DNA of 64,000 bases from Mycoplasma suis str. Illinois (GTDB lineage: Bacteria > Bacillota_I > Bacilli_A > Mycoplasmatales > Mycoplasmoidaceae): contig NC_015155.1 in the NCBI RefSeq assembly GCF_000179035.2, positions 1-64,000 on the forward strand, in the 5' to 3' direction. The position numbers were made by a program, and so were the translations under genes. This document shows positions 1 through 64,000 of the stretch, piece after piece (the first letter of the stretch is position 1; every line of letters begins with the position of its first letter). The notes under the pieces were generated by a model. It had not been told where the DNA came from, did not search any database, and saw only the letters and a list, made by a program, of their open reading frames with translations.

Positions 1-1038
1 TTGTCAAAAAATTTACTAGAAGAAATAAAGAAGCACTTAAATAACGACCTTAATAAATTTAAAACTTTTTCTGAAACAGATTTTTACATAGAAAACTCAG
101 AAAACTCTTCAATTAGAGGGAAAATTGAAGAACTTTTATCTTCAAATTCAGGTAATTCAATACTCATTTTAGGTGAAAAGGGATGTGGTAAAACACATCT
201 TTTTAAGTGATTTTTAAAAGATTTGAATGACTTTTTATATATTGATTTTCTGAATTTTAGAAAGATTTCTCTTTTTTTAACTGAAAAAAATTTAGAAAAA
301 TTTGATTTTTTATTTCAAAAAAAGTTACTTTTAATTGATAATTTTGAAGATTTAAAGATTAATTCGAAACTTTATAAGAAGGTTAAGTTACTTAAAGAAG
401 AAAGAGAAAAAAGAGGGAATATCAATATATTCATAGAAACTTGAGAAAAAAATCTTTTCGAATATAAAAATGCCTTATTTGAAAAAAAGGACATTATTTA
501 TTTGAGGAAACCGAATAATGAATTTTTAAAAGAAATGATAAAAAACTTAATTCAAAAGAATTTCAAAGAATTGAAGATTACTGAATCTTCAATATCTTTT
601 TTATCTATTTATTTAGGAAATGATTTAAAGATTTTTATCAATAAGTTATTGAAGTTATTTTTATTCCTTAAATGTTTTGAATATAACGCTAATGTATTAG
701 ATACAAAAAATCTTCAAAAGATATTGGATTTTCTTTTTAATGAGCAAGAAAGGAAAGAATTAATTAACTATAGAAATAATTCACAATTAGAAATTATTTG
801 TGAGAAAAAGAATTTTGAAGTTGACAGGATAAGAAGTAAATCTAAAAAAAGAAAAATAGTTTTTGAAAGAGATCAAGTTATTTTTATCTTGAAAGAAAAA
901 TTGAATTTTTCTATAAAAGATATTTCAAAAATTCTTTTAAAAAGTCAATCGGGAATAAATTATTCCCTAAAAAAGACTTATAGAAGAAGAAAAAGTGAAA
1001 ATTTTAGAGAATATTTTGACTTTTTAGCTCAGATTTAG
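1..1038 (+). CDS. dnaA: Chromosomal replication initiator DnaA (short, divergent)
   Basis: Initiates replication by binding and melting the origin. The 345-aa reading starts with TTG at base 1 and passes through TGA (Trp) codons at 208 and 442. Walker A GEKGCGKT lies at about residues 58-65 and a Walker B-like LLLIDNFED at about 109-117. The C-terminal 60 residues form a helical domain IV-like region (FERDQVIFILKEKLNFSIKD, then SQSGINYSLKKTYRRR). Usual DnaA is about 450 aa; here domain I is very short or absent, and the DHTTV-type signature of the DNA-binding domain is replaced by QSGIN. dnaN follows after an AT-rich gap, the standard dnaA-dnaN order. The identity rests on position, the P-loop and the domain IV pattern; overall similarity to textbook DnaA is low. 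Confidence 0.85.
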
Positions 1039-1193
1039 AAGGGTTTGGTAATTAAGAATAGAAAAATTAAATAATCTTTATTTTGTATTATCAATTATTT
1101 TTTATTTATTAATAGATTTATTAATTAATTAATAAATTAAATTAATTAGTTAATTAATTTAGATAGATAGATTATTAGATTAATTAATTAATA
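1039..1193. other. Candidate replication origin / DNA-unwinding region between dnaA and dnaN
   Basis: This 155-bp gap is almost entirely A and T, with stacked ATTAATTA repeats (about 1110-1192) and a short GATAGATAGA run near 1162. A position between dnaA and dnaN and extreme AT content fit an unwinding element. I see no good match to the TTATCCACA DnaA box, so the origin call is inference. Confidence 0.45.
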
Positions 1194-2360
1194 ATGAACT
1201 TTTATATAAATAACAAAGTTAATTCAAAAATAAGAGATTTTTTGAATATGAACATAATTACTAATTTTTTAACACCAGAAAGAGAAGAAATTCTTATTAA
1301 GTGCAAAAAAGAAGAATTACTTTTTTATGCAAATAATGGATTTACTGAATGTAAGTTGACATTCAAAAGTTCAGAAATTAAATACAAAAAGCAAGGAGAA
1401 TGTGTAATAAGTGCAAAAATTCTCCTAACTTTATTGGAGAATCTAAAAAATTGTGAAGAAATAGGTTTTAAAAAAATAGAAAATGCACTATTACAGATAT
1501 CTTCTGATAAGTTTGAATGCAACTTAATTTGCTTAACAAAGAAATTACTAATAAAAGATATCCAAATTGAAGAAGATATGAAAAAATTGACTTTTGATTT
1601 TGATTTCCTTAATCTAATAAATTCCAAATTTAAGGATTTTTACAGAAGTTCTTCAAGTCAACCTCAAAAAATTCAAAAGAATTCAGTTTTCAGCACTATT
1701 AATTTCAGAAAAAAAATTGACTCAGAAGAAATTAATATCATCCTTTCCGATTCTTCTAGAATTTTGAAAGCTAATTTTGCTTTAAAAGAGTTAGAAGAGG
1801 TAAATTTTTTTGAATTTAACTTACCTGTAGAGATCTTGAATAGCATAATCTCCCTGTTTAGGGAGAATCATGATTCAAAAAAAATTAATTTTTACTTAAA
1901 AAATAATTCTCTTTTGATCAATTCAGAGAATTTGATTTTCAAAACACAACTATATTCTGGAACTTATCCAGATTTATTGAAAATGTTTTCAGCTCAAGAG
2001 AAAATTAATTTCTCAGTAAATAAAAGTACATTGATTTCTGCGCTAGAAAGAAATCTATTACTTTCTGAGAAAAATCTAAGTTTTGCCTGTTACAAAATTT
2101 TTGATAATAATTTGACTCTGGAATACAGAGACTCTTCTAAGGGTTATTTAAGAGAAGAAATAGAGATCCAAAATAATAAAGGTAAAGAAAAATTTATTGA
2201 ATTTTCACTAAATAGTCTTTTCCTAAAACAACTTTTAAAAGGTATTCCGGATTCTGAAATAATATTCAGTATTTCAGAAACTTTTAAACCAATAATTTTG
2301 TTCGGAGAAGAAGAAGGTAAAAATTTCAAGCAACTTATCTTACCTCTTAAGTTCAGCTAG
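1194..2360 (+). CDS. dnaN: DNA polymerase III beta subunit (sliding clamp)
   Basis: Ring-shaped processivity clamp of the replicative polymerase. The 388-aa length is close to the family norm, and the gene sits directly after dnaA. No TGA codon interrupts it, so the frame is open under either code. The sequence is divergent, but it carries clamp-like segments, such as YSGTYPDL in the middle third and a C-terminal end (FKQLILPLKF) that resembles the usual beta-clamp MP(M/L)R tail. The ATG at 1194 follows the AT-rich gap immediately. Eight bases separate its stop from the next ORF, so the two are probably cotranscribed. Confidence 0.88.
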   Translation: MNFYINNKVNSKIRDFLNMNIITNFLTPEREEILIKCKKEELLFYANNGFTECKLTFKSSEIKYKKQGECVISAKILLTLLENLKNCEEIGFKKIENALLQISSDKFECNLICLTKKLLIKDIQIEEDMKKLTFDFDFLNLINSKFKDFYRSSSSQPQKIQKNSVFSTINFRKKIDSEEINIILSDSSRILKANFALKELEEVNFFEFNLPVEILNSIISLFRENHDSKKINFYLKNNSLLINSENLIFKTQLYSGTYPDLLKMFSAQEKINFSVNKSTLISALERNLLLSEKNLSFACYKIFDNNLTLEYRDSSKGYLREEIEIQNNKGKEKFIEFSLNSLFLKQLLKGIPDSEIIFSISETFKPIILFGEEEGKNFKQLILPLKFS

Positions 2361-2367
2361 ATAGTTA

Positions 2368-3270
2368 ATGAAGATACTAAGTAACACAATCTTTAACTAC
2401 GAAACTAATTTCAGTTCATTTGTTAAGAATGAAAAGAATTTCAAGATATTGATGCACATATTCATCATTATTTCGGTAGTTGTAGTATCCGTTTTGGTTT
2501 CTACAAAAGTATCCACATTACTTTATGAATATGTATTTAGATTTTTTGTTCCATTCAAAATAACTCATTATTTGACTGATTTTTTCCAAGATTTTGTTTT
2601 TTCCGGAAATAGCAAAGCTTTTTCAGAATTCCAGAACTTATTTACTGATTACAGGAGATATGTTTATGGAATAATAATTCTCTTCACCATTGAAAAAATC
2701 CGACTATTTATGAGGTATTTCTACACTATTAGAAAGTGAGATAGGTTCTCACTTTCATATGGAATTTATGAAAACAATAAGTTTTTGAAAGTGAAGAAAG
2801 AACTTCTCTCTACACTAGGAAATGTTCTTAGTTTTGGAGTATCACTTGTTGTTTTCTTTGTGATTATTACTTTCGCAATTTATAAACAATTGCAAAAGAA
2901 ATTTGACTTCCAAAATAATTTCATGTTTGAAGGAATGGTGTTCGCACTATTTTTCTGATTAGCAATTGTTATATTTTTTGCACTAAATATTTATCAACGA
3001 ATTCACAATTACTATAGAAACTATCTAAAAAATAATGCGATTAATCAGAAGAAAGATGCTTGACAATCAATTAAGAGTTTGATGTGACATTATCTCCTAA
3101 ATATTTTTGGATTTGTAATCATTTCTTTGAATTACCCAATAGATTTATTCTTAATGTTTATGACTCTTAAATTCATTCCTTTTAGAGCTATTTTCTCCCG
3201 TTTGCGAGAAAATAGAGCTTCTAATCCTGAAAGATTTTTTCTTCCTTTCGGAAAGGTTCTTAATTATTAG
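2368..3270 (+). CDS. Multi-pass membrane protein of unknown function
   Basis: A 300-aa ORF read through TGA codons at 2737, 2956, 3061 and 3085. Hydrophobic segments are visible near residues 28-48 (ILMHIFIIISVVVVSVLV), 105-118, 155-175, 190-208 and 245-265, so about five membrane passes. The C-terminal 40 residues are basic. It lies between dnaN and hrcA, 7 bases after dnaN, and ends just before the hrcA start. I do not recognise the family. It could be an uncharacterised inner-membrane component or a highly diverged transporter subunit. Confidence 0.7.
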
Positions 3271-3308
3271 AAGATAAGATAGTGACATTACATCCAGTTA
3301 AGTGCAAT

Positions 3309-4358
3309 ATGCTTCCAATCAAGAAAGAAGAAGAAGATCTTCTTAATGCTAGACAAAAGGAAATCATGAAAATGATCGTAGAAATGTACATAAATGAAAA
3401 AGAAGCTATAAGTAGTCTCAATTTGAAGTCCAAAAAGTTTTATAAGTGATCTTCTGCGACAATAAGAAATGAAATGATGGTTCTAGAAAGTAAAGGATTT
3501 CTCAAGAAAGAACATAAGTCTTCTGGAAGAATCCCTACTAAAGAGGGATACAAACTTTATATTGACTCTTTAATGGGAAGACTGAAGAGTGTAGATGTAA
3601 ATGTAAAGGCTAAATTAATTGAACTCTTTTCTTATAGAAATGAGTCAATTGATGTAACTCTAAATAAAAGTGCGGAAATTATTTCTAATTTCCTTAATTT
3701 ACCGATAGTTCTGTCAGGAGAAAATGATTTAAATCTAGAGATACTAAAAAAAATAGATTTAGTTGAAATAACTGACCATGAATTTATTATTTTGGCAGTA
3801 ACTTCTTCTGGAGAGGTTTATAAAGACAAGATATGAGTAGAAGAATTTAAAGAGAAAGAGGACTTAAGTATTTGTATAAAACTACTAAACGAAAACTTAG
3901 TAGGTTGTCCTCTTTCAAAAATAGATTTAGAAGCTACTAAGCTTCTACCTAAGATAAGAAGAAGTGTTCATAGATATGAATTTGTTTATGAAAAAATCAT
4001 TACAAAAATTTGTTCAAGTATCATAAACAAAGATCAATCCTTCTATAGGATTTACAACAAAAATGCAATTATTTCTCAACCGGAGGTTAAGAATAATCAA
4101 ATAAGTTTAGAGAGAGTCTTCCATGTTTTGGAAGACTATTCTACTTTCTCCCAGTTAAATCTAAATTACTTTAAAACTGGAAAAACTCTAATTAACCTTG
4201 AGGGAGCTATGGATGGAATTTCAGTAGCTACTACAGTATTAAATAACAAAGAAAAAACTAGAAGTATGTCCATCATAGGTCCTCTAAGAATGGACTACCC
4301 ACTTATAAGGAGTTTGTTTGAGTTCATAAATGAAAACTTAACTCCAGAAAATAAATAA
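3309..4358 (+). CDS. hrcA: Heat-inducible transcription repressor HrcA
   Basis: Represses chaperone operons by binding CIRCE operators. The N-terminal winged-helix part contains the family hallmark WSSATIRNEMMVLESKGFL followed by SSGRIPTKEGYKLYIDSLM, with the first W encoded by TGA (3447). The C-terminal GAF-like half ends with NKEKTRSMSIIGPLRMDY, also typical. A second TGA codon lies at 3834. I chose the ATG at 3309 (349 aa); an in-frame GTG at 3282 would add nine residues. No convincing CIRCE inverted repeat (TTAGCACTC-N9-GAGTGCTAA) is seen upstream, so I see no sign of autoregulation. Confidence 0.92.
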
Positions 4359-4395
4359 TAATATTTAAATAGAGTTTGTATTAATATAGAGGGCA

Positions 4396-5613
4396 TTGAG
4401 CGATTTTTCTCCTAAAGATAAGAAGGACACCAAATTAAATGACCTTCTTAAGCTTAAAAAAGAGTTTAAAGATATTGAAAAAGAAACTAAACAACTAAAG
4501 GATTATTTAAACCAAAACATTTTTAGTGCTTTTGATAGCACTAATAATTCTTTAGAACTTAAATTAGAAGAACTTTTCAAAGCTGAAAGCGGATCTTTCA
4601 ACTTTTTCAAAAAATTATCTAAGAGTGGAGTTTTTGACTTTAACTTCCCAGCTCTTGAAGTTAATAACTTAACTAAGTACTATGGAAATAAAAATATTTC
4701 CTCCTTAACTAATGTTTCTTTCAAAGTATTTTTTGGAGATTTTCACGTAGTGATTGGACCTTATTCTTCTGGTAAGACTACTTTGTTCCACTGTTTGAAT
4801 GCAAAAGAAGAATATGAAGGAGAAATATTATTTGGATCTGTTAACCATAAGGGAGATATAGCTAAAGTAACAAAAGTTTGCGCTAGCGTTAGCTATGATC
4901 ATGAATTTGATTTATTTAGTAGTTTGGAAGATGTAATTAATACCAAACTACAAATAATTGGTATTGAAGAGGAAAGCATAAAGAGTTATTTAGACATTCA
5001 ATTAAAAGCTTTTGGTTTAGAAGACAAAAGAGGTGATATGATGATAGATTTATCACTTCTTGAGTTAAGAAAAACTCAATTGTTAATTGCTATGGCTTAT
5101 GATCCTCCTGTTATATTGTTAGATCAACCTCTTTTGGGACTTCAACATTCTGAAAAAATGGAATTCCTAGAAATACTTTATAAATTGAAGACTCAAGAAA
5201 GAGCTATTGTTTTGATGTCTCATGAATTTGCAGATCTTTCCGAATATGCAAATTCATGTACTTTACTTCTAGAAGGTAAGACTTATTATTCCGGTTCTAT
5301 AGAAAATCTTTTGCTAGAAAGTAAGAATAAATACTTTATTTCTTCTTCAGACAATGAAGAATGTCTGAAGATAGTAACTAAATATAGTGAAAAGTATTAC
5401 ATTAATGACTTGAAGAATTCAATTTTCTGTGTTTTTGATGGAAAATTAAATTTCCTTTTATTCCAAAGAGAATGTTCACAACAAAACATTATTCTCTTTG
5501 AAATTAGAAAAGTAAGTCTAGAAATAGAAGATATTTACTCTTCTATTTCTAAGTTAGGAAGTAAGTCTGCTAGACTAGAACTTAATAGAAAAAAATACTT
5601 TTCAACAAACTAG
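4396..5613 (+). CDS. ABC-type ATPase with degenerate catalytic motifs
   Basis: A 405-aa soluble protein starting with TTG. Residues 10-45 look like a charged coiled coil, and an ABC nucleotide-binding domain covers about 85-315. Walker A is GPYSSGKT (121-128). The signature is LSLLE instead of LSGGQ (about 219-223). Walker B is VILLDQP (about 239-245), with Gln where the catalytic Glu normally sits. The H-loop His is kept in LMSHEF. A C-terminal segment of about 90 aa follows. No permease gene is next to it. It probably binds ATP but may not turn it over well. It could be a transporter subunit working with an unlinked permease, or a regulatory ABC protein. Confidence 0.75.
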   Translation: MSDFSPKDKKDTKLNDLLKLKKEFKDIEKETKQLKDYLNQNIFSAFDSTNNSLELKLEELFKAESGSFNFFKKLSKSGVFDFNFPALEVNNLTKYYGNKNISSLTNVSFKVFFGDFHVVIGPYSSGKTTLFHCLNAKEEYEGEILFGSVNHKGDIAKVTKVCASVSYDHEFDLFSSLEDVINTKLQIIGIEEESIKSYLDIQLKAFGLEDKRGDMMIDLSLLELRKTQLLIAMAYDPPVILLDQPLLGLQHSEKMEFLEILYKLKTQERAIVLMSHEFADLSEYANSCTLLLEGKTYYSGSIENLLLESKNKYFISSSDNEECLKIVTKYSEKYYINDLKNSIFCVFDGKLNFLLFQRECSQQNIILFEIRKVSLEIEDIYSSISKLGSKSARLELNRKKYFSTN

Positions 5614-6174
5614 TTAAATAGTTTCCATTTAGGGACTTCCCCAGCCCTAATAATCTCTTTTTTATCGTAGTCATAAATTGTTGAATTAATTCCTGAGCAA
5701 ACACAACCAGAGTTAACAATCATAAATTGATCTCTGTATTCCCTGAATACAGATTTAGCTTCTTTTAGAGTTTTAATAGGTTCGCATCCAGAGATATTGG
5801 CACTTGTAGAATAAAGAGGTCCTAGATGTTCACACAATTTAATAATTATTGGATTATTGGGCATTCTATAAGCTATTCCCTTATATATAACAGTTAGGGG
5901 TCCTGGTCAGAATCGCTTTAGAATGCACTTTAAATCAGAGGGGATAGGAGCAGGAATCTGCTCTATCTTACCTATGAAAGTGACTAGTTTTTTTTAAGGG
6001 TCTATTTTTCATCCTGTAAAGGATGTTTTTGTTAAGCGAGACAAGAGCCATTAAAGTATCTGTTTCTATTACAATAGCTCTTCCCAGAATAAGAGTTTTG
6101 CAAATAGTAATATAGTTATCTAAATATTGCTTTATGAATTTATTCATTATGAAATCTTTTTTAGCTGAAGACAT
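5610..6174 (-). pseudogene. Threonylcarbamoyl-AMP synthase (Sua5/YrdC/TsaC), frameshifted in an A8 tract
   Basis: Makes threonylcarbamoyl-adenylate for t6A37 modification of ANN-decoding tRNAs. The N-terminal half (start 6174) runs through IVIETDTLMALVSL and YRMKNRPLKK. The remainder, in another frame, gives LVTFIGKIEQIPAPIPSD, RFWPGPLTVIYKG and STSANISG, all classic Sua5/YrdC motifs, ending at 5610. The frames join at a run of eight A on the coding strand (plus-strand T at about 5989-5996); seven A would restore one ORF of about 188 aa. The function is essential in nearly all bacteria, so a sequencing error, slippage during transcription, or phase variation are all plausible. Its end overlaps the end of the convergent ABC gene by 4 bases. 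Confidence 0.85.
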
Positions 6175-6220
6175 AAGTTTATGCTTTCATCCCTAAATTC
6201 TTTTTTATCAGATTATTAAA

Positions 6221-6294
6221 TGGAGCAGAATATGAGAATCAAACTCACGACTCAACCTTGGCAAGGTTGTGTTTTATCACTAAACTAATTCTGC
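6221..6294 (-). tRNA. tRNA-Gly(GCC)
   Basis: The reverse complement folds as a cloverleaf starting GCAGAATTAG and ending TTCTGC-TCCA. The anticodon loop is TTGCCAA, closed by AACC/GGTT, giving anticodon GCC, and the T arm contains GTTTGATTC. The CCA is encoded. It sits just upstream of sua5 on the same strand. Confidence 0.93.
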
Positions 6295-6375
6295 AAGCAC
6301 AGTTTCTGCTTCTTAAGTTAGATAGCATAACTTACTAGCTATTTTACTTACTTAGAATAAAGTTTATTCAGAAGA

Positions 6376-6618
6376 ATGGAAAATCAGAGACCGAAAGAAA
6401 AAATTTTAGATGAGTATTCTTGATGAAAAGTTCATTGCTATTACACCAAGTTAAGAGCAATAACTTTTATAGAAGAATTCATCAAAAATTTTCAAAGAAT
6501 ACAGTGAAGTGACAAGAAAAGGGTAATAAGAGAAACTTGTTTTGTGTTGATTATTGCTGGAATACTAACTAGTTTCTTTTACTTTGTTTTCTTATTTATG
6601 TGATTAGTTACTAGTTAA
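6376..6618 (+). CDS. secE: Preprotein translocase subunit SecE (small)
   Basis: An 80-aa ORF visible only when TGA is read as Trp (four in-frame TGA before the TAA). The last 45 residues match the SecE pattern: an amphipathic helix (FIEEFIKNFQRIQW), then SDKKRVIRETCFVLIIAGIL, then a single C-terminal membrane helix rich in Phe. Usual SecE has KVxWPxxxEVxxxT before its helix, and IQWSDKKRVIRET aligns well. SecE clamps SecY in the export channel. The gene stands alone between tRNA-Gly and a J-like gene rather than next to nusG, so the call rests on the motif alone. Confidence 0.68.
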
Positions 6619-6662
6619 GAAACTAATCACTAAATATTTTTTTAATTAAAGTTTTTAATTAG

Positions 6663-7688
6663 ATGAGCATTAATACAGAGTACTACAAAATTCTCAATTT
6701 AAGCGAGAATGCTTCTATCGCTGAGATAGAAGAATCTTATGAAAAATTAAGCGATCAAGTTCACGCAGGTAAAGGAAGTAGAGAAATAAAGAATATTCGA
6801 CTAGAACAATTAAGAAAAGCTTATTCTTCACTAATTGAATTCAAAATGGAAGCAGAAGATGAAAAATTAGGACTTACTTCTTCATTCAGATGATATGTAG
6901 CGAGAAGCTACATAGCTAATGAAGATAAGTTAATAGAGTCACTTTGAGACAAAATAAGACAACACAAAATGGTTGATTCTGTAAAGGAAATTGTTTCCTT
7001 TAAAGAAACAGTAATAGATGAAGGAGAAGAAATATTCCCTGATTCAGCTGAATTACCTAAATTAGCTTTCAAGAATAGCAAAACAACTATATGAGTTAAG
7101 TTAAAGAATGGTAATTTCAGAAAGATTAGATTGAGGGTTAAGAGACCCTTCAAATGTTTCATATTCTTCAATATGCTAAATGATCTTGATGTGTTTGTAA
7201 AGATCAATAGTTGAGCATTAGGACTAAGTTTCCTTGAATTCCCTAACTTAAAAGTGATTTCCGAAGAGGAAATTAAGGAAATGAAGGGAAAAGTTAGTGA
7301 TGAAATCCCTGACTTAAATGAATATATTGGTGAAAAAGGTTATGAAATAGTATCTGGATCAGTATCTAAGCACGTTAATGAAAGTGCTTCAGTATACATG
7401 AGAGATGAGGAAGATGATGAGGAAGGAGTTCACCTAATAGAAAAAGAAGAAAAGTTTGCTGGTGAAGTAAAAGAAGAAGAATACAGTTATGGTCCAACTG
7501 ACAGAACGAGAGAAAATATTGTTATTGAAAAATTAAAGGCGAATGACTTTGTTTATGTTTCTGAAATGGGAACAAAAGGAGTTGTTCTGTCAGTAGATGT
7601 AAAACAAAGAATTGTTACTGTTAATATCAACTTGTTCGGTAGAAATCAAACAATTAAGTGTAAGCCAGAACAATTAAAAGAGTTTTAA
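6663..7688 (+). CDS. J-domain-like protein with C-terminal beta domain, no HPD motif
   Basis: A 341-aa protein with TGA Trp codons at 6891, 6945, 7092 and 7212. The first 60 residues begin NTEYYKILNL and continue as helices spaced like a J domain (ENASIAEIEESYEKL, then LEQLRKAYSSLIEF). The HPD tripeptide needed to stimulate DnaK is absent: the loop reads SDQVHAGKG. The middle is poorly conserved. Residues 255-290 are very acidic. The last 45 residues (ANDFVYVSEMGTKGVVLSVD, ending CKPEQLKEF) resemble the small beta domain at the end of MutS2-like proteins. Function is unknown; it is probably a cytosolic scaffold rather than an active co-chaperone. Confidence 0.6.
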
Positions 7689-7717
7689 AATAAAACTAGT
7701 TTAGAAACAACTTAAAA

Positions 7718-8317
7718 ATGTTTGGTTTTTTCAAAAAGAAAAAAGTAGATGATGAATCAAATGTAATAAATGTTTATTCTCCAATTGATGGTTTTGTAGT
7801 ATCCCAAAAGAAAATCCCTGATGAGGGATTTTCAGAAGGATATATGGGATTAGGAGTTGGTTTAAGACCTAGAACATTTCAAACTGGTGAAGAAAAGAAG
7901 CTAGAAGTAGTAGCTCCTTTAGGAGGAAAACTAGAAGTAGTATTTAAAACTGGTCACGCTTACATTATTAGAGAAAATAAGCATAACTTAGCTGTTATGC
8001 TTCACCTAGGAATTAATACCGTTGAAATTTCTCAAGATAAAGGGGCATTCGTAACTGAATTAAAACAAGGTCAAGACATAAATGAACTAGAACCTCTTTG
8101 CACTATGAATTTAGATGTAATTCATGAAATAATGAAGACAGAACGAGAAAAACCTGCTAGTCCTGAAGAAGATATGGAAGGAAAGAAAACAAGTGATGTT
8201 TCTGCTCTTTTAGTTCAATCAGAAAATTTAGAAGGAAAAACAGTTGTTCCAGTTAAAAAGGATGGAGAACCTGTAAGTAAAGGAGAAGTAATTTTGAAAA
8301 TTATTCCAGAAAAGTAG
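7718..8317 (+). CDS. crr: PTS glucose-specific EIIA component
   Basis: Relays phosphate from HPr to the EIIB/EIIC glucose permease. The 199-aa sequence has the beta-barrel landmarks INVYSPIDGFVV (about 17-28) and VVAPLGGKLEVVFKTGHAYI (first conserved His at about 80). The phosphorylated His is in VMLHLGINTVE (about 96), and the end reads SKGEVILKI. An acidic insert of about 20 residues (EREKPASPEEDMEGKK) sits before the last strands. The gene has no TGA codons and stands as a single-domain protein 16 bases before proS. Confidence 0.93.
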   Translation: MFGFFKKKKVDDESNVINVYSPIDGFVVSQKKIPDEGFSEGYMGLGVGLRPRTFQTGEEKKLEVVAPLGGKLEVVFKTGHAYIIRENKHNLAVMLHLGINTVEISQDKGAFVTELKQGQDINELEPLCTMNLDVIHEIMKTEREKPASPEEDMEGKKTSDVSALLVQSENLEGKTVVPVKKDGEPVSKGEVILKIIPEK

Positions 8318-8332
8318 TATTTTTGTAATGGT

Positions 8333-9724
8333 TTGTCAACCATCAAAAAATACGAATCACTTCTCCTAGAGAGTAAACTAGCAAGTCCCGGACTTGTTTC
8401 CGGTACTTTTTTTCTTCACCCTCGTGGTTGTTTTATTTGGGAACAAATTCAGTCTTTCTTAAATGCTGAATTCAGTAAATTAGGTGTTTCCAATGTTTTG
8501 TTTCCAGCCCTGCTACCTTTTCAAAAGTTCCAAGAGGAACAAAAAAATAGTGAAACACTTAATTTGGAAGAAATTATGAGACTTCACAATAGTAAGTCAG
8601 AACAAAGTGTTGTAGCACTCAGACCAACTAGTGAGATATTATTTTCTCACTATTTCAAAGAAAGGTTAAAAGAGAGGGATATTAAATTACCCTTTCTCTT
8701 AAATCAATGATCCTCAGTCTATAGAGAAGAGAGAAATACAAAACTCTTTTTCAGAAGTAAAGAGTTTTATTGACAAGAGTTACATTCTCTTCACGAAAAT
8801 CAAAAAGATTTAGATTTTCACTTAGAAAAAATTCACGAAATATATAAGAAGCTCCTGAGAGAGCTTCTTTGTATTGAATACATTACAGGAGAGAAAACAA
8901 TACTAGAAAGATTTCCTGGAGCCCAAAAAACATTAACTAATGAATGTATTCTTCCGGATGGACAGTCTCTTCAATTGACTACAACACATGATTTATCTAA
9001 TTTCTTTTCTAAATTGATGGATATCAAATATTGGGGAGCCAATGATATTGAAATGACTCCCCTGCAATTGTCTGCGGGTAGTTCTACTAGACTAATAGGA
9101 GCTTTAGTTGAGATGCACAAAGATAGTGTTGGAGTTATTCTTCCCTGAAATCTCTCAAAGGAGAATATAGCTATTCTCCTATTGGGAGAAAATAGAGATG
9201 AAGAAACTATTTCTTATATTTCCTCTATTAGAGAAAAATTATGTAATTACAGATTACATATAGATGATTCTTATTCCTCTTTCGGGAAGAAAATCAATAA
9301 AGTAGAGAGATTAGGAATTCCTGTTAGTCTAATAATTGGACAACAGGAAATTAAAAATAAGAAAATTACGATTAAATCTAGGTTAAGTGAAAGTAAATAT
9401 GAATGTGATCTTTCAAATCTTGAGAATGAAATCTCAAGATTTTCTAAAGAATATGATCAAAAATTAAGGGAAAGAAGTGAAAATAAAAAATTAAGTTTGA
9501 TAAAAGAAAGTTATAAGATGGAAGAATTAGTGCAATTAGTTAAAGAAGGAAATTTAGCTCTTTCTCCTTGGTTTAATGATTTGGAGAATGAACAAAATTT
9601 TCAAGAATGTAAATACAATTTTTCTCCTAGATGTATAAAGGAGAAAATAAAAGATAAAGATCTATATTGTGTATTTAGTGGAAAGAAAGCCAATTGCTTG
9701 GCTTACTTTGGGAGAAGTTATTAG
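8333..9724 (+). CDS. proS: Prolyl-tRNA synthetase
   Basis: Charges tRNA-Pro. The 463-aa class II enzyme shows motif 2 (WSSVYREERNTKLFFRSKEFYW, with first W = TGA) and the preceding VALRPTSEILFSHYF. Motif 3-like ALVEMHKDSVGVILPW and an anticodon-binding domain (GENRDEETISYISSIREKL) follow. The short form ending in Tyr and carrying late Cys residues (CVFSGKKANCLAYFGRSY) matches the eukaryote-like ProS type common in mycoplasmas. The start is TTG at 8333; the ATG at 8328 is in another frame and closes quickly. Confidence 0.92.
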
Positions 9725-9737
9725 TTTTTAGGTAGGT

Positions 9738-11033
9738 ATGGCAATTAGTCTAAATTTTCAATTTATTTCAACAGTAACACTAGATGAAATAAAAAAGAAG
9801 TATTCTCATAGATTAGTAGAAATCTATGAGAAATTGCAATCAAGAACTGCTGAGGGAATTGAAATGACTAATTGAATGCCATGAATATTTGAAGATCATT
9901 CAAATATTCTTTCTCAAATGAGAAAGATTAGAAATGAATGAATTGGTCAATTAGTTGATACTGTAGTAATAATAGGAACTGGAGGTTCCTATTTAGGTTC
10001 TAAAGCTTGTTTAGATTTTGTTCTCCCTAAATTCGAAGATCAAAATCTAGAAATAATATTCCTACCTTATTTTGCAGATAGATATGTTTCTTCTGTTCTC
10101 GAATATCTAAAGAACAAGAAATTTGCAATAGTAGTTATTTCTAAGTCTGGAAGCACTCTTGAGAGTGCTGTTTCATTCAGACTTTTGAGAGAACTACTAT
10201 TCGAACAAGAAAAAGAAAATCATTCAAAATATATTGTTTCAGTAACAGGTAATTCAGGAACTCTATATGAACTATCTAAAAAACATGGATATCAAATTTT
10301 TGAGATAGATCCCGGAATTGGTGGCAGATACTCTACTCTAACTCCAGTAGGATTAGTTCCTGCAATTTTGAGTGGTATTTCAGGAGATGAACTCCTAAAA
10401 GGAGCTAGAGATTGCTATAAAGAGTGTTATCATATGGATTTCTCTTCTAACTTGGCCTTTCAATATGCAGCTTTTAGAAATTTCTTTGCAGAAGAAAGAG
10501 GACTTTCTTCTGAATGTTTAATTTCTTATGAACCCCAATTAAATGGAGTTCTCCACAAGATTAAGCAATTATTTGCTGAATCTGAGGGAAAAAATGATAA
10601 AGGATTAATGCCAGTGATATTAGATTTCACTCCTGACCTACACTCTGTAGGTCAATTACTTCAAGAAGGTAAAACTACTTTTTTTGAAACAGTTTTCTGA
10701 GTTAGAGATCAAGAAAGAGTTTTCCTTCAAGATAGTGTCTTCGGAAATGAAGACAAGTTAGATTGACTAAAAAATGTTAGTTTATTAGAGATGAATCATT
10801 CAGCTCTAGTTGGAACAGCTAGAGCTCACGGAGAATTAAAGAAGATTGATACATTAGTATTCAATCTTCAAGATTGATCAGCTTATACATTCGGATATCT
10901 TTACTTCTTCCTTTGCCTAAGTGCAATGTTCTCAGCTTATCTATTTGGTCAAAATCCTTTTGATCAACCAGGAGTTGAAGCTTATAAAAAGAGAATGATC
11001 TCTCTATTAAAGAGAGAGACCTTAACTAAGTAG
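9738..11033 (+). CDS. pgi: Glucose-6-phosphate isomerase
   Basis: Interconverts glucose-6-P and fructose-6-P in glycolysis. The 431-aa ORF starts at ATG 9738 and reads through TGA codons. Motifs in order: [29 protein letters not shown] (PGI signature 1 region), [38 protein letters not shown] and [19 protein letters not shown] (signature 2 region). Length and order fit bacterial PGI. Its TAG stop also bounds the open frame of the next gene, cls. Confidence 0.95.
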
Positions 11034-11045
11034 TATCATAACAAC

Positions 11046-12635
11046 ATTAGAAAAGCTGAAACCTATAAGTCTCTACAGACATTTAGACGAATTGGTCTAT
11101 CTTCTTCGTTTGTCTTCTTTGTCCTTTTAGTAGTTAGTTTCCCCTTTTGGGGAACTAACTACGTAGGAGTAAGTCTATTTACTGCTTCTTTTGCCGGTAA
11201 TTATTTACTCACTATCTATACAATCCTGAGGATGTATAGTAACTTCGGTAAAAGTAATTTACTTTTAAATTTCTATTTCATTTCTTTTATATTGCTTCCA
11301 TTTATTTTTCCATTCCTTTACTTCTTAATGTGAATGGACAAATTAAGTGATGAAGCAATAAAAAAATTTAAAGAAAAAATAAAAGTATTTCAAGACTTCG
11401 AGAAGAAGACTTTGTCTCCTTCTATATATACAACACTAGCTCCTTATAATTCTGATGACTTAGATAAAGTCATCAGATACAACTATGTCTCTTATCAGAG
11501 ACCTTTAAGTAAAAATAACTCTATTAAGTTTGTTGTAAAGCCAAAAGATCATATAACTTGTATTATCAACTTAATAAAGAGAGCTAAAAAATTTATACAC
11601 ATAGAATACTATGTGTTTTCTGAAGGTTATGTCTTTAACTATATAGTTCAATTACTCTCTAAGAAAGTTCAAGAAGGAGTAGAAGTTAAGTTAATTGTTG
11701 ATGGTTGAGGTAACTATAAAAAAATATCTAAGAGAACTTCTGAGAGATTAAAGAGTTTAGGGATTCAATACAGAGTATTTAATCCCCTATTTAAGAAAAG
11801 TAAAGAATTGTGATGAAATTTCAGAAATCACAATAAGTTACTTATTGTTGACAATGAATTTGCTTTATTCGGTAGTTGCAATATTTCTGATGAGTATTTC
11901 AATATAACTGATAAATTTTTCCCAACTACCGAATTATCAATTGTTTTGGAAGGTGAAATAGTAAATTCACTTAATTTATTATTTGCCTTCCACTGAAGCA
12001 TAATTAAGGTAGAAAAGAAGAAAGAATTTGACATGCTTCTTTCTACAAGCCATTTCTTCCCGCAAGCTGGAAGAAAATGCGGAAATATAGCTCTTCAATT
12101 AATTAATTCTTCTCCTTTCTCTCTAAATCAACCTATTAAGACTAACTTACTTCAATTGATTTTTTCTGCAAAAAAATCAATTAAGATATCTACTCCCTAT
12201 TTCTATCCTCCACAAGATATAGTTAATGCTCTTAGAATCGCTGATCAATTGGGAGTTCGAATTCAAATAATTCTGCCTAAAGAGGCAGACTTAAATGACA
12301 GAATTCTAAGAGTACATAGAGAAATACTCTCTAGTTTCTATTCAGAAACTATAGAGATTTATGAATATTTCGGATTTAATCATGAAAAATTCACAATAAT
12401 CGATGAAGAAACTGTTTATTTTGGGACCTATAACTGGGATTATAGGTCCTTTTACTGGAACTTTGAAAGTGCCCTTATTATCAAGAATAAGGAAGCTGGA
12501 CTAACAGTAAATAAATTATTTGAAGAAAGTAAAGCTAAAAGTCACAGAATGAAAGACTTTGAACTAGTAAATACTAGAAGAATATTCCCCAATATATTTA
12601 TTGGGGTAGCAAGATGATGTCAAGCTATGTCTTAA
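11046..12635 (+). CDS. cls: Cardiolipin synthase (phospholipase D family), apparent ATT start
   Basis: Joins phosphatidylglycerol units into cardiolipin at the membrane. Two hydrophobic helices lie near the N-terminus (SSSFVFFVLLVVSFPFW and FISFILLPFIFPFLYF). Two phospholipase D motifs follow: HNKLLIVD with FGSCN, and HEKFTIID with FGTYNWD, each with the His-x-Lys-x4-Asp set. TGA Trp codons are frequent. The frame opens after the pgi TAG at 11031. The only start-like codon before the first membrane helix is ATT at 11046; the first ATG is at 11232 and would delete one helix. Start codon uncertain, product secure. Confidence 0.88.
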
Positions 12636-12661
12636 ATTTTTAATAATTTAAATTACATTTA

Positions 12662-13660
12662 ATGGGTAACTCTAATAGTCTTTATTTTTCAATAAACCTT
12701 GATGAGTCTTTAAAAAAGACTCTTGAAGAAAAATATAAGTTCAATTTTTCTGAACTAAGACTATTTTCATTCCCCGATGGGGAATACTTCTCTAAACCTA
12801 CAGTATCTGTTAGGGGAAAGAAGGTATTTATATTTCACAGTCTTTCTTCACCTGTAAATGACAACATTATGAAATTACTTATTACTGTGGACGCTTGTAA
12901 GCGTTCTTCAGCAAAAGAAATAACTTTATTAGTTAACTATTTATCTTATGCTAGACAAGATAGAAAAACTGAAGAAAGATCAGCAATCACTTCTAAATTA
13001 ATTGCAGATTTAATTAGCAATTCTGGTGCTACCAGAATTGTTACTTTAGATCTACATACAGATCAAATAGAGGGATTTTTCAGTATCCCAATAGATCATC
13101 TTTATACTACCCCTCTATTTGCTGAATACATAATAAGTCAATATAGAGAAACTATTAAAGATTTTGTAATAGTTTCTCCAGACTTTGGAGCTACAAAGAA
13201 AGCTAGAATGCTTTCTAACTTACTTTCTATTCCAATAGTTATTATGGAAAAACTAAGAGGAAAAGAAGGTTCTATAGAAGAACATAATGTTTATGGAGAA
13301 GTTAATTTCAAAAAATGTTTAATTCTTGATGACATTATTGGGACAGGTGGAACTGTTTTAAAAGCTTCAAGAGTACTTAAAAAAATGGGAGCAGAAACAG
13401 TTATTGTTTGTGCTACCCATGCACTCTTTAACGGAAATGCCTGATCACAATTTGAACAAGCATTTAAAGAAGGAGTTATAGAAAAAGTTATAGTTTCTGA
13501 TAGTGTTCCGGTACCTAGAAATTATGAATTTATAAGTGTAGTTAGTGTAGCTAGACTTCTGTCTAGCGTTATCAAAATATATGAAGAAGGTAGTGGATCA
13601 GTCTCCAAAATATATGAAGACTGATCCAAAAAAATAGTTTCAGAAAGACTAGCAAAATAA
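12662..13660 (+). CDS. prs: Ribose-phosphate pyrophosphokinase
   Basis: Makes PRPP from ribose-5-P and ATP for nucleotide salvage. The 332-aa sequence shows FSFPDGEYF, SYARQDRKTEERSAIT (ATP-binding flexible-loop region), TLDLHTDQIEGFF, VIVSPDFGATKKARML and the PRPP-binding loop CLILDDIIGTGGTV. All are the usual landmarks in the usual order. TGA Trp codons occur at 13442 and 13622. Its TAA stop overlaps the probable ATA start of tyrS. Confidence 0.95.
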
Positions 13661-14892
13661 AGAAGTCAGACTTCATAAACCTTCTCTCCGAGAAGGGAAT
13701 AATATACAACTCTACTCCTTTAGATAATCTAAAAACTTTATTAGATTCCGGTCACGGAATCTATTTAGGTTTTGATTTAACAGCTAGTTCCCTCCATTGA
13801 GGGCACTATCTGCTAATGCTAGTACTTAATAAAGCTTCAGATTATGGAATTAAAACAGTTATTATTTTGGGAGATTTCACTACCAAAATAGGAGATGCTT
13901 CTTGAAGAACAGAAGATAGAAAAATACTAGAATCTTCTGTTATTCAATCTAATTTAGAGCAAATAAGAGAGCAATTTAAAGTTCTTTGTCCTAAATCAGA
14001 AATTGTTTTGAATTCCACATTCTATAGAAATTTTTCTATAGAAATGATGTCAGATCTTATGAAGAACTTTAAATTGTCTACTTTATTGTCTAAAGATTTT
14101 TTAAGTGTTAGATTATCTCAAGATAGTCTAACACTTAGAGATGCTTTTTATCCAGTACTTCAATCTTTTGATTTTTACAACTTAGCAGTTGATAAAAATG
14201 TAACTATTCAAATGGGAGGTCAAGACCAGTGGGGAAATATAACCACTGGTATTGAATTCATTAAGAAAAAGGATAATAGTATTCCTACAGGGGGATTTAC
14301 TATCCCCCTATTAACTGACTCTAATGGGGTTAAATTCGGAAAGAGTGGTAAAAATACACTCTTTCTGAATAGTAAATTAACTTCTCCTTATAAGGTATAT
14401 CAATACTTCTGAAATCTTTCAGATGAGAAGTTAAAAGAACTATCTATCTTTCTATTTGATAGCGAGATAGATAGTTATGAAAGTATGACTCCAGAATGTA
14501 AATCGAAAATAATTGAAAAATTATTTTCTGGAGTTTACAGAGATAATAGCTTCAGAGCTATTAAAAAAGCTTCAGAATTATTGTTCCAAAAAAATTCAGA
14601 TATAAGAGAAAAAGTATTTACTGAAGAAGATCTAAAGGATCTTTCTTCAGTATTGCCCTTTTATGAAACTAGTGGACCAACTAATATATCCACTATATTA
14701 GTTAATTTAGGATTCTCTTCTTCACATAGTGAATCTAAAAGACTAGTAGAACTAGAAAAATGTGTTTCTTGTTTCTCCTATGTGTTTAAAAATCACAAGG
14801 AGATACTAGATACAAAATTATCTAGTTCTTCATATTTTTTAATTAAGAAAGGAGAAAAAGAATATGGTATTTTTCACTATTCAGGAGAATAG
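13657..14892 (+). CDS. tyrS: Tyrosyl-tRNA synthetase, apparent ATA start
   Basis: Charges tRNA-Tyr. The class I motifs are LHWGHYL (HIGH; W = TGA) and KFGKSGKN (KMSKS). Between them are IYLGFDLTASS and IQMGGQDQWGNITTGIEF, the diagnostic tyrosine-binding region. A C-terminal S4-like domain (NISTILVNLGFSSSHSESKR) ends the roughly 411-aa protein. The expected N-terminus aligns at ATA 13657 (ATA AAG AAG TCA GAC), overlapping the prs stop. No ATG, GTG or TTG lies nearby in frame. The product is secure, the start codon inferred. Confidence 0.92.
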
Positions 14893-14909
14893 TTAAAAAT
14901 AGTTAGATA

Positions 14910-16283
14910 ATGCTTCTTTCAGGAATAATTCAAAAAGCATTAACTAGAAAGATAAAGCATAACTTTCTCGCTAAGATGATTAGCGAGAAAGATTTAGACC
15001 TCATTTTTGAGGACTTAAAAGAAGAATTTGTTAAGTCTGACGTTAATTTAGATGTAGCTACTCAGTTCTTTAATGAACTAAAAGTAGTCATTAAAGAAGA
15101 AAAGAAAATTTTTCTTGGTAAAGAAGAAGTTCAGAAAGAGCTTTACCAAAGAATAAAAGAAAAATTAATTGAATCGTTGGGACAAAAGTCCCAACCACTA
15201 AAGCTTAGAAGAAAAGGAGTTAATAAATATTTATTAGTTGGGGTAAATGGAGTAGGTAAAACTACTACAGCAGCTAAATTGTCTTATTATCTTCAAAAAA
15301 AGGAAGATATTAAGACAATAGAGACTGTTAGCTTAGACTACAACAGAGCTGCTGCATTTACCCAACTACATCAATTAGTAACTCCTCTAGGAATTAATTC
15401 TTCATTTGTTGATGAATTAACAAATGAAGAACAAACAAATAAATTTAGGGAATTCCTTAGTGGGCTTAAATCTGAGGTAGTTATTTTTGATAGTGGAGGT
15501 ATTCTTCCTAATTCTCCAGATAGTTTAGTCTATCTGAAGAAATTAGCTGAATTAATAAATCCAACTGAAACAATTATTGTTGTAGATGCTCTTTCGGGAC
15601 AAGAGTCCCTAGAAATAGTAAAGACTTTCTACAACAATATACATATAGACAGTATTATTGTTACTAAGTCAGACTCCCTATCTCCGTTGGGAGCTGCTTT
15701 ATCTTCTCACTACTTCCTAAAACTTCCTATTAAGTTTTTGGGTGAAGGAGAACATATTCAGGATTTAATCCCCTTTTATCCTGACAGAATAGTGTCAAGA
15801 ATAATAGGGGAAGGGGATTTTGCCAGCTTAGCTGACAAAATCAAAGATCAGAAAGAAAATACAGCTGGAGCTGAACAAGTATTTCTTAAATTTCTTCAAG
15901 GTAAATTTGACCTTGAAGATTTAATTAAGCAATTTAAGGAAATAAAGAAGTTGGGATCTTTAAGTAGCATACTGAAGCTATTCCCTAAATTAGGGAAATT
16001 TGCTTCAGTAACTTCTTCTAATTTAGATGGACTAGAAAATGAATTCACTGCGTGAGAATATCTAGTCCAATCTATGACTCCATATGAAAAGAAAAATCCT
16101 AAAGTATTTAAAACAGAAAGCAGTAGAAGAGCTAGAGTTATAAAGGGTTCAGGGAGAAAGCCTGAAGAGCTAAACCAGCTAATTAATAAGTGAATGTTAA
16201 GTAAGGAAAAATCAGAGGAATTGAGTAAGAAATTAGCTGGTAATCAAATGGATTGAAATCAATTATTCTCTTTTATGAAATAA
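14910..16283 (+). CDS. ffh: Signal recognition particle protein Ffh
   Basis: GTPase that binds SRP RNA and signal sequences and delivers ribosomes to FtsY. An N-terminal helical bundle is followed by the G domain with GVNGVGKTTTAAKL (G1), VIFDSGGILP (G3 region, DTAGR-like but changed) and TKSDSLSPLG (G4), then GEGEHIQDL. The M domain starts near FLQGKFDLEDLIKQF, and the RNA-binding helix reads KGSGRKPEELNQL. Length (457 aa) is normal. The ORF passes TGA codons from 16053 to its TAA at 16281. The G3 replacement (SGGIL for TAGR) is unusual. Confidence 0.92.
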
Positions 16284-16313
16284 AAAATATAATAAACTGA
16301 GAAATAGAGAAGT

Positions 16314-16391
16314 GTAGCAATAGCTCAATCTGGATAGAGCACAAACCTTCTAAGTTTGCGGTTGTAGGTTCGAGTCCTTCTTGCTACGCCA
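16314..16391 (+). tRNA. tRNA-Arg(TCT)
   Basis: Cloverleaf with acceptor GTAGCAA/TTGCTAC and the anticodon loop CTTCTAA between CAAAC and GTTTG, giving anticodon TCT. The T arm has GGTTCGAGTCC and the 3' CCA is encoded. It sits between ffh and rpsF. Confidence 0.93.
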
Positions 16392-16404
16392 TTTTTAATT
16401 AACC

Positions 16405-16830
16405 ATGTCTAAGTACGAAATAATGTTTTTATTAGATGCTGACTGCAGTCAGCAAGATGCTGTCAAGGAGGTTGAACCTCTACTTAATCTATTTAAGGAA
16501 GAAAAAGATTATGAAATGACTGTAAGTTGATCTGATCAACTTGCTTATCCAGTACAAAAGAAAACAAGTGCTCACAGATATCTTGTTAACTTCAGTACAG
16601 AAGATATCTCTAAATTAGAAGAATTTAAGAGATTATCTTCTCTAAATAACAAGATATTGAGACACTTGATTATTAATGTAGAGAAAACTTATGGATATAA
16701 AAACAGTATTAATCCAAAGAAGATATTGAAAGCTCAAAAGAGAGCTCAAAAATATGAAGAATTTAGAAGTAGAAGACAAAGTAAAACTAATGAAAGATCT
16801 CCACAAAGACCTTACTCACAAACGATTTAG
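16405..16830 (+). CDS. rpsF: 30S ribosomal protein S6
   Basis: Binds S18 on the small-subunit platform. The 141-aa protein opens MSKYEIMFLLDADCSQQD, matches the S6 fold in the middle (WSDQLAYPVQKKTSAHRYLVNF, with W = TGA) and has ILRHLIINVEKTYGYK near the end of the domain, followed by a basic tail. It is first in an rpsF-ssb-rpsR-dnaB cluster and starts with ATG 13 bases after tRNA-Arg. Confidence 0.93.
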
Positions 16831-16835
16831 CTAAA

Positions 16836-17348
16836 ATGCTGCCAAGGGGTTACTTAATAGGTAACTTCACAGCGGACCCAGTGCCAGGGATGACTAATTC
16901 TTCCCTAGATTACTCTAGATTCTCTATAGCATGCAGTGAAAATTACACTAGAGCTAATCAAAGCGCAAAAACTCATTATTTTCACTGCATAGCTTGAGGT
17001 AAAAGAGCGCAATATATCTCCACTTATTTAAAGAAGGGAGACAGTGTTTTTATAGAATTTACTCTACTCACAAGTAGCTATACAAATATGGAAGGAAGAA
17101 TAATTAGAAAAATAGATTTACAAGTAGAAAAAATAGAAATGCTTTATCAGAGACTTAATAGAAGTCTTGATTCTTCTGGAACTATTTCTTCTGAAAGTAA
17201 TCCAGAAGATAAAGATATTCTGAAAGAACAAGCAGATAGCCTATCTTCTAGTTCTTTGAACAATAGTAGTTCAGAAGAAGATTCTTCTACTGGTCAGTTA
17301 GACTTAGATTTGAGTGAAATTTATAAAGATAACGAAGAAGAAAATTAA
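16836..17348 (+). CDS. ssb: Single-stranded DNA-binding protein
   Basis: Coats single-stranded DNA in replication and repair. The OB fold is visible in MLPRGYLIGNFTADP, then FSIACSENY, HYFHCIAWGKRAQYISTYLK (W = TGA) and KKGDSVFIEFTL. A Ser/Glu-rich linker of about 70 residues leads to an acidic end (DLSEIYKDNEEEN), without the usual DDDIPF tip that recruits partner proteins. The 170-aa gene lies between rpsF and rpsR, its normal place. Confidence 0.92.
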
Positions 17349-17359
17349 TAATTTTTAAA

Positions 17360-17734
17360 GTGAGTAACGTACAAGAAAACAAAGAAAATTTAGTGCAAAA
17401 CACTACTACTCAATCAGTAGAAGAAAATAATTCTTCTACCTCTCAACAACAAGGAGAATCTTTCTCCTCTCCTAGTGAAGGAAGAACAAGAGTAGGAGAT
17501 TCAGGTCAACGAACTAGAAGAAATAAGAAATTTAAGAAAGTTTGCTGACTTTGCAGAAGAGGAATTTTAACAATAGATTACAAGGATACAGAATTTTTAA
17601 AAAATTATCTAAAGAGATATAACAAAGTTTTGATTCACAAGATTTCTGGTAATTGCCTAAAACATCAACATCAATTGTCTCAGGCAATTAAAAGAGCTAG
17701 ATATATAGCTTTGCTGCCTTTCGTCCCTGAATAG
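17360..17734 (+). CDS. rpsR: 30S ribosomal protein S18 with N-terminal extension
   Basis: Small-subunit platform protein, partner of S6. The C-terminal 70 residues carry the S18 core: RRNKKFKKVCWLCRRGI (W = TGA), IDYKDTEFLKNYL, KISGNCLKHQHQLSQAIKRARYIALLPF. The first 50 residues are a Gln/Ser/Asn-rich low-complexity extension that normal S18 lacks. It starts with GTG, 11 bases after ssb. In many bacteria rplI (L9) follows; here only a hairpin separates it from dnaB. Confidence 0.92.
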
Positions 17735-17770
17735 GGATAAACAAATAATTAACAGTTTCATTTAATTAGT

Positions 17771-17804
17771 TTTTCCCTCCCCTCAGGGTAGGAGGGAGAA
17801 AAAA
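17771..17804 (+). terminator. Hairpin between rpsR and dnaB
   Basis: The arms TTTTCCCTCC (17771-17780) and GGAGGGAGAA (17791-17800) pair around a 10-base loop and are followed by an A-rich stretch, then TATTTTCTTCTTTT. It is a likely attenuator or terminator after rpsR. Confidence 0.6.
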
Positions 17805-17821
17805 TATTTTCTTCTTTTACT

Positions 17822-19258
17822 GTGAGCTTTGAGGTAGAGAAAGCTGAAAAAGCTGTTCTCTCCTCATACATTTATCATTACCTAGAAATTATTAATTTTG
17901 CAGAACTAGAGAGTGTTCCTCTCGAGTTCTTTGTTAGAGAAGAAGCTAGAGCTATTTTTAAAGTTCTTCTAGAAATGGAAGTCCAAAGTAAGGGATATGA
18001 TCCCATACTCATTTATGAAACATTAAAAAGACAAAACAATATTGACTTTTTAAATAGATGTTCTAGATATCTAGAAGAGCTACCTAGAGAATCACAATAC
18101 ATTAATTTCAAAAAGTATCTTTCGATACTTCAAACAAATTGAATAAAAAAACAATTAAGTGGTTTAACAATAGAAATTCAAAATACATCATTAAGCCACA
18201 ATAATATCGATGAATTTCTTCAAAAATGACATGAGTCATTCATCGATATTACGACTAAAAACAGTAAGTTAAATTACTTAATTTCTTCAGAAGTAATTAA
18301 GTGTTATGAAGAATTAGTAAGAAGAAATCAAAATAACAAAAATATAACTTTTTTAAGAACAGGATTTCCTGTTCTTGATGCCAAAATAAGAGGACTTAAG
18401 CCTGGTCAATTTATAGTAATAGCTTCAAGACCGGGTGTAGGTAAAACTACATTTGCTCTCAATTTAATTGAGAACAATTTATCTAGAGTTCTAATTGACA
18501 AAGAACAAAAATTGAATCCTGCAATAGGAGTTTTTTCACTAGAAATGACTAATGAATCTATTATGGAAAAACTAATAGCTTTGAGATCCAAAATGGAGCT
18601 CTTTAAGCTCCACAGAATAATGGAAGATAAATCTATTCATAATGAAGATTGAGCTACTTATACAGCTGCTAAGGAAGATATAGGTAAAACTAATCTTCTT
18701 TTTTGTGATGATACAAACATCACAATAAATAAGATAATTTCAACTATTAAATTTTGGAATCGTAAATATGATTTGAAAGTAGTTATTATTGACTACCTTC
18801 AATTAATTAATCTTCCGCTAGAAAAAGAATTAAATAGCAATATTACTACTCATCAAAAGATTAGCTTGATCTCTAGACAATTAAAAATATTGTCGATAGA
18901 ACTAGATGTATGTATTCTTTCCCTTTCTCAGTTAAATAGAAAACTAGAAGAGAGAAAAGGAATGGAAAGAGTCCCTGTTCTTTCTGACCTAAGGGACTCT
19001 GGATCTATCGAACAAGACGCTGATATAGTTATGTTTCTTTATCCCTTTATTCAAAGGGAAGAGAAATTTAATAGAAGAGATGATGATGAAGATGATGAAT
19101 TTGGTTTCGGAGAAATAGAAGAATATTCAGCTCCAGAAATTAGAAGTAGATCGGAACAAACTGTTGTTCTGAAAATAGGTAAGAATAGACATGGACCTAT
19201 AGGATCTATAAATTTCAAATTTGAGAAAGAATTTGGAAAATTTTCTATCTCTCGATAG
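17822..19258 (+). CDS. dnaB: Replicative DNA helicase DnaB
   Basis: Unwinds DNA ahead of the replisome. The 478-aa sequence has an N-terminal helical domain, a linker, and a RecA-like domain with IASRPGVGKTTFALNL (Walker A), GVFSLEMTNESIMEKL, VVIIDYLQLIN (Walker B) and the C-terminal hallmarks LSLSQLNRKLE and LSDLRDSGSIEQDADIVMFL. An Asp/Glu-rich insert (RRDDDEDDEFGFGE) precedes the last strand. The start is GTG at 17822. The end is embraced by a hairpin that starts inside the stop region. Confidence 0.94.
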
Positions 19259-19270
19259 AAAAGTTATTTT
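19241..19270 (+). terminator. Terminator spanning the dnaB stop
   Basis: TTTTCTATC (19241-19249) and GATAGAAAA (19254-19262) form a perfect 9-bp stem with a TCTC loop, followed by GTTATTTTT. It lies between the converging dnaB and tRNA transcripts. Confidence 0.65.
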
Positions 19271-19288
19271 TAGTTATGTTGGGTAATA

Positions 19289-19376
19289 TGGTGCGTTTAG
19301 AGGGGATCGAACCCACACATCCTTCTAAGATACTAGCTCCTAAGGCTAGCGCGTCTGCCAATTCCGCCATAAACGC
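19289..19376 (-). tRNA. tRNA-Leu(TAG)
   Basis: Class II tRNA with a long variable arm. The acceptor is GCGTTTA/TAAACGC, the D arm has GGCGGAATTGGCAGACGC, and the anticodon loop CTTAGGA gives TAG. The T arm contains GGTTCGATCCC. CCA is encoded. It is last in the minus-strand five-tRNA cluster. Confidence 0.92.
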
Positions 19377-19404
19377 ATTAAACTTTCCTTTTTATCGGAC
19401 AAAT

Positions 19405-19479
19405 TGGTGCCGAATACAGGATTCTAACCCGTCTCACTCGATTACAAGTCGAGCGCTTTTACCACTAAGCTAATCCGGC
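19405..19479 (-). tRNA. tRNA-Thr(TGT)
   Basis: The acceptor GCCGGAT pairs with ATTCGGC, the anticodon loop CTTGTAA lies between TCGA arms and gives TGT, the T arm reads GGGTTAGAATCC, and CCA is encoded. It is fourth in the cluster. Confidence 0.92.
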
Positions 19480-19481
19480 AA

Positions 19482-19557
19482 TGGTGGAATGTAAGGGATT
19501 TGAACCCCTGACCTACTGCTTGTAAGGCAGTTGCTCTCCCGCTGAGCTAACATTCCA
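19482..19557 (-). tRNA. tRNA-Val(TAC)
   Basis: The acceptor TGGAATG pairs with CATTCCA, the anticodon loop CTTACAA gives TAC, the T arm is GGGGTTCAAATCCC, and CCA is encoded. Only two bases separate it from tRNA-Thr. Confidence 0.92.
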
Positions 19558-19560
19558 AAA

Positions 19561-19636
19561 TGGCGATCTGTATGGGATTCAAACCCATGCATGCATGCGT
19601 GAAAGGCATGTGTGTTAATCACTTCACCAACAGACC
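19561..19636 (-). tRNA. tRNA-Glu(TTC)
   Basis: The acceptor GGTCTGT pairs with ACAGATC (one G-T pair), the anticodon loop CTTTCAC gives TTC, the T arm is GGGTTTGAATCCC, and CCA is encoded. Confidence 0.92.
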
Positions 19637-19645
19637 TTTAAAAAA

Positions 19646-19720
19646 TGGCGGCCACAGCAGGGATCGAACCTGCGACCAAACGGTTAACAGCCGTTTGCTC
19701 TACCACTGAGCTATATGGCC
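19646..19720 (-). tRNA. tRNA-Asn(GTT)
   Basis: The acceptor GGCCATA pairs with TGTGGCC, the anticodon loop CTGTTAA gives GTT, the T arm is CAGGTTCGATCCCTG, and CCA is encoded. It is first in the minus-strand cluster, so the cluster promoter should lie in 19721-19862. Confidence 0.93.
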
Positions 19721-19758
19721 AAGGCAAAAATAAGGAAATGAATTCTAGTTTCCCTAGA

Positions 19759-19825
19759 CTACTAAATTTAAACAATTTAGTAGATTAGAGTAAATCTAAA
19801 TCTCTTAAATTTTAGATTTAGATTT
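19759..19825. repeat. Two adjacent perfect hairpins in the divergent tRNA/YitT promoter region
   Basis: CTACTAAATT (19759-19768) pairs with AATTTAGTAG (19774-19783), and AAATCTAAATCT (19792-19803) pairs with AGATTTAGATTT (19814-19825). The second arm is itself a tandem of AGATTT. They fill the gap between the tRNA cluster and the next plus-strand gene. They could be a bidirectional terminator pair or an operator; I cannot tell which. Confidence 0.55.
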
Positions 19826-19862
19826 TTAGTGTTACATATAAGTTTTACTAACACTAACTAAT

Positions 19863-21068
19863 ATGTCTTCTTTTAATACCTCTTACAGTAGTGCAGATAA
19901 GTTAGCTTCCATAGATACTAGAAAGCTAACTTTCAAAACTACTGGAGGTCTTTCCTTCCAGTATTTCTGATCTCTGAAAGATCAGAAAACAAAAATACTT
20001 CTAGTTCTAATGTTGTCAGTATTTTCTGGTTGTCTTAGCTTTTTCTTTGTAGAAAAAGTGGGAATTTATAGCCCCGGAATGTTTTCTATTTGACAGTCTA
20101 TTGCTAGACTGGCAAGAAGTCAAATGGATCAGAATAAAAGTCATGTAGTCTATATTCTTTTCTTCTGAGTCTTTAACAGTATTATGAATATAGTCCTCGC
20201 AATATGTACTTGCAAGGCTATAGGTAAAGATATGACCAAATTAAGTATCCTGTTTATAGTGGGTTCTACTATAACAGGTCTTATATTGACTAATTTGCCT
20301 CAAAGTTGAGGCTTAAAAGATTTTTTCTTGTTTTCTAATCCTTTTGGAAATTACAAGGGTTGTCAACAACAAGTTCAACAAGAAGCTGGAAAATCGGCTC
20401 AATTTCTTCAATGAGAAGCAATTGCTGGAGGGACAGAAAAATCTAATGGAACGCCAAATAGTAATGGTGTAATAGTTCTATTTATTTATGCAATTGTTTA
20501 TTCCATTCTTAACTCCCTCATGACCTCCTTGCTTTATGCACTAGGAGGTTGTGGGGGAGGAGTAGACTGAATTATTTTCTATTTATTTAAGAAGAAGTCT
20601 TATTTCGCGAATAAATTAATTTTTTATACTGGACTATTTCTTTCCTTTTCCTCTTATACTATAGGGAGTTACCTCCCTTGAGCATTAAGTGGAAATGGAA
20701 ATAATGGAGGATTTAGTTCATTCATCACCAATTTCTTTTCACCACTATTTTTCGCTCTTTTGAGCTCAATATTTGTAAAGAAATTTATCTTTACTGTTTT
20801 TTACCCTAGGTTCAAATTTATTAATGTAAAGATCTTTACAACTATGTGATTAGATATAAGAAAAGAATTAATAGAGCGAAAATTTCCACATAGCTTTACC
20901 ATAGTACCTTCCTATGGTAGCTATAGTTTGAGATCACAGACTCAACTTGAGTTTGTTTGCCTATTAATTGAATTACAAGAGTTAATTCAAATAATTAGAA
21001 AAATAGATAAGAATTGCTTTATTTGCTCTCTACCTATTAAGTCATTAAATGCCAGAATAGGTATTTAG
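19863..21068 (+). CDS. YitT-family multi-pass membrane protein (DUF161 + DUF2179-like)
   Basis: A 401-aa protein with about ten TGA Trp codons, so it is invisible under the standard code. Several hydrophobic segments occupy residues 40-310. The segment LYALGGCGGGVDWIIFYLF matches the Gly-rich GGSTGGTD loop of YitT proteins. The last 100 residues (KFINVKIFTTMW, FPHSFTIVPSYGSYS, ELIQIIRKIDKNCFI) match the soluble C-terminal domain of that family. The role of YitT proteins is unsettled. It is divergently placed from the tRNA cluster and 4 bases before gapN. Confidence 0.72.
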
Positions 21069-21072
21069 TTAT

Positions 21073-22548
21073 ATGAGCCAACTTATGTATAAGATTGGCT
21101 CATTTATAGATGGAGAACTAGTAGCTCCAGAAGAGCTACAAAAAATGGAAGTATTTTCTCCACTAACACAGGAGTGTATTGGAGTTATTCCTCTACTAGA
21201 TAGAGAAAGAACTAGACAAATTTTTAAAAGCTCAAAAGAAGCTTTTAAAAAGTGAAGTCAATTGGATTACGACACTAGAGAGAAATTTCTATTTCTTTTT
21301 AGTTCAAAACTTCAAGAAAACTCTAGAGAGTTATCTCAAGTTATTAGTCTAGAGAGTGGAAAAAGTAAAGAAGACTCTCTAGACGAAATAAAGAGAAGTT
21401 GTGAATACATAAGTGAAACTATTCACTTCTTTAATGCAATAATGAGAAACCCTAGAGAATATAACTCAGAAAAGTATCCACTACTTTCTGAGGAGTTACA
21501 AGCCCTTTACTTTAGAGTTCCTCTGGGAGTAATACTATCTATTACTCCCTTTAACTATCCCCTAAATACTATGATTACCAAAATAGTTCCAGCACTATTA
21601 ATGGGTAATTCAGTTATTCAAAAATCTTCGATAAATGGATCCCTTACAGGATATTTAGTATCGAAGATTTTTAATGAACTAAGTATTGATGGTTATTTAG
21701 TGACTCCTGGAGTACTAAATTACTACACAGGAAGAGGATCAACACTTGAATCCTTTATAAGAGAAGAAAAACCTGAAATATCAGCTCTTTCCTTTACAGG
21801 AAGTAGTGATGCAGGTTTTTCTATTGCAAGTGCACTTCCTGGAATTCCACAAGCACTAGAACTAAGTGCACTTAATACAGCTTTAGTTCTGGATGATGCA
21901 GAACTAAGCACAAGTGTTAGTGAAATACTTAAAGGAACTCTTAAATATAGTGGTCAAAGATGTACGTCTATTAAATTGGTGTTTGTTCCCAAACACCTAG
22001 AAAAAGAATTTAAGTCAATTCTTATTAGGGAATTAAGCTCCTTTAAGTTAGATAATGTTCCAATAATTAATAAAGCATCTTTAAGGAAAATTGAAGAAGC
22101 TTATAAAGATGCTTTATCTAAAGGAGCACATTTAATAACTGCTCCTATTAATTGGGGGGAACAGACTAGTTTAGTCATTCCTCCACTAGTATTTTTTGAT
22201 GTGAAACAAGATATGCTTGTTTCACATAAAGAAATATTTGGTCCCATTCTGTCTGTTATTTCCTATACAGACTTAGAGGAAGCTATTTCTCAAATAAATA
22301 ACTTAGGGTATGGACTTCAAGCTTCTATCTTTAGTAAAGATATAAAAGTTGCTGGAGAGATAGCTCTAAAAATAGATGTAGGAAGAGTTAATTTAAACCT
22401 AGCTCCAGCTAGGTCTCCTGATTTATTACCTTTCCCTTCTTCCAGAAAATCTGGAAATAGTGAACAGGGAATAATTAACTCTCTTTACTTTTTCTCTAAA
22501 TTCAGAGGTATAGTGTTTAAAGAGAGTAAAGAAGAGATTAAAGATTAA
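21073..22548 (+). CDS. gapN: NADP-dependent (non-phosphorylating) glyceraldehyde-3-phosphate dehydrogenase GapN
   Basis: Oxidises glyceraldehyde-3-P directly to 3-phosphoglycerate with NADP, bypassing the phosphoglycerate kinase step. The 491-aa aldehyde dehydrogenase contains ITPFNYPLNTMITKIVPALL (cofactor site), SFTGSSDAG, the general-base Glu in ALELSALNTALVLDD, the catalytic Cys in YSGQRCTSIK, and EIFGPILSVISY. Among aldehyde dehydrogenases the Arg-Cys-Thr context and the setting among glycolytic genes favour GapN. TGA (Trp) occurs at 21253. Confidence 0.87.
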
Positions 22549-22655
22549 ATTTTTTAGTTTTTACTAAAAAAATTAACTTTAAAATTCGTTTTAGGCACTT
22601 CTTTAATATTTGAAAATAAGTACCAAAAAACTAATAAATTATTAGTTAAAGAATA

Positions 22656-24623
22656 GTGAGTACAGAAGAAAAGAAATTAATAAATCCTACTCCAAATGTG
22701 GAGTATGGAGATAGCTCCATTCAAGTACTTGAGGGACTTGAAGCTATTAGAGTTAGACCGGGGATGTATATTGGTTCCCTTGGTGTAGAGGGATTACATC
22801 ACTTAATTTGAGAAGCACTAGATAATGCAGTTGACGAAGCAACTGCAGGATATGCTACTGAAATTAAGTTAACACTTGAAGAGGAACACATAGTAAGTGT
22901 TGAAGACAATGGTAGAGGTATTCCTATTGGTATAAACCCACAAACGGGTTTATCCAATATAGTAACTATATTTACACACTTACATGCTGGAGGTAAATTC
23001 AATAACTCCAGCTATAAAACATCTGGAGGACTTCATGGTGTAGGTATTAAGTGTGTAAATGCTCTTTCTACATTCCTAGAAGTAAATGTATGTAGAGAAG
23101 GAAAGGAAGTATTCACTAAATTTACTGAAGGTGGAAAACTAGAAAGTCAACCTTCAGTAATTAGTGAATCAGTAGGAAGTAAAACTGGAACAAAAATTAG
23201 ATGACAACCTGACTTTAGCGTTCTAGAGCGAAATGACTATGATATAGGACTAATAAAAGAAAGATTGCAAAATCTTTCTTACTTAAATAAAAATCTTTCA
23301 TTTATTTTTGAAAACAAAAATACTGGAGAAGTAGAACAATTTCTATCCAGTCAGGGATTAGCTGATTGAGTAGAAAGTATTAATCAAGGTTTTGAAACAG
23401 TTCACCCAATTCAAAACATTGTTATTGAGGAGCAACAAGTAAAAAAGAAAGAAACTGTAAACAGTCTTAGATGTGAAGTTTCTTTCCAATATTCATTGGA
23501 AAGAGATCATCCTGTAATTTACAGTTTCTGTAACAATATAAAAACATCTCTAGGTGGTGTTCACCTAGAGACAGTAAAAGAAGGTATTTTGTCTTGTGTA
23601 AGACAATATGCAGAAGACTGAAAGATAATAGATGACAAATACAAGTGAATTAAAGAGGATGTAATTTCAGGAATTAGCTTAGTAGTGTCTGTATACTATA
23701 CAGACCCTTCCTATAAAGGTCAAACTAAAGAAACATTAATTAGTAATGAAATAAGACCTATATTAAGAGAACAAATAGAAGGTAAGTTGCACACTTCTTT
23801 CCAAGACAATATTGAAGTGGCCAAGTTGATACTTGGGCACATTCAACAAGAATATAGAAAGAGAATTAATAGAGAGCAAATGCTCGAAATGAGCAAGAAG
23901 ATTCACAAGGAAAACCTACTAGGTTTTGCTGAAAAATTAGCTGACTGTACCATTAAGAATCCAGAGTTCTCCGAACTCTATATAGTAGAGGGAGACTCCG
24001 CTGGAGGTTCAGCTAAAGGAGCTAGAAATAGAGAGTTTCAAGCTATTTTACCTATAAAAGGTAAATTAGCTAATGCAAGTAAAAAGAAAAATAAGATATT
24101 TGACAATGAAGAAGTTAAGAACTTAATAACAGCTATAGGATGTTCTTATGGTCATAACTTTGACATATCAAAGTTAAGATACAACAAAATAATACTTATG
24201 ACTGACGCAGATGTGGATGGGTCCCACATCCAAGTACTTATTATGAACTTCTTCTATAAATACATGAAACCATTACTAGAAAATGGTCATGTATATATAG
24301 CTAGATCCCCTCTTTATAAAGCTTCATCAAAGAAGGAAACTATTTACCTTCTTGATGAAGAAGAAAAGAGAGAATTTGAGAAGAACAATAAATCTTCTTC
24401 TTATGAATTTAGTAGATTTAAAGGGCTTGGGGAAATGTCTCCTGCACAACTGTGAGAAACTACTATGGATCCTAAGAGAAGAACTTTCTTGCAAGTTCAA
24501 ATAATAGATGATCCTAAGACTCAAGCTACTATGGAAAAATTAATGGGAGCTAAAGTAAAACCTAGAAAGATATTTATTACTGAAAATTACTCTAAAGCTA
24601 TGATAGACAGATGAGCAGCGTAA
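22656..24623 (+). CDS. gyrB: DNA gyrase subunit B
   Basis: ATPase half of gyrase, which supercoils DNA. The 655-aa ORF starts with GTG. GHKL motifs are [27 protein letters not shown] and [14 protein letters not shown]. The transducer and TOPRIM parts include [30 protein letters not shown] and [20 protein letters not shown]. It ends [16 protein letters not shown], then DRWAA. TGA Trp codons explain its fragmented appearance. Its end overlaps the gyrA start by 13 bases, so the two are probably translationally coupled. Confidence 0.96.
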
Positions 24624-27295
24624 AACCTTCAAGTAAGCTAGAGAAGATATTAGAGGGGCTACCCTCCTCTAATGTTGAGAATAAAGATATTTCTGTTGTA
24701 TGTGATGAATCGTTCCTTAATTACTCACTTTCTGTAATTACTTCTCGGGCTCTGCCCGATCTTAAGGACGGGCTAAAGCCTGTTCACAGAAGAATACTTT
24801 ATGCAGCTTATGAAGAAAAATTATTTAATGACAGTAGATTTAAGAAGTCAGCCACCCTAGTTGGTGCTGTAATGGGTTCTTATCACCCACATGGCGATAA
24901 GTCTATTTATGATGCATTAGTTAGATTAAGTCAAGACTTTAAGATGAGATACCCTCTACTAGAGGGTCAAGGTAACTTTGGTTCTATAGATGGAGATGTT
25001 CCAGCTGCTATGCGTTATACAGAAATTAAGTTAAGTAAGTTTGGGGAAAAATTCCTATCAGGAATTAAAGAAGAATGTGTTGATTTTGTGGATAACTATG
25101 ATGGCTCTAAACAAGAACCATCAATATTACCTGTTATTGTTCCTTCAATTCTTCTGAATGGTTCAGAAGGAATTGCAGTTGGTATGGCAACCAAAATACC
25201 TCCTCACAACTTAAGAGAAGTTTGTGATGCTATCATAGCATTAATTGATAATCCTGAACTACAGGATGAACAATTTATTGAATATATAAAAGGACCTGAT
25301 TTCCCAACTGGAGGGGAAATCATAGGAATTGAATCAGTTAAGAGATATCATTCCAAGGGACTTGGAAAAATAATACTTAGATCAAAAGTAGAAATTGATG
25401 CTAACAAGCATCAATTAATAATTAAGGAAATTCCTTTTGGAATTAAAAAAGCAGATCTAATTAAGAAAATAGCTGATTTAGCTTATGAAGGAAAAAATGC
25501 TAAATCTAGAAGAACTAATGAAATTCTTCAAAGATTCCTTCAAAACATTAGAGATGAATCTAACTTGAAGGAAGGTATCAGACTAATTATTGAATGTAAA
25601 AAAGGATCTAAGGAATCAGATTTGAAAGCTGTTCTAAATAATTTGTACAAGTATGCAAGACTGCAAGTAACTTTTGCAGTCAACTTAACACTTCTAGTTG
25701 ATGGAAAGCCTCAACTATTAGGAATAGGTGCAATAATAAGAAATTATCTGCAACATCAACTTGATATGTTGCAGAGAAAAACCAGATTTAACTTAAGAGA
25801 AGTTCAAAGAAGAATTCACTTACTTGAGGGAAGAGAAACAGTAGTTAGAAATCTAGATGAAGTAATAAGAATTATTACTGATGAAGATAATCCTGAAGTT
25901 ATTATTCAGGAGAAATATTCTCTAACTCCCGTTCAGATCAAAGATATCTTTGATCTTCCACTAAGACAACTTAAAAAGATAGAGTTCCTGAAACTAACTA
26001 ATGAATTAGATCAAAAAAGAGCTAAGAGAGATGAATATCAAGCGTTGCTTGATGACAAGAATAAACAATATGAAAATATAAAGAAGGAGTTAATAGAAAT
26101 AAAGAATGAATTTAAGAATGACTTAAGAAAAACATTGATTACTCCTAAGGGAATTGCAAAAATTACTAAGTGAGATTGCATTCCTAAGGAAGACATTATT
26201 TTGAAAGTTACTCAAAATAATTACATCGCTGCAATTCCACTTGACAAGATTGACTTAACTAACAGAAATACTGTTGGAGAAAACTCCAGCAGTGAATTTA
26301 AGACTGGAGATCTAGATGTAGACTTACTTCTGTCATCATCACATGATGATCTATTTATATTTACTAACTACGCTAGAGTATTTAAGTTGAAAGCTCATGA
26401 AATCAAGATTAGTGCTAATAAGAAATGATCTAAGAAGCCTCAAAAATTAAATAACTTAATCCCATTGATGGGTAAAGATGAAAAGGCTGTTAAGATTATC
26501 TCCCTTTCTAGAGAAGAACAAAATAATGAAGAAAAGTGAAAGGATATAGATCTATTATTTGCAACCAAATTTGGTTTCATAAGAAAGATCTCTTTCTATA
26601 AGTTCTTCCTAGAAAAGAAGTGAAAGAGCGGTAAAACAGCTATGAGATTAAGTGAAAATGACCAATTGAAGTTTGTTATTAAGATGCACAAGGATTCTGA
26701 AATCCTTCTTGCATCTTCAAAAAATAAAGTTATTAGATTCAAGAGCTCAATTCTTGAAGCTAAGAGAACAAGAAAAACATTTGGTGTTAGAGGAATCAAT
26801 CTTAGAAATGATGATGGAAAGATAGAAGGAGAATTAATTTCTGCTTCTTCAACTTATGATGGAGACCAACTTCTTTCCCTTGTAGAGTCTGGTAAGGGAA
26901 AGATTACAAGTTTGGACTCCATCAAGCAAGAAATAGTTAAGGTAAAGGAATATGATGAAGAAACCAAGCAAGAAGTTGAAAAAATTATTAAACAAGATAA
27001 GAAGGATGAAGATGGAGAACTTGAATATGAAATCAAGTTATCCAAGAAGTGGGGAGGTAAGGGAGTTTTGGCTTACAAGAACAAAGAAAATGAAAAGCTA
27101 ATAGCTTGTGTTCTTATTAAGGATTCAGATCAAATCTTGTTAATGACTAACACAGATCACATAAATAGATTCCAAGCTAGTCAAATTTCAGTGAGAAAAA
27201 CTAGAAGAACTGAAGGTAGTCAGTTAATCTCACTGAAGCCAAATGAAAAATTAGTATTCTTCGCTAAATATCAACTTCCTGACGATATCGAGTAA
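24611..27295 (+). CDS. gyrA: DNA gyrase subunit A
   Basis: The DNA cutting-and-rejoining half of gyrase, 894 aa. The catalytic Tyr is at about 136 in PAAMRYTEIKLS. The quinolone region reads YHPHGDKSIYDALVR, with Lys (about residue 97) where most bacteria have Ser or Ala. TGA Trp codons begin at 26171. From about residue 530 on, the protein carries beta-pinwheel blades (DDLFIFTNYARVFKL, DIDLLFATKFGFIRKIS, EGELISASSTYDGDQLL, DQILLMTNTDHINRF), with a charged insert (QEIVKVKEYDEETKQEVEKI). It is thus a full gyrase A with its own C-terminal domain, yet a second pinwheel gene follows. Confidence 0.95.
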
Positions 27296-27313
27296 AATAG
27301 TTCAGTAGTTAAA

Positions 27314-28321
27314 ATGGAAGGGATAAATATGTTGTTATTAGCTTTTTCAAGAAGAAACTTTATAGTTTCTCTCCCTTATGCTGAATTCAATTTAGGAGAA
27401 AAAATTGAAAAAGGAATTAATTTATCTGGATTAATTTCAACTGATGACATGATTAGAGATGTTATTGCACTCTCAAGTAATGATGATTTGCTAATTATCA
27501 CCAATAAGGGAAAAATATATAGAACTCAGGCAAATCAATTACTAAGAGTTAAGAAAGAATTAAGTTCAGAAAATAAATTACTTCAATTACAACATGTAAG
27601 AGAACTTTTGGATCTTGATTCATCAACATTTAGAGATGATGAACAAATAATCAAGATTATTAATGTTGAACCATCTAAGTATTTAGATAGTTCATTCTTA
27701 TTCCTAGCAAGTAAAGATGGAATGATTAAGAAGATAAAAATGATGAACTTCCAAAATGCAAGTAAGTCTGGTGGAATAGTTATGGGACTTCAAGGAGAGG
27801 ATGAAGTTGTTTCTGCGCTAATAGTTAGAGATGCAGATGAAATTCTTCTAACTTCATCTTTTGGAAGAGTAGTTAGATTTAAGTCAATAGATTTGAGAGA
27901 TGTTGGTAAAACAGCTATGGGAGTTAGAGGAATTAAGTTAGTAAATAGTAAGGGAGAAAAAGAAGGAGAATTAATATCTGCTTCTTCAAATGCAGATGGA
28001 AAAGAAGTATTTGTGTTGACTAATTTAGGAAAAGGTAAATGAGTGCATATAGATCATTTCAGAATGACATCTAGAGGTGTAGCTGGAGTTCTTTCCCAAA
28101 AAGGTTATGGAGATGAAATATTCAGCTTCACAATTAACATAAATAATCCTCTAGAAGAAATATTTATGTTAACTAACCTAGGAAAAGTGTCAAGAATTCC
28201 TGTGAATGCAGTTTCACAACGAAAAGGGAGAGCAACTTCTGGAGTTTCAATCATGAAATTGAATCACTCAAGAAATGAAAAAATTGTTCATTGTTTCAAA
28301 TTTATAGGAGTTAAGCAGTAG
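27314..28321 (+). CDS. Free-standing GyrA C-terminal-domain (beta-pinwheel) protein
   Basis: A 335-aa protein made almost wholly of GyrA/ParC-type pinwheel blades: LLLAFSRRNFIVSLPYAEF, DLLIITNKGKIYR, FLFLASKDGMIKKIKM, EILLTSSFGRVVRFKS, KEVFVLTNLGKGKWVHI (W = TGA at 28040) and EIFMLTNLGKVSRIPV. It has no cleavage domain. MGVRGIKL and EGELISASS closely match the blades of the adjacent gyrA (FGVRGINL, EGELISASS), pointing to a local duplication. The ATG at 27314 follows gyrA by 18 bases. It could wrap DNA on its own, assist gyrase, or be the lost C-terminal part of a topoisomerase IV subunit. Confidence 0.8.
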
Positions 28322-28329
28322 CTTAAACA

Positions 28330-29448
28330 GTGTCCGATCTGGGGGGGGCCCTGGAAACGATTAAGTTGTTTTACAACAATAAACAACAATGTTGGATCAC
28401 AATCAACCTTGTTGCTATTAATGACACAGGTACAATTGTTATTCTCGGAGCTTCCGCATTCTTCTGCATTTGAGGTCTTTTTGAATGATGAAGAGGAACT
28501 ATGAAGATGAGATATGGAAGATTTATTAGATATATATTTACTGACTTCACAAAACAATGTTGTGTAGCTGGATGGACTCAATTCTTAGGTTTTTGTCTAC
28601 AACACAAACCAAAAGTTCAATTTAATTTCGCAAAGAAATTACATTTCTCTGCTGCTAGCAGAGTTAATAGCAATATATTAGGAAAAGGAGTTGGAACTAC
28701 TGATATTACTTCAGGAGGTCAACAATTGACTCCTGAAGCTATGGCAGCCCTTCTTGGAGGTAAAAAGAAGAAGAAACTAACAAAAGCTGAAAAGAAAGCT
28801 CTAAAACTTGCTAAGAAAGCTGCAAAAGCAAAGAAACTTCCTTACTCAGTAAGAATTCAAGATTTGAAGTCCAAAGTTATGAAATTAAGTGTTGCTTTAG
28901 TACCTCAAGTTAAGGGAATTAAGTTGAAGAAAAAAGAACAAGATGTTAAAGAAGTTAAAGAAAAGAAAAAACTATCTCTATTCAGTAAGAAGCCTAAAGT
29001 TGAAAAGACTAAGACAGTTGCAGCAACTACTGAAGCTCCAAAACAAGAAAAAGTTAAGAAAGAAGGAATGTTCGGGAAATTGAAACCTAAGTCAGGGTCT
29101 TTCTCTTCTCTTTCTTATGACACATTCTCTAAGGAAAAGTCAAAACTAAAGATGCAAAAAGAACAAGAAAAGAAAGCTAAGAAAGAAAAAGAAGCTCTTC
29201 TAAAAGCAGCTAAAAAGAAGAATAGTGCAATGAAAGATTTCTTAGCTAAGATTAAGTCTCTAACAGCTAAGAAGCCAAAGGCTCCTAAGGTTAAGGATTC
29301 TAAGAGTTCAGCTCCTTCCAAGCCTTCATTTGCAGCTCCTAAGACTCCTTTAAAGACTTCTTCAAAAGTAAATCCAATTAAAAAAGATGCAAAGAAATCT
29401 TTTGGAGGTATGTTCGGAAAAAGTAAAGAAGCTAATAAAAAGAGTTAA
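28330..29448 (+). CDS. Lysine-rich single-pass membrane protein with G8 tract after the start
   Basis: A 372-aa ORF starting with GTG eight bases after the pinwheel gene. The fourth to sixth codons contain a run of eight G (28341-28348), rare in this AT-rich genome. A hydrophobic stretch near residues 20-50 (ITINLVAINDTGTIVILGAS) contains one likely membrane helix. From about residue 140 the protein is extremely Lys/Ala-rich (LTKAEKKALKLAKKAAKAKK, repeated KKEKEALLKAAKKK and similar blocks), a basic, probably nucleic-acid- or membrane-binding tail. The function is unknown. Gaining or losing one G would shift it out of frame. Confidence 0.7.
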
Positions 29449-29483
29449 TACTCTTTAAACTAATAAGTAGTTAGTTTTAGATA

Positions 29484-29909
29484 ATGTCTTTTAGTATGCT
29501 TTTCTTGAACGGACCTGTTATAGGTGGAGTTCTAGGATCAGTAATTCCTGTTGTAATAGGAATTGCTTACTATGTTTGCAAATTCATCATTCAAGTAAAG
29601 CAAGATGGATGAAGAAACATTAGTGCTGAAGAATGAAAAGAATTTGCTAGAAATATTGAAAGTGAAATAGATCTTTTTGTAAATGGAAATAAAAAGATGA
29701 ATTTCCACTGTGAACACTGTGCACAACAATGTAGTAATCACAAAAACAATGTAAATAACATCAACAAGAATATTTGTGTTCTAAAGGAAAAATGAGTTTA
29801 CAAAGCTAAGACTAATTGAGAAAATGCAGAATCTGAAATAGTAAATCAACAAAAGCATAAGAATCATGAAAATAAATCAATTCTTCCTGAACAACCACAA
29901 CAAGACTAG
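29484..29909 (+). CDS. Small membrane protein with Cys/His cluster
   Basis: A 141-aa protein with a hydrophobic N-terminus (GPVIGGVLGSVIPVVIGIAY, about residues 10-29). A compact cluster HCEHCAQQCSNH follows at about 75-86, with a further Cys at about 98. Four in-frame TGA Trp codons explain why it is not seen as one ORF under the standard code. The Cys/His spacing suggests a metal-binding knot outside or inside the membrane, but I know no family with it. It ends just before a strong C7/G6 hairpin and probably closes the gyrB-gyrA transcription unit. Confidence 0.6.
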
Positions 29910-29926
29910 TCTTTAGAGACTAAATT

Positions 29927-29962
29927 ATCCCCCCCTTTTTTTAGGGGGGTGTAGTTTTTCTC
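29927..29962 (+). terminator. C7/G6 hairpin terminator
   Basis: Seven C (29929-29935) and six G (29944-29949) pair around a T7A loop, followed by GTAGTTTTTCTCTTTTT. It terminates the gyr operon. Confidence 0.75.
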
Positions 29963-30145
29963 TTTTTACCTAGTTATTTTTTTAGGAAAAAGAAAAAATA
30001 AATGTAATTTTTTTAGCAAGAAAGTTTATATAGACTCTTTCTTTTCTAGATTTCTAATAAATTTTTATTTCAGTATCTAAAAAAAAGAAATCTAATAAGT
30101 ATTCCTTAATCTTCTAAAGATAAAAAAGAAAAATAAATAATTCTC

Positions 30146-30175
30146 CTTTCTCTCCCCTTGAAGGGGAGAAAGAAG
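30146..30175. terminator. Terminator of the minus-strand phosphohexomutase gene
   Basis: CTCCCC and GGGGAG pair around TTGAA at about 30152-30168, with flanking complementary T/A extensions. On the minus strand it follows the 30192 stop and runs into a T-rich tract. The stretch 29963-30145 shows no gene, only AT-rich DNA. Confidence 0.6.
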
Positions 30176-30191
30176 AATATTTACTTACTTA

Positions 30192-31985
30192 TTAACTATT
30201 TACTAAGAAAGCTTCAAATTTCTTAGTTAATGTAGTAATTAAGTAATTTAATTGAGCTCTCTTTTCTCTTATTATTGATTCTCATTTTTCTTCTTTTTCT
30301 AACTCTTCTGGAGTTATATCTGAGTATAAGTTGAAGTACAACTTAAACTTATCTTCTGTTCCAGAAAATCTAGCTTTTACCCAATTTTGGGAATCTAAAG
30401 AAAAAGTGAAGATTCCCAATTCCAGATTTCTGGAAATAGTGAATTTATATTTCTCTAGTTGTATTTCTGAGTTTTCTTTCTCAGAAATATCTTTCAATTT
30501 ATTAAATATTCTGGTTTTGTCTCCAGGTTTTAAGTTGAAGCAAACAGTCTTTCCTTGTCAAGCAGACTTAGTTTTCCACATCAACCAAAATAGTTGTGTA
30601 AGTAAATTTCTCGAATAGTGGAATTTATAGTATCCAATCATAAGCATTGTTAATGCTGTTTGTTGGAAAGCATCTTTTTCCAGAGATAATTCTGGAAAAA
30701 ATAAACCTCCTATAGCTTCTTCACAACCTAGAAGTACTTCTCCTTTAGTGGAAAGACGTTCCACTTCTTTACCTATACTCTTAAAACCTGTATCAACCCT
30801 TCTAATTTCAATAGAAGGGTCAAAATACTTAACTACTTTATCTATTAGGTTTCCACTTACATGTGTAGTCACTAAATAGTTGTACTTCATATCTACTTCA
30901 TATTTAGAGCTTTTTGAAAGCTCTAATAGGAACGCAGCTAGAAGTACAAACATTTCATTACCTGTAAAGTAATATCAATCATTTTTAATTAGTTCTCCTA
31001 GAGCTCCACGATCTGAATCAGGATCGTGAGCTATTAAATAATCTGTTTTAGTACTTTTTCCTTCTCGTTCCATATCTCTGAAGGAACGAGGATTTTCTGG
31101 ATTAGTTATTTCCTCATCAGGGAATAAGTGAGTAGGAGTACATTCTCAGAAGTACTCCTTAAATGAAAGAGCTCCTAATACTCTAGCTAGCGATAGCATT
31201 CTTCCAGAAGAAGTTCCGTGATGAGAAGAGAATAAGAACTTGATAGTTCTTATGACTGTACATCCTAATGTGTAAAAACTACCAACTTTTCTTCTTATAG
31301 ATTTCTCTAGATCATCTAAATAGGAGTCTCATCACTCCTCTTCTATTGAAGTTATCTTAGGTTTACCCTTAAGAGAACTTAAGTAGTAGTGAGGAGGAGC
31401 AAATAAACTTCTTATAGTTTTTTCCTCCTCCTGAGATAACTGACCTCCATTTTCTCCATATAACTTAATTCCATTGTGCTTTTGGGAATTATGACTAGCA
31501 GTTATCATAATTCCTCCTCTATATTTTTTGTGCTTAACTAAATAAGCTAGTACTGGAGTAGCCATAGATTCTCCAGAAAATATAGAGGGAATGTGGAATC
31601 CTTTTAGCACTTTACAAATAGTAAGTGCAAAAAGTCTCCCATTCTCTCTATTGTCAAAACCTACTAGGATAGGACCTTTTTCCTTGTTTTTGCTAGAAGT
31701 TATGAATTTTGCATAAGCTTCTGCAAAAACTCTACAAGTATGAACATTTATTCTCTTGGGACCTATTCCCATAAGAGCTCTTATTCCTGAAGTTCCAAAT
31801 TGGAACTCTTGTCCATCCACTGAAAAGAGTTCTTGCTTCATTTCTTCGTCTAACTCTTGGAGCTTTTTTTGCTCCTCAGGAGTTAGACTGTAGTGGTTAA
31901 ATCAGTATTCGAAGTGATCTTGATAAGTTCACTTACTGAAGTGTTTTCTTTTTTTCTTGGGGCTAAAAGAGTTTGAAAAACTCAA
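30192..31985 (-). CDS. Phosphoglucomutase/phosphomannomutase family enzyme
   Basis: Moves phosphate between positions 1 and 6 of a hexose. On the minus strand the ORF of about 597 aa includes FQFGTSGIRALMGIGPKRIN, the active-site Ser in MITASHNSQKHNGIKLYG, the metal loop HDPDSDRGALG and the sugar-binding LLGCEEAIGGLF. The C-terminal domain has KARFSGTEDKFKLYFN (phosphate-binding). The start is probably TTG at 31985, three bases after trpS, because WTYQDHFEYWFNHYSLTPEE looks like the usual N-terminal helix; the first ATG is at 31841. TGA Trp codons are frequent. Which hexose is used cannot be told from sequence. Confidence 0.9.
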
Positions 31986-31988
31986 ACT

Positions 31989-33032
31989 TTAAGCCCCTAG
32001 ACTTGAATAGATGAACTCTAACTTAGAGTTAGCTTGTTCTCTTAAAGTATCTGTATTTTCTTTAATTAATTGTTTGAGTTCATCTAAGTTATTGTTTACT
32101 TCTTTATAGTTTTGTTGTTTCTGACTAATGAAGTCAGAAACTAACTTAGAAATAGTTTCTTTTAGACTTTTGTAGTCTAAATGATTTAGTTGTTCGAAAG
32201 CTTTTTCTAAAGGCAAATCATTTAGAGTTGCAAAAAGATTAAGGAGGTTATAGATTCCTGGTTGGGATTCTCTATCTATATTTACCTTATTAAGGGAGTC
32301 TGTTTTGGCTCCCATAATCTTTTTGTGAATCTCCTGAGGAGAATCACTTAAGAAAAGTACACCATTTTTATTTTCTGTACTTTTTGACATTTTTTTCAAT
32401 GGATCTTGCAGATCCATTATCTTCAGGTAGTTAGAGTTGAAGCTTAGAGCTTTTATTTTTTTTGGAAAAATATCTAAAGAATAAAGTCTATTAACTCTTT
32501 CTTTTAGTTCTGAACACAGCTCTAAATGTTGTATTTGATCTTCACCTACTGAAAGATATTCTGCATCATATAGCAGAATATCTGCAGCCATTAGTACTGG
32601 ATAAACTAACACTCCAAATAGAGCTGGCTCAGTACCATTAGCTTCCTTAAATTTGTTCATAAGGAATTTGTACTGAGTCATTAATTTAAGTTCTCCTAAC
32701 CTTGAATGGGTTAGGAGAAAGTAGAAAAGTTCTAAGTGTTGAGCTCTTAAATCAGACTGAAAAACTATCTTAGTTTTTTTAGGATCTACACCTAGAGCTA
32801 CTGCTCACTTAACTAACTCCCAACTTCTTTTTTTAATCTCTCCAAAAGGAATCTTTTGGATAGATAGTGGAATAGTATATGCATGTAAATCGGCAATTAA
32901 AAGTATGGAGTCATAATTTTCTTGATTTTTTATTAGGGGCAATAATGCCCCTATATAGTTACCTATAGTTAGATCAGAGGTAGGTTGTATCCCACATATT
33001 AATGTGGGTTTCCTGTCCTTTTCCGAAGAAAT
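31989..33032 (-). CDS. trpS: Tryptophanyl-tRNA synthetase, apparent ATT/ATA start
   Basis: Charges tRNA-Trp, which in this organism must also serve TGA codons. Minus-strand motifs are TLICGIQPTSDLTIGNYIGA (HIGH variant TIGN), LADLHAYT-like and LMTQYKFLMNKFKEANGTEP, with MAADILLYDAEYLSVGEDQ and KKMSKSTENKNG (KMSKS) downstream. The frame opens after a TAA at 33051-33053. The only start-like codons before the conserved N-terminus are ATA at 33038 and ATT at 33032. About 347 aa, normal for TrpRS. Confidence 0.92.
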
Positions 33033-33150
33033 TTTTATATTTTTATTTGCTTATTTTTAAGATTAAATTTTTTTACTAGTTTTTTGAGAAGTCTTTTTCT
33101 AAAAAAGAACTTCTAAAAAATAAATAAGTAATTAAATAGTATATTAAATG

Positions 33151-33166
33151 GAGTTTTTAAAAACTC
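33151..33166. promoter_or_regulatory. Perfect 16-bp palindrome upstream of the paralog array
   Basis: GAGTTTTTAAAAACTC is a perfect palindrome. Its centre is about 20 bases upstream of a consensus TATAAT (33177-33182), i.e. at the -35 position. It could be an operator for the array promoter; this is inference. Confidence 0.45.
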
Positions 33167-33176
33167 TAAAAAATGG

Positions 33177-33182
33177 TATAAT
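33177..33182 (+). promoter_or_regulatory. TATAAT -10 box of the array, leaderless layout
   Basis: A perfect TATAAT lies eight bases before the ATG at 33191, so transcription would begin at or next to the start codon, giving a leaderless mRNA. No recognisable TTGACA is seen at -35. The rest of 33054-33190 is an AT-rich divergent gap with an imperfect AGAAGT/ACTTCT inverted repeat near 33088-33115. Confidence 0.55.
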
Positions 33183-33190
33183 TTAAATCA

Positions 33191-34129
33191 ATGGCTTTTT
33201 TCGGGGGATTGTCAACTAAAATTCTCTCAATTATTGTGTTAAGCCTCTCTGGTAGCGGGGCTATAGCCGGTTCCGCGATATATAAAAATAGTCATCAAAA
33301 CCTTTCAGAAGATTCAGAAAAAAATTTTGAAAATTCTGATAACAATTTAGATTCACAAAAAGAAGGAGAAATTTCTCCTTCTCTAACCATTAACGAAGAA
33401 TCTGCAAAAACTTCTCCAATAAGCTCAGAGGGAACACAACCTTCTCCACAACCTGAAGTCTTATTAATCACTAAAGATCCTTCTCTACTTCAAGAACCTG
33501 CAAGTAGTAAGGAACAATTAACTCAACAATCTTTAGATAATTCCGAACAAATTAATTTAGAAGTATCTTCTCTAGAAAAACCTAAAAACTCTACTGAAGA
33601 AACAACTAAGAAATCTAGAAAACCTAGAAGAGAAATTAAAGAAGTATCAATTCAAGAAAAAATAGAACAAGAAATAAAGCAACGAAAGATATCTTTGGAG
33701 AGCTTGTATAAGGATAGTGTGGGTGGAGAAACACAAGCCAACTATAAGGCTTGTGTTTTCTATCAAGAAAATGAAGAATTTGATGAAAATGATTCTGATA
33801 TTTCTGAGGGAAGAACTAAAGAAGATGAAAGTCATGATTCATGTGATGGTCAAACAATTTGATCTTCAAATAAGTTTGACGGAACTAAGGGAAAAGGTTT
33901 TTGAGTCAGAGGTCAAGAAGAAATGGCAAAAAAATTATTAGAAAAGAATTTAAGTGAATTAGAAACTCTTGGATTTGCAAATAGTAAAGAAATAAATGAT
34001 TCTTCAAATATATTTAGTAATTTGAAGAATGATGTATGTTTAGTGAATCATTCACAAAGAGAAGAAAAGAAGTGAGTAGAAATTAGTTGTTCATTTGAAA
34101 AGTCAAATGAACTAGTTAAAGAAATTTAA
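33191..34129 (+). CDS. Paralog family A, member 1: exported variable protein
   Basis: First gene of the array (312 aa). The leader MAFFGGLSTKILSIIVLSLS continues GSGAIAGSAIYK, a hydrophobic export signal or N-terminal anchor with no lipobox Cys. Residues 30-140 are a Ser/Glu/Pro linker ending in a basic patch RKPRREIKE. The core reads SLESLYKDSVG, KACVFYQ, ITEGRT-like ISEGRTKED, SCDGQTIWSS, GFWVRGQ and WVEISC, with Trp as TGA throughout. Related in layout to the next 18 genes. Surface exposure is inferred from the leader; function unknown. Confidence 0.75.
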
Positions 34130-34131
34130 TA

Positions 34132-34953
34132 ATGGCTGCACTAGGACTAACTGCTAAGATTCTTTCAGCTGTTATTGTTGGAGTTGCAGGATCTGGTATT
34201 GTTGCTGGCTCAGTAATTGCTACCAGCAATAACAGTTCTTTTGCAGAGAATGTTGATTTAAAGGAACAAATTAAAGGTCCTGAAATTTCCGGCAATAGAG
34301 AAGTTCCTCCCCCTTCAACTGAAGATAATGACTCTAAAGGTTCTGATGATGTTTCAGAAGCGCAAGATCCTGAAACAGAAAAAGTTTCTGAAAATTCAAA
34401 GAATCCTGAACAAAATAATAGAGTTTCTTCTTCTTATAGAAGAGTGAGACAAATTAAAGAACAAGAAAAAGAACCAAATATTAGAGATAAATGGGATTGA
34501 GAAATATCTAAAAAAGAAGGTGTTTGATTGGAAAGCGTTTATTGAAACGGAGAGGGAGATTTAATGGCAAAAAATTGTATTTTATACAGAAGAAATGAAG
34601 TAATAAATGTAGAAAGTGAATTACAAAATGAAAACTTTGACATTACTGAGGGAAGAACTGTAGCTAACAGAAATCATGGATCTTGTGATGAACAAACACT
34701 TTGATCTTCTAGAAGATTAGAGAATGATGATCATAAGGGAGTTGGTTTCTGAGTTAGAGGTAAAAGAAGTTGAGTTAATAAATTATTAAGAGTTAATTGG
34801 AATAATCTTTCTTCTGATGGATTTACAACTCAAAGTGTTTCTCTAAAAACTTCTGAAGAATTAGATAAAAAATTCTGTAGTATAGAGAGAAATGATGGTC
34901 TTTTATTGGAAATTAGTTGTATTAAACAAACAAATCAACTTCTAAGAAGATAA
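34132..34953 (+). CDS. Paralog family A, member 2
   Basis: 273 aa, starting 2 bases after member 1. The leader MAALGLTAKILSAVIVGVAG then SGIVAGSVIATSNN is nearly identical at the DNA level to that of member 4 (36006). The linker is short (about 65 residues) with basic YRRVRQIKEQ before the core. The core includes WDWEISKKEGVWLESVYW, KNCILYRR, ITEGRT, SCDEQTLWSS, GFWVRGKRSW and LEISC. There are many TGA Trp codons. Probably cotranscribed with member 1; a hairpin follows it. Confidence 0.75.
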
Positions 34954-34961
34954 ATAAATAG

Positions 34962-35015
34962 GTTAGCCCTTTGGGGGCTGACCTTATAGTTTAAAATTAA
35001 AAATTAAATGTTCTC
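34962..35015 (+). promoter_or_regulatory. Hairpin + conserved 30-base leader cassette, copy 1
   Basis: The hairpin GTTAGCCC/GGGCTGAC (34962-34982) is followed by a 30-base AT motif (34986-35015, ATAGTTTAAAA... to ...AATGTTCTC) that recurs unchanged before the genes at 37037 and 39877. It probably ends one transcript and starts the next. Confidence 0.65.
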
Positions 35016-35028
35016 TGCAAAATAAATT

Positions 35029-36006
35029 ATGCCTTTACTAGGAGTTTCTTCAAAGATTTTGTTATCTACAGTTATAGGAATAGTAGGTTCTGGAGTTATC
35101 GCTGGATCTGTTGTAGCTTCCAGAAATAACAATGTAAATGCTGTTGAAAAAGAAGTTGTCGTTAACAACAATCCAAATAATTTAGAAGGACAACAACATT
35201 TATTGCCTGATTATACTTCCCAGACAAAGGGAGAAGATTCTCAGAAATCTTCTGAAATATTGGAGGATAGCGATCATTTTTCACCACATTCAAAAGTTAG
35301 TGATCGAGGAGAACCTGAAGCTTTATTAATTATTAGAGAATTTTCTTCACAACAACCCAAGAAACTTGAAGAACAATTACCTAAACAATCTTTAGTTAGT
35401 TTTCCAAAAGATGAAGAATCTTTTGCTGAAAAATCAACTTCTGAAATTGTTCTCCCAAAATCTAGAGAAAGTTCTAGGGGAGGTAAAAAAGTTAGAAAAG
35501 AAGTAATTGAACAAACAGATGAAGAAAAGTGAGAATCAGAAATAGTTAATAGAGAGATATCTTTAGAAAGTCTTTATAAAGATGGATTTGCAGGAAGTCA
35601 AGAAGCTAGTGATAGAAGCTGCATCTTATATAGAAAAGAAGAAGAAATAGATGATGATAACTTTGACATTACTGAAGGAAGAACTATAGTAGATCAAATT
35701 TATGAATCTTGTGAGAATCAAACTACTTGATCTTTAAGGAGATTTGAGAAAACTAAAGGAAAGGGTTTTTGGGTTAGAGGTGAAATTGAACTAGTAGATA
35801 AATTAATGAGAAGCAATTGAGAGAATCTGTTTGTAGCCGGTTTCGCAGAAAAGAGAGAAACTCCAGCGGAATCTGTAGATGCATTAACTCAACTTAAAAA
35901 AGATTTGTGTAGTTCTGAAAAAACTACAAGAGAAGGAAACATTAATTGATTAGAAGATAGTTGTTCTTTTGACAAGTCAAATGGATTAACTAAAGAAATT
36001 AGATAA
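35029..36006 (+). CDS. Paralog family A, member 3
   Basis: 325 aa with the second leader type, MPLLGVSSKILLSTVIGIVG then SGVIAGSVVAS. The linker runs to about residue 155 and ends with the basic patch RGGKKVRKEVIEQ. The core has ISLESLYKDGFAG, RSCILYRK, ITEGRT, SCENQTTWS, GFWVRGEIELV and WLEDSCSF. It begins after cassette copy 1. Its TAA shares one base with the ATG of member 4 (TAATG), so the two are likely translationally coupled. Confidence 0.75.
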
Positions 36007-36956
36007 TGGCTGCACTAGGACTAACTACTAAGATTCTTTCAGTTGTTATTGCGGGAGTTGCAGGATCTGGTATTGTTGCTGGCTCAGTAATTGCTGCCAG
36101 CAATAACAGAGTTAGTGTTGAAAATATAGCATTCGAAAAGCAATCTAAAAATCCTGAATCTTTTGATAGTTTAGAAAGTTCAAGTGATGATTCTTCTGGA
36201 AAAGTAACTTCACACTCAGACAAGATAGAAAGTTCTAAAGATTCTGTTGATGGACTAAAAGATCAAGAGACAGTAAAAGCTGTTGAAAGTGAAAAAACTT
36301 TGCCTTCTATCCCTGAATTTACAGAAAAAACTCTATCCTCAAAAACATTGCCCGAAAGTAAGGGGGATGAAACTCAACAACAAATATCTTCTTCGGTTAG
36401 TTCTGAGACTGGAACTCCAGAAAAAAGCAACTTTAGAACCAAAAGTAGAAAACAATCTAGAGATATAGAGGAGGAGAAATTAAGTATTCGTTATAAGCGA
36501 GAACAAGAAGCAGCTAAAAAATTAATTGGTTTAGAGAGTGTATATATAGATGGAGTAGGTACTGGAGAATTAGTTACAAAAGGATGTATTATCTATAAAT
36601 TTGGGGAAACAATAAAGAATCAAACTGGAGATGAAAATTTTGATATAACAGAGGGAAGAACTGAAGAAGGTAAAAAACATAATTCTTGTGATGAATTAAC
36701 TCTTTGATCTTCAAACAAGTTAGATGTAGATGATCATGAAGGAACAAGTTTTTGAGTAAGAGGGGAAAGAGGCCTAGTTAATAAATTATTAAGAGAAAAT
36801 TGAGATAATTTGTCAACTTCAGGACTTATCTCAAAAGAATTAGATAAGAAAACATCAGAAGGATTAAGTAAAGAATTTTGTTCAATAGAAAAAGATGATG
36901 GAATGTGAATGGAAATTAGTTGTTTTAAGTCAACAAAACAAACTCTTAACAGATAA
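36006..36956 (+). CDS. Paralog family A, member 4
   Basis: 316 aa with leader MAALGLTTKILSVVIAGVAG then SGIVAGSVIAASNN. Roughly the first 100 bases match member 2 almost exactly, while the linker shares nothing obvious with it. The basic patch is KSRKQSRDIEEE. The core reads IGLESVYIDGVGTGEL, KGCIIYKFG, ITEGRT, SCDELTLWSS, SFWVRGERGLV and WMEISC. It forms a two-gene unit with member 3. Confidence 0.75.
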
Positions 36957-36969
36957 CTAAGTAGTTTAA

Positions 36970-37023
36970 GTTAGTCCAAAAAGGACTAACTCAATAGTTT
37001 AAAATTAAAAATTAAATGTTCTC
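36970..37023 (+). promoter_or_regulatory. Hairpin + conserved leader cassette, copy 2
   Basis: The hairpin GTTAGTCC/GGACTAAC (36970-36990) differs from copy 1 in both arms yet still pairs. The same 30-base AT motif follows at 36994-37023. Changes on both arms that keep pairing support a functional hairpin. Confidence 0.65.
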
Positions 37024-37036
37024 CAAATATTAAATA

Positions 37037-37960
37037 ATGCCCTTTTTAGGAATTTCTTCAAAGATTTTGTTATCTGTGCTCACGGGAGTAGTGGGTTCTG
37101 GAGTTATTGCTGGTGCTGTAGTAGCTACAAGCAATAACAATGTAAATATTTCTGAACAACAAACAATCAGTTTAGGAAAAAACCAACATTCAACTTTTAC
37201 TGTTCCTGAGGCTTCAAAAGGACAAGAAGTTGAACTAATTTTTAGGGAAGAATTAAGTAAAGGAATTGATGGAACAAAAAATCAAGAACCTTTACAAGAG
37301 CAATTAAGAGTAACTGAAGAAAAGTCTAGAACTCCTGATCAATCTTTAAGTCAAGAAATCTCTGAAAAAACTCAAAACACTCCTAAAGTAGAAGTTCAAC
37401 ATGAAAATCCAGAAAACAAAAGAGAAAGTTCTGTTCCCGCAACACAAAAAGTTTCAAAAACTAAAAAACCAAAAGTTAGGGATCCAGAATTAACTCCTCA
37501 AGAGAGATGATCTAAAGAAATAGTTGATAGACAAATAACTTTAGACAGTCTTTACATAGATGGAATTGGAGATGGAAGTTCAGGAGTTAAAAGTTGTGTT
37601 TTAGTTCAAAAAGGAGAAACAATAGAGGATGAAGAAGAGGAGTTAAACATACTTGAGGGAAGAACTAAATTAGGAGAAAGATATGAATCTTGTGATGGTC
37701 AAACTTTTTGATCTTCCTATAAATTTGATAATTCTTCTGGAAATGGTTTTTGAGTTAGGGGAGAAAAAGAATTAGTAAAAAAGTTATTGAAAACTAATTG
37801 AGATAGTTTGTGGCAAGCTGGCTTAACAAAAAATAAAGAAGTTAGTGAAAATGAAAACCTATTGAATGGACTAAATCTAGAAAATTGCAAAATAGAAAAA
37901 AATGATGGTCAGTGAATGGAAATTGGTTGTTCATTCGGGAAAGAGAAAGTTAGTGGATAA
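37037..37960 (+). CDS. Paralog family A, member 5
   Basis: 307 aa with leader MPFLGISSKILLSVLTGVVG then SGVIAGAVVATSNN, nearly identical in DNA to member 8 (39877). The linker is Gln/Glu-rich and the basic patch is KTKKPKVRDPE. The core shows ITLDSLYIDGIGDGS, KSCVLVQKGE, ILEGRT, SCDGQTFWSS, GFWVRGEKELV and WMEIGC. Its stop overlaps the next ATG by one base. Confidence 0.75.
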
Positions 37961-38886
37961 TGGCTGTAATTAGTCTTTCTACAAAAGTAATTTCAACTTT
38001 ATTTGTCAGTGTAGTTGGTTATGGGATTGTCGCAGGATCAGTAATTGCTACTAGAAAAAATGAAGGAATTGTTGAAAGGTCTTCAGCTTTTCAACAAAAC
38101 AGTCATGACGATAAAGATTCAAAAGCTGAAGAAGATAATGAAAAATATTCAGAAAAAGAAAATATACCTTCTTTACCTTCAGAATCTACAAATTCAGAAG
38201 ATTCAGCAGAAAAAATAGAAGAATCTTCTCCAATTCTTTCAGAACAGACCGATCAATCACAATCTTTTTCAGTTGAAATTATTGAAAGAAATTCAGATAT
38301 TTCTTCCACTAATTCACTTACAGAAATTAAAGAGTTAGAACAGAAGCCTACTTCTGGAAAAAAAGTAACTAAAAAGCAAAGAAGAGAAGAGCCTTCTCTA
38401 AAAGAAAGAATTGAAACAGAAATAAAAAATAAACAAATATCTTTAGAAAGTCTTTATAAAGATGGGATTGGAAATGGAGATCTAGAAACTAAAGGATGTA
38501 TTTTGGTTAAGAAAGGAGAAGAGATTAAAGAAGAAAATGAGGAAGAAGAATTAGAAATAACTGAAGGAAGAACTAAAGAAGGAGAAAGTCATGATTCATG
38601 CGATAACCAAACTATTTGATCTTCTGTTAAATCTGAAGAAACTAATGGAAAAGGATTCTGAACAAGAGGGGAAGAAAGTTGAGTTAAGAGATTAGTGAAA
38701 GTTAATTGAGAAAATTTAAGACTTGCTGGATTCACTAATAAAGATCAAATTAGTGATTCTGATGATCCTTTAAATAACTTGAAAGAAGATTTGTGTCTTT
38801 CAAGTCAAACACAAAGAGAAGGAGGTCATTGAATAGAAATTAGTTGTATTTTTGATAGAAAAACTAATTTAGAGAGAAGTAATTAA
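37960..38886 (+). CDS. Paralog family A, member 6
   Basis: 308 aa with leader MAVISLSTKVISTLFVSVVG then YGIVAGSVIATRK. The linker is Glu/Ser-rich and the basic patch is KKVTKKQRREE. The core has ISLESLYKDGIGNGDL, KGCILVKKGE, ITEGRTKEG, SCDNQTIWSS, GFWTRGEESWV and WIEISC. Second gene of the member 5/6 unit, coupled by the TAATG overlap. Confidence 0.75.
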
Positions 38887-38889
38887 TAA

Positions 38890-39793
38890 GTGGCTGCATT
38901 AGGTTTAACTACAAAAATCATTTCAGTTATTGTTGCGGGAGTTGCAGGATCTGGTATTGTTGCGGGCTCAATAATTTCTTCAAGCAATAACCAAGTTAAA
39001 AAAGAATCTGTAGATATAAAAGATCAAATAGAAAAAACTAAAGTATCATCTTCAGACAAATCTGATTTGTCTGTTCCTGAAGAAGATGAAAAAAGAATTG
39101 ATATTTCTTCATAAGATTCTGAAATATCAAAAGATATTGGAGTTCAAAAAATTACAGAAGAAACTATTGATTCTCAAGCAACAACTGGAGAAATAAGTGA
39201 TAAGGTTCAACCTCAAGTAGTTTCTTCCGTTAATGTTGAAAGTTCACTAGAAGAAAAGAAAGAATTATCTGAAACACCACTTGATAATAGTCAAGTTTCT
39301 TCCGGAGAGAGAAACAGAAATAAAAGAGAAAATTCGAGAGTAAGGGAAGAAGAATATAAGAAAAGAGATCGTTGGGATTGAGAAATAGTTAAAAGACATA
39401 TTGCTTTGGAAAGTCTTTATAAGGATGGAATTGGAAATGGTAAAGAAGGATTAATTCATCAAGGATGTATTCTTTACAAAAAAGATGAAAGTATAGATGA
39501 AGATGGAGAAGAATTTGAAGAACTATAAAAGATCAGACTTATGCTTCATGTGATGGACAATCTCTTTGATCTTTAAATAGATTTGAAGAAACCAATAGAG
39601 TTGGTTTCTGAGTTAGAGGAGAAATCAATTTGGTTAATAAATTGATTAGAAAGAATTGAAGTAATTTATCTTCCCCTGGGGGTTTACAACTAGTCAAACT
39701 GATAAATCAATTAAGGGTTTACTAAGCACTAATTTGTGTAGTGTAGAAAGAAATGATGGAGATTGAATAGAAATTAGTTGTGTCGTTAAATAG
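38890..39793 (+). pseudogene. Paralog family A, member 7, broken in three places
   Basis: GTG start with leader MAALGLTTKIISVIVAGVAG then SGIVAGSII. A TAA stop (39112-39114) interrupts the linker, after which the same frame continues with the basic patch RNRNKRENSRVREE and core start IALESLYKDGIGNG. A second break occurs near 39526, where a short deletion removes the EGRT segment and shifts the frame to KDQTYASCDGQSLW. A third shift lies in the G5 run near 39678-39682, before NLCSVERNDGDWIEISC. Clearly a decayed copy rather than one sequencing error. Confidence 0.85.
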
Positions 39794-39809
39794 TATTTTT
39801 TAAATAAGT

Positions 39810-39863
39810 GTTAGCCCATTTCGGGCTGACCTTATAGTTTAAAATTAAAAATTAAATGTTCTC
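39810..39863 (+). promoter_or_regulatory. Hairpin + conserved leader cassette, copy 3
   Basis: The hairpin GTTAGCCC/GGGCTGAC (39810-39830) is followed by the 30-base AT motif at 39834-39863, before member 8. The bases after the motif (CTAAATATTAAATAATGCC) also match copy 2. Confidence 0.65.
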
Positions 39864-39876
39864 TAAATATTAAATA

Positions 39877-40812
39877 ATGCCCCTTTTAGGAATTTCTTCA
39901 AAAATTTTGTTATCTGTGCTCACGGGAGTAGTGGGTTCTGGAGTTATTGCTGGAGCTGTAGTAGCTGTCAGAAATAACAATGTAAATACTATTGAAAAAG
40001 TAACACAAAATAATGATCAAGTAGAAAAACCTCTTTTACCTTCCCCTAGTGAAGAAATGGAAAGAGTAGAAGTTGAAATAATCTCTAAAGGACCTTTAAA
40101 TGAGATAATTGATGGTCCGAAAGATCAAAAACCTACTCAAGAAAAATTAGAGGTAAAACAAGAATCTACTGAAATTTCTGAACAACTCTTAAATTCAGAA
40201 ATTTCTTCAATACAAAAATCTGATGAAGAAAATATTCAGCCTAAAAATTCTTTAGACAATAAAAAAGAAATAGTTAGTCCTTTATCTCAAGAAGAATCTA
40301 AAAAGACTTCTTCTAGAAAGGGAAGAAAAAATAGAGAACAGGAACCAATATTAAGTAATGAAGAAAAATGAGAAAAAGAGATAACTAGTCAACAAATTTC
40401 TTTAGAAAGCATTTATAAGTTTTCAGTTGGAAGTACAAGTGAAAACGAATGAAGAAAAGGTTGTGTTCTATTCAGAAAAGAAGAAAAACTTAGTGAAGAT
40501 GAAGAAGATCTAGATATTATGGAAGGAAGAGTTGTAGAAGGATCTTTTGATTCTTGTGGTTGACAAACATCCTGATCATTAAATAAGTCTGAAGGAGAAA
40601 ACCGAACAGGTTTTTGAGCTAGGGGAAAAATTGAATTAGTGAGTCAATTAATAAATAATGATTCAAATTGAGATACTTTGAAATCAGTTAGCTTTGTAAA
40701 AGTTAATGGAAATAAACAGGGAGTGGAAGGATTAAATACAGATTTATGTAATGTAGATAAAAAGAGGAGTGATTCTTGAGTAGAAGTCGGCTGTGTAGCT
40801 AAAGAAAGTTAA
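39877..40812 (+). CDS. Paralog family A, member 8
   Basis: 311 aa with leader MPLLGISSKILLSVLTGVVG then SGVIAGAVVAVRNN. The linker is Glu/Pro/Ser-rich and the basic patch is SRKGRKNREQEP. The core reads ISLESIYKFSVGSTS, KGCVLFRKEE, IMEGRV, SCGWQTSWS, GFWARGKIELV and WVEVGC. Here DxQ of the motif becomes GWQ with an extra TGA Trp. Its upstream region and first 90 bases copy member 5. Confidence 0.75.
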
Positions 40813-40815
40813 TAA

Positions 40816-41689
40816 ATGGCCTTACTAAGTTTTTCTACAAAAATTATTTCTGGCGTAATAGCCAGCATTGCTGGTTCCGGAATTATTGTTGGGAACTGTT
40901 TTAGCTACTAGCAATAACAAAGTAGAAGTTTCTGAAAATAATGATTTAAAACATCAAGAGACTGCTAAAGAAGATGTCTTTTTTTCTCCCCCTTCTTCAG
41001 GTGAGGAAATAGAAATTATTATTAAAGTTCCTCCGAAAGGAGAGGAGGCTTCTCTTGATGTAGAAAATAAGAGAGAAATTGGAGAAATCTTACCTAAAAA
41101 AGATTCTGAAACTCCAAAACAATCTTTAGAAAAACAAGTAATTTCTCCAAAAGAAAATACTTTACCCAAAAAATCTGAAATTCAAGTAGAAAAAAATTCT
41201 CGAAGACCAAGAAGAATTAGGGAACACAGAGAAGAATTAACTGGAGAAAAGAAGTGAGAAAAAGAAATTGGCGATTATCAAATTTCTTTAGAAAGTATTT
41301 ATAAATATGGAGTTGGTGATGGCAGTTTATCTGAAAAAGGTTGTATTTTCTATAAGGAAACTGAAGAAGTTGATGAAGATAGTGGTCTTGACATTACTGA
41401 AGGAAGATCAAGAGAGCATTCTTATGATCCTTGTGAATGACAAACAAATTGATCTTCTAGTAGAGCCGAAGGGGAAGATAAGACAGGTTTATGAGTTAGG
41501 GGAAAAACTAATTTAGTTAATAAATTACTAAGAAAAAATTGAAATGATTTATTTGTCGCAGGATTTGCAAAAAATAAAGATATTTCTGTTGAAACAGAAG
41601 ATTCAATAAGTGAATTAAAAGATTCTTGCAAAGTTGTAAAAAAGGAAGATAATTCTTGAGTTGAAATTAGTTGCATCCCTAAAAATTAA
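40816..41689 (+). pseudogene. Paralog family A, member 9, frameshifted in the leader
   Basis: ATG at 40816 starts MALLSFSTKIISGVIASIAG then SGIIVG. An extra G in the GGG near 40890-40893 shifts the frame; the rest (TVLATSNNKVEVSE onward) continues in the next frame to 41689. It has a normal linker, basic patch RRPRRIREHREE and core (ISLESIYKYGVGDG, KGCIFYKE, ITEGRS, PCEWQTNWSS, GLWVRGKTNLV, WVEISC). Removing one G restores a normal protein. Alternatively an internal TTG at 40868 could start a version with half a leader. Slippage, error or early decay are all possible. Confidence 0.75.
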
Positions 41690-41696
41690 TTAATTT

Positions 41697-42653
41697 ATGG
41701 CTTTATTAAGCCTTTCAGCCAAGATTGTCTCTGGCTTGATAGTTAGTGTTGTTAGTTCAGGAGTTATTGTTGGAACTGTATTAGCTACCAGCAATAACAA
41801 TTCAAAGAATGTTGAAGACTTTAAGTTACAACCTCAAAATCCAATAGAAAAAGGTATAGGGCAAAAAAGAGAAGAAAAATTAAACCCTTCTGAAGAAGTT
41901 TCAGATAAAGGAGTAAAACAAGGTGTTTCTGAAAGTGTAAATAGAGAACTAGAAGTTGAGGTAGTGCTTTCTACCGAAGCTTTAGAAAAAGTAAAAATAG
42001 AGCCAGAAATTATTTCTTCTGAAAGTATTTCAGGGCTAGATTCTCAAAAAACTAGAGAAGAAGATCTTCAAAGTCAAACTCTACCTAAAGAACAAAAAGT
42101 TAACGAAGATATTAGCTCCCCTAAGGGAACTAAGGGAAAAAGAAAAGTTAGGGAGCCTCAAAAAGAATTAAGTGATAGAGAAAGATGAGATCAAGAAATA
42201 TCCAAATATCACGTATCTTTAGAAAGTCTTTACAAGTTTAGAGTTGGTAGAGAAGATCAAGATCAATGAGGAAGGGGATGTATCTTGTATAAGGGAGATG
42301 ACATTGTCGGAGAAGATGATGATTTGGAGATAACTGAAGGAAGAACTGAACAACATTCTTATGATTCTTGTAGTTGGCAAACATCTTGATCTTCGAATAG
42401 ATCTGAAGAAACCAATAAAGTTGGTTTCTGAGTTAGAGGTAAATCTGATTTAGTAAATAAATTATTAAAGAAAAATTGAGATGAATTAAAAATAGATGGA
42501 TTTACAGAATCTAAAGAAGATTTAGTTGATTCTGAGGAGAATCCTATTAGTAAATTAAGTAAAAAAGTATGTTCTTCTCTAGAGAGTGAAAATGGTTCTT
42601 GAAAAGAAATTAGTTGTGTTATCGGAGAAAATAATTTCTCCAAAGAAAGTTAA
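41697..42653 (+). CDS. Paralog family A, member 10
   Basis: 318 aa with leader MALLSLSAKIVSGLIVSVVS then SGVIVGTVLATSNN. The linker is Glu/Lys-rich and the basic patch is KGKRKVREPQKE. The core has VSLESLYKFRVGRED, RGCILYKGDD, ITEGRT, SCSWQTSWSS, GFWVRGKSDLV and WKEISC. Seven bases before the next gene the TTAATTAATTT spacer repeats that upstream of its own start, a sign of unit duplication. Confidence 0.75.
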
Positions 42654-42660
42654 TTAATTT

Positions 42661-43662
42661 ATGGCTTTATTAAGCCTTTCGACCAAGATTGTTTTTGGAC
42701 TAATAGCTAGTGTTGTAGGATCGGGAGTTATTGCTGGAGCTGTTGTAGCTACAAGCAATAAGGGAATAGTAAATAATGTTGAAGGGGAAAAACCTTCCTC
42801 TGAAAATTTAGGAACAGATGATAGTTCTTCTGGAAGTGAAAACAAATCAGATTCAGAAAAAAATAAATCTGAGGATGAAGTTCGAGAAGATGAAGAAGAG
42901 AAAAAAAGACAACGTACAGAAGAAATTGACACTAAATCTCCTGAACCAGAAATCTCTCCTATCGAAGAAAAGGGTGATAGTTCAACTCAAAAGAACAATC
43001 CCATTACTTCTTCAGAAGAAAGACATGATGAATTATTAGAAGTTGAAAATGGTGAAGAAAGTAATGATGATCAAGATCCAGTTTCAGAAGATTCATTAGA
43101 GAATCAAGAAGGAATTGACCAACTTCAAATATCGGATGATTTTGTAGAACAGGAAGAGAGCGAAGAATCTAAGAAATTAAAAGAAGATGCAGAAAATGAA
43201 GAATTTGAAAATATTGGAGTTAAGTTAGAAGTTGTTTGGATTTATCAAAGTGTTGGGAAAGATAGAATGTGTTTTTTGTCGAAAACAGGTGTTGAAAAAT
43301 CAACACCTGTACTAATGGATTTATTAGATAATGAGGAAGAAGGTCAGTCTTCAACTGATGAATGCGATCAAGAAACTACTTGATCTGGAAACAGAGATGT
43401 TTCAGATCTAAAAGATAATAAGGAGGCTATTTGAGCTAGAGGCGAAGAAGAAAAAGTAAAAGAATTTATTGATAAAAATTGGGAAAGCTCCTTAAAAGCT
43501 TCTAGATATGTAACTAAAAATAAACCTCAAACTGATGAAGAAAGAATAAAAGAATTGAAATTAACAGATAATTCTTGTGAATTATCTAATAAAGAAGTAG
43601 GTTCTAAAAAAATGTTGGAACTTTCTTGCATCTTGAAAGAATATAACTTCAATAGAAAATAA
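42661..43662 (+). CDS. Paralog family A, member 11 (VWIYQ subtype)
   Basis: 333 aa with leader MALLSLSTKIVFGLIASVVG then SGVIAGAVVATSN, clearly from the same stock as member 10. The linker is very acidic (EDEVREDEEEKKRQ) with no basic patch. From here the core switches subtype: VKLEVVWIYQSVG, MCFLSKT, TPVLMDLLDNEE, CDQETTWSG, AIWARGEEEKV, NWESSLKASRYV and MLELSC. The swap of core under a conserved leader suggests recombination. Confidence 0.75.
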
Positions 43663-43674
43663 CAAAATAATTAA

Positions 43675-43694
43675 ACAGCCCTAGAGAGGGCTGT
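43675..43694 (+). terminator. Terminator after member 11
   Basis: ACAGCCCT and AGGGCTGT form a perfect 8-bp stem with an AGAG loop, then ATTTAAG. It marks the end of the member 8-11 transcript. Confidence 0.65.
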
Positions 43695-43752
43695 ATTTAA
43701 GTAAAAAAACACACCAATAAAATCTAATGAGCCAATTTAGTAGTAGTTAATA

Positions 43753-44691
43753 ATGCCCTTTCTTGGCAGTCTATCTTCAAAAATATTGTCAACTTTAGTA
43801 GTGGGTGTTGTTAGTTCAGGAGCTATTACTGGAGCAGTAATAGCTACTAGAAATAAAGAAGTAATTAATAATGTTGAAGAAGTTATTCAAGAACCTAAAA
43901 GTGAAGGAAAGGGAAATAAAGGAGATTCTAGCGAAGAAGAAAGAGATGAAGAAAAACTAGAGATCTCGGGAGAACAACAAGAAGATCAATCTTTAGAAAG
44001 ATCAGATCCTAGCGCAAAAGAAATAAATATAGAAGAATCAAAGAATGAAGATTCTGACATTGTTCAACAAAATATTGTTGAACAAGAGGAAGTAAAGCAT
44101 GATGTTCTGGAGCCAACAAAAATTAATAATGAACCTCAAGAAGATTTAAAGGGAGAATATCAATTATCTGATGATCCCGAACCTGAAAAAGAAAGTGAAG
44201 ATTCTAAAAAACAAAGAGAAAGAGAAGAAATTGATCAATTAGGAGTTAGATTGGAAACAGTTTGAATTTATGGAGAAAGTAATAGTAAATATAGAGTTTG
44301 TGAATTTTTATCTAAAGATGATGGAAAAGATACAACAATTCTTATGGATTTATTAGAAAGTGATAATGATGATGAATGCGAAAAACAAACAGTTTGATCG
44401 GAAAATAGACATATTTCCGATTTAGGAGAAAATAAAGAAGCTATTTGAGTTAGAGGTGAAGGTAAAGAAGTGAAGAAATTTATAGAAAAGAATTGAGAGG
44501 ATTCAATCAAATCCTCTGGTTATGTAGATAAAGAAAAAAAGAAACCAGAAACTGATGAACAGAGATTAGTAGAAATAGATTTGGAAAATAATTCTTGCAA
44601 AATAGATTATCAATCTTGAAGTGAACATCAAGATTGAATGGAATTAACTTGTATTCTCAAAGAATATAAGAATTCCAAAACCTTTAGGTAA
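43753..44691 (+). CDS. Paralog family A, member 12 (VWIY subtype)
   Basis: 312 aa with leader MPFLGSLSSKILSTLVVGVV then SSGAITGAVIATRNK. The linker is Glu/Asp/Ser-rich. The core reads VRLETVWIYGESNS, RVCEFLSKDDG, TILMDLLESDN, CEKQTVWSENR, AIWVRGEGKEV, NWEDSIKSSGYV and WMELTC. Its TAA overlaps the next ATG by one base. Confidence 0.75.
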
Positions 44692-45698
44692 TGGCTTTTT
44701 TAAGTAGTTTTTCTCCCAAAATACTTTCTACTTTAGTGTTAGGAGTTGCAGGATCAGGAGCTATTACTGGAGCAGTAATAGCTACTAGAAATAAAGAAGT
44801 AATTAGTAGTGATGAAAGTGCAAACCCTGATTTAGGAGACGTCAGAAAATCTCAAGAAGACAATACTCCTTCTGAAGGTTTAGAAAAACTTAAAGGACAA
44901 AATTTCGAAGAAGATCAGCACTTAGGGAAAGATTTAGAGACAAATTTATCTAAAGAACCTTTGACCTCAGGACGAACTGATAAAGAAAATATTCAACCAC
45001 AAACACCCGAATTAAATGAAGAGCATAATAATCCAGAAACTAATTTAGAAGCTCAGGGAAAAGAAGAAGTTAAAGAGGAAAAAGAGGATTTAAGTTTAGG
45101 GAATGAAAGTGAATTTCAACATAAATCAGTTCAAGAGAATAACAATCAACCCTCCCCACAAGAACTTAGTTCTAGTTCAGAAAATGAAAAAGAACTAAGA
45201 AAACAAAAGGAAGAAGAAATAGCTAAAGAAGATAAGGAATTTAGGGATAAAGAAGTTAGATTAGAGGCTGTTTGGATTTATCAAAGTGGAAGTAGTAAGG
45301 AGAAAATGTGCATTCTCCTTAAAAAAGGAGATAACAAGAGAATTCCTGAATTAATGGAATTAATAGATGGAGATGAATCTGAGAAGGGTGAATTTGTTGG
45401 AAGTGAAGATTGTAGAGATGAAGAAACTTCTTGAACAGAAAATAGAGATGTTTATATATTGGGAGAAAATAATCAAGCTTTATGAGTTAGAGGAGAAGAA
45501 ACAGAATTTAAATCATTTATTGATTCCAATTGAAATGATTTATTAAAAGGTACTGGTTTTGTCGAGAGAGAAAAAGAAAAACCATCTACTGAAGAAGAAA
45601 GAATGAAGAAATTAGAGTCAGAAGGACATTTTTGCAAAATAACTCATAAAGAACTAGAACAACAAAAATGAATTGAATTAACTTGTTTGTCTAAATAA
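44691..45698 (+). CDS. Paralog family A, member 13 (VWIY subtype)
   Basis: 335 aa with leader MAFLSSFSPKILSTLVLGVA then GSGAITGAVIATRNK. The linker is about 165 residues, rich in Glu, Asn and Ser. The core has VRLEAVWIYQSGSS, MCILLKKGD, IPELMELIDGDE, CRDEETSWTENR, ALWVRGEETEF, NWNDLLKGTGFV and WIELTC. Translationally coupled to member 12. Confidence 0.75.
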
Positions 45699-45708
45699 TT
45701 AGTTAATA

Positions 45709-46703
45709 GTGGCTGTTCTAGGTAGTTTATTTTCAAAAATAATTTCAGGTTTAGTAGTTAGTGCTATTAGTTCAGGAGCTATTACTGGAGCAGTAATAGC
45801 TACAAGTAAAGGTTTTGAGCAAAATGTTGAGTCTCAAAATTTACAAGATATAAATTCAAAAGATTCTTTTTCGCCAAAAATAATTGGTGAAGAAAGTTCT
45901 CAAAATGAGGGCTCTCAAGCCCAAAAATTAGATTTAATGGATAAACAAAAAACAGAAATTGAAGGTTCTGGATTTGAATCTACTCAAATGGATTCAGAAA
46001 ATGAAACTACAAAAGTTAAAACTACTTCAGAACTTAAACAAGAAAAAAGTACTAGCTATAAAGAAAAACCATCAGCAGAATCTGAAAATTATGCATCAGA
46101 AGATCTAGGAATTCCCGATAATTTAGAGAATCAACAAGTAGAAATTTCAGAAGAAGAAAAACAAAGAAAAGAAGTTGAAGAATTAGAAAGGAAGAAAAAA
46201 GAGTTAGAGGAACTAAAGAAGAAATATAGAAAAGAAAGAGAAGAAAAGCAGATTTCTTTGGAAGTTGTACTAATAAATAGAGATGGAGGATTTAAAAATT
46301 CTCCAGATAAACATTGTCTTTTATACAAAGACAATGATTTATTAGAAAAAGATATTGATGTTTCTAATGCGACAGACTCAGATGAAAGTTCTAAATATTG
46401 CGATTCAGGAACAGCTGTAACTGAATGGGCAGAAAATAAAGAAATTAATAATGAAGAAAATGAAGAAGGTTTATGAGTTAGAGGAAAGAATGAAAGTATT
46501 GTTAAGTTTTTTTTGAATCTAATTGAGATTCTCTCTTAAAACCTTCTAAATTTGTTAAGAAAGAATTGAGTAAACCCAATTCATTTTCTGTTAGTTCATT
46601 CTCTGATCATTTAGATTTGGAAATTTGCCAAATAGAAGAACAAAAAGGGGAATGATTTGAATTTGGTTGCCTTTCTAGGAGAATAAAAAATTTTCAATCT
46701 TAG
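45709..46703 (+). pseudogene. Paralog family A, member 14, frameshifted in a T8 tract
   Basis: GTG start with leader MAVLGSLFSKIISGLVVSAI then SSGAITGAVIATSK. A charged coiled coil (ELERKKKELEELKKKYRKER) precedes a core with ISLEVVLINRDGG, KHCLLYKD and GLWVRGKNESIV. The frame breaks at eight T (46507-46514). The next frame gives FESNWDSLLKPSKFV, CQIEEQKGEWFEFGC and ends at 46703. By comparison with members 12 and 13, nine T would restore the FxxxNW spacing. Candidate slippage site or sequencing error. Confidence 0.8.
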
Positions 46704-46721
46704 TAGAAATTTCTTTTAAAA

Positions 46722-46742
46722 AAGCCCAGTAAGGGCTGGGAA
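46722..46742 (+). terminator. Hairpin after member 14
   Basis: AGCCC/GGGCT (or CCCAG/CTGGG) pair within AAAGCCCAGTAAGGGCTGGG, followed by AAATATTTATTACTTTTT. A weaker version of the array hairpins. Confidence 0.5.
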
Positions 46743-46806
46743 ATATTTATTACTTTTTGTAAAAATTCACTATTAATTTAGTAAGTAGAATTATTAGGAA
46801 ATACCC

Positions 46807-47836
46807 ATGAAATTATTAGGTAAGATCTTCTCTACTTTATTTATTGGTGCCCTTGGAGGGGGCACCATAACAGGAGTAGTTCAATTAGTGAATAATGGGA
46901 ATGATGAAGTTAAGGATTCTCGCGAAAATAAAGATCATTTGTTCCAGAAAGAACAAAAACAACATCATCCTTCTGAACCCAATCATGTTGTTTTTCCCGA
47001 AGGAGAGAATAAGGATACTTTTGATACCGAAATAATTTCTTTGGAGGAGATCCCACCTAAAGGTCAAGAGAAATATCCTTTTTCGGAATCATCATCTTCT
47101 AATCAATTAGATATGAATGACAAGAATTCTGAGAAAGATGATCCTATTGAGATAGATGGGATAACTTTAGAAGTCAAAGATCAAGAAAATCTTCCTACTG
47201 AAATGGATTTAGAAGAAAATTCGAGAGGAGACTTTTCTGAACAAAAAAAATTCTCCGGAAGAAGAGAAGACTGAAATTTTATTGCTTAAAAAACAAAAAG
47301 AAATGGAACAAAAGAAAAAACAATATGAAGAAGAAATAAAAAATAGAAATATTTCTTTAGAGGTTGTATGAGTAAATAAGACAGATGGATTTGCAGAAAA
47401 AGCTTGTTTTTCTTTGACAAATAAAAAATCAGGAAAAGAGATTCCTGATATTTATGAAATGTCAGAAGATGCGGAAGATTGTGATGATCAAGAAGGAATA
47501 GTTTCTTATTGGTCTTATGACAAAGAAATAAATGAAAATGTTGAGGGGTTATGGGTTAGAGGTGAAAATAGTAAGGTTAGAGAATTATTTAAGAAAAATT
47601 GAGACAATTTTTCAGGATCAGACATCATAAATAAGGGGAAAAAGGAATATTCCTTTTCTTCAATTGAAATTGAAGAATTATTGAATAAAGAGATTTGCAA
47701 AATAGTTGAAAAGACAAATAAAGAAGTAGACAGTTGATTAGAAATTGAATGTTTAATTAGTCAGGAACACATCAATGCAAAACAGGAAAGGAACAAATTA
47801 AGAAATTCATATACTTCTTCGAATAGAAGAAGTTAG
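46807..47836 (+). pseudogene. Paralog family A, member 15, frameshifted in an A8 tract
   Basis: ATG at 46807 with leader MKLLGKIFSTLFIGALGGGT then ITGVVQLVNN. The first frame runs through a His/Glu/Ser linker to a run of eight A (47243-47250), after which it hits TGA and TAA. Shifted by one base, the sequence continues as a Lys/Glu coil and the core ISLEVVWVNKTDGFAEKACF, IPDIYEMSED, GLWVRGENSKV, NWDNFSGSD and WLEIEC to 47836. Seven A would join the two. It is the second 8-base homopolymer break in neighbouring paralogs. Confidence 0.8.
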
Positions 47837-47838
47837 AA

Positions 47839-48234
47839 ATGATTTGAACTACTTTAACTAAATCCTTGCTTTCCGTAGTGTTACTGGGTTCGGTTGCCGG
47901 TGGCGGTTATGGATTTATGAAATTAACTCAAGAAGGATTACTCCCAAATAAAAATGTTGTAGATTCAGGAGATAAGGGCAGTGGAAGTTCATCAATTTCA
48001 ACTGATCATTCTTTTCCTGAACAACAGAATAGTGAAGAAGGAGTTAACTCCTTTAATTCCGGCCCTTCAACAGGAGATAGAGCTCAGACAAAAGAAGAAG
48101 GAGAAAGAAAGGAAATTCAAGACAAAGTAGAAACTCAGGTTAAAGAAGTAGATTTAAAAAATGATTCTTTAAGATCAAGTCGTCTTGCCAGCTTGCAAGA
48201 GGACAACTGAAGGGAAGGAGATACAGGACTTTAG
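47839..48234 (+). CDS. Paralog family A, member 16, truncated (leader and linker only)
   Basis: 131 aa beginning MIWTTLTKSLLSVVLLGSVA then GGGYGFMKL, followed by a Ser/Gly/Glu linker and a stop after NWREGDTGL. The Cys/Trp core is absent, and a strong hairpin follows. It may be a remnant left by recombination or a short secreted product. It starts two bases after member 15. Confidence 0.6.
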
Positions 48235-48251
48235 TTAATAAATAAGAAATT

Positions 48252-48273
48252 TTTTCCCCTTATAAGGGGAAAA
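48252..48273 (+). terminator. Perfect 22-base palindromic terminator
   Basis: TTTTCCCCTTA is followed immediately by its reverse complement TAAGGGGAAAA (48252-48273). It works as a terminator on either strand and closes the member 15-16 unit. Confidence 0.65.
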
Positions 48274-48337
48274 GAATTAAAAACTATACTTTTAAACCTA
48301 ACTAATAAAAGTTAGTAGGTCTAAAGTAAGTTAGTTA

Positions 48338-49096
48338 ATGTCTTTCTTTAGTAGTCTAGCTAATGTAGCTATTAACACTTTTATGAGTGCTGGAGCTATA
48401 GCAGGAATGGGAAACAACAATAGACAACAACCTAAAACTCAAGCAAGAAAGGAAAGTAGTTCTGAAGCCACTATAAGAACTACTTTTCCGAAAACCATTA
48501 TTCTCGAAAAGAAAGAAAATAACAAGAAACAACAAGAAAAATCAATTCATCCAGATGTAGAAACTTTTATAAGAAGAATTGACAAGAAAAAAGATCCTTC
48601 AAAAAATTGAACTGTAGAACAAATGATTGAGAATGAACAATACTATGAAGAAGATATAGAAAGATTTGGAATTATTTTGGAAACTGTTTGATTTAGAAAA
48701 AAACCAGGAAGAACAAAGTGAAGTAGACACTGCACTTTGTTAACTGATACTATTCACAACAAACAGTTTGAAAAAGTAGCTCCAATTCTTCAATGAGAAG
48801 CAGATAGTTATGATGAACAATACTCATGTGGAGTAGTACAAGCTCAAACATATTGAGCTATTAATTTAGTGGATAACAATGATCAAGAAGGAGTATGAAT
48901 TAGAGGTCAAGTGTACCATATTGAATATTTATTTGAAAAGAATCAAGATTTATTGACAGGATATTCACTCCTTAGAGATGTAGATAAGGAGTGAAAACCT
49001 TCATCTCCTAGTCCAGTTACTTGTGAAATTATTAAAGAAAGAGAAGGAGGGAGTTGACTAGAAATTAAGTGTGTTAAAAAAGATTCTTCCCCTTAA
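48338..49096 (+). CDS. Paralog family A, member 17 (short linker)
   Basis: 252 aa. The leader is shorter and different (MSFFSSLANVAINTFMSAGA then IAGMGNNNR). The linker of about 60 residues is basic and Gln-rich rather than acidic. The core is recognisable: GIILETVWFRKKPGR, RHCTLLTDT, CGVVQAQTYWAI, GVWIRGQVYHI, YLFEKNQDLLTGYS and WLEIKC. Nine TGA Trp codons in the core hide it under the standard code. Confidence 0.7.
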
Positions 49097-49109
49097 TTAA
49101 ATAGAGGTA

Positions 49110-49126
49110 GCAGCCTGTAAGGCTGC
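49110..49126 (+). terminator. Hairpin after member 17
   Basis: GCAGCC (49110-49115) and GGCTGC (49121-49126) pair around TGTAA. It is followed by AATTAACTAAAACTTTTT. Confidence 0.55.
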
Positions 49127-49173
49127 AATTAACTAAAACTTTTTAAAATCTAGTGAAATTTATTAGTTAGTTT

Positions 49174-50124
49174 ATGGCTTTACTAGGTTTATCTAGTAAA
49201 GTTTTTTATTCCATAATTATTGGAGTATTAGGGAGTGGAGCAATTGCGGGTTCTGTATTTGCTAGTAATGTTCTTGGAGAAACCAATAACAACAATTTAT
49301 TAGTTGTTGAAGGGGATAATGATGGAAATTCTGGAGAAAAAGTTCCTCCTACTTTACCTCCACCTCCTCCAGAAATTCCTTCTTTAGGAGATAAAGATGA
49401 CACGGATTTAGAAGATCTTGAAAAAGAAGATCTTGATGAAAAACCTGAAAGTAATAATGATCCTGCAAATCAAGTTAGTTCTGATTCTTCCAAAAAATCT
49501 GTAGATTCAGGGAGAAAAGAAAGCCAACAGCAATTTCTAATTTCTTCAGAAGTTCGGGAGGAAAGTGATAAAGGGGAAGACTTACAACTAAAAAATTATT
49601 CTTCAGATTCAGAAGATATAAGTGAATCTGAAGAATCTAAAAATAAAAGATACGATGAAGAAAGATTAAGGGAAGGAATAGTTTTAGAAACCCTTTGAAT
49701 TTTTAAGACTGGAGGAGGATCTTCAGAAGAAAATAGAAGTTGCACTTTATTAAAGAAAGGGGAATCTAAAAAGATTCCCAATATTATTGAGAAGCAAGAA
49801 GAGGAAGAAGAAACAGGTAAATCTTGTGATGATTATGATGCTGTAACTTCTCAATGATCGGATGAGAAAAGAATAGATGACAAAATAGAAGGTTTTTGAG
49901 TTAGAGGAGAAAATCAATTAGTTAAAGAGCTAATTAAAGAAAACTGAGGAGACAGAGATTTATTCAAAATCTCTGGTTTTGCAGAAAAAGAAAAAACATT
50001 ACCAGAAAATATTTCTGATAATTTAGGAGAATTATTTAAGGAAACCACTACTTGTTCAACGAGAATTCTTCAAGAACAAAATTGAATTGAATTATCTTGT
50101 CTGATTAATTCAATAAATCAATAA
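49174..50124 (+). CDS. Paralog family A, member 18
   Basis: 316 aa with leader MALLGLSSKVFYSIIIGVLG then SGAIAGSVFASN. The linker has a proline run (PPTLPPPPPEIP) followed by an Asp/Glu/Ser stretch. The core reads GIVLETLWIFKTGGG, RSCTLLKKGE, IPNIIEKQEE, CDDYDAVTSQWS, GFWVRGENQLV, NWGDRDLFKISGF and WIELSC. Start ATG at 49174. Confidence 0.75.
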
Positions 50125-50136
50125 TTTAATTAAGTT

Positions 50137-50742
50137 ATGTGATTTTCTAAAGTTTTTCTTTCTTCTTTAGCTTTAGGATCTATTGTTGCTGGAGGTAGTT
50201 ATTACGGATTATTTGGACTAACAAATAAAGAGAAACTCAATAAAAATGAAGGAACTATTGTTCCTTCTGAAAATGTAAGAACAAATGTTTTAGGAAATAA
50301 TAATTCCGGAAAACAAGATTTCAATACTCAAAAGAATATTTATTTAGAAGGAATTTGAAAATTCAAATTCTCTAGAGAAGCAAAAATTCAAAGAAATTGT
50401 TTTTCAATAAAAGAAAGTGATTCAGAAAAGAAAATACCTAATATAGCTAAAGAAAAAGATTTAGAAGATCTTTGCGAACAAATTGAAGAAAAATGAACTA
50501 AAGAAAAGGACATGAACCACTTAGAAAGTGGTTTTTGAGCTAGAGGTAAAGCTAAAGCAATTAAAGATTTAGTTGAAACGAATTGACAAAATTTGTTGTT
50601 TGAGGTTGGATTTGTAAAAACTAAAGAAAAACTTTCTACTCCTGAGGAAAAATTACAAGTTTTTAAACAAGCTTGTAATGTAAACAATGAGAAAATTTCT
50701 GAAGATTGACTAGAAATATCATGCTTAAAAAATTGAAATTAA
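50137..50742 (+). CDS. Paralog family A, member 19 (minimal form)
   Basis: 201 aa, start ATG TGA (Met-Trp) at 50137. The leader MWFSKVFLSSLALGSIVAGG then SYYGLFGL is shorter, and the linker only about 40 residues. The core is complete: IYLEGIWKFKF, RNCFSIKESD, IPNIAKEKD, CEQIEEKWT, GFWARGKAKAI, NWQNLLFEVGFV and WLEISC. The smallest complete member, useful for defining the core. Confidence 0.7.
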
Positions 50743-50767
50743 TTAACACATTTAAGTAGTTCACTTT

Positions 50768-50822
50768 AGACCTTTTTATAATTTCTTCTTAGACCAAGAA
50801 GAAATTGTGAGGTCTTTTTTAA
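50768..50822 (+). terminator. Nested double hairpin terminator ending family A
   Basis: The outer stem AGACCT/AGGTCT (50768-50773, 50810-50815) encloses an inner perfect 11-bp stem AATTTCTTCTT/AAGAAGAAATT (50780-50790, 50796-50806). T6 follows. It separates families A and B. Confidence 0.75.
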
Positions 50823-50859
50823 GAATTTTGTTTATAAATAGGTAATTTAATTAGTTAAA

Positions 50860-51435
50860 TTGCTGAAATTTTCACTATTCGGACTGGGAACAGTGGTCAG
50901 TGGAGGAGGCCTCTTAGCCCATTCTTATTCAGATTCAGTATTTCCTTTTTTCGGAAAGAAAGAAATATTTAAACAACCAGATAAAGTGATTAATCCAAAT
51001 GATCTTGTGGATTTTTATAAGAGTCAAGGAATAAGTGAAGAAGATTTGCTAGTTTATGAATACTTATGAATTGATGGAGATAAAGAGTGTTATCAAAAAG
51101 TTAGATTACAAAATGGTCAAGAAGCAGAAGAATTTAAATTAACTGATTGTTCTCGTTGAGATGCAAAAAACAAAGAAATTAATAAAAAAGAAATAGTGCT
51201 AAGAGTTGAGCCGAAAGATATAAATCAAATATTAGGAAAGTGAATGGAAATAAATGATGGTTTTAAAAATGATCTTTCAGAAGAGCAAAATAAAAACTTC
51301 AAAGCTAAAGGAAATGAAGATGACTTTAGCTTTGATTGCAATAAAAAGCCAATAAATAAGAGAGGAAAAAGCAACAAAGTGGAAGTTCATTGCATTGAAA
51401 AGAGAACCTTTAGTTTAGTTCCAGACCAGAAATAA
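50860..51435 (+). CDS. Paralog family B, member 1
   Basis: 191 aa, TTG start. The leader MLKFSLFGLGTVVSGGGLLA precedes HSYSDSVFPFF. Core landmarks are LLVYEYLWIDGDKECYQKV, FKLTDCSRWD, IVLRVEPKDINQILGKWMEI, FSFDCNKK and KVEVHC. It has four conserved Cys and Trp as TGA. No lipobox. Unknown function; same order of landmarks as family A but without the hypervariable linker. Confidence 0.72.
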
Positions 51436-51440
51436 AGTAA

Positions 51441-52031
51441 GTGTTAAAAATTACTAAAGTTCTTCTATCCCTTTTAGGGATAGGAACTTTTGGTAGTAGT
51501 GGTGGTTACTTAGCTTATTCTCATTCAAACTCAATATTTCCTTTTTCCAAACAATTTGGAATACTTCATGAACCTTCTAGACCTGCAGATTCTGAAGATT
51601 TAAAGAGTTTTAAGGAAGGTTTAGAAAAGGGAGAAAATATTTTGATTTATGAGTATTTAAAAATAGATGGAGAAACTGAATGTCTTCAAAAAATTAAGTT
51701 AAAGGATCAATCTGAATCTCAAAGTTTCAAGACTAGTGATTGTTCTCATTGAGGTCAAGAAAACTTAAATGAAAATCAACGAATAATAATAGTTAGATCT
51801 AGTCCTGAAGATCTGAATAATATTCTTGGAAGTTGATTGATTGTTGAAGGAGGAAATGGATTTGAACAAAATATTTCAAGAGAAGAGGGCAAAAAATTAA
51901 AAGCAAAAGGAGAAGGAGTAGACTTTACATTTACTTGCGATAAAAATCCTATGGATCAAGAAAATCAAAAAGGAAAAGTAGAAGTTAAGTGTTTGCTGAT
52001 TTCAGATAATCAACAAGAATCAACAGGTTAG
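51441..52031 (+). CDS. Paralog family B, member 2
   Basis: 196 aa, GTG start five bases after member 1. The leader MLKITKVLLSLLGIGTFGSS precedes GGYLAYSHSNSIFPF. The core has LIYEYLKIDGETECLQKI, FKTSDCSHWG, IIVRSSPEDLNNILGSWLIV, FTFTCDKNP and KVEVKC. Confidence 0.72.
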
Positions 52032-52047
52032 CCCTTAAAGAATAAAA

Positions 52048-52638
52048 GTGATAAGAACTACTAAAGTTCTTTTATCACTTTTAGGAATAGGAACAATAGG
52101 TAGTGGTGGAAGTTATGTTGCATATTCTTTTTCAGATTCTTTTCTTACTTTTGGACAAAAATCAAGAGAAATTAGTCAGGCAACCACTTTAGATTCAGAG
52201 AATCTTAAGGATTTAACTGAAAGAATACAAAAAGGTCAAAGTACTCTAATTTATGAATTACTAAAGAAAGATGGAACTGATAAAGAGTGCATAAAGAGAA
52301 TTAAGGGGGAAGAAGATAAATCACAAGATTTTCAAGATAAAGATTGTGTAGGTTGAGATTTAAGTAAGCTGGGAGAAAATTTAGAGAATAAAAAAATTAT
52401 TTGGGTCAAATTGGTTGACCCAAATCAAACAAATAGTGTATTGGGACAATGATTTGAAACTGATGGAAATAAAGGATTTCAGCAAAATAAAGATTCAGAA
52501 AATAAACAATTAAAAGCTAAAGAATCTGGAGATGAAACAATTACTTTTAGTTGTGATAAAAGTCCAATAAGTTCTGAGGGAAATTTGACAGTTGAAGTTA
52601 AGTGTATTTTGGAATTACAGAATTCCAAAACAGAATAA
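52048..52638 (+). CDS. Paralog family B, member 3
   Basis: 196 aa, GTG start. The leader MIRTTKVLLSLLGIGTIGSG precedes GSYVAYSFSDSF. The core has LIYELLKKDGTDKECIKRI, FQDKDCVGWD, IWVKLVDPNQTNSVLGQWFE, ITFSCDKSP and TVEVKC. The leader coding sequence is close to that of member 2. Confidence 0.72.
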
Positions 52639-52658
52639 GTTAGTTTTTAGCCAATAAA

Positions 52659-53258
52659 GTGGTAAAAGCTGTTAAAGTGCTTTTACCAATTCTAGGATTA
52701 GGAACTTTTGGAGGAGGTAGCTTTGCTGCCTATTCTTTTTCTGATACCTTATTTCCTGAAAATAGAAAACTAAAAGGAATTGGTAGCTCCACTACTTTGG
52801 ATTCAAATGACTTACAAGATTTGAAAGGAAGAATAAGTTCTGGAACGAGTACATTAATTTATGAATTCTTACAAATAGATGGTGAAACAAAAGACTGCAT
52901 TAAAAGAGTTAGAGAGGGTCAAGAATCAGAACCTAAAAATTTTCAAGATAGTAAATGTGAAGGATGAAATTTAAGTGAATTGGGAAATAACAATAAAAGA
53001 GTTATATGAGTCAAATATTTAGATCCTGAACAAATTAATAACACTTTAGGACAGTGATTCCGAATTAATAGTGGGGAATCACAATTCAAAAACAATACTG
53101 AAGCTGAAGACAAGAAGTTAATTTCTGGAAATTCTGATGATGACTCCATTACTTTTGAATGTAAGAAAAGTTCAATGGAGTCATCTTTAACAGGAAAACA
53201 GAAAGTAGAAATTAAATGTATAGAAAGTTCAAATAATGTTTCTGGACCAACAACTTAA
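52659..53258 (+). CDS. Paralog family B, member 4
   Basis: 199 aa, GTG start. The leader MVKAVKVLLPILGLGTFGGG precedes SFAAYSFSDTLF. The core has LIYEFLQIDGETKDCIKRV, FQDSKCEGWN, IWVKYLDPEQINNTLGQWFR, ITFECKKS and KVEIKC. Confidence 0.72.
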
Positions 53259-53267
53259 GAGATCAGA

Positions 53268-53858
53268 ATGATAAAAGCAGCTAAAGTGCTTTTACCAATT
53301 TTTGGATTGGGAGCAGCTAGTGGTGGAGGCCTAGCAGCTTATTCTTTTTCGGATTCATTGTTTACTACTATGAATCCTCTAAAAACAGTTAAAGCAGCAA
53401 CTGTTTTAGACGGCAAAGATTCAGAAGACCTTAAAGAAAACATGAAATCGGGACAAGTAACTTTAATTTATGAATCTTTGAGATCGGATTATGGAAATAA
53501 TGAATGTGAGACAGTAGTTAAGGAGGCAGATAAAGAAGAACATAAAAAATTTCAAAACAATAGTTGTGAAGGGTGAGATACTAATGGTTTAGAAAAAAAT
53601 AAAAAATCAATATGAGTTAAGTTAGTTGATGCTAGTCAAGTCAATAAAGCCTTAGGCGAATGACTTGACACTGAAGGAAGTAAAGGATTTAAAACCAATA
53701 CAGATCAGGAAAGTAAAAAACTTTCCTCTAGAAATTCTGTAGATGAAACAATTTCTTTTCAATGTGAAAAGAAATTAATAAATCCAGTTGGAAACTTAAA
53801 AGTAGAAGTTAAGTGTTTTGAAGAAGTAAAGCCTTTAACTCAAGCTTTAGAAAGTTAA
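53268..53858 (+). CDS. Paralog family B, member 5
   Basis: 196 aa, ATG start. The leader MIKAAKVLLPIFGLGAASGG precedes GLAAYSFSDSLF. The core has LIYESLRSDYGNNECETVV, FQNNSCEGWD, IWVKLVDASQVNKALGEWLD, ISFQCEKK and KVEVKC. Last of the five, followed by a 400-base gap with terminators. Confidence 0.72.
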
Positions 53859-54256
53859 AAAATAAATAATTTTTTTCACAAAATTTACTAAAAAATTTTT
53901 GTAATTTAACACAAAAAATTAACTACTAACTTTTTCTAGAAAAGGGACTTTTTAGTCCCTTTTTAAGGAATTAAAAAATTTATTTAAATCTTTCCTTAAC
54001 TAATTAAACAATATGTAATTTAAGGAACAAAAACACATATAAAAAGGGATATTTTTATCCCTCCTTTTTCCTCTCAGAAAAGCCAAATTTATTGGCTCAA
54101 AAAATAAATTTCTAGAACAAATTTTTTAGTCAATTATTAATATTCAATTTCCCTCAACAAATTATTTATTTAATTTTTGGAGAAAAAGAAGGTATTTTTG
54201 AATACCAAGAACAACTTAAATAGACAAGTAAATCTTGTCTATGTTAGCAATAACTA
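53859..54256. other. Gene-free gap with two hairpins
   Basis: I see no coding region in this 398-base stretch. It holds a strong terminator at 53940-53964 (AAAGGGACT/AGTCCCTTT), a second hairpin at 54046-54061 (GGGATA/TATCCC with a T4 loop, then T-rich DNA), and otherwise AT-rich sequence that should contain the promoter of the next gene. Confidence 0.6.
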
Positions 54257-55399
54257 ATGAAAGGAAAGATTGCTGTTATTTCTGCTCTCACTGTTGGGGC
54301 GGGAGGAACTGCTGTGGCAACCACAAAAGCTTCTGGTCCTATTGGAAGAATATTTTCTTATTCTTCGCAAACGAGTGAATCATTAGTAGATAGGTGATCT
54401 TCTGGAAGTAGTAATACTTCCGGTTTATTTACCGGAAGAACAGATCAGAAAAACAATATAAACCTAACAGAAGAAAGTATTAGAAATTCACATAATTCGA
54501 GAAATCAAACATTTAATTTGGAAATTAATTCAGATAATTTAAGTTCTCAAATATCTTCTCATCGAGAAGAAACTTTGAATTTAATGGAAGAAGGGTCCTT
54601 GGAATTAGGGAAGAATAAAGGAGTTCTTGATTTTTTGGGAGATTTTTATCAAGAAATTGGAAAGACATCTGGAACATCCGGAGTTGCTGAAGAAATGAAA
54701 CAAAAAATTCAAGAATCTTTAAAAAAATTAAAAGATCATAAAGAAAATTTTCGAAAAGCTTCCTCGAAGGTAGATAAATGATCTAAGAATTTTGAAGTTT
54801 TCAAAACAATTCAAACAGGAAATTTTCAAGATATTTTGCAAAAGTTAAATACTGAAAATATAGATCCTTTGACCGTTGAAGAAAAGAAAAGCTTAAAAGA
54901 ATTCTACAAAGAATTCTTTTCTTTAGTAAAAGCAAAAAAAGAATTAATTCAAAAAGTTTCAGAAAAAAATGAAAACTTTAATAGACAAGATATTGAGGAA
55001 ATTAAGGTGGAGAGCGAAAAAGTTCTTGAAGCACTAGATTACATTAATTGAGAAGAAAAGAATTTAGAGACTAGAGCCAAAAATATTTATGACAAAACCT
55101 TTAATAATAGAAATTTACTTTCTTACTTAATGACTGAAGAAGAAGGTAAGTTATTGCAAAAAACAGCTATAGAAGTTCAAAGAAGCATTAATCACCAAAG
55201 AGATGGAGGGTGACTAACAGAAGGAATTTGTACGTTCTTTTTTGTACCTACCTTTAGAACAGATGCCTGTTATGGAGATTTAGAACTTTTAAATTCCAAA
55301 AAAGTTTTGGTAACAACAACTTTAGATCACAAAGTAGCTTCGAAATTACTTTTCGATATGAAAAGAGTTGAAAAAGTTTTGGGCTTCAAACTTTTTTAG
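54257..55399 (+). CDS. Exported coiled-coil protein at the end of the array
   Basis: 380 aa with an N-terminal hydrophobic segment (IAVISALTVGAGGTAVATTK) unlike the leaders of families A and B. Most of the rest is charged helix, with coiled-coil character at about 150-280 (EMKQKIQESLKKLKDHKENF and KNENFNRQDIEEIKVESEKV region). A short C-terminal domain contains GGWLTEGICTFFFVPTF and TDACYGDLELLNSKKVLVTT, with two Cys. Four TGA Trp codons. I do not recognise the family; its site and leader suggest a surface protein. A G5/C6 hairpin follows. Confidence 0.65.
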
Positions 55400-55442
55400 C
55401 GAAGAATCTAAAAAATAATTAGCCCTACACATTAAATAAGTA

Positions 55443-55467
55443 AAGGGGGTGGATAAAATCCCCCCTT
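55443..55467 (+). terminator. Terminator after the coiled-coil gene
   Basis: AAGGGGG (55443-55449) pairs with CCCCCTT (55461-55467 region) around TGGATAAAATC, followed by ATTTCTTATTTATT. The remaining gap to 55594 is AT-rich with no gene. Confidence 0.65.
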
Positions 55468-55594
55468 ATTTCTTATTTATTATTAATTAATTAAGGGAGG
55501 AAACTCCCAAATAACAATTAAATTTGTTAATTAAAAATTTAATTGTGATATTAATTAAAAAGGTCTGAGTTACAACACAATAAGCATTATTTAG

Positions 55595-57055
55595 TTGAAA
55601 TATAGAGTAGGGTTAGTAGGTTTACCTAATGTAGGTAAATCTTCTATATTTAACTTACTTAGCCAAAAGGCTAAGTCTACAGTAGCTTCTTTTCCATACT
55701 CAACTATATATCCAATTCATTCTTTAGTTGAGATAAAGAATGAAAGATTAGATGAGTTGGAAGAACTTTTTCTCTTTCTTTTTAGAGAGTCTCTAAATAA
55801 GGAAAGACTCTCTAAAAAATATGAGAGTTTTGAGTTTCTTGATTTAGCTGGAATAGTTCCCCTTGATGGGGAACTAGATCAAAAAAAGAGTGATATGGGG
55901 GCAGCGTTTCTATCACATATACGAGCTGTAGATGTGATAGTTCTAGTAGTTAGGACTTTTACTGATGAATCAGTAGAGTCCCAACTAAATGTATTTGTGG
56001 ATGAACATCCAGAGCTTTATAGCCTTTTAACGCATGAAAAAGCGTTAAAAGACATAGACAGAGAATTTAAAGATAAAACTTCTGAACTTCTAAAGTGTTC
56101 AGATGTTGGATTAGTCGGAAGACAAACTCCATCAACTCTTAATAATTTAGATGTACTTTTCTTTTCAGAGAGAAGTTCCTCTCTGAAAAGAGAAAAGAAA
56201 GAAGAAATTATTTCGGAAGAAATAAATAATAGTAGAACTAGCTATAACTTTTCTGAGCCAATACTGGAATTACAGCTAGTTCTACTAACTCTAATTAAGT
56301 CAGATTTAGAAATAATTTCTAAATTACTTTCTAAATATGTAAAGGACAGAAAAACTTTCTCTAAAGAATTAAGTATTCTTCCCAAAATAAGGGAAGAATT
56401 AGAAGAGAGAAAGTTTATTCCTATAAGTATGCTTTCTAGCTTTTTGTCTCTTCCAGAAGAGCAAAAAGACTTTATATGTAAATTAGGTTTACTTAGTACA
56501 AAAAAGATTGTTGTACTAGGTAACTATGGATCTAGTAAAAGTTCTATTTCCAAATTAAGTGAATTAGCTAATTGAACAGAAAAATATAAATTCAATTTCT
56601 GTTCAATTAACTTGGAAGCTGAAGAAATTTATAGTCTTGCGTCTACAGAAGAAGAAAAAAAGGAAATGAGGGAATCTGTTTTTCTTAAGAATTCTTCTGT
56701 AAACAATCTTCTAGACACCATATATAAAGTTCTTAATTTAAGAACTTTTTATACCTTTAAATTAGAGGATATGAAGGGAAGAAAATATAGTCTTTCTAAT
56801 TTCTCCCCAAATATAGAACCAGTCGGGGGAGAAATTAGAGCTTGATTCTTTAAAGACAATAGCTCTTTAGGTGAATGTGTTTCACAAATTCACAATGAAT
56901 TATCTGATTTCTTTGTTTCTGCTCACATAGCAGAATCAAAGAATTTTGTAAGACAGTTTATGACAGATAATTCAAACTTAAATGTTCTTAGAACAGGATC
57001 TAAGAACTACAAATTAAAGGGAGAAGAGATTGTTCAAATAATCTCTTCTGCCTAA
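55595..57055 (+). CDS. YchF/Obg-type GTPase (EngD-like), enlarged and divergent
   Basis: A P-loop protein with GLVGLPNVGKSSIFNLLS at its start and FPYSTIYPIHSLVEI and FEFLDLAGIVPLDG (G3) in the YchF pattern. FLSHIRAVDVIVLVVRTF and a C-terminal TGS-like domain (LNLRTFYTFKLEDMKGRKYS, then VSQIHNELSDFFVSAHIA) follow. YchF usually hydrolyses ATP and binds ribosomes. The 486-aa length exceeds the usual 360 or so; the extra residues sit in the helical middle (about 170-330). The NKxD/NxxE motif is not clear (VVLGNYGSSKS is its likely site). TTG start. TGA codons at 56573 and 56843. Confidence 0.78.
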
Positions 57056-57073
57056 ATTAATTAACTCTTAGAT

Positions 57074-57703
57074 TTGATTAGACATATTACTCCAGCAAGC
57101 CTAACAGTAATATGTGGGCCTATGAAGTCTGGAAAATCAAAAGAATTATTTTCCATAATTGATAGGCTTAACTATCAAAAAATAAATTACAAGATATTTA
57201 AGCCTAAGTTAGACTCCAGAAACTCTAACACTATATCTTCTAGATATTTTTCTCAGTCTAACTTGGCAATAATAATTAATGAATTAAATCCAAGTGAAAT
57301 CTTGGATTTTATTCCAGAAACACTATCTAATCCCTTAACAGCTTTAATTGATGAAGCTCATTTCTTTTCTCATGAGCTCATCAATGTAGTTAAGTTAATG
57401 CTATTTAAGGGAGTAAATGTAGTTATATCGGGATTAGATTGTGATGCTAATATGAACCCATTTGGTCCAATGGGAGATTTGATGGCATTAGCAAACAGAA
57501 TAAAGAAACTTAATTCTGTTTGTGAAGTATGCTACAGTACAGCTAATTGAAGTGCCCTTAAAGATTCCTCTCAAACATTTGAGAGAGAAAACATATTGGT
57601 AGGGAATGACCAATATGTAGTTCTATGTCTTTCTTGCTATGAAAAACATACAGGAATATATAAGAAGTTGTTGGCTGAGCCTACAACATCTAATAACTCC
57701 TAA
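57074..57703 (+). CDS. tdk: Thymidine kinase
   Basis: Phosphorylates thymidine for salvage. The 209-aa type II enzyme has VICGPMKSGKSKELF (P-loop), ALIDEAHFF (Walker B/DEAH-like), VVISGLDCDANMNPFGPM (lasso region) and two zinc Cys pairs, CEVC and CLSC. Start TTG at 57074, 18 bases after the GTPase. TGA Trp at 57548. Confidence 0.93.
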
Positions 57704-57708
57704 TTAAA

Positions 57709-58236
57709 ATGAATCCATTTATTGGAATCATTAGCTGATTTTCAGCTAAGTTTAGAGCTATTTCAAGAGCTTTCAACTTCTTTTGATGAATAGTCTATGA
57801 TAATGGAATCCTTAGATTCCAGAATTATGTAAAAGGTATTTGAAATAAATATGTTTGAGTTCACATAACTTATGTACGTGACATTATTAAAGCTAAGTTA
57901 TCTTTTCTTGCTTGGAAGGCTTTTCCTTCCAGAGCAAGTATGGAAGAAGTTGAAAAATATCAACTTTTTGTAGAAGCTATGGGAGGATGAGCTAATGTTT
58001 TAGCTTGCTCTTGTTCTGCCAGAAGCTGGCATTTCAAAATACTTCATAATTTTTTAATTGATTCCGAAAAAATAGAACAATTCGGAATGGAAATTCTCTT
58101 CTGAGAATGACCTTACCTTAAATTAGTTCCTAGAACATATTCAAAGTGAATCTTTAAGAGACTTAAAAGATTCACTGATATGCCAATAGGAATACATATT
58201 AGATATAAGAAGTCTTTCTATCATCCTAATTATTAA
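57709..58236 (+). CDS. Tryptophan-rich protein of unknown function
   Basis: 175 aa found only with TGA = Trp: nine of the roughly eleven Trp are TGA. The first 30 residues are hydrophobic and aromatic (FIGIISWFSAKFRA, then FNFFWWIVYDNG), perhaps membrane-associated. A possible CSCSARSW Cys pair lies near 105-112, and the C-terminal 40 residues are basic (KWIFKRLKRF). No known domain is recognised. It lies between tdk and lepA with spacings of 5 and 4 bases, so it belongs to the same operon. Confidence 0.65.
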
Positions 58237-58240
58237 TTAG

Positions 58241-60085
58241 ATGTTGAAAGTAAGAAATTTCTGTATCATAGCTCATATAGATCACGGAAAGTCAACACTT
58301 TCCGATAGATTTATAGAGCTATGTTCTAATTTACCTACTTCTTCTATATCTAATTGTTTTCTAGATAGTATGGATCTAGAAAAAGAAAAGGGAATAACTA
58401 TTAAGCTAGCAGCTATTAGATTAAGCTGAAAAGACTATTTCTTTAATCTAATAGATACTCCAGGACATATAGACTTTTCAGCTGAAGTATTTAGAAGTCT
58501 TAAAGTAGCAGACTCTGCTCTGCTACTTATAGATATAACTAAGGGAGTTCAGGCTCAAACAATATCTTTATTTAAGACTGCTCAAAAAGAGGGATTAAAA
58601 ATAATCCCTGTCTTAAATAAGATAGATTCTCCCTTAGTTTCTGAGGGAAGAAAAGAGGAGGTTTTAGCTCAATTGAGAAAACCTCCTTTTTCTTTTGAAA
58701 AGTTTCACTTTATATCGGCTAGAACAGGAGAAGGAGTTCCAGCTTTGCTGGACAGCCTAATAGAGGAAGTGTCTTCCCCTGAGAGTCATAAATATGTATC
58801 TAAGTTAAATATCCCCTTCATAAAAGAAGGAGGATTGTGTGCTCTTATTTTTGAGGCAGAATATCACAATCAAAAGGGAACAATCTTAACAGTTAGATTG
58901 TTCTCTGGAGAAATAAAGAGAGGTGATGAAGTTTATTTAGTGAGATCAAAAATAAGAGTTAGGATTCGAGAAATAGAATTCCTAACTCCTAAACCTGTTA
59001 GATTTGACAAGATGGTAGCAGGAGATGTAGGAAGAATATATCTATTTCTTCCTAAAAATATTCAGTTAGAAAGTGGAGAACACATTTGTTCTTTTCCTCC
59101 ACCAGAGGAAAAGCAATTAAGTCTTCTTCCGCTAGATAAGATTGGTGGATTAAAGCCAATGATATTTAGTTTTATAGCTCCATATGATGAATCACAGAGA
59201 ACTTCTTTTTCTAGTGCTTTGCAAGCACTGAAGTTATCTGATTCATCATTTCAATATAGCTTTACACAGTCTTCTTCACTTGGATTCGGAGCAAATATAG
59301 GAGCTTTAGGCCCACTACATCTGGAAATACTTATTTCCAGATTGGAAAGAGAATTTAATGTAAAGCTAATAAGTGGACCTTCCACTATTGAGTACAAAGC
59401 AATTATGAAGAATGGAGAAGAATTCTTTTTCTCTGCTAGTTCACAAATGCCTGATGTGACTACAGTTAAAGAATTCTTCGAGCCTTATATATTCTTAACT
59501 CTTTCTCTTTCTGCCGAATATGAGAAAGAGTTTATGAGTTTCATTTCATTTAGGAGATCAACTTATTTGATCTCCTTACAAAGAGAAGGAATAGAAGAAG
59601 TTAACTTAACTGTAGAGTATTCTCTACCGTTAAGTGAGTTAAATTCTCACTTTGTACATTCCCTGTACTCTATAACTAAGGGATATATTACATATAGTTA
59701 CATAGTAGGGGATTATCATCCCCTATCTTTGTCTAAGGTAACTATATGAATAAATAATATAGAGTACGCAGAACTTAACTTCTTAGCTGAAAGCAGCGAA
59801 GCTGTTTCAAGATCAAGAGAAATTCTCTTGAAATTAAAAGATAATGTTCCCCCACAACTTTATGAATTGGCTTTGCAAGCCAAAATTGGGGGAAAAGTAA
59901 TTGCAAGAGAAAATGTTAAAGCTCTTAGAAAAGCAGTAGCAGCTAAGTGCTACGGTGGAGATATTTCTAGAAAAAAGAAACTTTGGGAAAGACAAGCACA
60001 AGGTAAAAAAAGAATGAAAGAAAGTTCTAAATTACAACTTCCTCATTCTTTTTTTAGGTCACTTATTTCTACTAACACTAATTAA
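58241..60085 (+). CDS. lepA: Elongation factor 4 (LepA)
   Basis: Ribosome-associated GTPase. The 614-aa sequence has [20 protein letters not shown] (G1), [18 protein letters not shown] (switch I, W = TGA), [14 protein letters not shown] (G3), VLNKIDSP (G4) and [10 protein letters not shown] (G5). The LepA-specific C-terminal domain includes [20 protein letters not shown] and [20 protein letters not shown]. Full length and conserved. It ends in a normal TAA at 60083. Confidence 0.95.
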
Positions 60086-60123
60086 TAAAATAAACTTAAT
60101 TTATAAGGTTTAGGGGTTAAAAA

Positions 60124-60903
60124 ATGTCTGTTTTAGAGCTGAAAGAGAAGGAAAAACAAGACCCAAACTTTAGCATCGAATGATGCTATTCAGACTCTAA
60201 AACATTAGAGGAGAAGATAAGTAATACCTTACTTCTCCTTTCAACAGTAGATGGTATTCCTAGTATTGAACAATTATTAGGAGATCTAAAAGTACAAAAA
60301 AGTAATGCTTTATCTTCGTATGATGCACTCTCTTCTTCCATAAGAAGTGAGTTGCTGAATCATATAGATAATTTATTTGAGTTAAAACTAAGTAACTCAA
60401 AGTTAGAAAAGAATATGGATTCCCTTCTTTATACAATTAGAATTTCTTCTCCTTTTACTGCTAACTTTTCGCATGAAAAGTTACCACAATCTAGAGAATA
60501 TAGGCAGTTTTTACAGTTATATAGTGAACACATGGAAGGTGTTCAAAAAACTGTAAAACTGAAATCTAAGATTTCTCTTTTATTAGATTCTCAAAGAGTA
60601 TTGGATAAAAACTATGCATCTAAAATGGCTCACATAGATTATCAAATTATTTCTTTGGGAAAAATACTAGATAATTTAACTGAATCCAATAAAGAGGAAG
60701 TTGGATCTTTGTATTTTTCCCAATTTAATAAGTTAGATGGATTAATAAAAGAAATAACTGATAGTGAAGAGAAATTTACAAAACTAAAGAGAAGCATGAA
60801 TATTATTCATGAAAATCTCTTTAGTCAGGGAATACAAAAAGAGTTTGTAAATGATGTAACTGAAGTAGTTGATGATTTTCCATATAAGGAACTTGGACTT
60901 TAA
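60124..60903 (+). CDS. Helical protein of unknown function
   Basis: 259 aa, ATG at 60124, one TGA codon near residue 20 (IEWCYSDSKT). It is soluble and mostly helical, with charged heptad-like stretches (NSKLEKNMDSLLYTIRI, FNKLDGLIKEITDSEEKFTK). It has no signal peptide and no membrane segment. It is expressed from the lepA side and ends before a long hairpin. No recognised family; a cytoskeletal or division-associated role is possible but unsupported. Confidence 0.6.
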
Positions 60904-60915
60904 ATTAAGTAAAAA

Positions 60916-60957
60916 CCCCTTTAATTTAGGAGAAGTATAGTAAGAACTCCTAAAAGG
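60916..60957 (+). terminator. Long hairpin between two unknown genes
   Basis: The CCCCTTT and TAGGAG arms pair with CTCCTA and AAAGGG across about 42 bases, with a bulge and a loop near 60934-60944. No strong T run follows, so it may be an attenuator. Confidence 0.45.
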
Positions 60958-60970
60958 GAAATAAGCTAGT

Positions 60971-61969
60971 ATGGCTCAAATTTCCCTTCCATTAGCTTCT
61001 TCAGGGCTACTGGCCCCAGCTCCCGTAAGTGAACAATTAGGAGCAGAAGATAGAAAAAGAATGACGGCTCCTCAGGAGCCCATAGATGCTTCTGGCCCTA
61101 ATCCATTTACTCCTTTTGTTCGTTTAGACGAACTAAAGAAATACTATGTCAAAACAAATAGAAACTATACTATCATGTTTTGATTTACACTTATTTTTTT
61201 CTTAGTTTATGCATTTTGAATGTTGGTAGAAAGTGGGGAATTATGAGGACAGAGTTCTATGTTGGGTTTTTCTCTGGATTCATGTTATGGGGGTAGTGGG
61301 TGTTTAAAAAATGCCAGCAGCTCAGGTCCAGCAGCTCAGGTCCCCATTCAAACTGGGTTGACGGGAGTCTTATTAACTTTATTTAGAAATGTTTTTAGTC
61401 TCTACTCTAAGAGACAACAATTCAGAAGTGAGTTGGCTTTTAGCCAACAAAATTATTACCCAATGGGAATGACTAGTGGTTTTGTTAGAAGATTAGTAAC
61501 TTTGTATGGTTGAAAAACAAATCTATTTTGAGGAGGTGTGTGTATTGCTGGACTTGGTTTAGTGAGTCTTGCTTATGGTAATGCAGCTTGGGGTATTTCT
61601 GAATTGTGTTCGAGCAGTTCGAGCAGTTCGAGCAGTTCGAGCAGTCAATGGTACTCTTCATGATTTTCTGTAACCGATTACCATCAATGGATGGCAGTAG
61701 GTGGTGTTTTGGGAATAGGTACAGGTTTGGTAACAATTCTTCTTTCAAACCCAATATTGAGGTTGAAAATTAAAAAAGTGTTAAGTATCTTTGGTCAGAA
61801 TGAATACAATATGGCTCCTGAAATTAAAGAAAGAGTATTCAGAATAAATAAAAGAGATAAGATGTTTTGTTGCGTAGTCCTATGTGTAGTAGGATTGGCA
61901 ATTTATATAATCTTTAAAAGGTTAATAGTTACTGTATTCAATAAGAGCCTTAAAAGAACAAAGATTTAA
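60971..61969 (+). CDS. Polytopic membrane protein with short tandem repeats
   Basis: 332 aa with TGA Trp at 61181 and several later sites. The N-terminal 60 residues are soluble and Pro/Ala-rich. Membrane segments are seen at about 72-90 (IMFWFTLIFFLVYAFWML), 180-200, 240-260 and 300-320. Two internal repeats are visible: a 14-bp direct duplication (61315-61342) and four copies of TCGAGCAGT (61610-61645) that code a run of 12 Ser in an apparent outside loop. Function unknown. It ends 16 bases before tpiA. Confidence 0.65.
61610..61645 (+). repeat. Four tandem copies of a 9-bp repeat
   Basis: TCGAGCAGT is repeated exactly four times, in frame, giving Ser-Ser-Ser units. The 9-bp unit lets copy number change without loss of frame, so the serine run could vary between strains. 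Confidence 0.9.
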
Positions 61970-61985
61970 GGCTCTTTAAAAAAGT

Positions 61986-62696
61986 ATGGCAAGAAAGGTT
62001 ATTATTGGAAATCTGAAAATGAACCTTTTGAGACATGAACTTAATTTCTACTTAACAGAGTTAAGAAAGAAATTACAAAATGAAACTCCAAAACATAAGT
62101 TTGGTTTGTCTTTTCCATATATATATCTGGAAAAGACTGCCGAAGAAATAGGAGGACAACTTCAAATATTTGCTCAAGATGTACACCACGCAGAAAAAGG
62201 AGCATATACTTCCTTCATTTCTGCCCCTCAATTGAGTTCTATTAAGGTTTACTCAACCTTAATAGGACATTCTGAATGTAGAGAAATGGGCCAAACAGAA
62301 GAAATTGTTTCTAAGAAGGTTAGATCAGCTCTTCTAAATGGATTAGAAGTTATTTATTGTTGCGGGAAAGATCCACTGAAAGAAATAAAGAATGAATTAT
62401 TCTTTTTGAATTCAAAGACTGTAGAAAAAATTTCTATAGCCTTTGAACCTATTAGTGCTATAGGTACTGGAGAAGCAATGCCCCCAGAAGTAGCAGTAAA
62501 AAACTTAAAAGCTATAAGAGAATTGGCTATAGATATGTGGGGAGAAAGTGGTAAAAAAATAACTTTACTATATGGAGGATCAGTAAATCAAAAAAATTAT
62601 CAAAGTTATCTTTCAGAACCTGCTATAGATGGAATACTAGTAGGTTCTGCAGCCTTAAATATCAATTCCCTTTGAGAAATGGTTATGGGAAGATAG
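61986..62696 (+). CDS. tpiA: Triosephosphate isomerase
   Basis: Interconverts DHAP and glyceraldehyde-3-P. The 236-aa sequence has the substrate Asn/Lys in IIGNLKMN, the electrophilic His in LIGHSECR, the base Glu in IAFEPISAIGTG and the phosphate-binding ITLLYGGSVNQKN and GILVGSAAL. It ends SLWEMVMGR, with one TGA Trp at 62673. Slightly short but complete. Confidence 0.96.
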
Positions 62697-62739
62697 TTTT
62701 TGATTAGTAGCTTTTTAAGTAGTTAAATAAATAGTTAGT

Positions 62740-64000
62740 ATTTCTTCTAACAAAAAAGTAGTTCTAACCATCTTAGATGGTTGAGGACTAAGAGAAGAAA
62801 AAGAATGAAATGCAATAGCTAATGCAAACACTCCTAATTTTGATTCACTAAGGGAAAACTTTCCCTCAACTTCTTTAACTGCTTCTGGGGAACTAGTAGG
62901 ATTACCCCCATCTCAGATGGGGAATTCAGAAGTAGGGCATCTAAATATTGGTGCAGGAAGAATTGTAGAGACAGGTCTCTACAGAATTAATCAATCTATA
63001 AAAAGAGGGGAATTCCCTAAAATACCAGCAATTCAAGAATTACTTAAAGACTTAAATGGAAACATTAAGTCCAATCTTCATGTATTCATATTGGCTTCTA
63101 AGGGGGGAGTTCACTCCCACCTAGATCACTTATATGAATTCCTTAGAGTTGCTAATAGTTATGGAATTAAATCCTTTGTTCACTTATTCAGTGATGGAAG
63201 AGATGTAGCTCCATCACAATTCTTAGTAGATTTGGAAGAAATTCTTCCAAAACTAAAAGAAACAAATTCTCTTCTAGCTACTATCTCAGGAAGATACTTT
63301 GCTATGGATAGAGATAAAAACTGAGATAGACTAGAAAAAGTTTTAAGAGTAATGACTCTTCAAACTGAAATAGATCGGTTTGAAAATCCAAAAGAATATG
63401 TTTCTAGTCAATATGAAAAGGGAATAACTGATGAATTTATTAGTCCAGCAGCTTCAAAAGAATTTATTTCTTCTGAAAGTGGACTAAAAGAAGGAGATCA
63501 AGTAGTATTTCTTAACTTTAGACCCGATAGAGCAAAACAACTATCTCATGTACTAGTTGGTTCTAAGGGACTATATTCTCATGAATCAGAATTAGTCCCT
63601 AAGAACTTATCACTTCACTCTATATCTGAATATGAGGGAATTTCTTCAACTAGTGTATTTTTTCCTTCACTAGAACTAAAAAATACACTAGGAGAAGTAA
63701 TTCATTCTGCTTCTAAATCACAATTAAGAGCTGCCGAAAGTGAGAAGTACCCACATGTTACTTATTTCTTTGATGGAGGAGTAGAAAAAGAGTTTTCTAA
63801 TATTCAAAAAATAATAGTTCCTTCTCCTAAAGTAGGAACTTACGATAAAGCTCCAGCAATGTCTATTGAAGAGCTGTGCACTTCAATAGAAGAAGCTGTA
63901 CTAGATAAAAAACACGATTTAGTAGTTATTAATTTTGCTAATCCAGACATGGTAGGACATTCTGGAGATTTTGAAGCTACTGTCAAAGCTTGTGAAGCTG
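62740..64000 (+). CDS. gpmI: 2,3-bisphosphoglycerate-independent phosphoglycerate mutase (3' end beyond window), apparent ATT start
   Basis: Converts 3-phosphoglycerate to 2-phosphoglycerate with two metal ions. The start region reads SSNKKVVLTILDGWGLRE, with W = TGA. The phosphoserine site lies in PPSQMGNSEVGHLNIGAGRI. Further motifs are HLFSDGRDVAPSQF, SGRYFAMDRDKNWDR, NFRPDRAKQL, YPHVTYFFDGG, SPKVGTYDKAPAMS and NFANPDMVGHSGDFEATVKA. The frame opens after a TAA at 62728; only ATA (62731) and ATT (62740) precede the conserved N-terminus. About 420 residues are in the window and the C-terminal part is cut off. Confidence 0.95.

Follow-up and report, generated by a model that had tools for sequence, protein, structure and literature searches.

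Clustered families of hypothetical paralogues have already been reported for the genome of Mycoplasma suis str. Illinois, their products combining a signal or transmembrane N-terminus with a non-cytoplasmic part of about 200 amino acids (PMC3091866, PMC3146833, PMC3958358). It is also chiefly in hypothetical paralogues that pathogenic M. suis is reported to differ from the mild M. parvum (PMC4423628). The giant paralogue families of the M. haemofelis/M. haemocanis type likewise carry a short Gly-rich hydrophobic leader at the N-terminus and lie in tandem islands. Their core, however, has a W...C...WC pattern instead of the four-Cys WxRG core described below, and resembles our family B only N-terminally. 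In the msp2/p44 system of Anaplasma and the vlsE system of Borrelia, donors without leaders supply an expression site. These are paralogous surface-type families of blood-borne pathogens as well (in part PMC3146833), but in the M. suis array a leader comes with nearly every gene and is itself the homogenized part.

The window analyzed here comprises the first 64,000 nucleotides of M. suis str. Illinois contig NC_015155.1. Between positions 33,191 and 53,858, translation with code 4 yields 24 genes, all in one direction, of which 19 belong to family A and 5 to family B (Table 1). Nearly all 24 contain one to eight in-frame TGA codons and are readable only with TGA as Trp. Both the gene count in one direction and the dependence on TGA had been noticed in an earlier sequence-only reading and are confirmed here. 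That reading gave all 24 members a leader, a linker and a core; however, the reading frame is broken in A7, A9, A14 and A15, and the core is missing from A16. Since the Illinois genome was read by 454 sequencing (PMC3091866), the frame breaks may be sequencing errors.

Table 1 Genes and hairpins of the paralogue array (window positions; genes translated with code 4).
Feature	Position	Strand	Remarks
A1	33191..34129	+	leader, linker, four-Cys core (33686-34126)
A2	34132..34953	+	leader nearly identical to that of A4
Hairpin upstream of A3	34960..34984	+	terminator-like; start of repeat D7
A3	35029..36006	+	
A4	36006..36956	+	
Hairpin upstream of A5	36970..36990	+	by eye
A5	37037..37960	+	leader 93% identical to that of A8 (nt)
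A6	37960..38886	+	core 38404-38859, AlphaFold query
A7	38890..39796	+	broken: in-frame stop and frame changes; core pieces 39397-39519, 39519-39689, 39692-39796
Hairpin upstream of A8	39810..39830	+	terminator-like
A8	39877..40812	+	
A9	40816..41689	+	frame-broken: leader frame differs from rest
A10	41697..42653	+	
A11	42661..43662	+	mosaic: leader A9/A10-type, core A12/A13-type
Hairpin upstream of A12	43675..43694		scored on - strand
A12	43753..44691	+	
A13	44691..45698	+	
A14	45709..46539	+	frame-broken: core end runs on in a different frame
Hairpin upstream of A15	46725..46740	+	
A15	46807..47836	+	two frames (46807-47289, 47282-47836)
A16	47839..48234	+	leader and linker, no core
Hairpin upstream of A17	48252..48273		scored on - strand
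A17	48338..49096	+	divergent
Hairpin upstream of A18	49110..49126	+	by eye
A18	49174..50124	+	
A19	50137..50742	+	linker short
Hairpin upstream of B1	50768..50815	+	long, followed by T run; by eye
B1	50860..51435	+	
B2	51441..52031	+	core 51579-52004, second AlphaFold query
B3	52048..52638	+	
B4	52659..53258	+	
B5	53268..53858	+	

The proposed modular layout of leader, Ser/Glu/Pro linker and Cys/Trp core is supported. The leader motif GSGxxAGSVxA and the core motifs SCDxQTxW, GFWVRGE, NW and EISC are present in the array, and ten positions are invariant in 16 A cores (L4, C23, W59, W73, R75, G76, N88, C119, E134 and C137), in agreement with the claim that both motif sets are kept. Mean pairwise amino acid identity is 0.54 for leaders, 0.37 for cores and 0.26 for linkers. 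The linkers are rich in Glu, Ser and Lys and devoid of Cys, and reach about 50 amino acids or more in 57 of 153 full members. They had been described as unalignable; they do diverge fastest, but those of close paralogues align (identity 0.37 for A1/A3 and 0.35 for A5/A8). Because the linker is optional and alignable between close paralogues, calling it the variable part is too simple, and the recombination seam appears to lie in the leader. Between close pairs, dN/dS is below 1 in cores (mostly 0.2-0.8) and nearer 1 in linkers, with core dS around 0.5-1.4. The linker tree is saturated and has no usable phylogenetic signal.

The predicted topology agrees with the suggestion that the proteins are exported. 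Members have a median length of 193 amino acids and a hydrophobic N-terminal segment, flanked by mean net charges of about +1.0 on its N-terminal side and -0.2 on its C-terminal side; past residue 50, superfamily members show no further transmembrane-like segment. The leaders are modestly hydrophobic (median 1.50); at a strict cut of 1.6, just 35% of members qualify. Signal peptidases I and II are reported absent from M. suis (PMC3091866). From charge bias and hydrophobicity we infer an N-in/C-out orientation, which would place the C-terminal head outside the cell. The conserved, even number of cysteines suggests that the head probably contains two disulfides.

Family A is one branch of a larger superfamily that also takes in family B and the other M. 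suis arrays examined. The 324 kb examined (window included) contain at least 200 superfamily genes, a lower bound as these 324 kb cover only the stretches around arrays. The superfamily motif consists of four Cys, a Trp after the second Cys, WxR(G) and a terminal ExxC, and both A and B carry it. The four Cys are kept across 48 diverse members, and 161 of 200 members have exactly four. An iterative HMM started from A pulls in B and the other arrays (best shuffled or reversed control, E 0.046), and single linkage by blastp unites 104 of 105 sequences. Compared directly as profiles, A and B match only weakly (hhalign probability 6% and 1.5%), so the evidence for their relationship comes from transitive links and the common motif; hhalign of A against the other-array profile is also weak. 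Elsewhere in the genome, the A profile itself hits nothing of similar strength. Among 59 genomes searched, only M. suis and M. parvum have the superfamily, the latter with about 13 members. Queries with A3, A11, A18, A19 and B2 gave no score over the curated cut-offs of Pfam or NCBIfam, and searches of PDB sequence profiles yielded nothing convincing either.

The expectation of large paralogous hypothetical families in hemoplasmas is thus supported by the many tandem hypothetical paralogues in this genome. Since the genome is identical and the clusters are tandem, the array must belong to the set reported earlier. BLASTCLUST, however, had split that set into 69 families (the largest with 37 members), whereas here the arrays examined merge into one four-Cys superfamily. 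The four-Cys unity, the leader-seam mosaicism and the predicted fold were not found in those papers (PMC3091866, PMC3146833, PMC3958358).

AlphaFold predicts the A6 core confidently (pLDDT 86, pTM 0.83). The model has no convincing PDB match (best Foldseek E 0.66, not Top7), and Foldseek against PDB and viral models gave no match below E 0.2. VIA-align ranks the designed protein Top7 (PDB 1qys) first, covering 85 of 92 residues at an rmsd of 3.9, but with a low Z of 3.9; the comparison covers the order of strands and helices, which is similar. For the B2 core model, VIA-align prefers partial PAS matches instead (best Z 6.3). A far-reaching reading would make the family a single lineage-specific extracellular four-Cys domain, its fold absent among natural solved structures and nearest to Top7 in strand/helix order, expanded to about a quarter of M. 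suis genes. It would then serve as a display system with exchangeable leaders and set pathogenic M. suis apart from mild M. parvum. We offer this tentatively and regard it as rather doubtful.

Recombination between paralogues appears to leave its traces at the leader. Of 19 non-trivial tracts with at least 84% identity over at least 60 nt, 18 lie in upstream and leader DNA (-60 to +126, 26% of the length), one in a core and none in a linker, in an analysis that in part used pairs picked for high leader identity; nucleotide-level constraint on leaders may be another source of their similarity. Leader data reject a grouping of A11 with A12 (p-AU 0.002), and core data reject A9+A10+A11 (p 2.7e-6) and A5+A8 (p 0.011-0.017). 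By these tests, A11 is a significant mosaic. Clear cases aside, genome-wide nearest-neighbor discordance between leader and core is only slightly above that of equal-sized core windows, and we therefore claim exchange only for specific genes and tract positions. There, copies appear to swap their anchoring ends, with the leader and not the linker as the seam.

Judging by intergenic gaps and hairpin counts, the 24 genes may form about nine short operons bounded by terminator-like hairpins: [A1A2][A3A4][A5-A7][A8-A11][A12-A14][A15A16][A17][A18A19][B1-B5]. Terminator-like sites number 30 across the region, whereas shuffled sequence gives 7.6 +/- 3.4; for promoter-like sites there is no excess over chance (40 observed, 67.8 expected). 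Such grouping suggests that array members are co-expressed, so that many heads could coexist as a standing repertoire.

The modular layout, conserved cysteines, single superfamily, mosaic leaders and lineage restriction, all shown by the sequence, point to an account that we consider somewhat probable. In it, extracytoplasmic heads on signal-anchors make up a standing repertoire, which is organized in about nine short operons and evolves through duplication and through recombination at the leader seam. Each protein would be held in the membrane by its N-terminus, an uncleaved signal-anchor (N-in, C-out); next would come a disordered stalk of varying length, rich in Ser, Glu and Lys, and then a compact extracellular head with four conserved Cys and probably two disulfides. 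Many heads could be present together. Tandem duplication would expand the repertoire, heads diverging under mostly purifying constraint and stalks drifting fast, and recombination at the common junction-plus-leader DNA would transfer heads between leaders. Their likeliest role would be host contact, with erythrocyte or plasma ligands, and antigenic diversity may be a by-product or benefit.

The core dN/dS, the strong Cys/Trp conservation and the far larger set in pathogenic M. suis than in M. parvum would also suit scavenging or adhesion heads that are each specialized for another host molecule and retained side by side for binding, not for immune escape. Near-neutral linkers and the positive selection reported at some sites of M. 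suis families (PMC3958358) speak against such a non-antigenic set, which we consider unlikely. Ordinary decaying tandem duplication with little present function is suggested by the four frame-broken copies and the one without a core, but most of the about 200 genes are intact, and dS around 0.5-1.4 is accompanied by core dN/dS below 1; we judge decay very improbable.

By analogy with Anaplasma major surface proteins, a conversion archive has been proposed for hemoplasma paralogues (PMC3146833), in which gene conversion would carry copies of silent head segments to an expression locus and so bring about antigenic variation. The tandem layout of the paralogues, the chronic infection by this blood parasite, the mosaic genes and the reported shuffling of paralogue positions between strains (PMC3958358) fit such an archive. 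Yet almost all members possess a leader and start of their own, A16 has a leader but no head, the closest core pairs have a dS of about 0.5 or more, and the homogenized part is the leader, the opposite of what the model requires. Neither a phase switch nor leaderless donors nor near-identical heads turned up, which disfavors a recently active archive, and we hold the archive quite unlikely. A Mycoplasma host and tandem surface-type genes also recall the phase-variable lipoproteins (vsp, vlp, vsa, vlhA), which switch through repeats or inversions. However, the leaders in the array contain no Cys at all and thus no lipobox Cys, TRF found no simple-repeat switch, the array has a single orientation, and the genome paper counts only three lipoproteins and no vlp (PMC3091866), which leaves this explanation with hardly any weight.

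Antigenic variation is usually assumed to work by conversion; the leader-seam result sets a concrete alternative beside that view, and the four-Cys family provides testable entry points into many genes of unassigned function. M. suis is not culturable. If about 200 of its hypothetical paralogues encode the same four-Cys head with a shared anchor, most of them would be illuminated at once by a single structure, a redox test and a panel of heads.

The window covers the first 64000 positions of a single 742,431-bp contig, and dnaA lies at position 1 in M. suis strain Illinois (PMC3091866). Translation of the array with code 4 gives 19 family A and 5 family B genes (A1-A19, B1-B5), head to tail and in one direction as the sequence-only reading had it; its assignment of TGA to Trp is borne out by in-frame TGA codons in nearly all of them. 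Four A genes are frame-broken: A9, A14, A15 and A7, the last of which combines frame changes with an in-frame stop. A16 consists of leader and linker, with the core missing. The genome was read by 454, so the frame breaks may be sequencing errors. We take the downstream GTPase gene to be ychF-like from its own sequence.

Features of the array, its flanks and related loci
Feature	Position	Strand	Remark
gyrA	window 24611-27295		
trpS	array flank	-	
phosphoglucomutase/phosphoglucosamine mutase-like gene	array flank	-	
A1-A19, B1-B5	window 33,191-53,858	+	23 superfamily members
longer gaps with hairpin	before A3, A5, A8, A12, A15, A17, A18, B1		
second paralogue family	window 54257-55399; genome 510-534 kb		apparently helical
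hypothetical protein	downstream flank of array		380 aa
presumed ychF-like GTPase gene	downstream flank of array, window 55595		
superfamily members	86-140 kb		75
superfamily members	157-202 kb		62
superfamily members	483-548 kb, three groups		6, 12, 22
M. parvum A-like genes	24-42 kb		near gyrA
M. parvum A-like genes	512-531 kb		at ychF

The leader (~34 aa) is rich in S, V, G, A, I and L and in this array lacks Cys; the linker spans 95-153 aa in the majority of A proteins and contains 18% Glu, 13% Ser, 11% Lys and zero Cys; the core (~145 aa) carries four Cys and conserved Trp. Mean pairwise amino acid identity, module by module, is 0.54 for leaders, 0.37 for cores and 0.26 for linkers. That linkers do not align was too strong a claim: their mean identity is the lowest, but those of closer pairs are alignable (A1/A3, 0.37; A5/A8, 0.35). 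Comparison of substitution rates by module, as that reading had proposed, gave dN/dS in close pairs of mostly 0.2-0.8 for cores and nearer 1 for linkers. The predicted A6 core (pLDDT 85.6, pTM 0.83) has the element order b-b-a-a-b-a-b-b. Foldseek found no convincing match to it, and VIA-align placed first the designed fold Top7 at a low Z of 3.9. The B2-led model (pLDDT 79.8, pTM 0.73), with two N-terminal strands, a later strand-helix unit and then C-terminal strands, gave partial PAS matches (Z up to 6.3).

An A profile matched strongly in this array, and outside the M. suis genome only in M. parvum (Indiana; PMC4423628). Iterated HMM searching from A over ORFs of the fetched stretches recruits every B gene as well as arrays elsewhere, and 0 housekeeping ORFs; the strongest of the shuffled or reversed controls reached E 0.046. 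Blastp single linkage unites 104/105. Direct comparison of A and B profiles is weak, so their kinship is transitive. The superfamily numbers 200 members in the stretches examined around arrays, a lower bound to which array-edge extension adds ~12; members lie on the + strand in the chromosome's first half and the - strand in the second. Exactly four Cys occur in 161 of the 200, and in a 48-row alignment three Cys are invariant and the fourth is kept in at least 90%. The corresponding profile matched at 13 places in M. parvum and nowhere in 57 other genomes. As the genome paper sorted M. suis paralogues by BLASTCLUST into 69 families (PMC3091866), we infer that the superfamily must be spread across many of them. 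Linkers of ~50 aa or more occur in 57 of 153 full members, with at least 18 changes of linker class over a rough core tree; linkers are thus optional.

M. suis has a single A-type array, between gyrA and ychF, whereas M. parvum has A-like genes at both places, which may reflect a split or a duplication of the locus. The second paralogue family shares the superfamily's N-terminal style (MFTFSKVITLGVLLAGTSGLSAYLIPY) and lacks the four-Cys core, so unrelated heads have this leader style in common. In another hemoplasma-group genome, tandemly encoded proteins start with a Gly-rich leader of similar type (GSxGGGSY), but their core, which also contains Cys, is a different one. A superfamily subgroup outside the window has, unlike other members, a lipobox-like LVSAC motif in the leader (KLLVSACTVGGGS).

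Intergenic gaps alternate between -1 to ~+10 bp and roughly 75-120 bp with a hairpin. Terminator-like sites over the region number 30, against 7.6 ± 3.4 in shuffles, some of them outside the hairpin gaps; promoter-like sites in the region scan were not above chance. The gap alternation, the hairpins and the terminator excess suggest operons A1A2, A3A4, A5-A7, A8-A11, A12-A14, A15A16, A17, A18A19 and B1-B5.

Leaders fall into DNA classes that can disagree with cores. Those of A2/A4 are identical at 29/29 third positions of shared residues (cores 0.67) and those of A5/A8 at 28/30 (cores 0.76), and core data reject a grouping of A5 with A8 (p-AU 0.011-0.017). A11 combines an A9/A10-type leader with an A12/A13-type core: leader data reject A11+A12 (p 0.002) and core data A9+A10+A11 (p 2.7e-6). 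High-identity tracts end at ~+100 to +126 nt, the leader end. Once mere physical overlaps of neighbouring genes were removed, 18 of 19 tracts of ≥84% over ≥60 nt (182 members, fetched arrays) lay in upstream and leader DNA, which makes up 26% of the length (binomial 4e-10, the tracts being partly non-independent). A general nearest-neighbour test of leader against core gave a weak signal only, so our claim of exchange at the seam is limited to individual genes and tracts and does not extend to unrestricted reshuffling of the whole set. Window 34070-34284 and 35944-36158, each covering a gene's 3' end and the next gene's leader, are 82% identical, showing that gene junctions move as a unit. Copying of heads from a silent archive would predict leaderless donors and near-identical heads, and phase variation repeat switches; none of these was seen, which speaks against both.

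Most likely, the array encodes signal-anchored proteins that would hold a head on a stalk outside the cell, be expressed together as a set, and have diversified by gene duplication and recombination at the leader seam. The N-terminal anchor would stay uncleaved, since signal peptidases are reported absent from M. suis (PMC3091866). A review lists seven hypothetical M. suis proteins, not matched to this array, as suspected adhesins (PMC11279051). The heads of the array proteins would probably make contact with the host.
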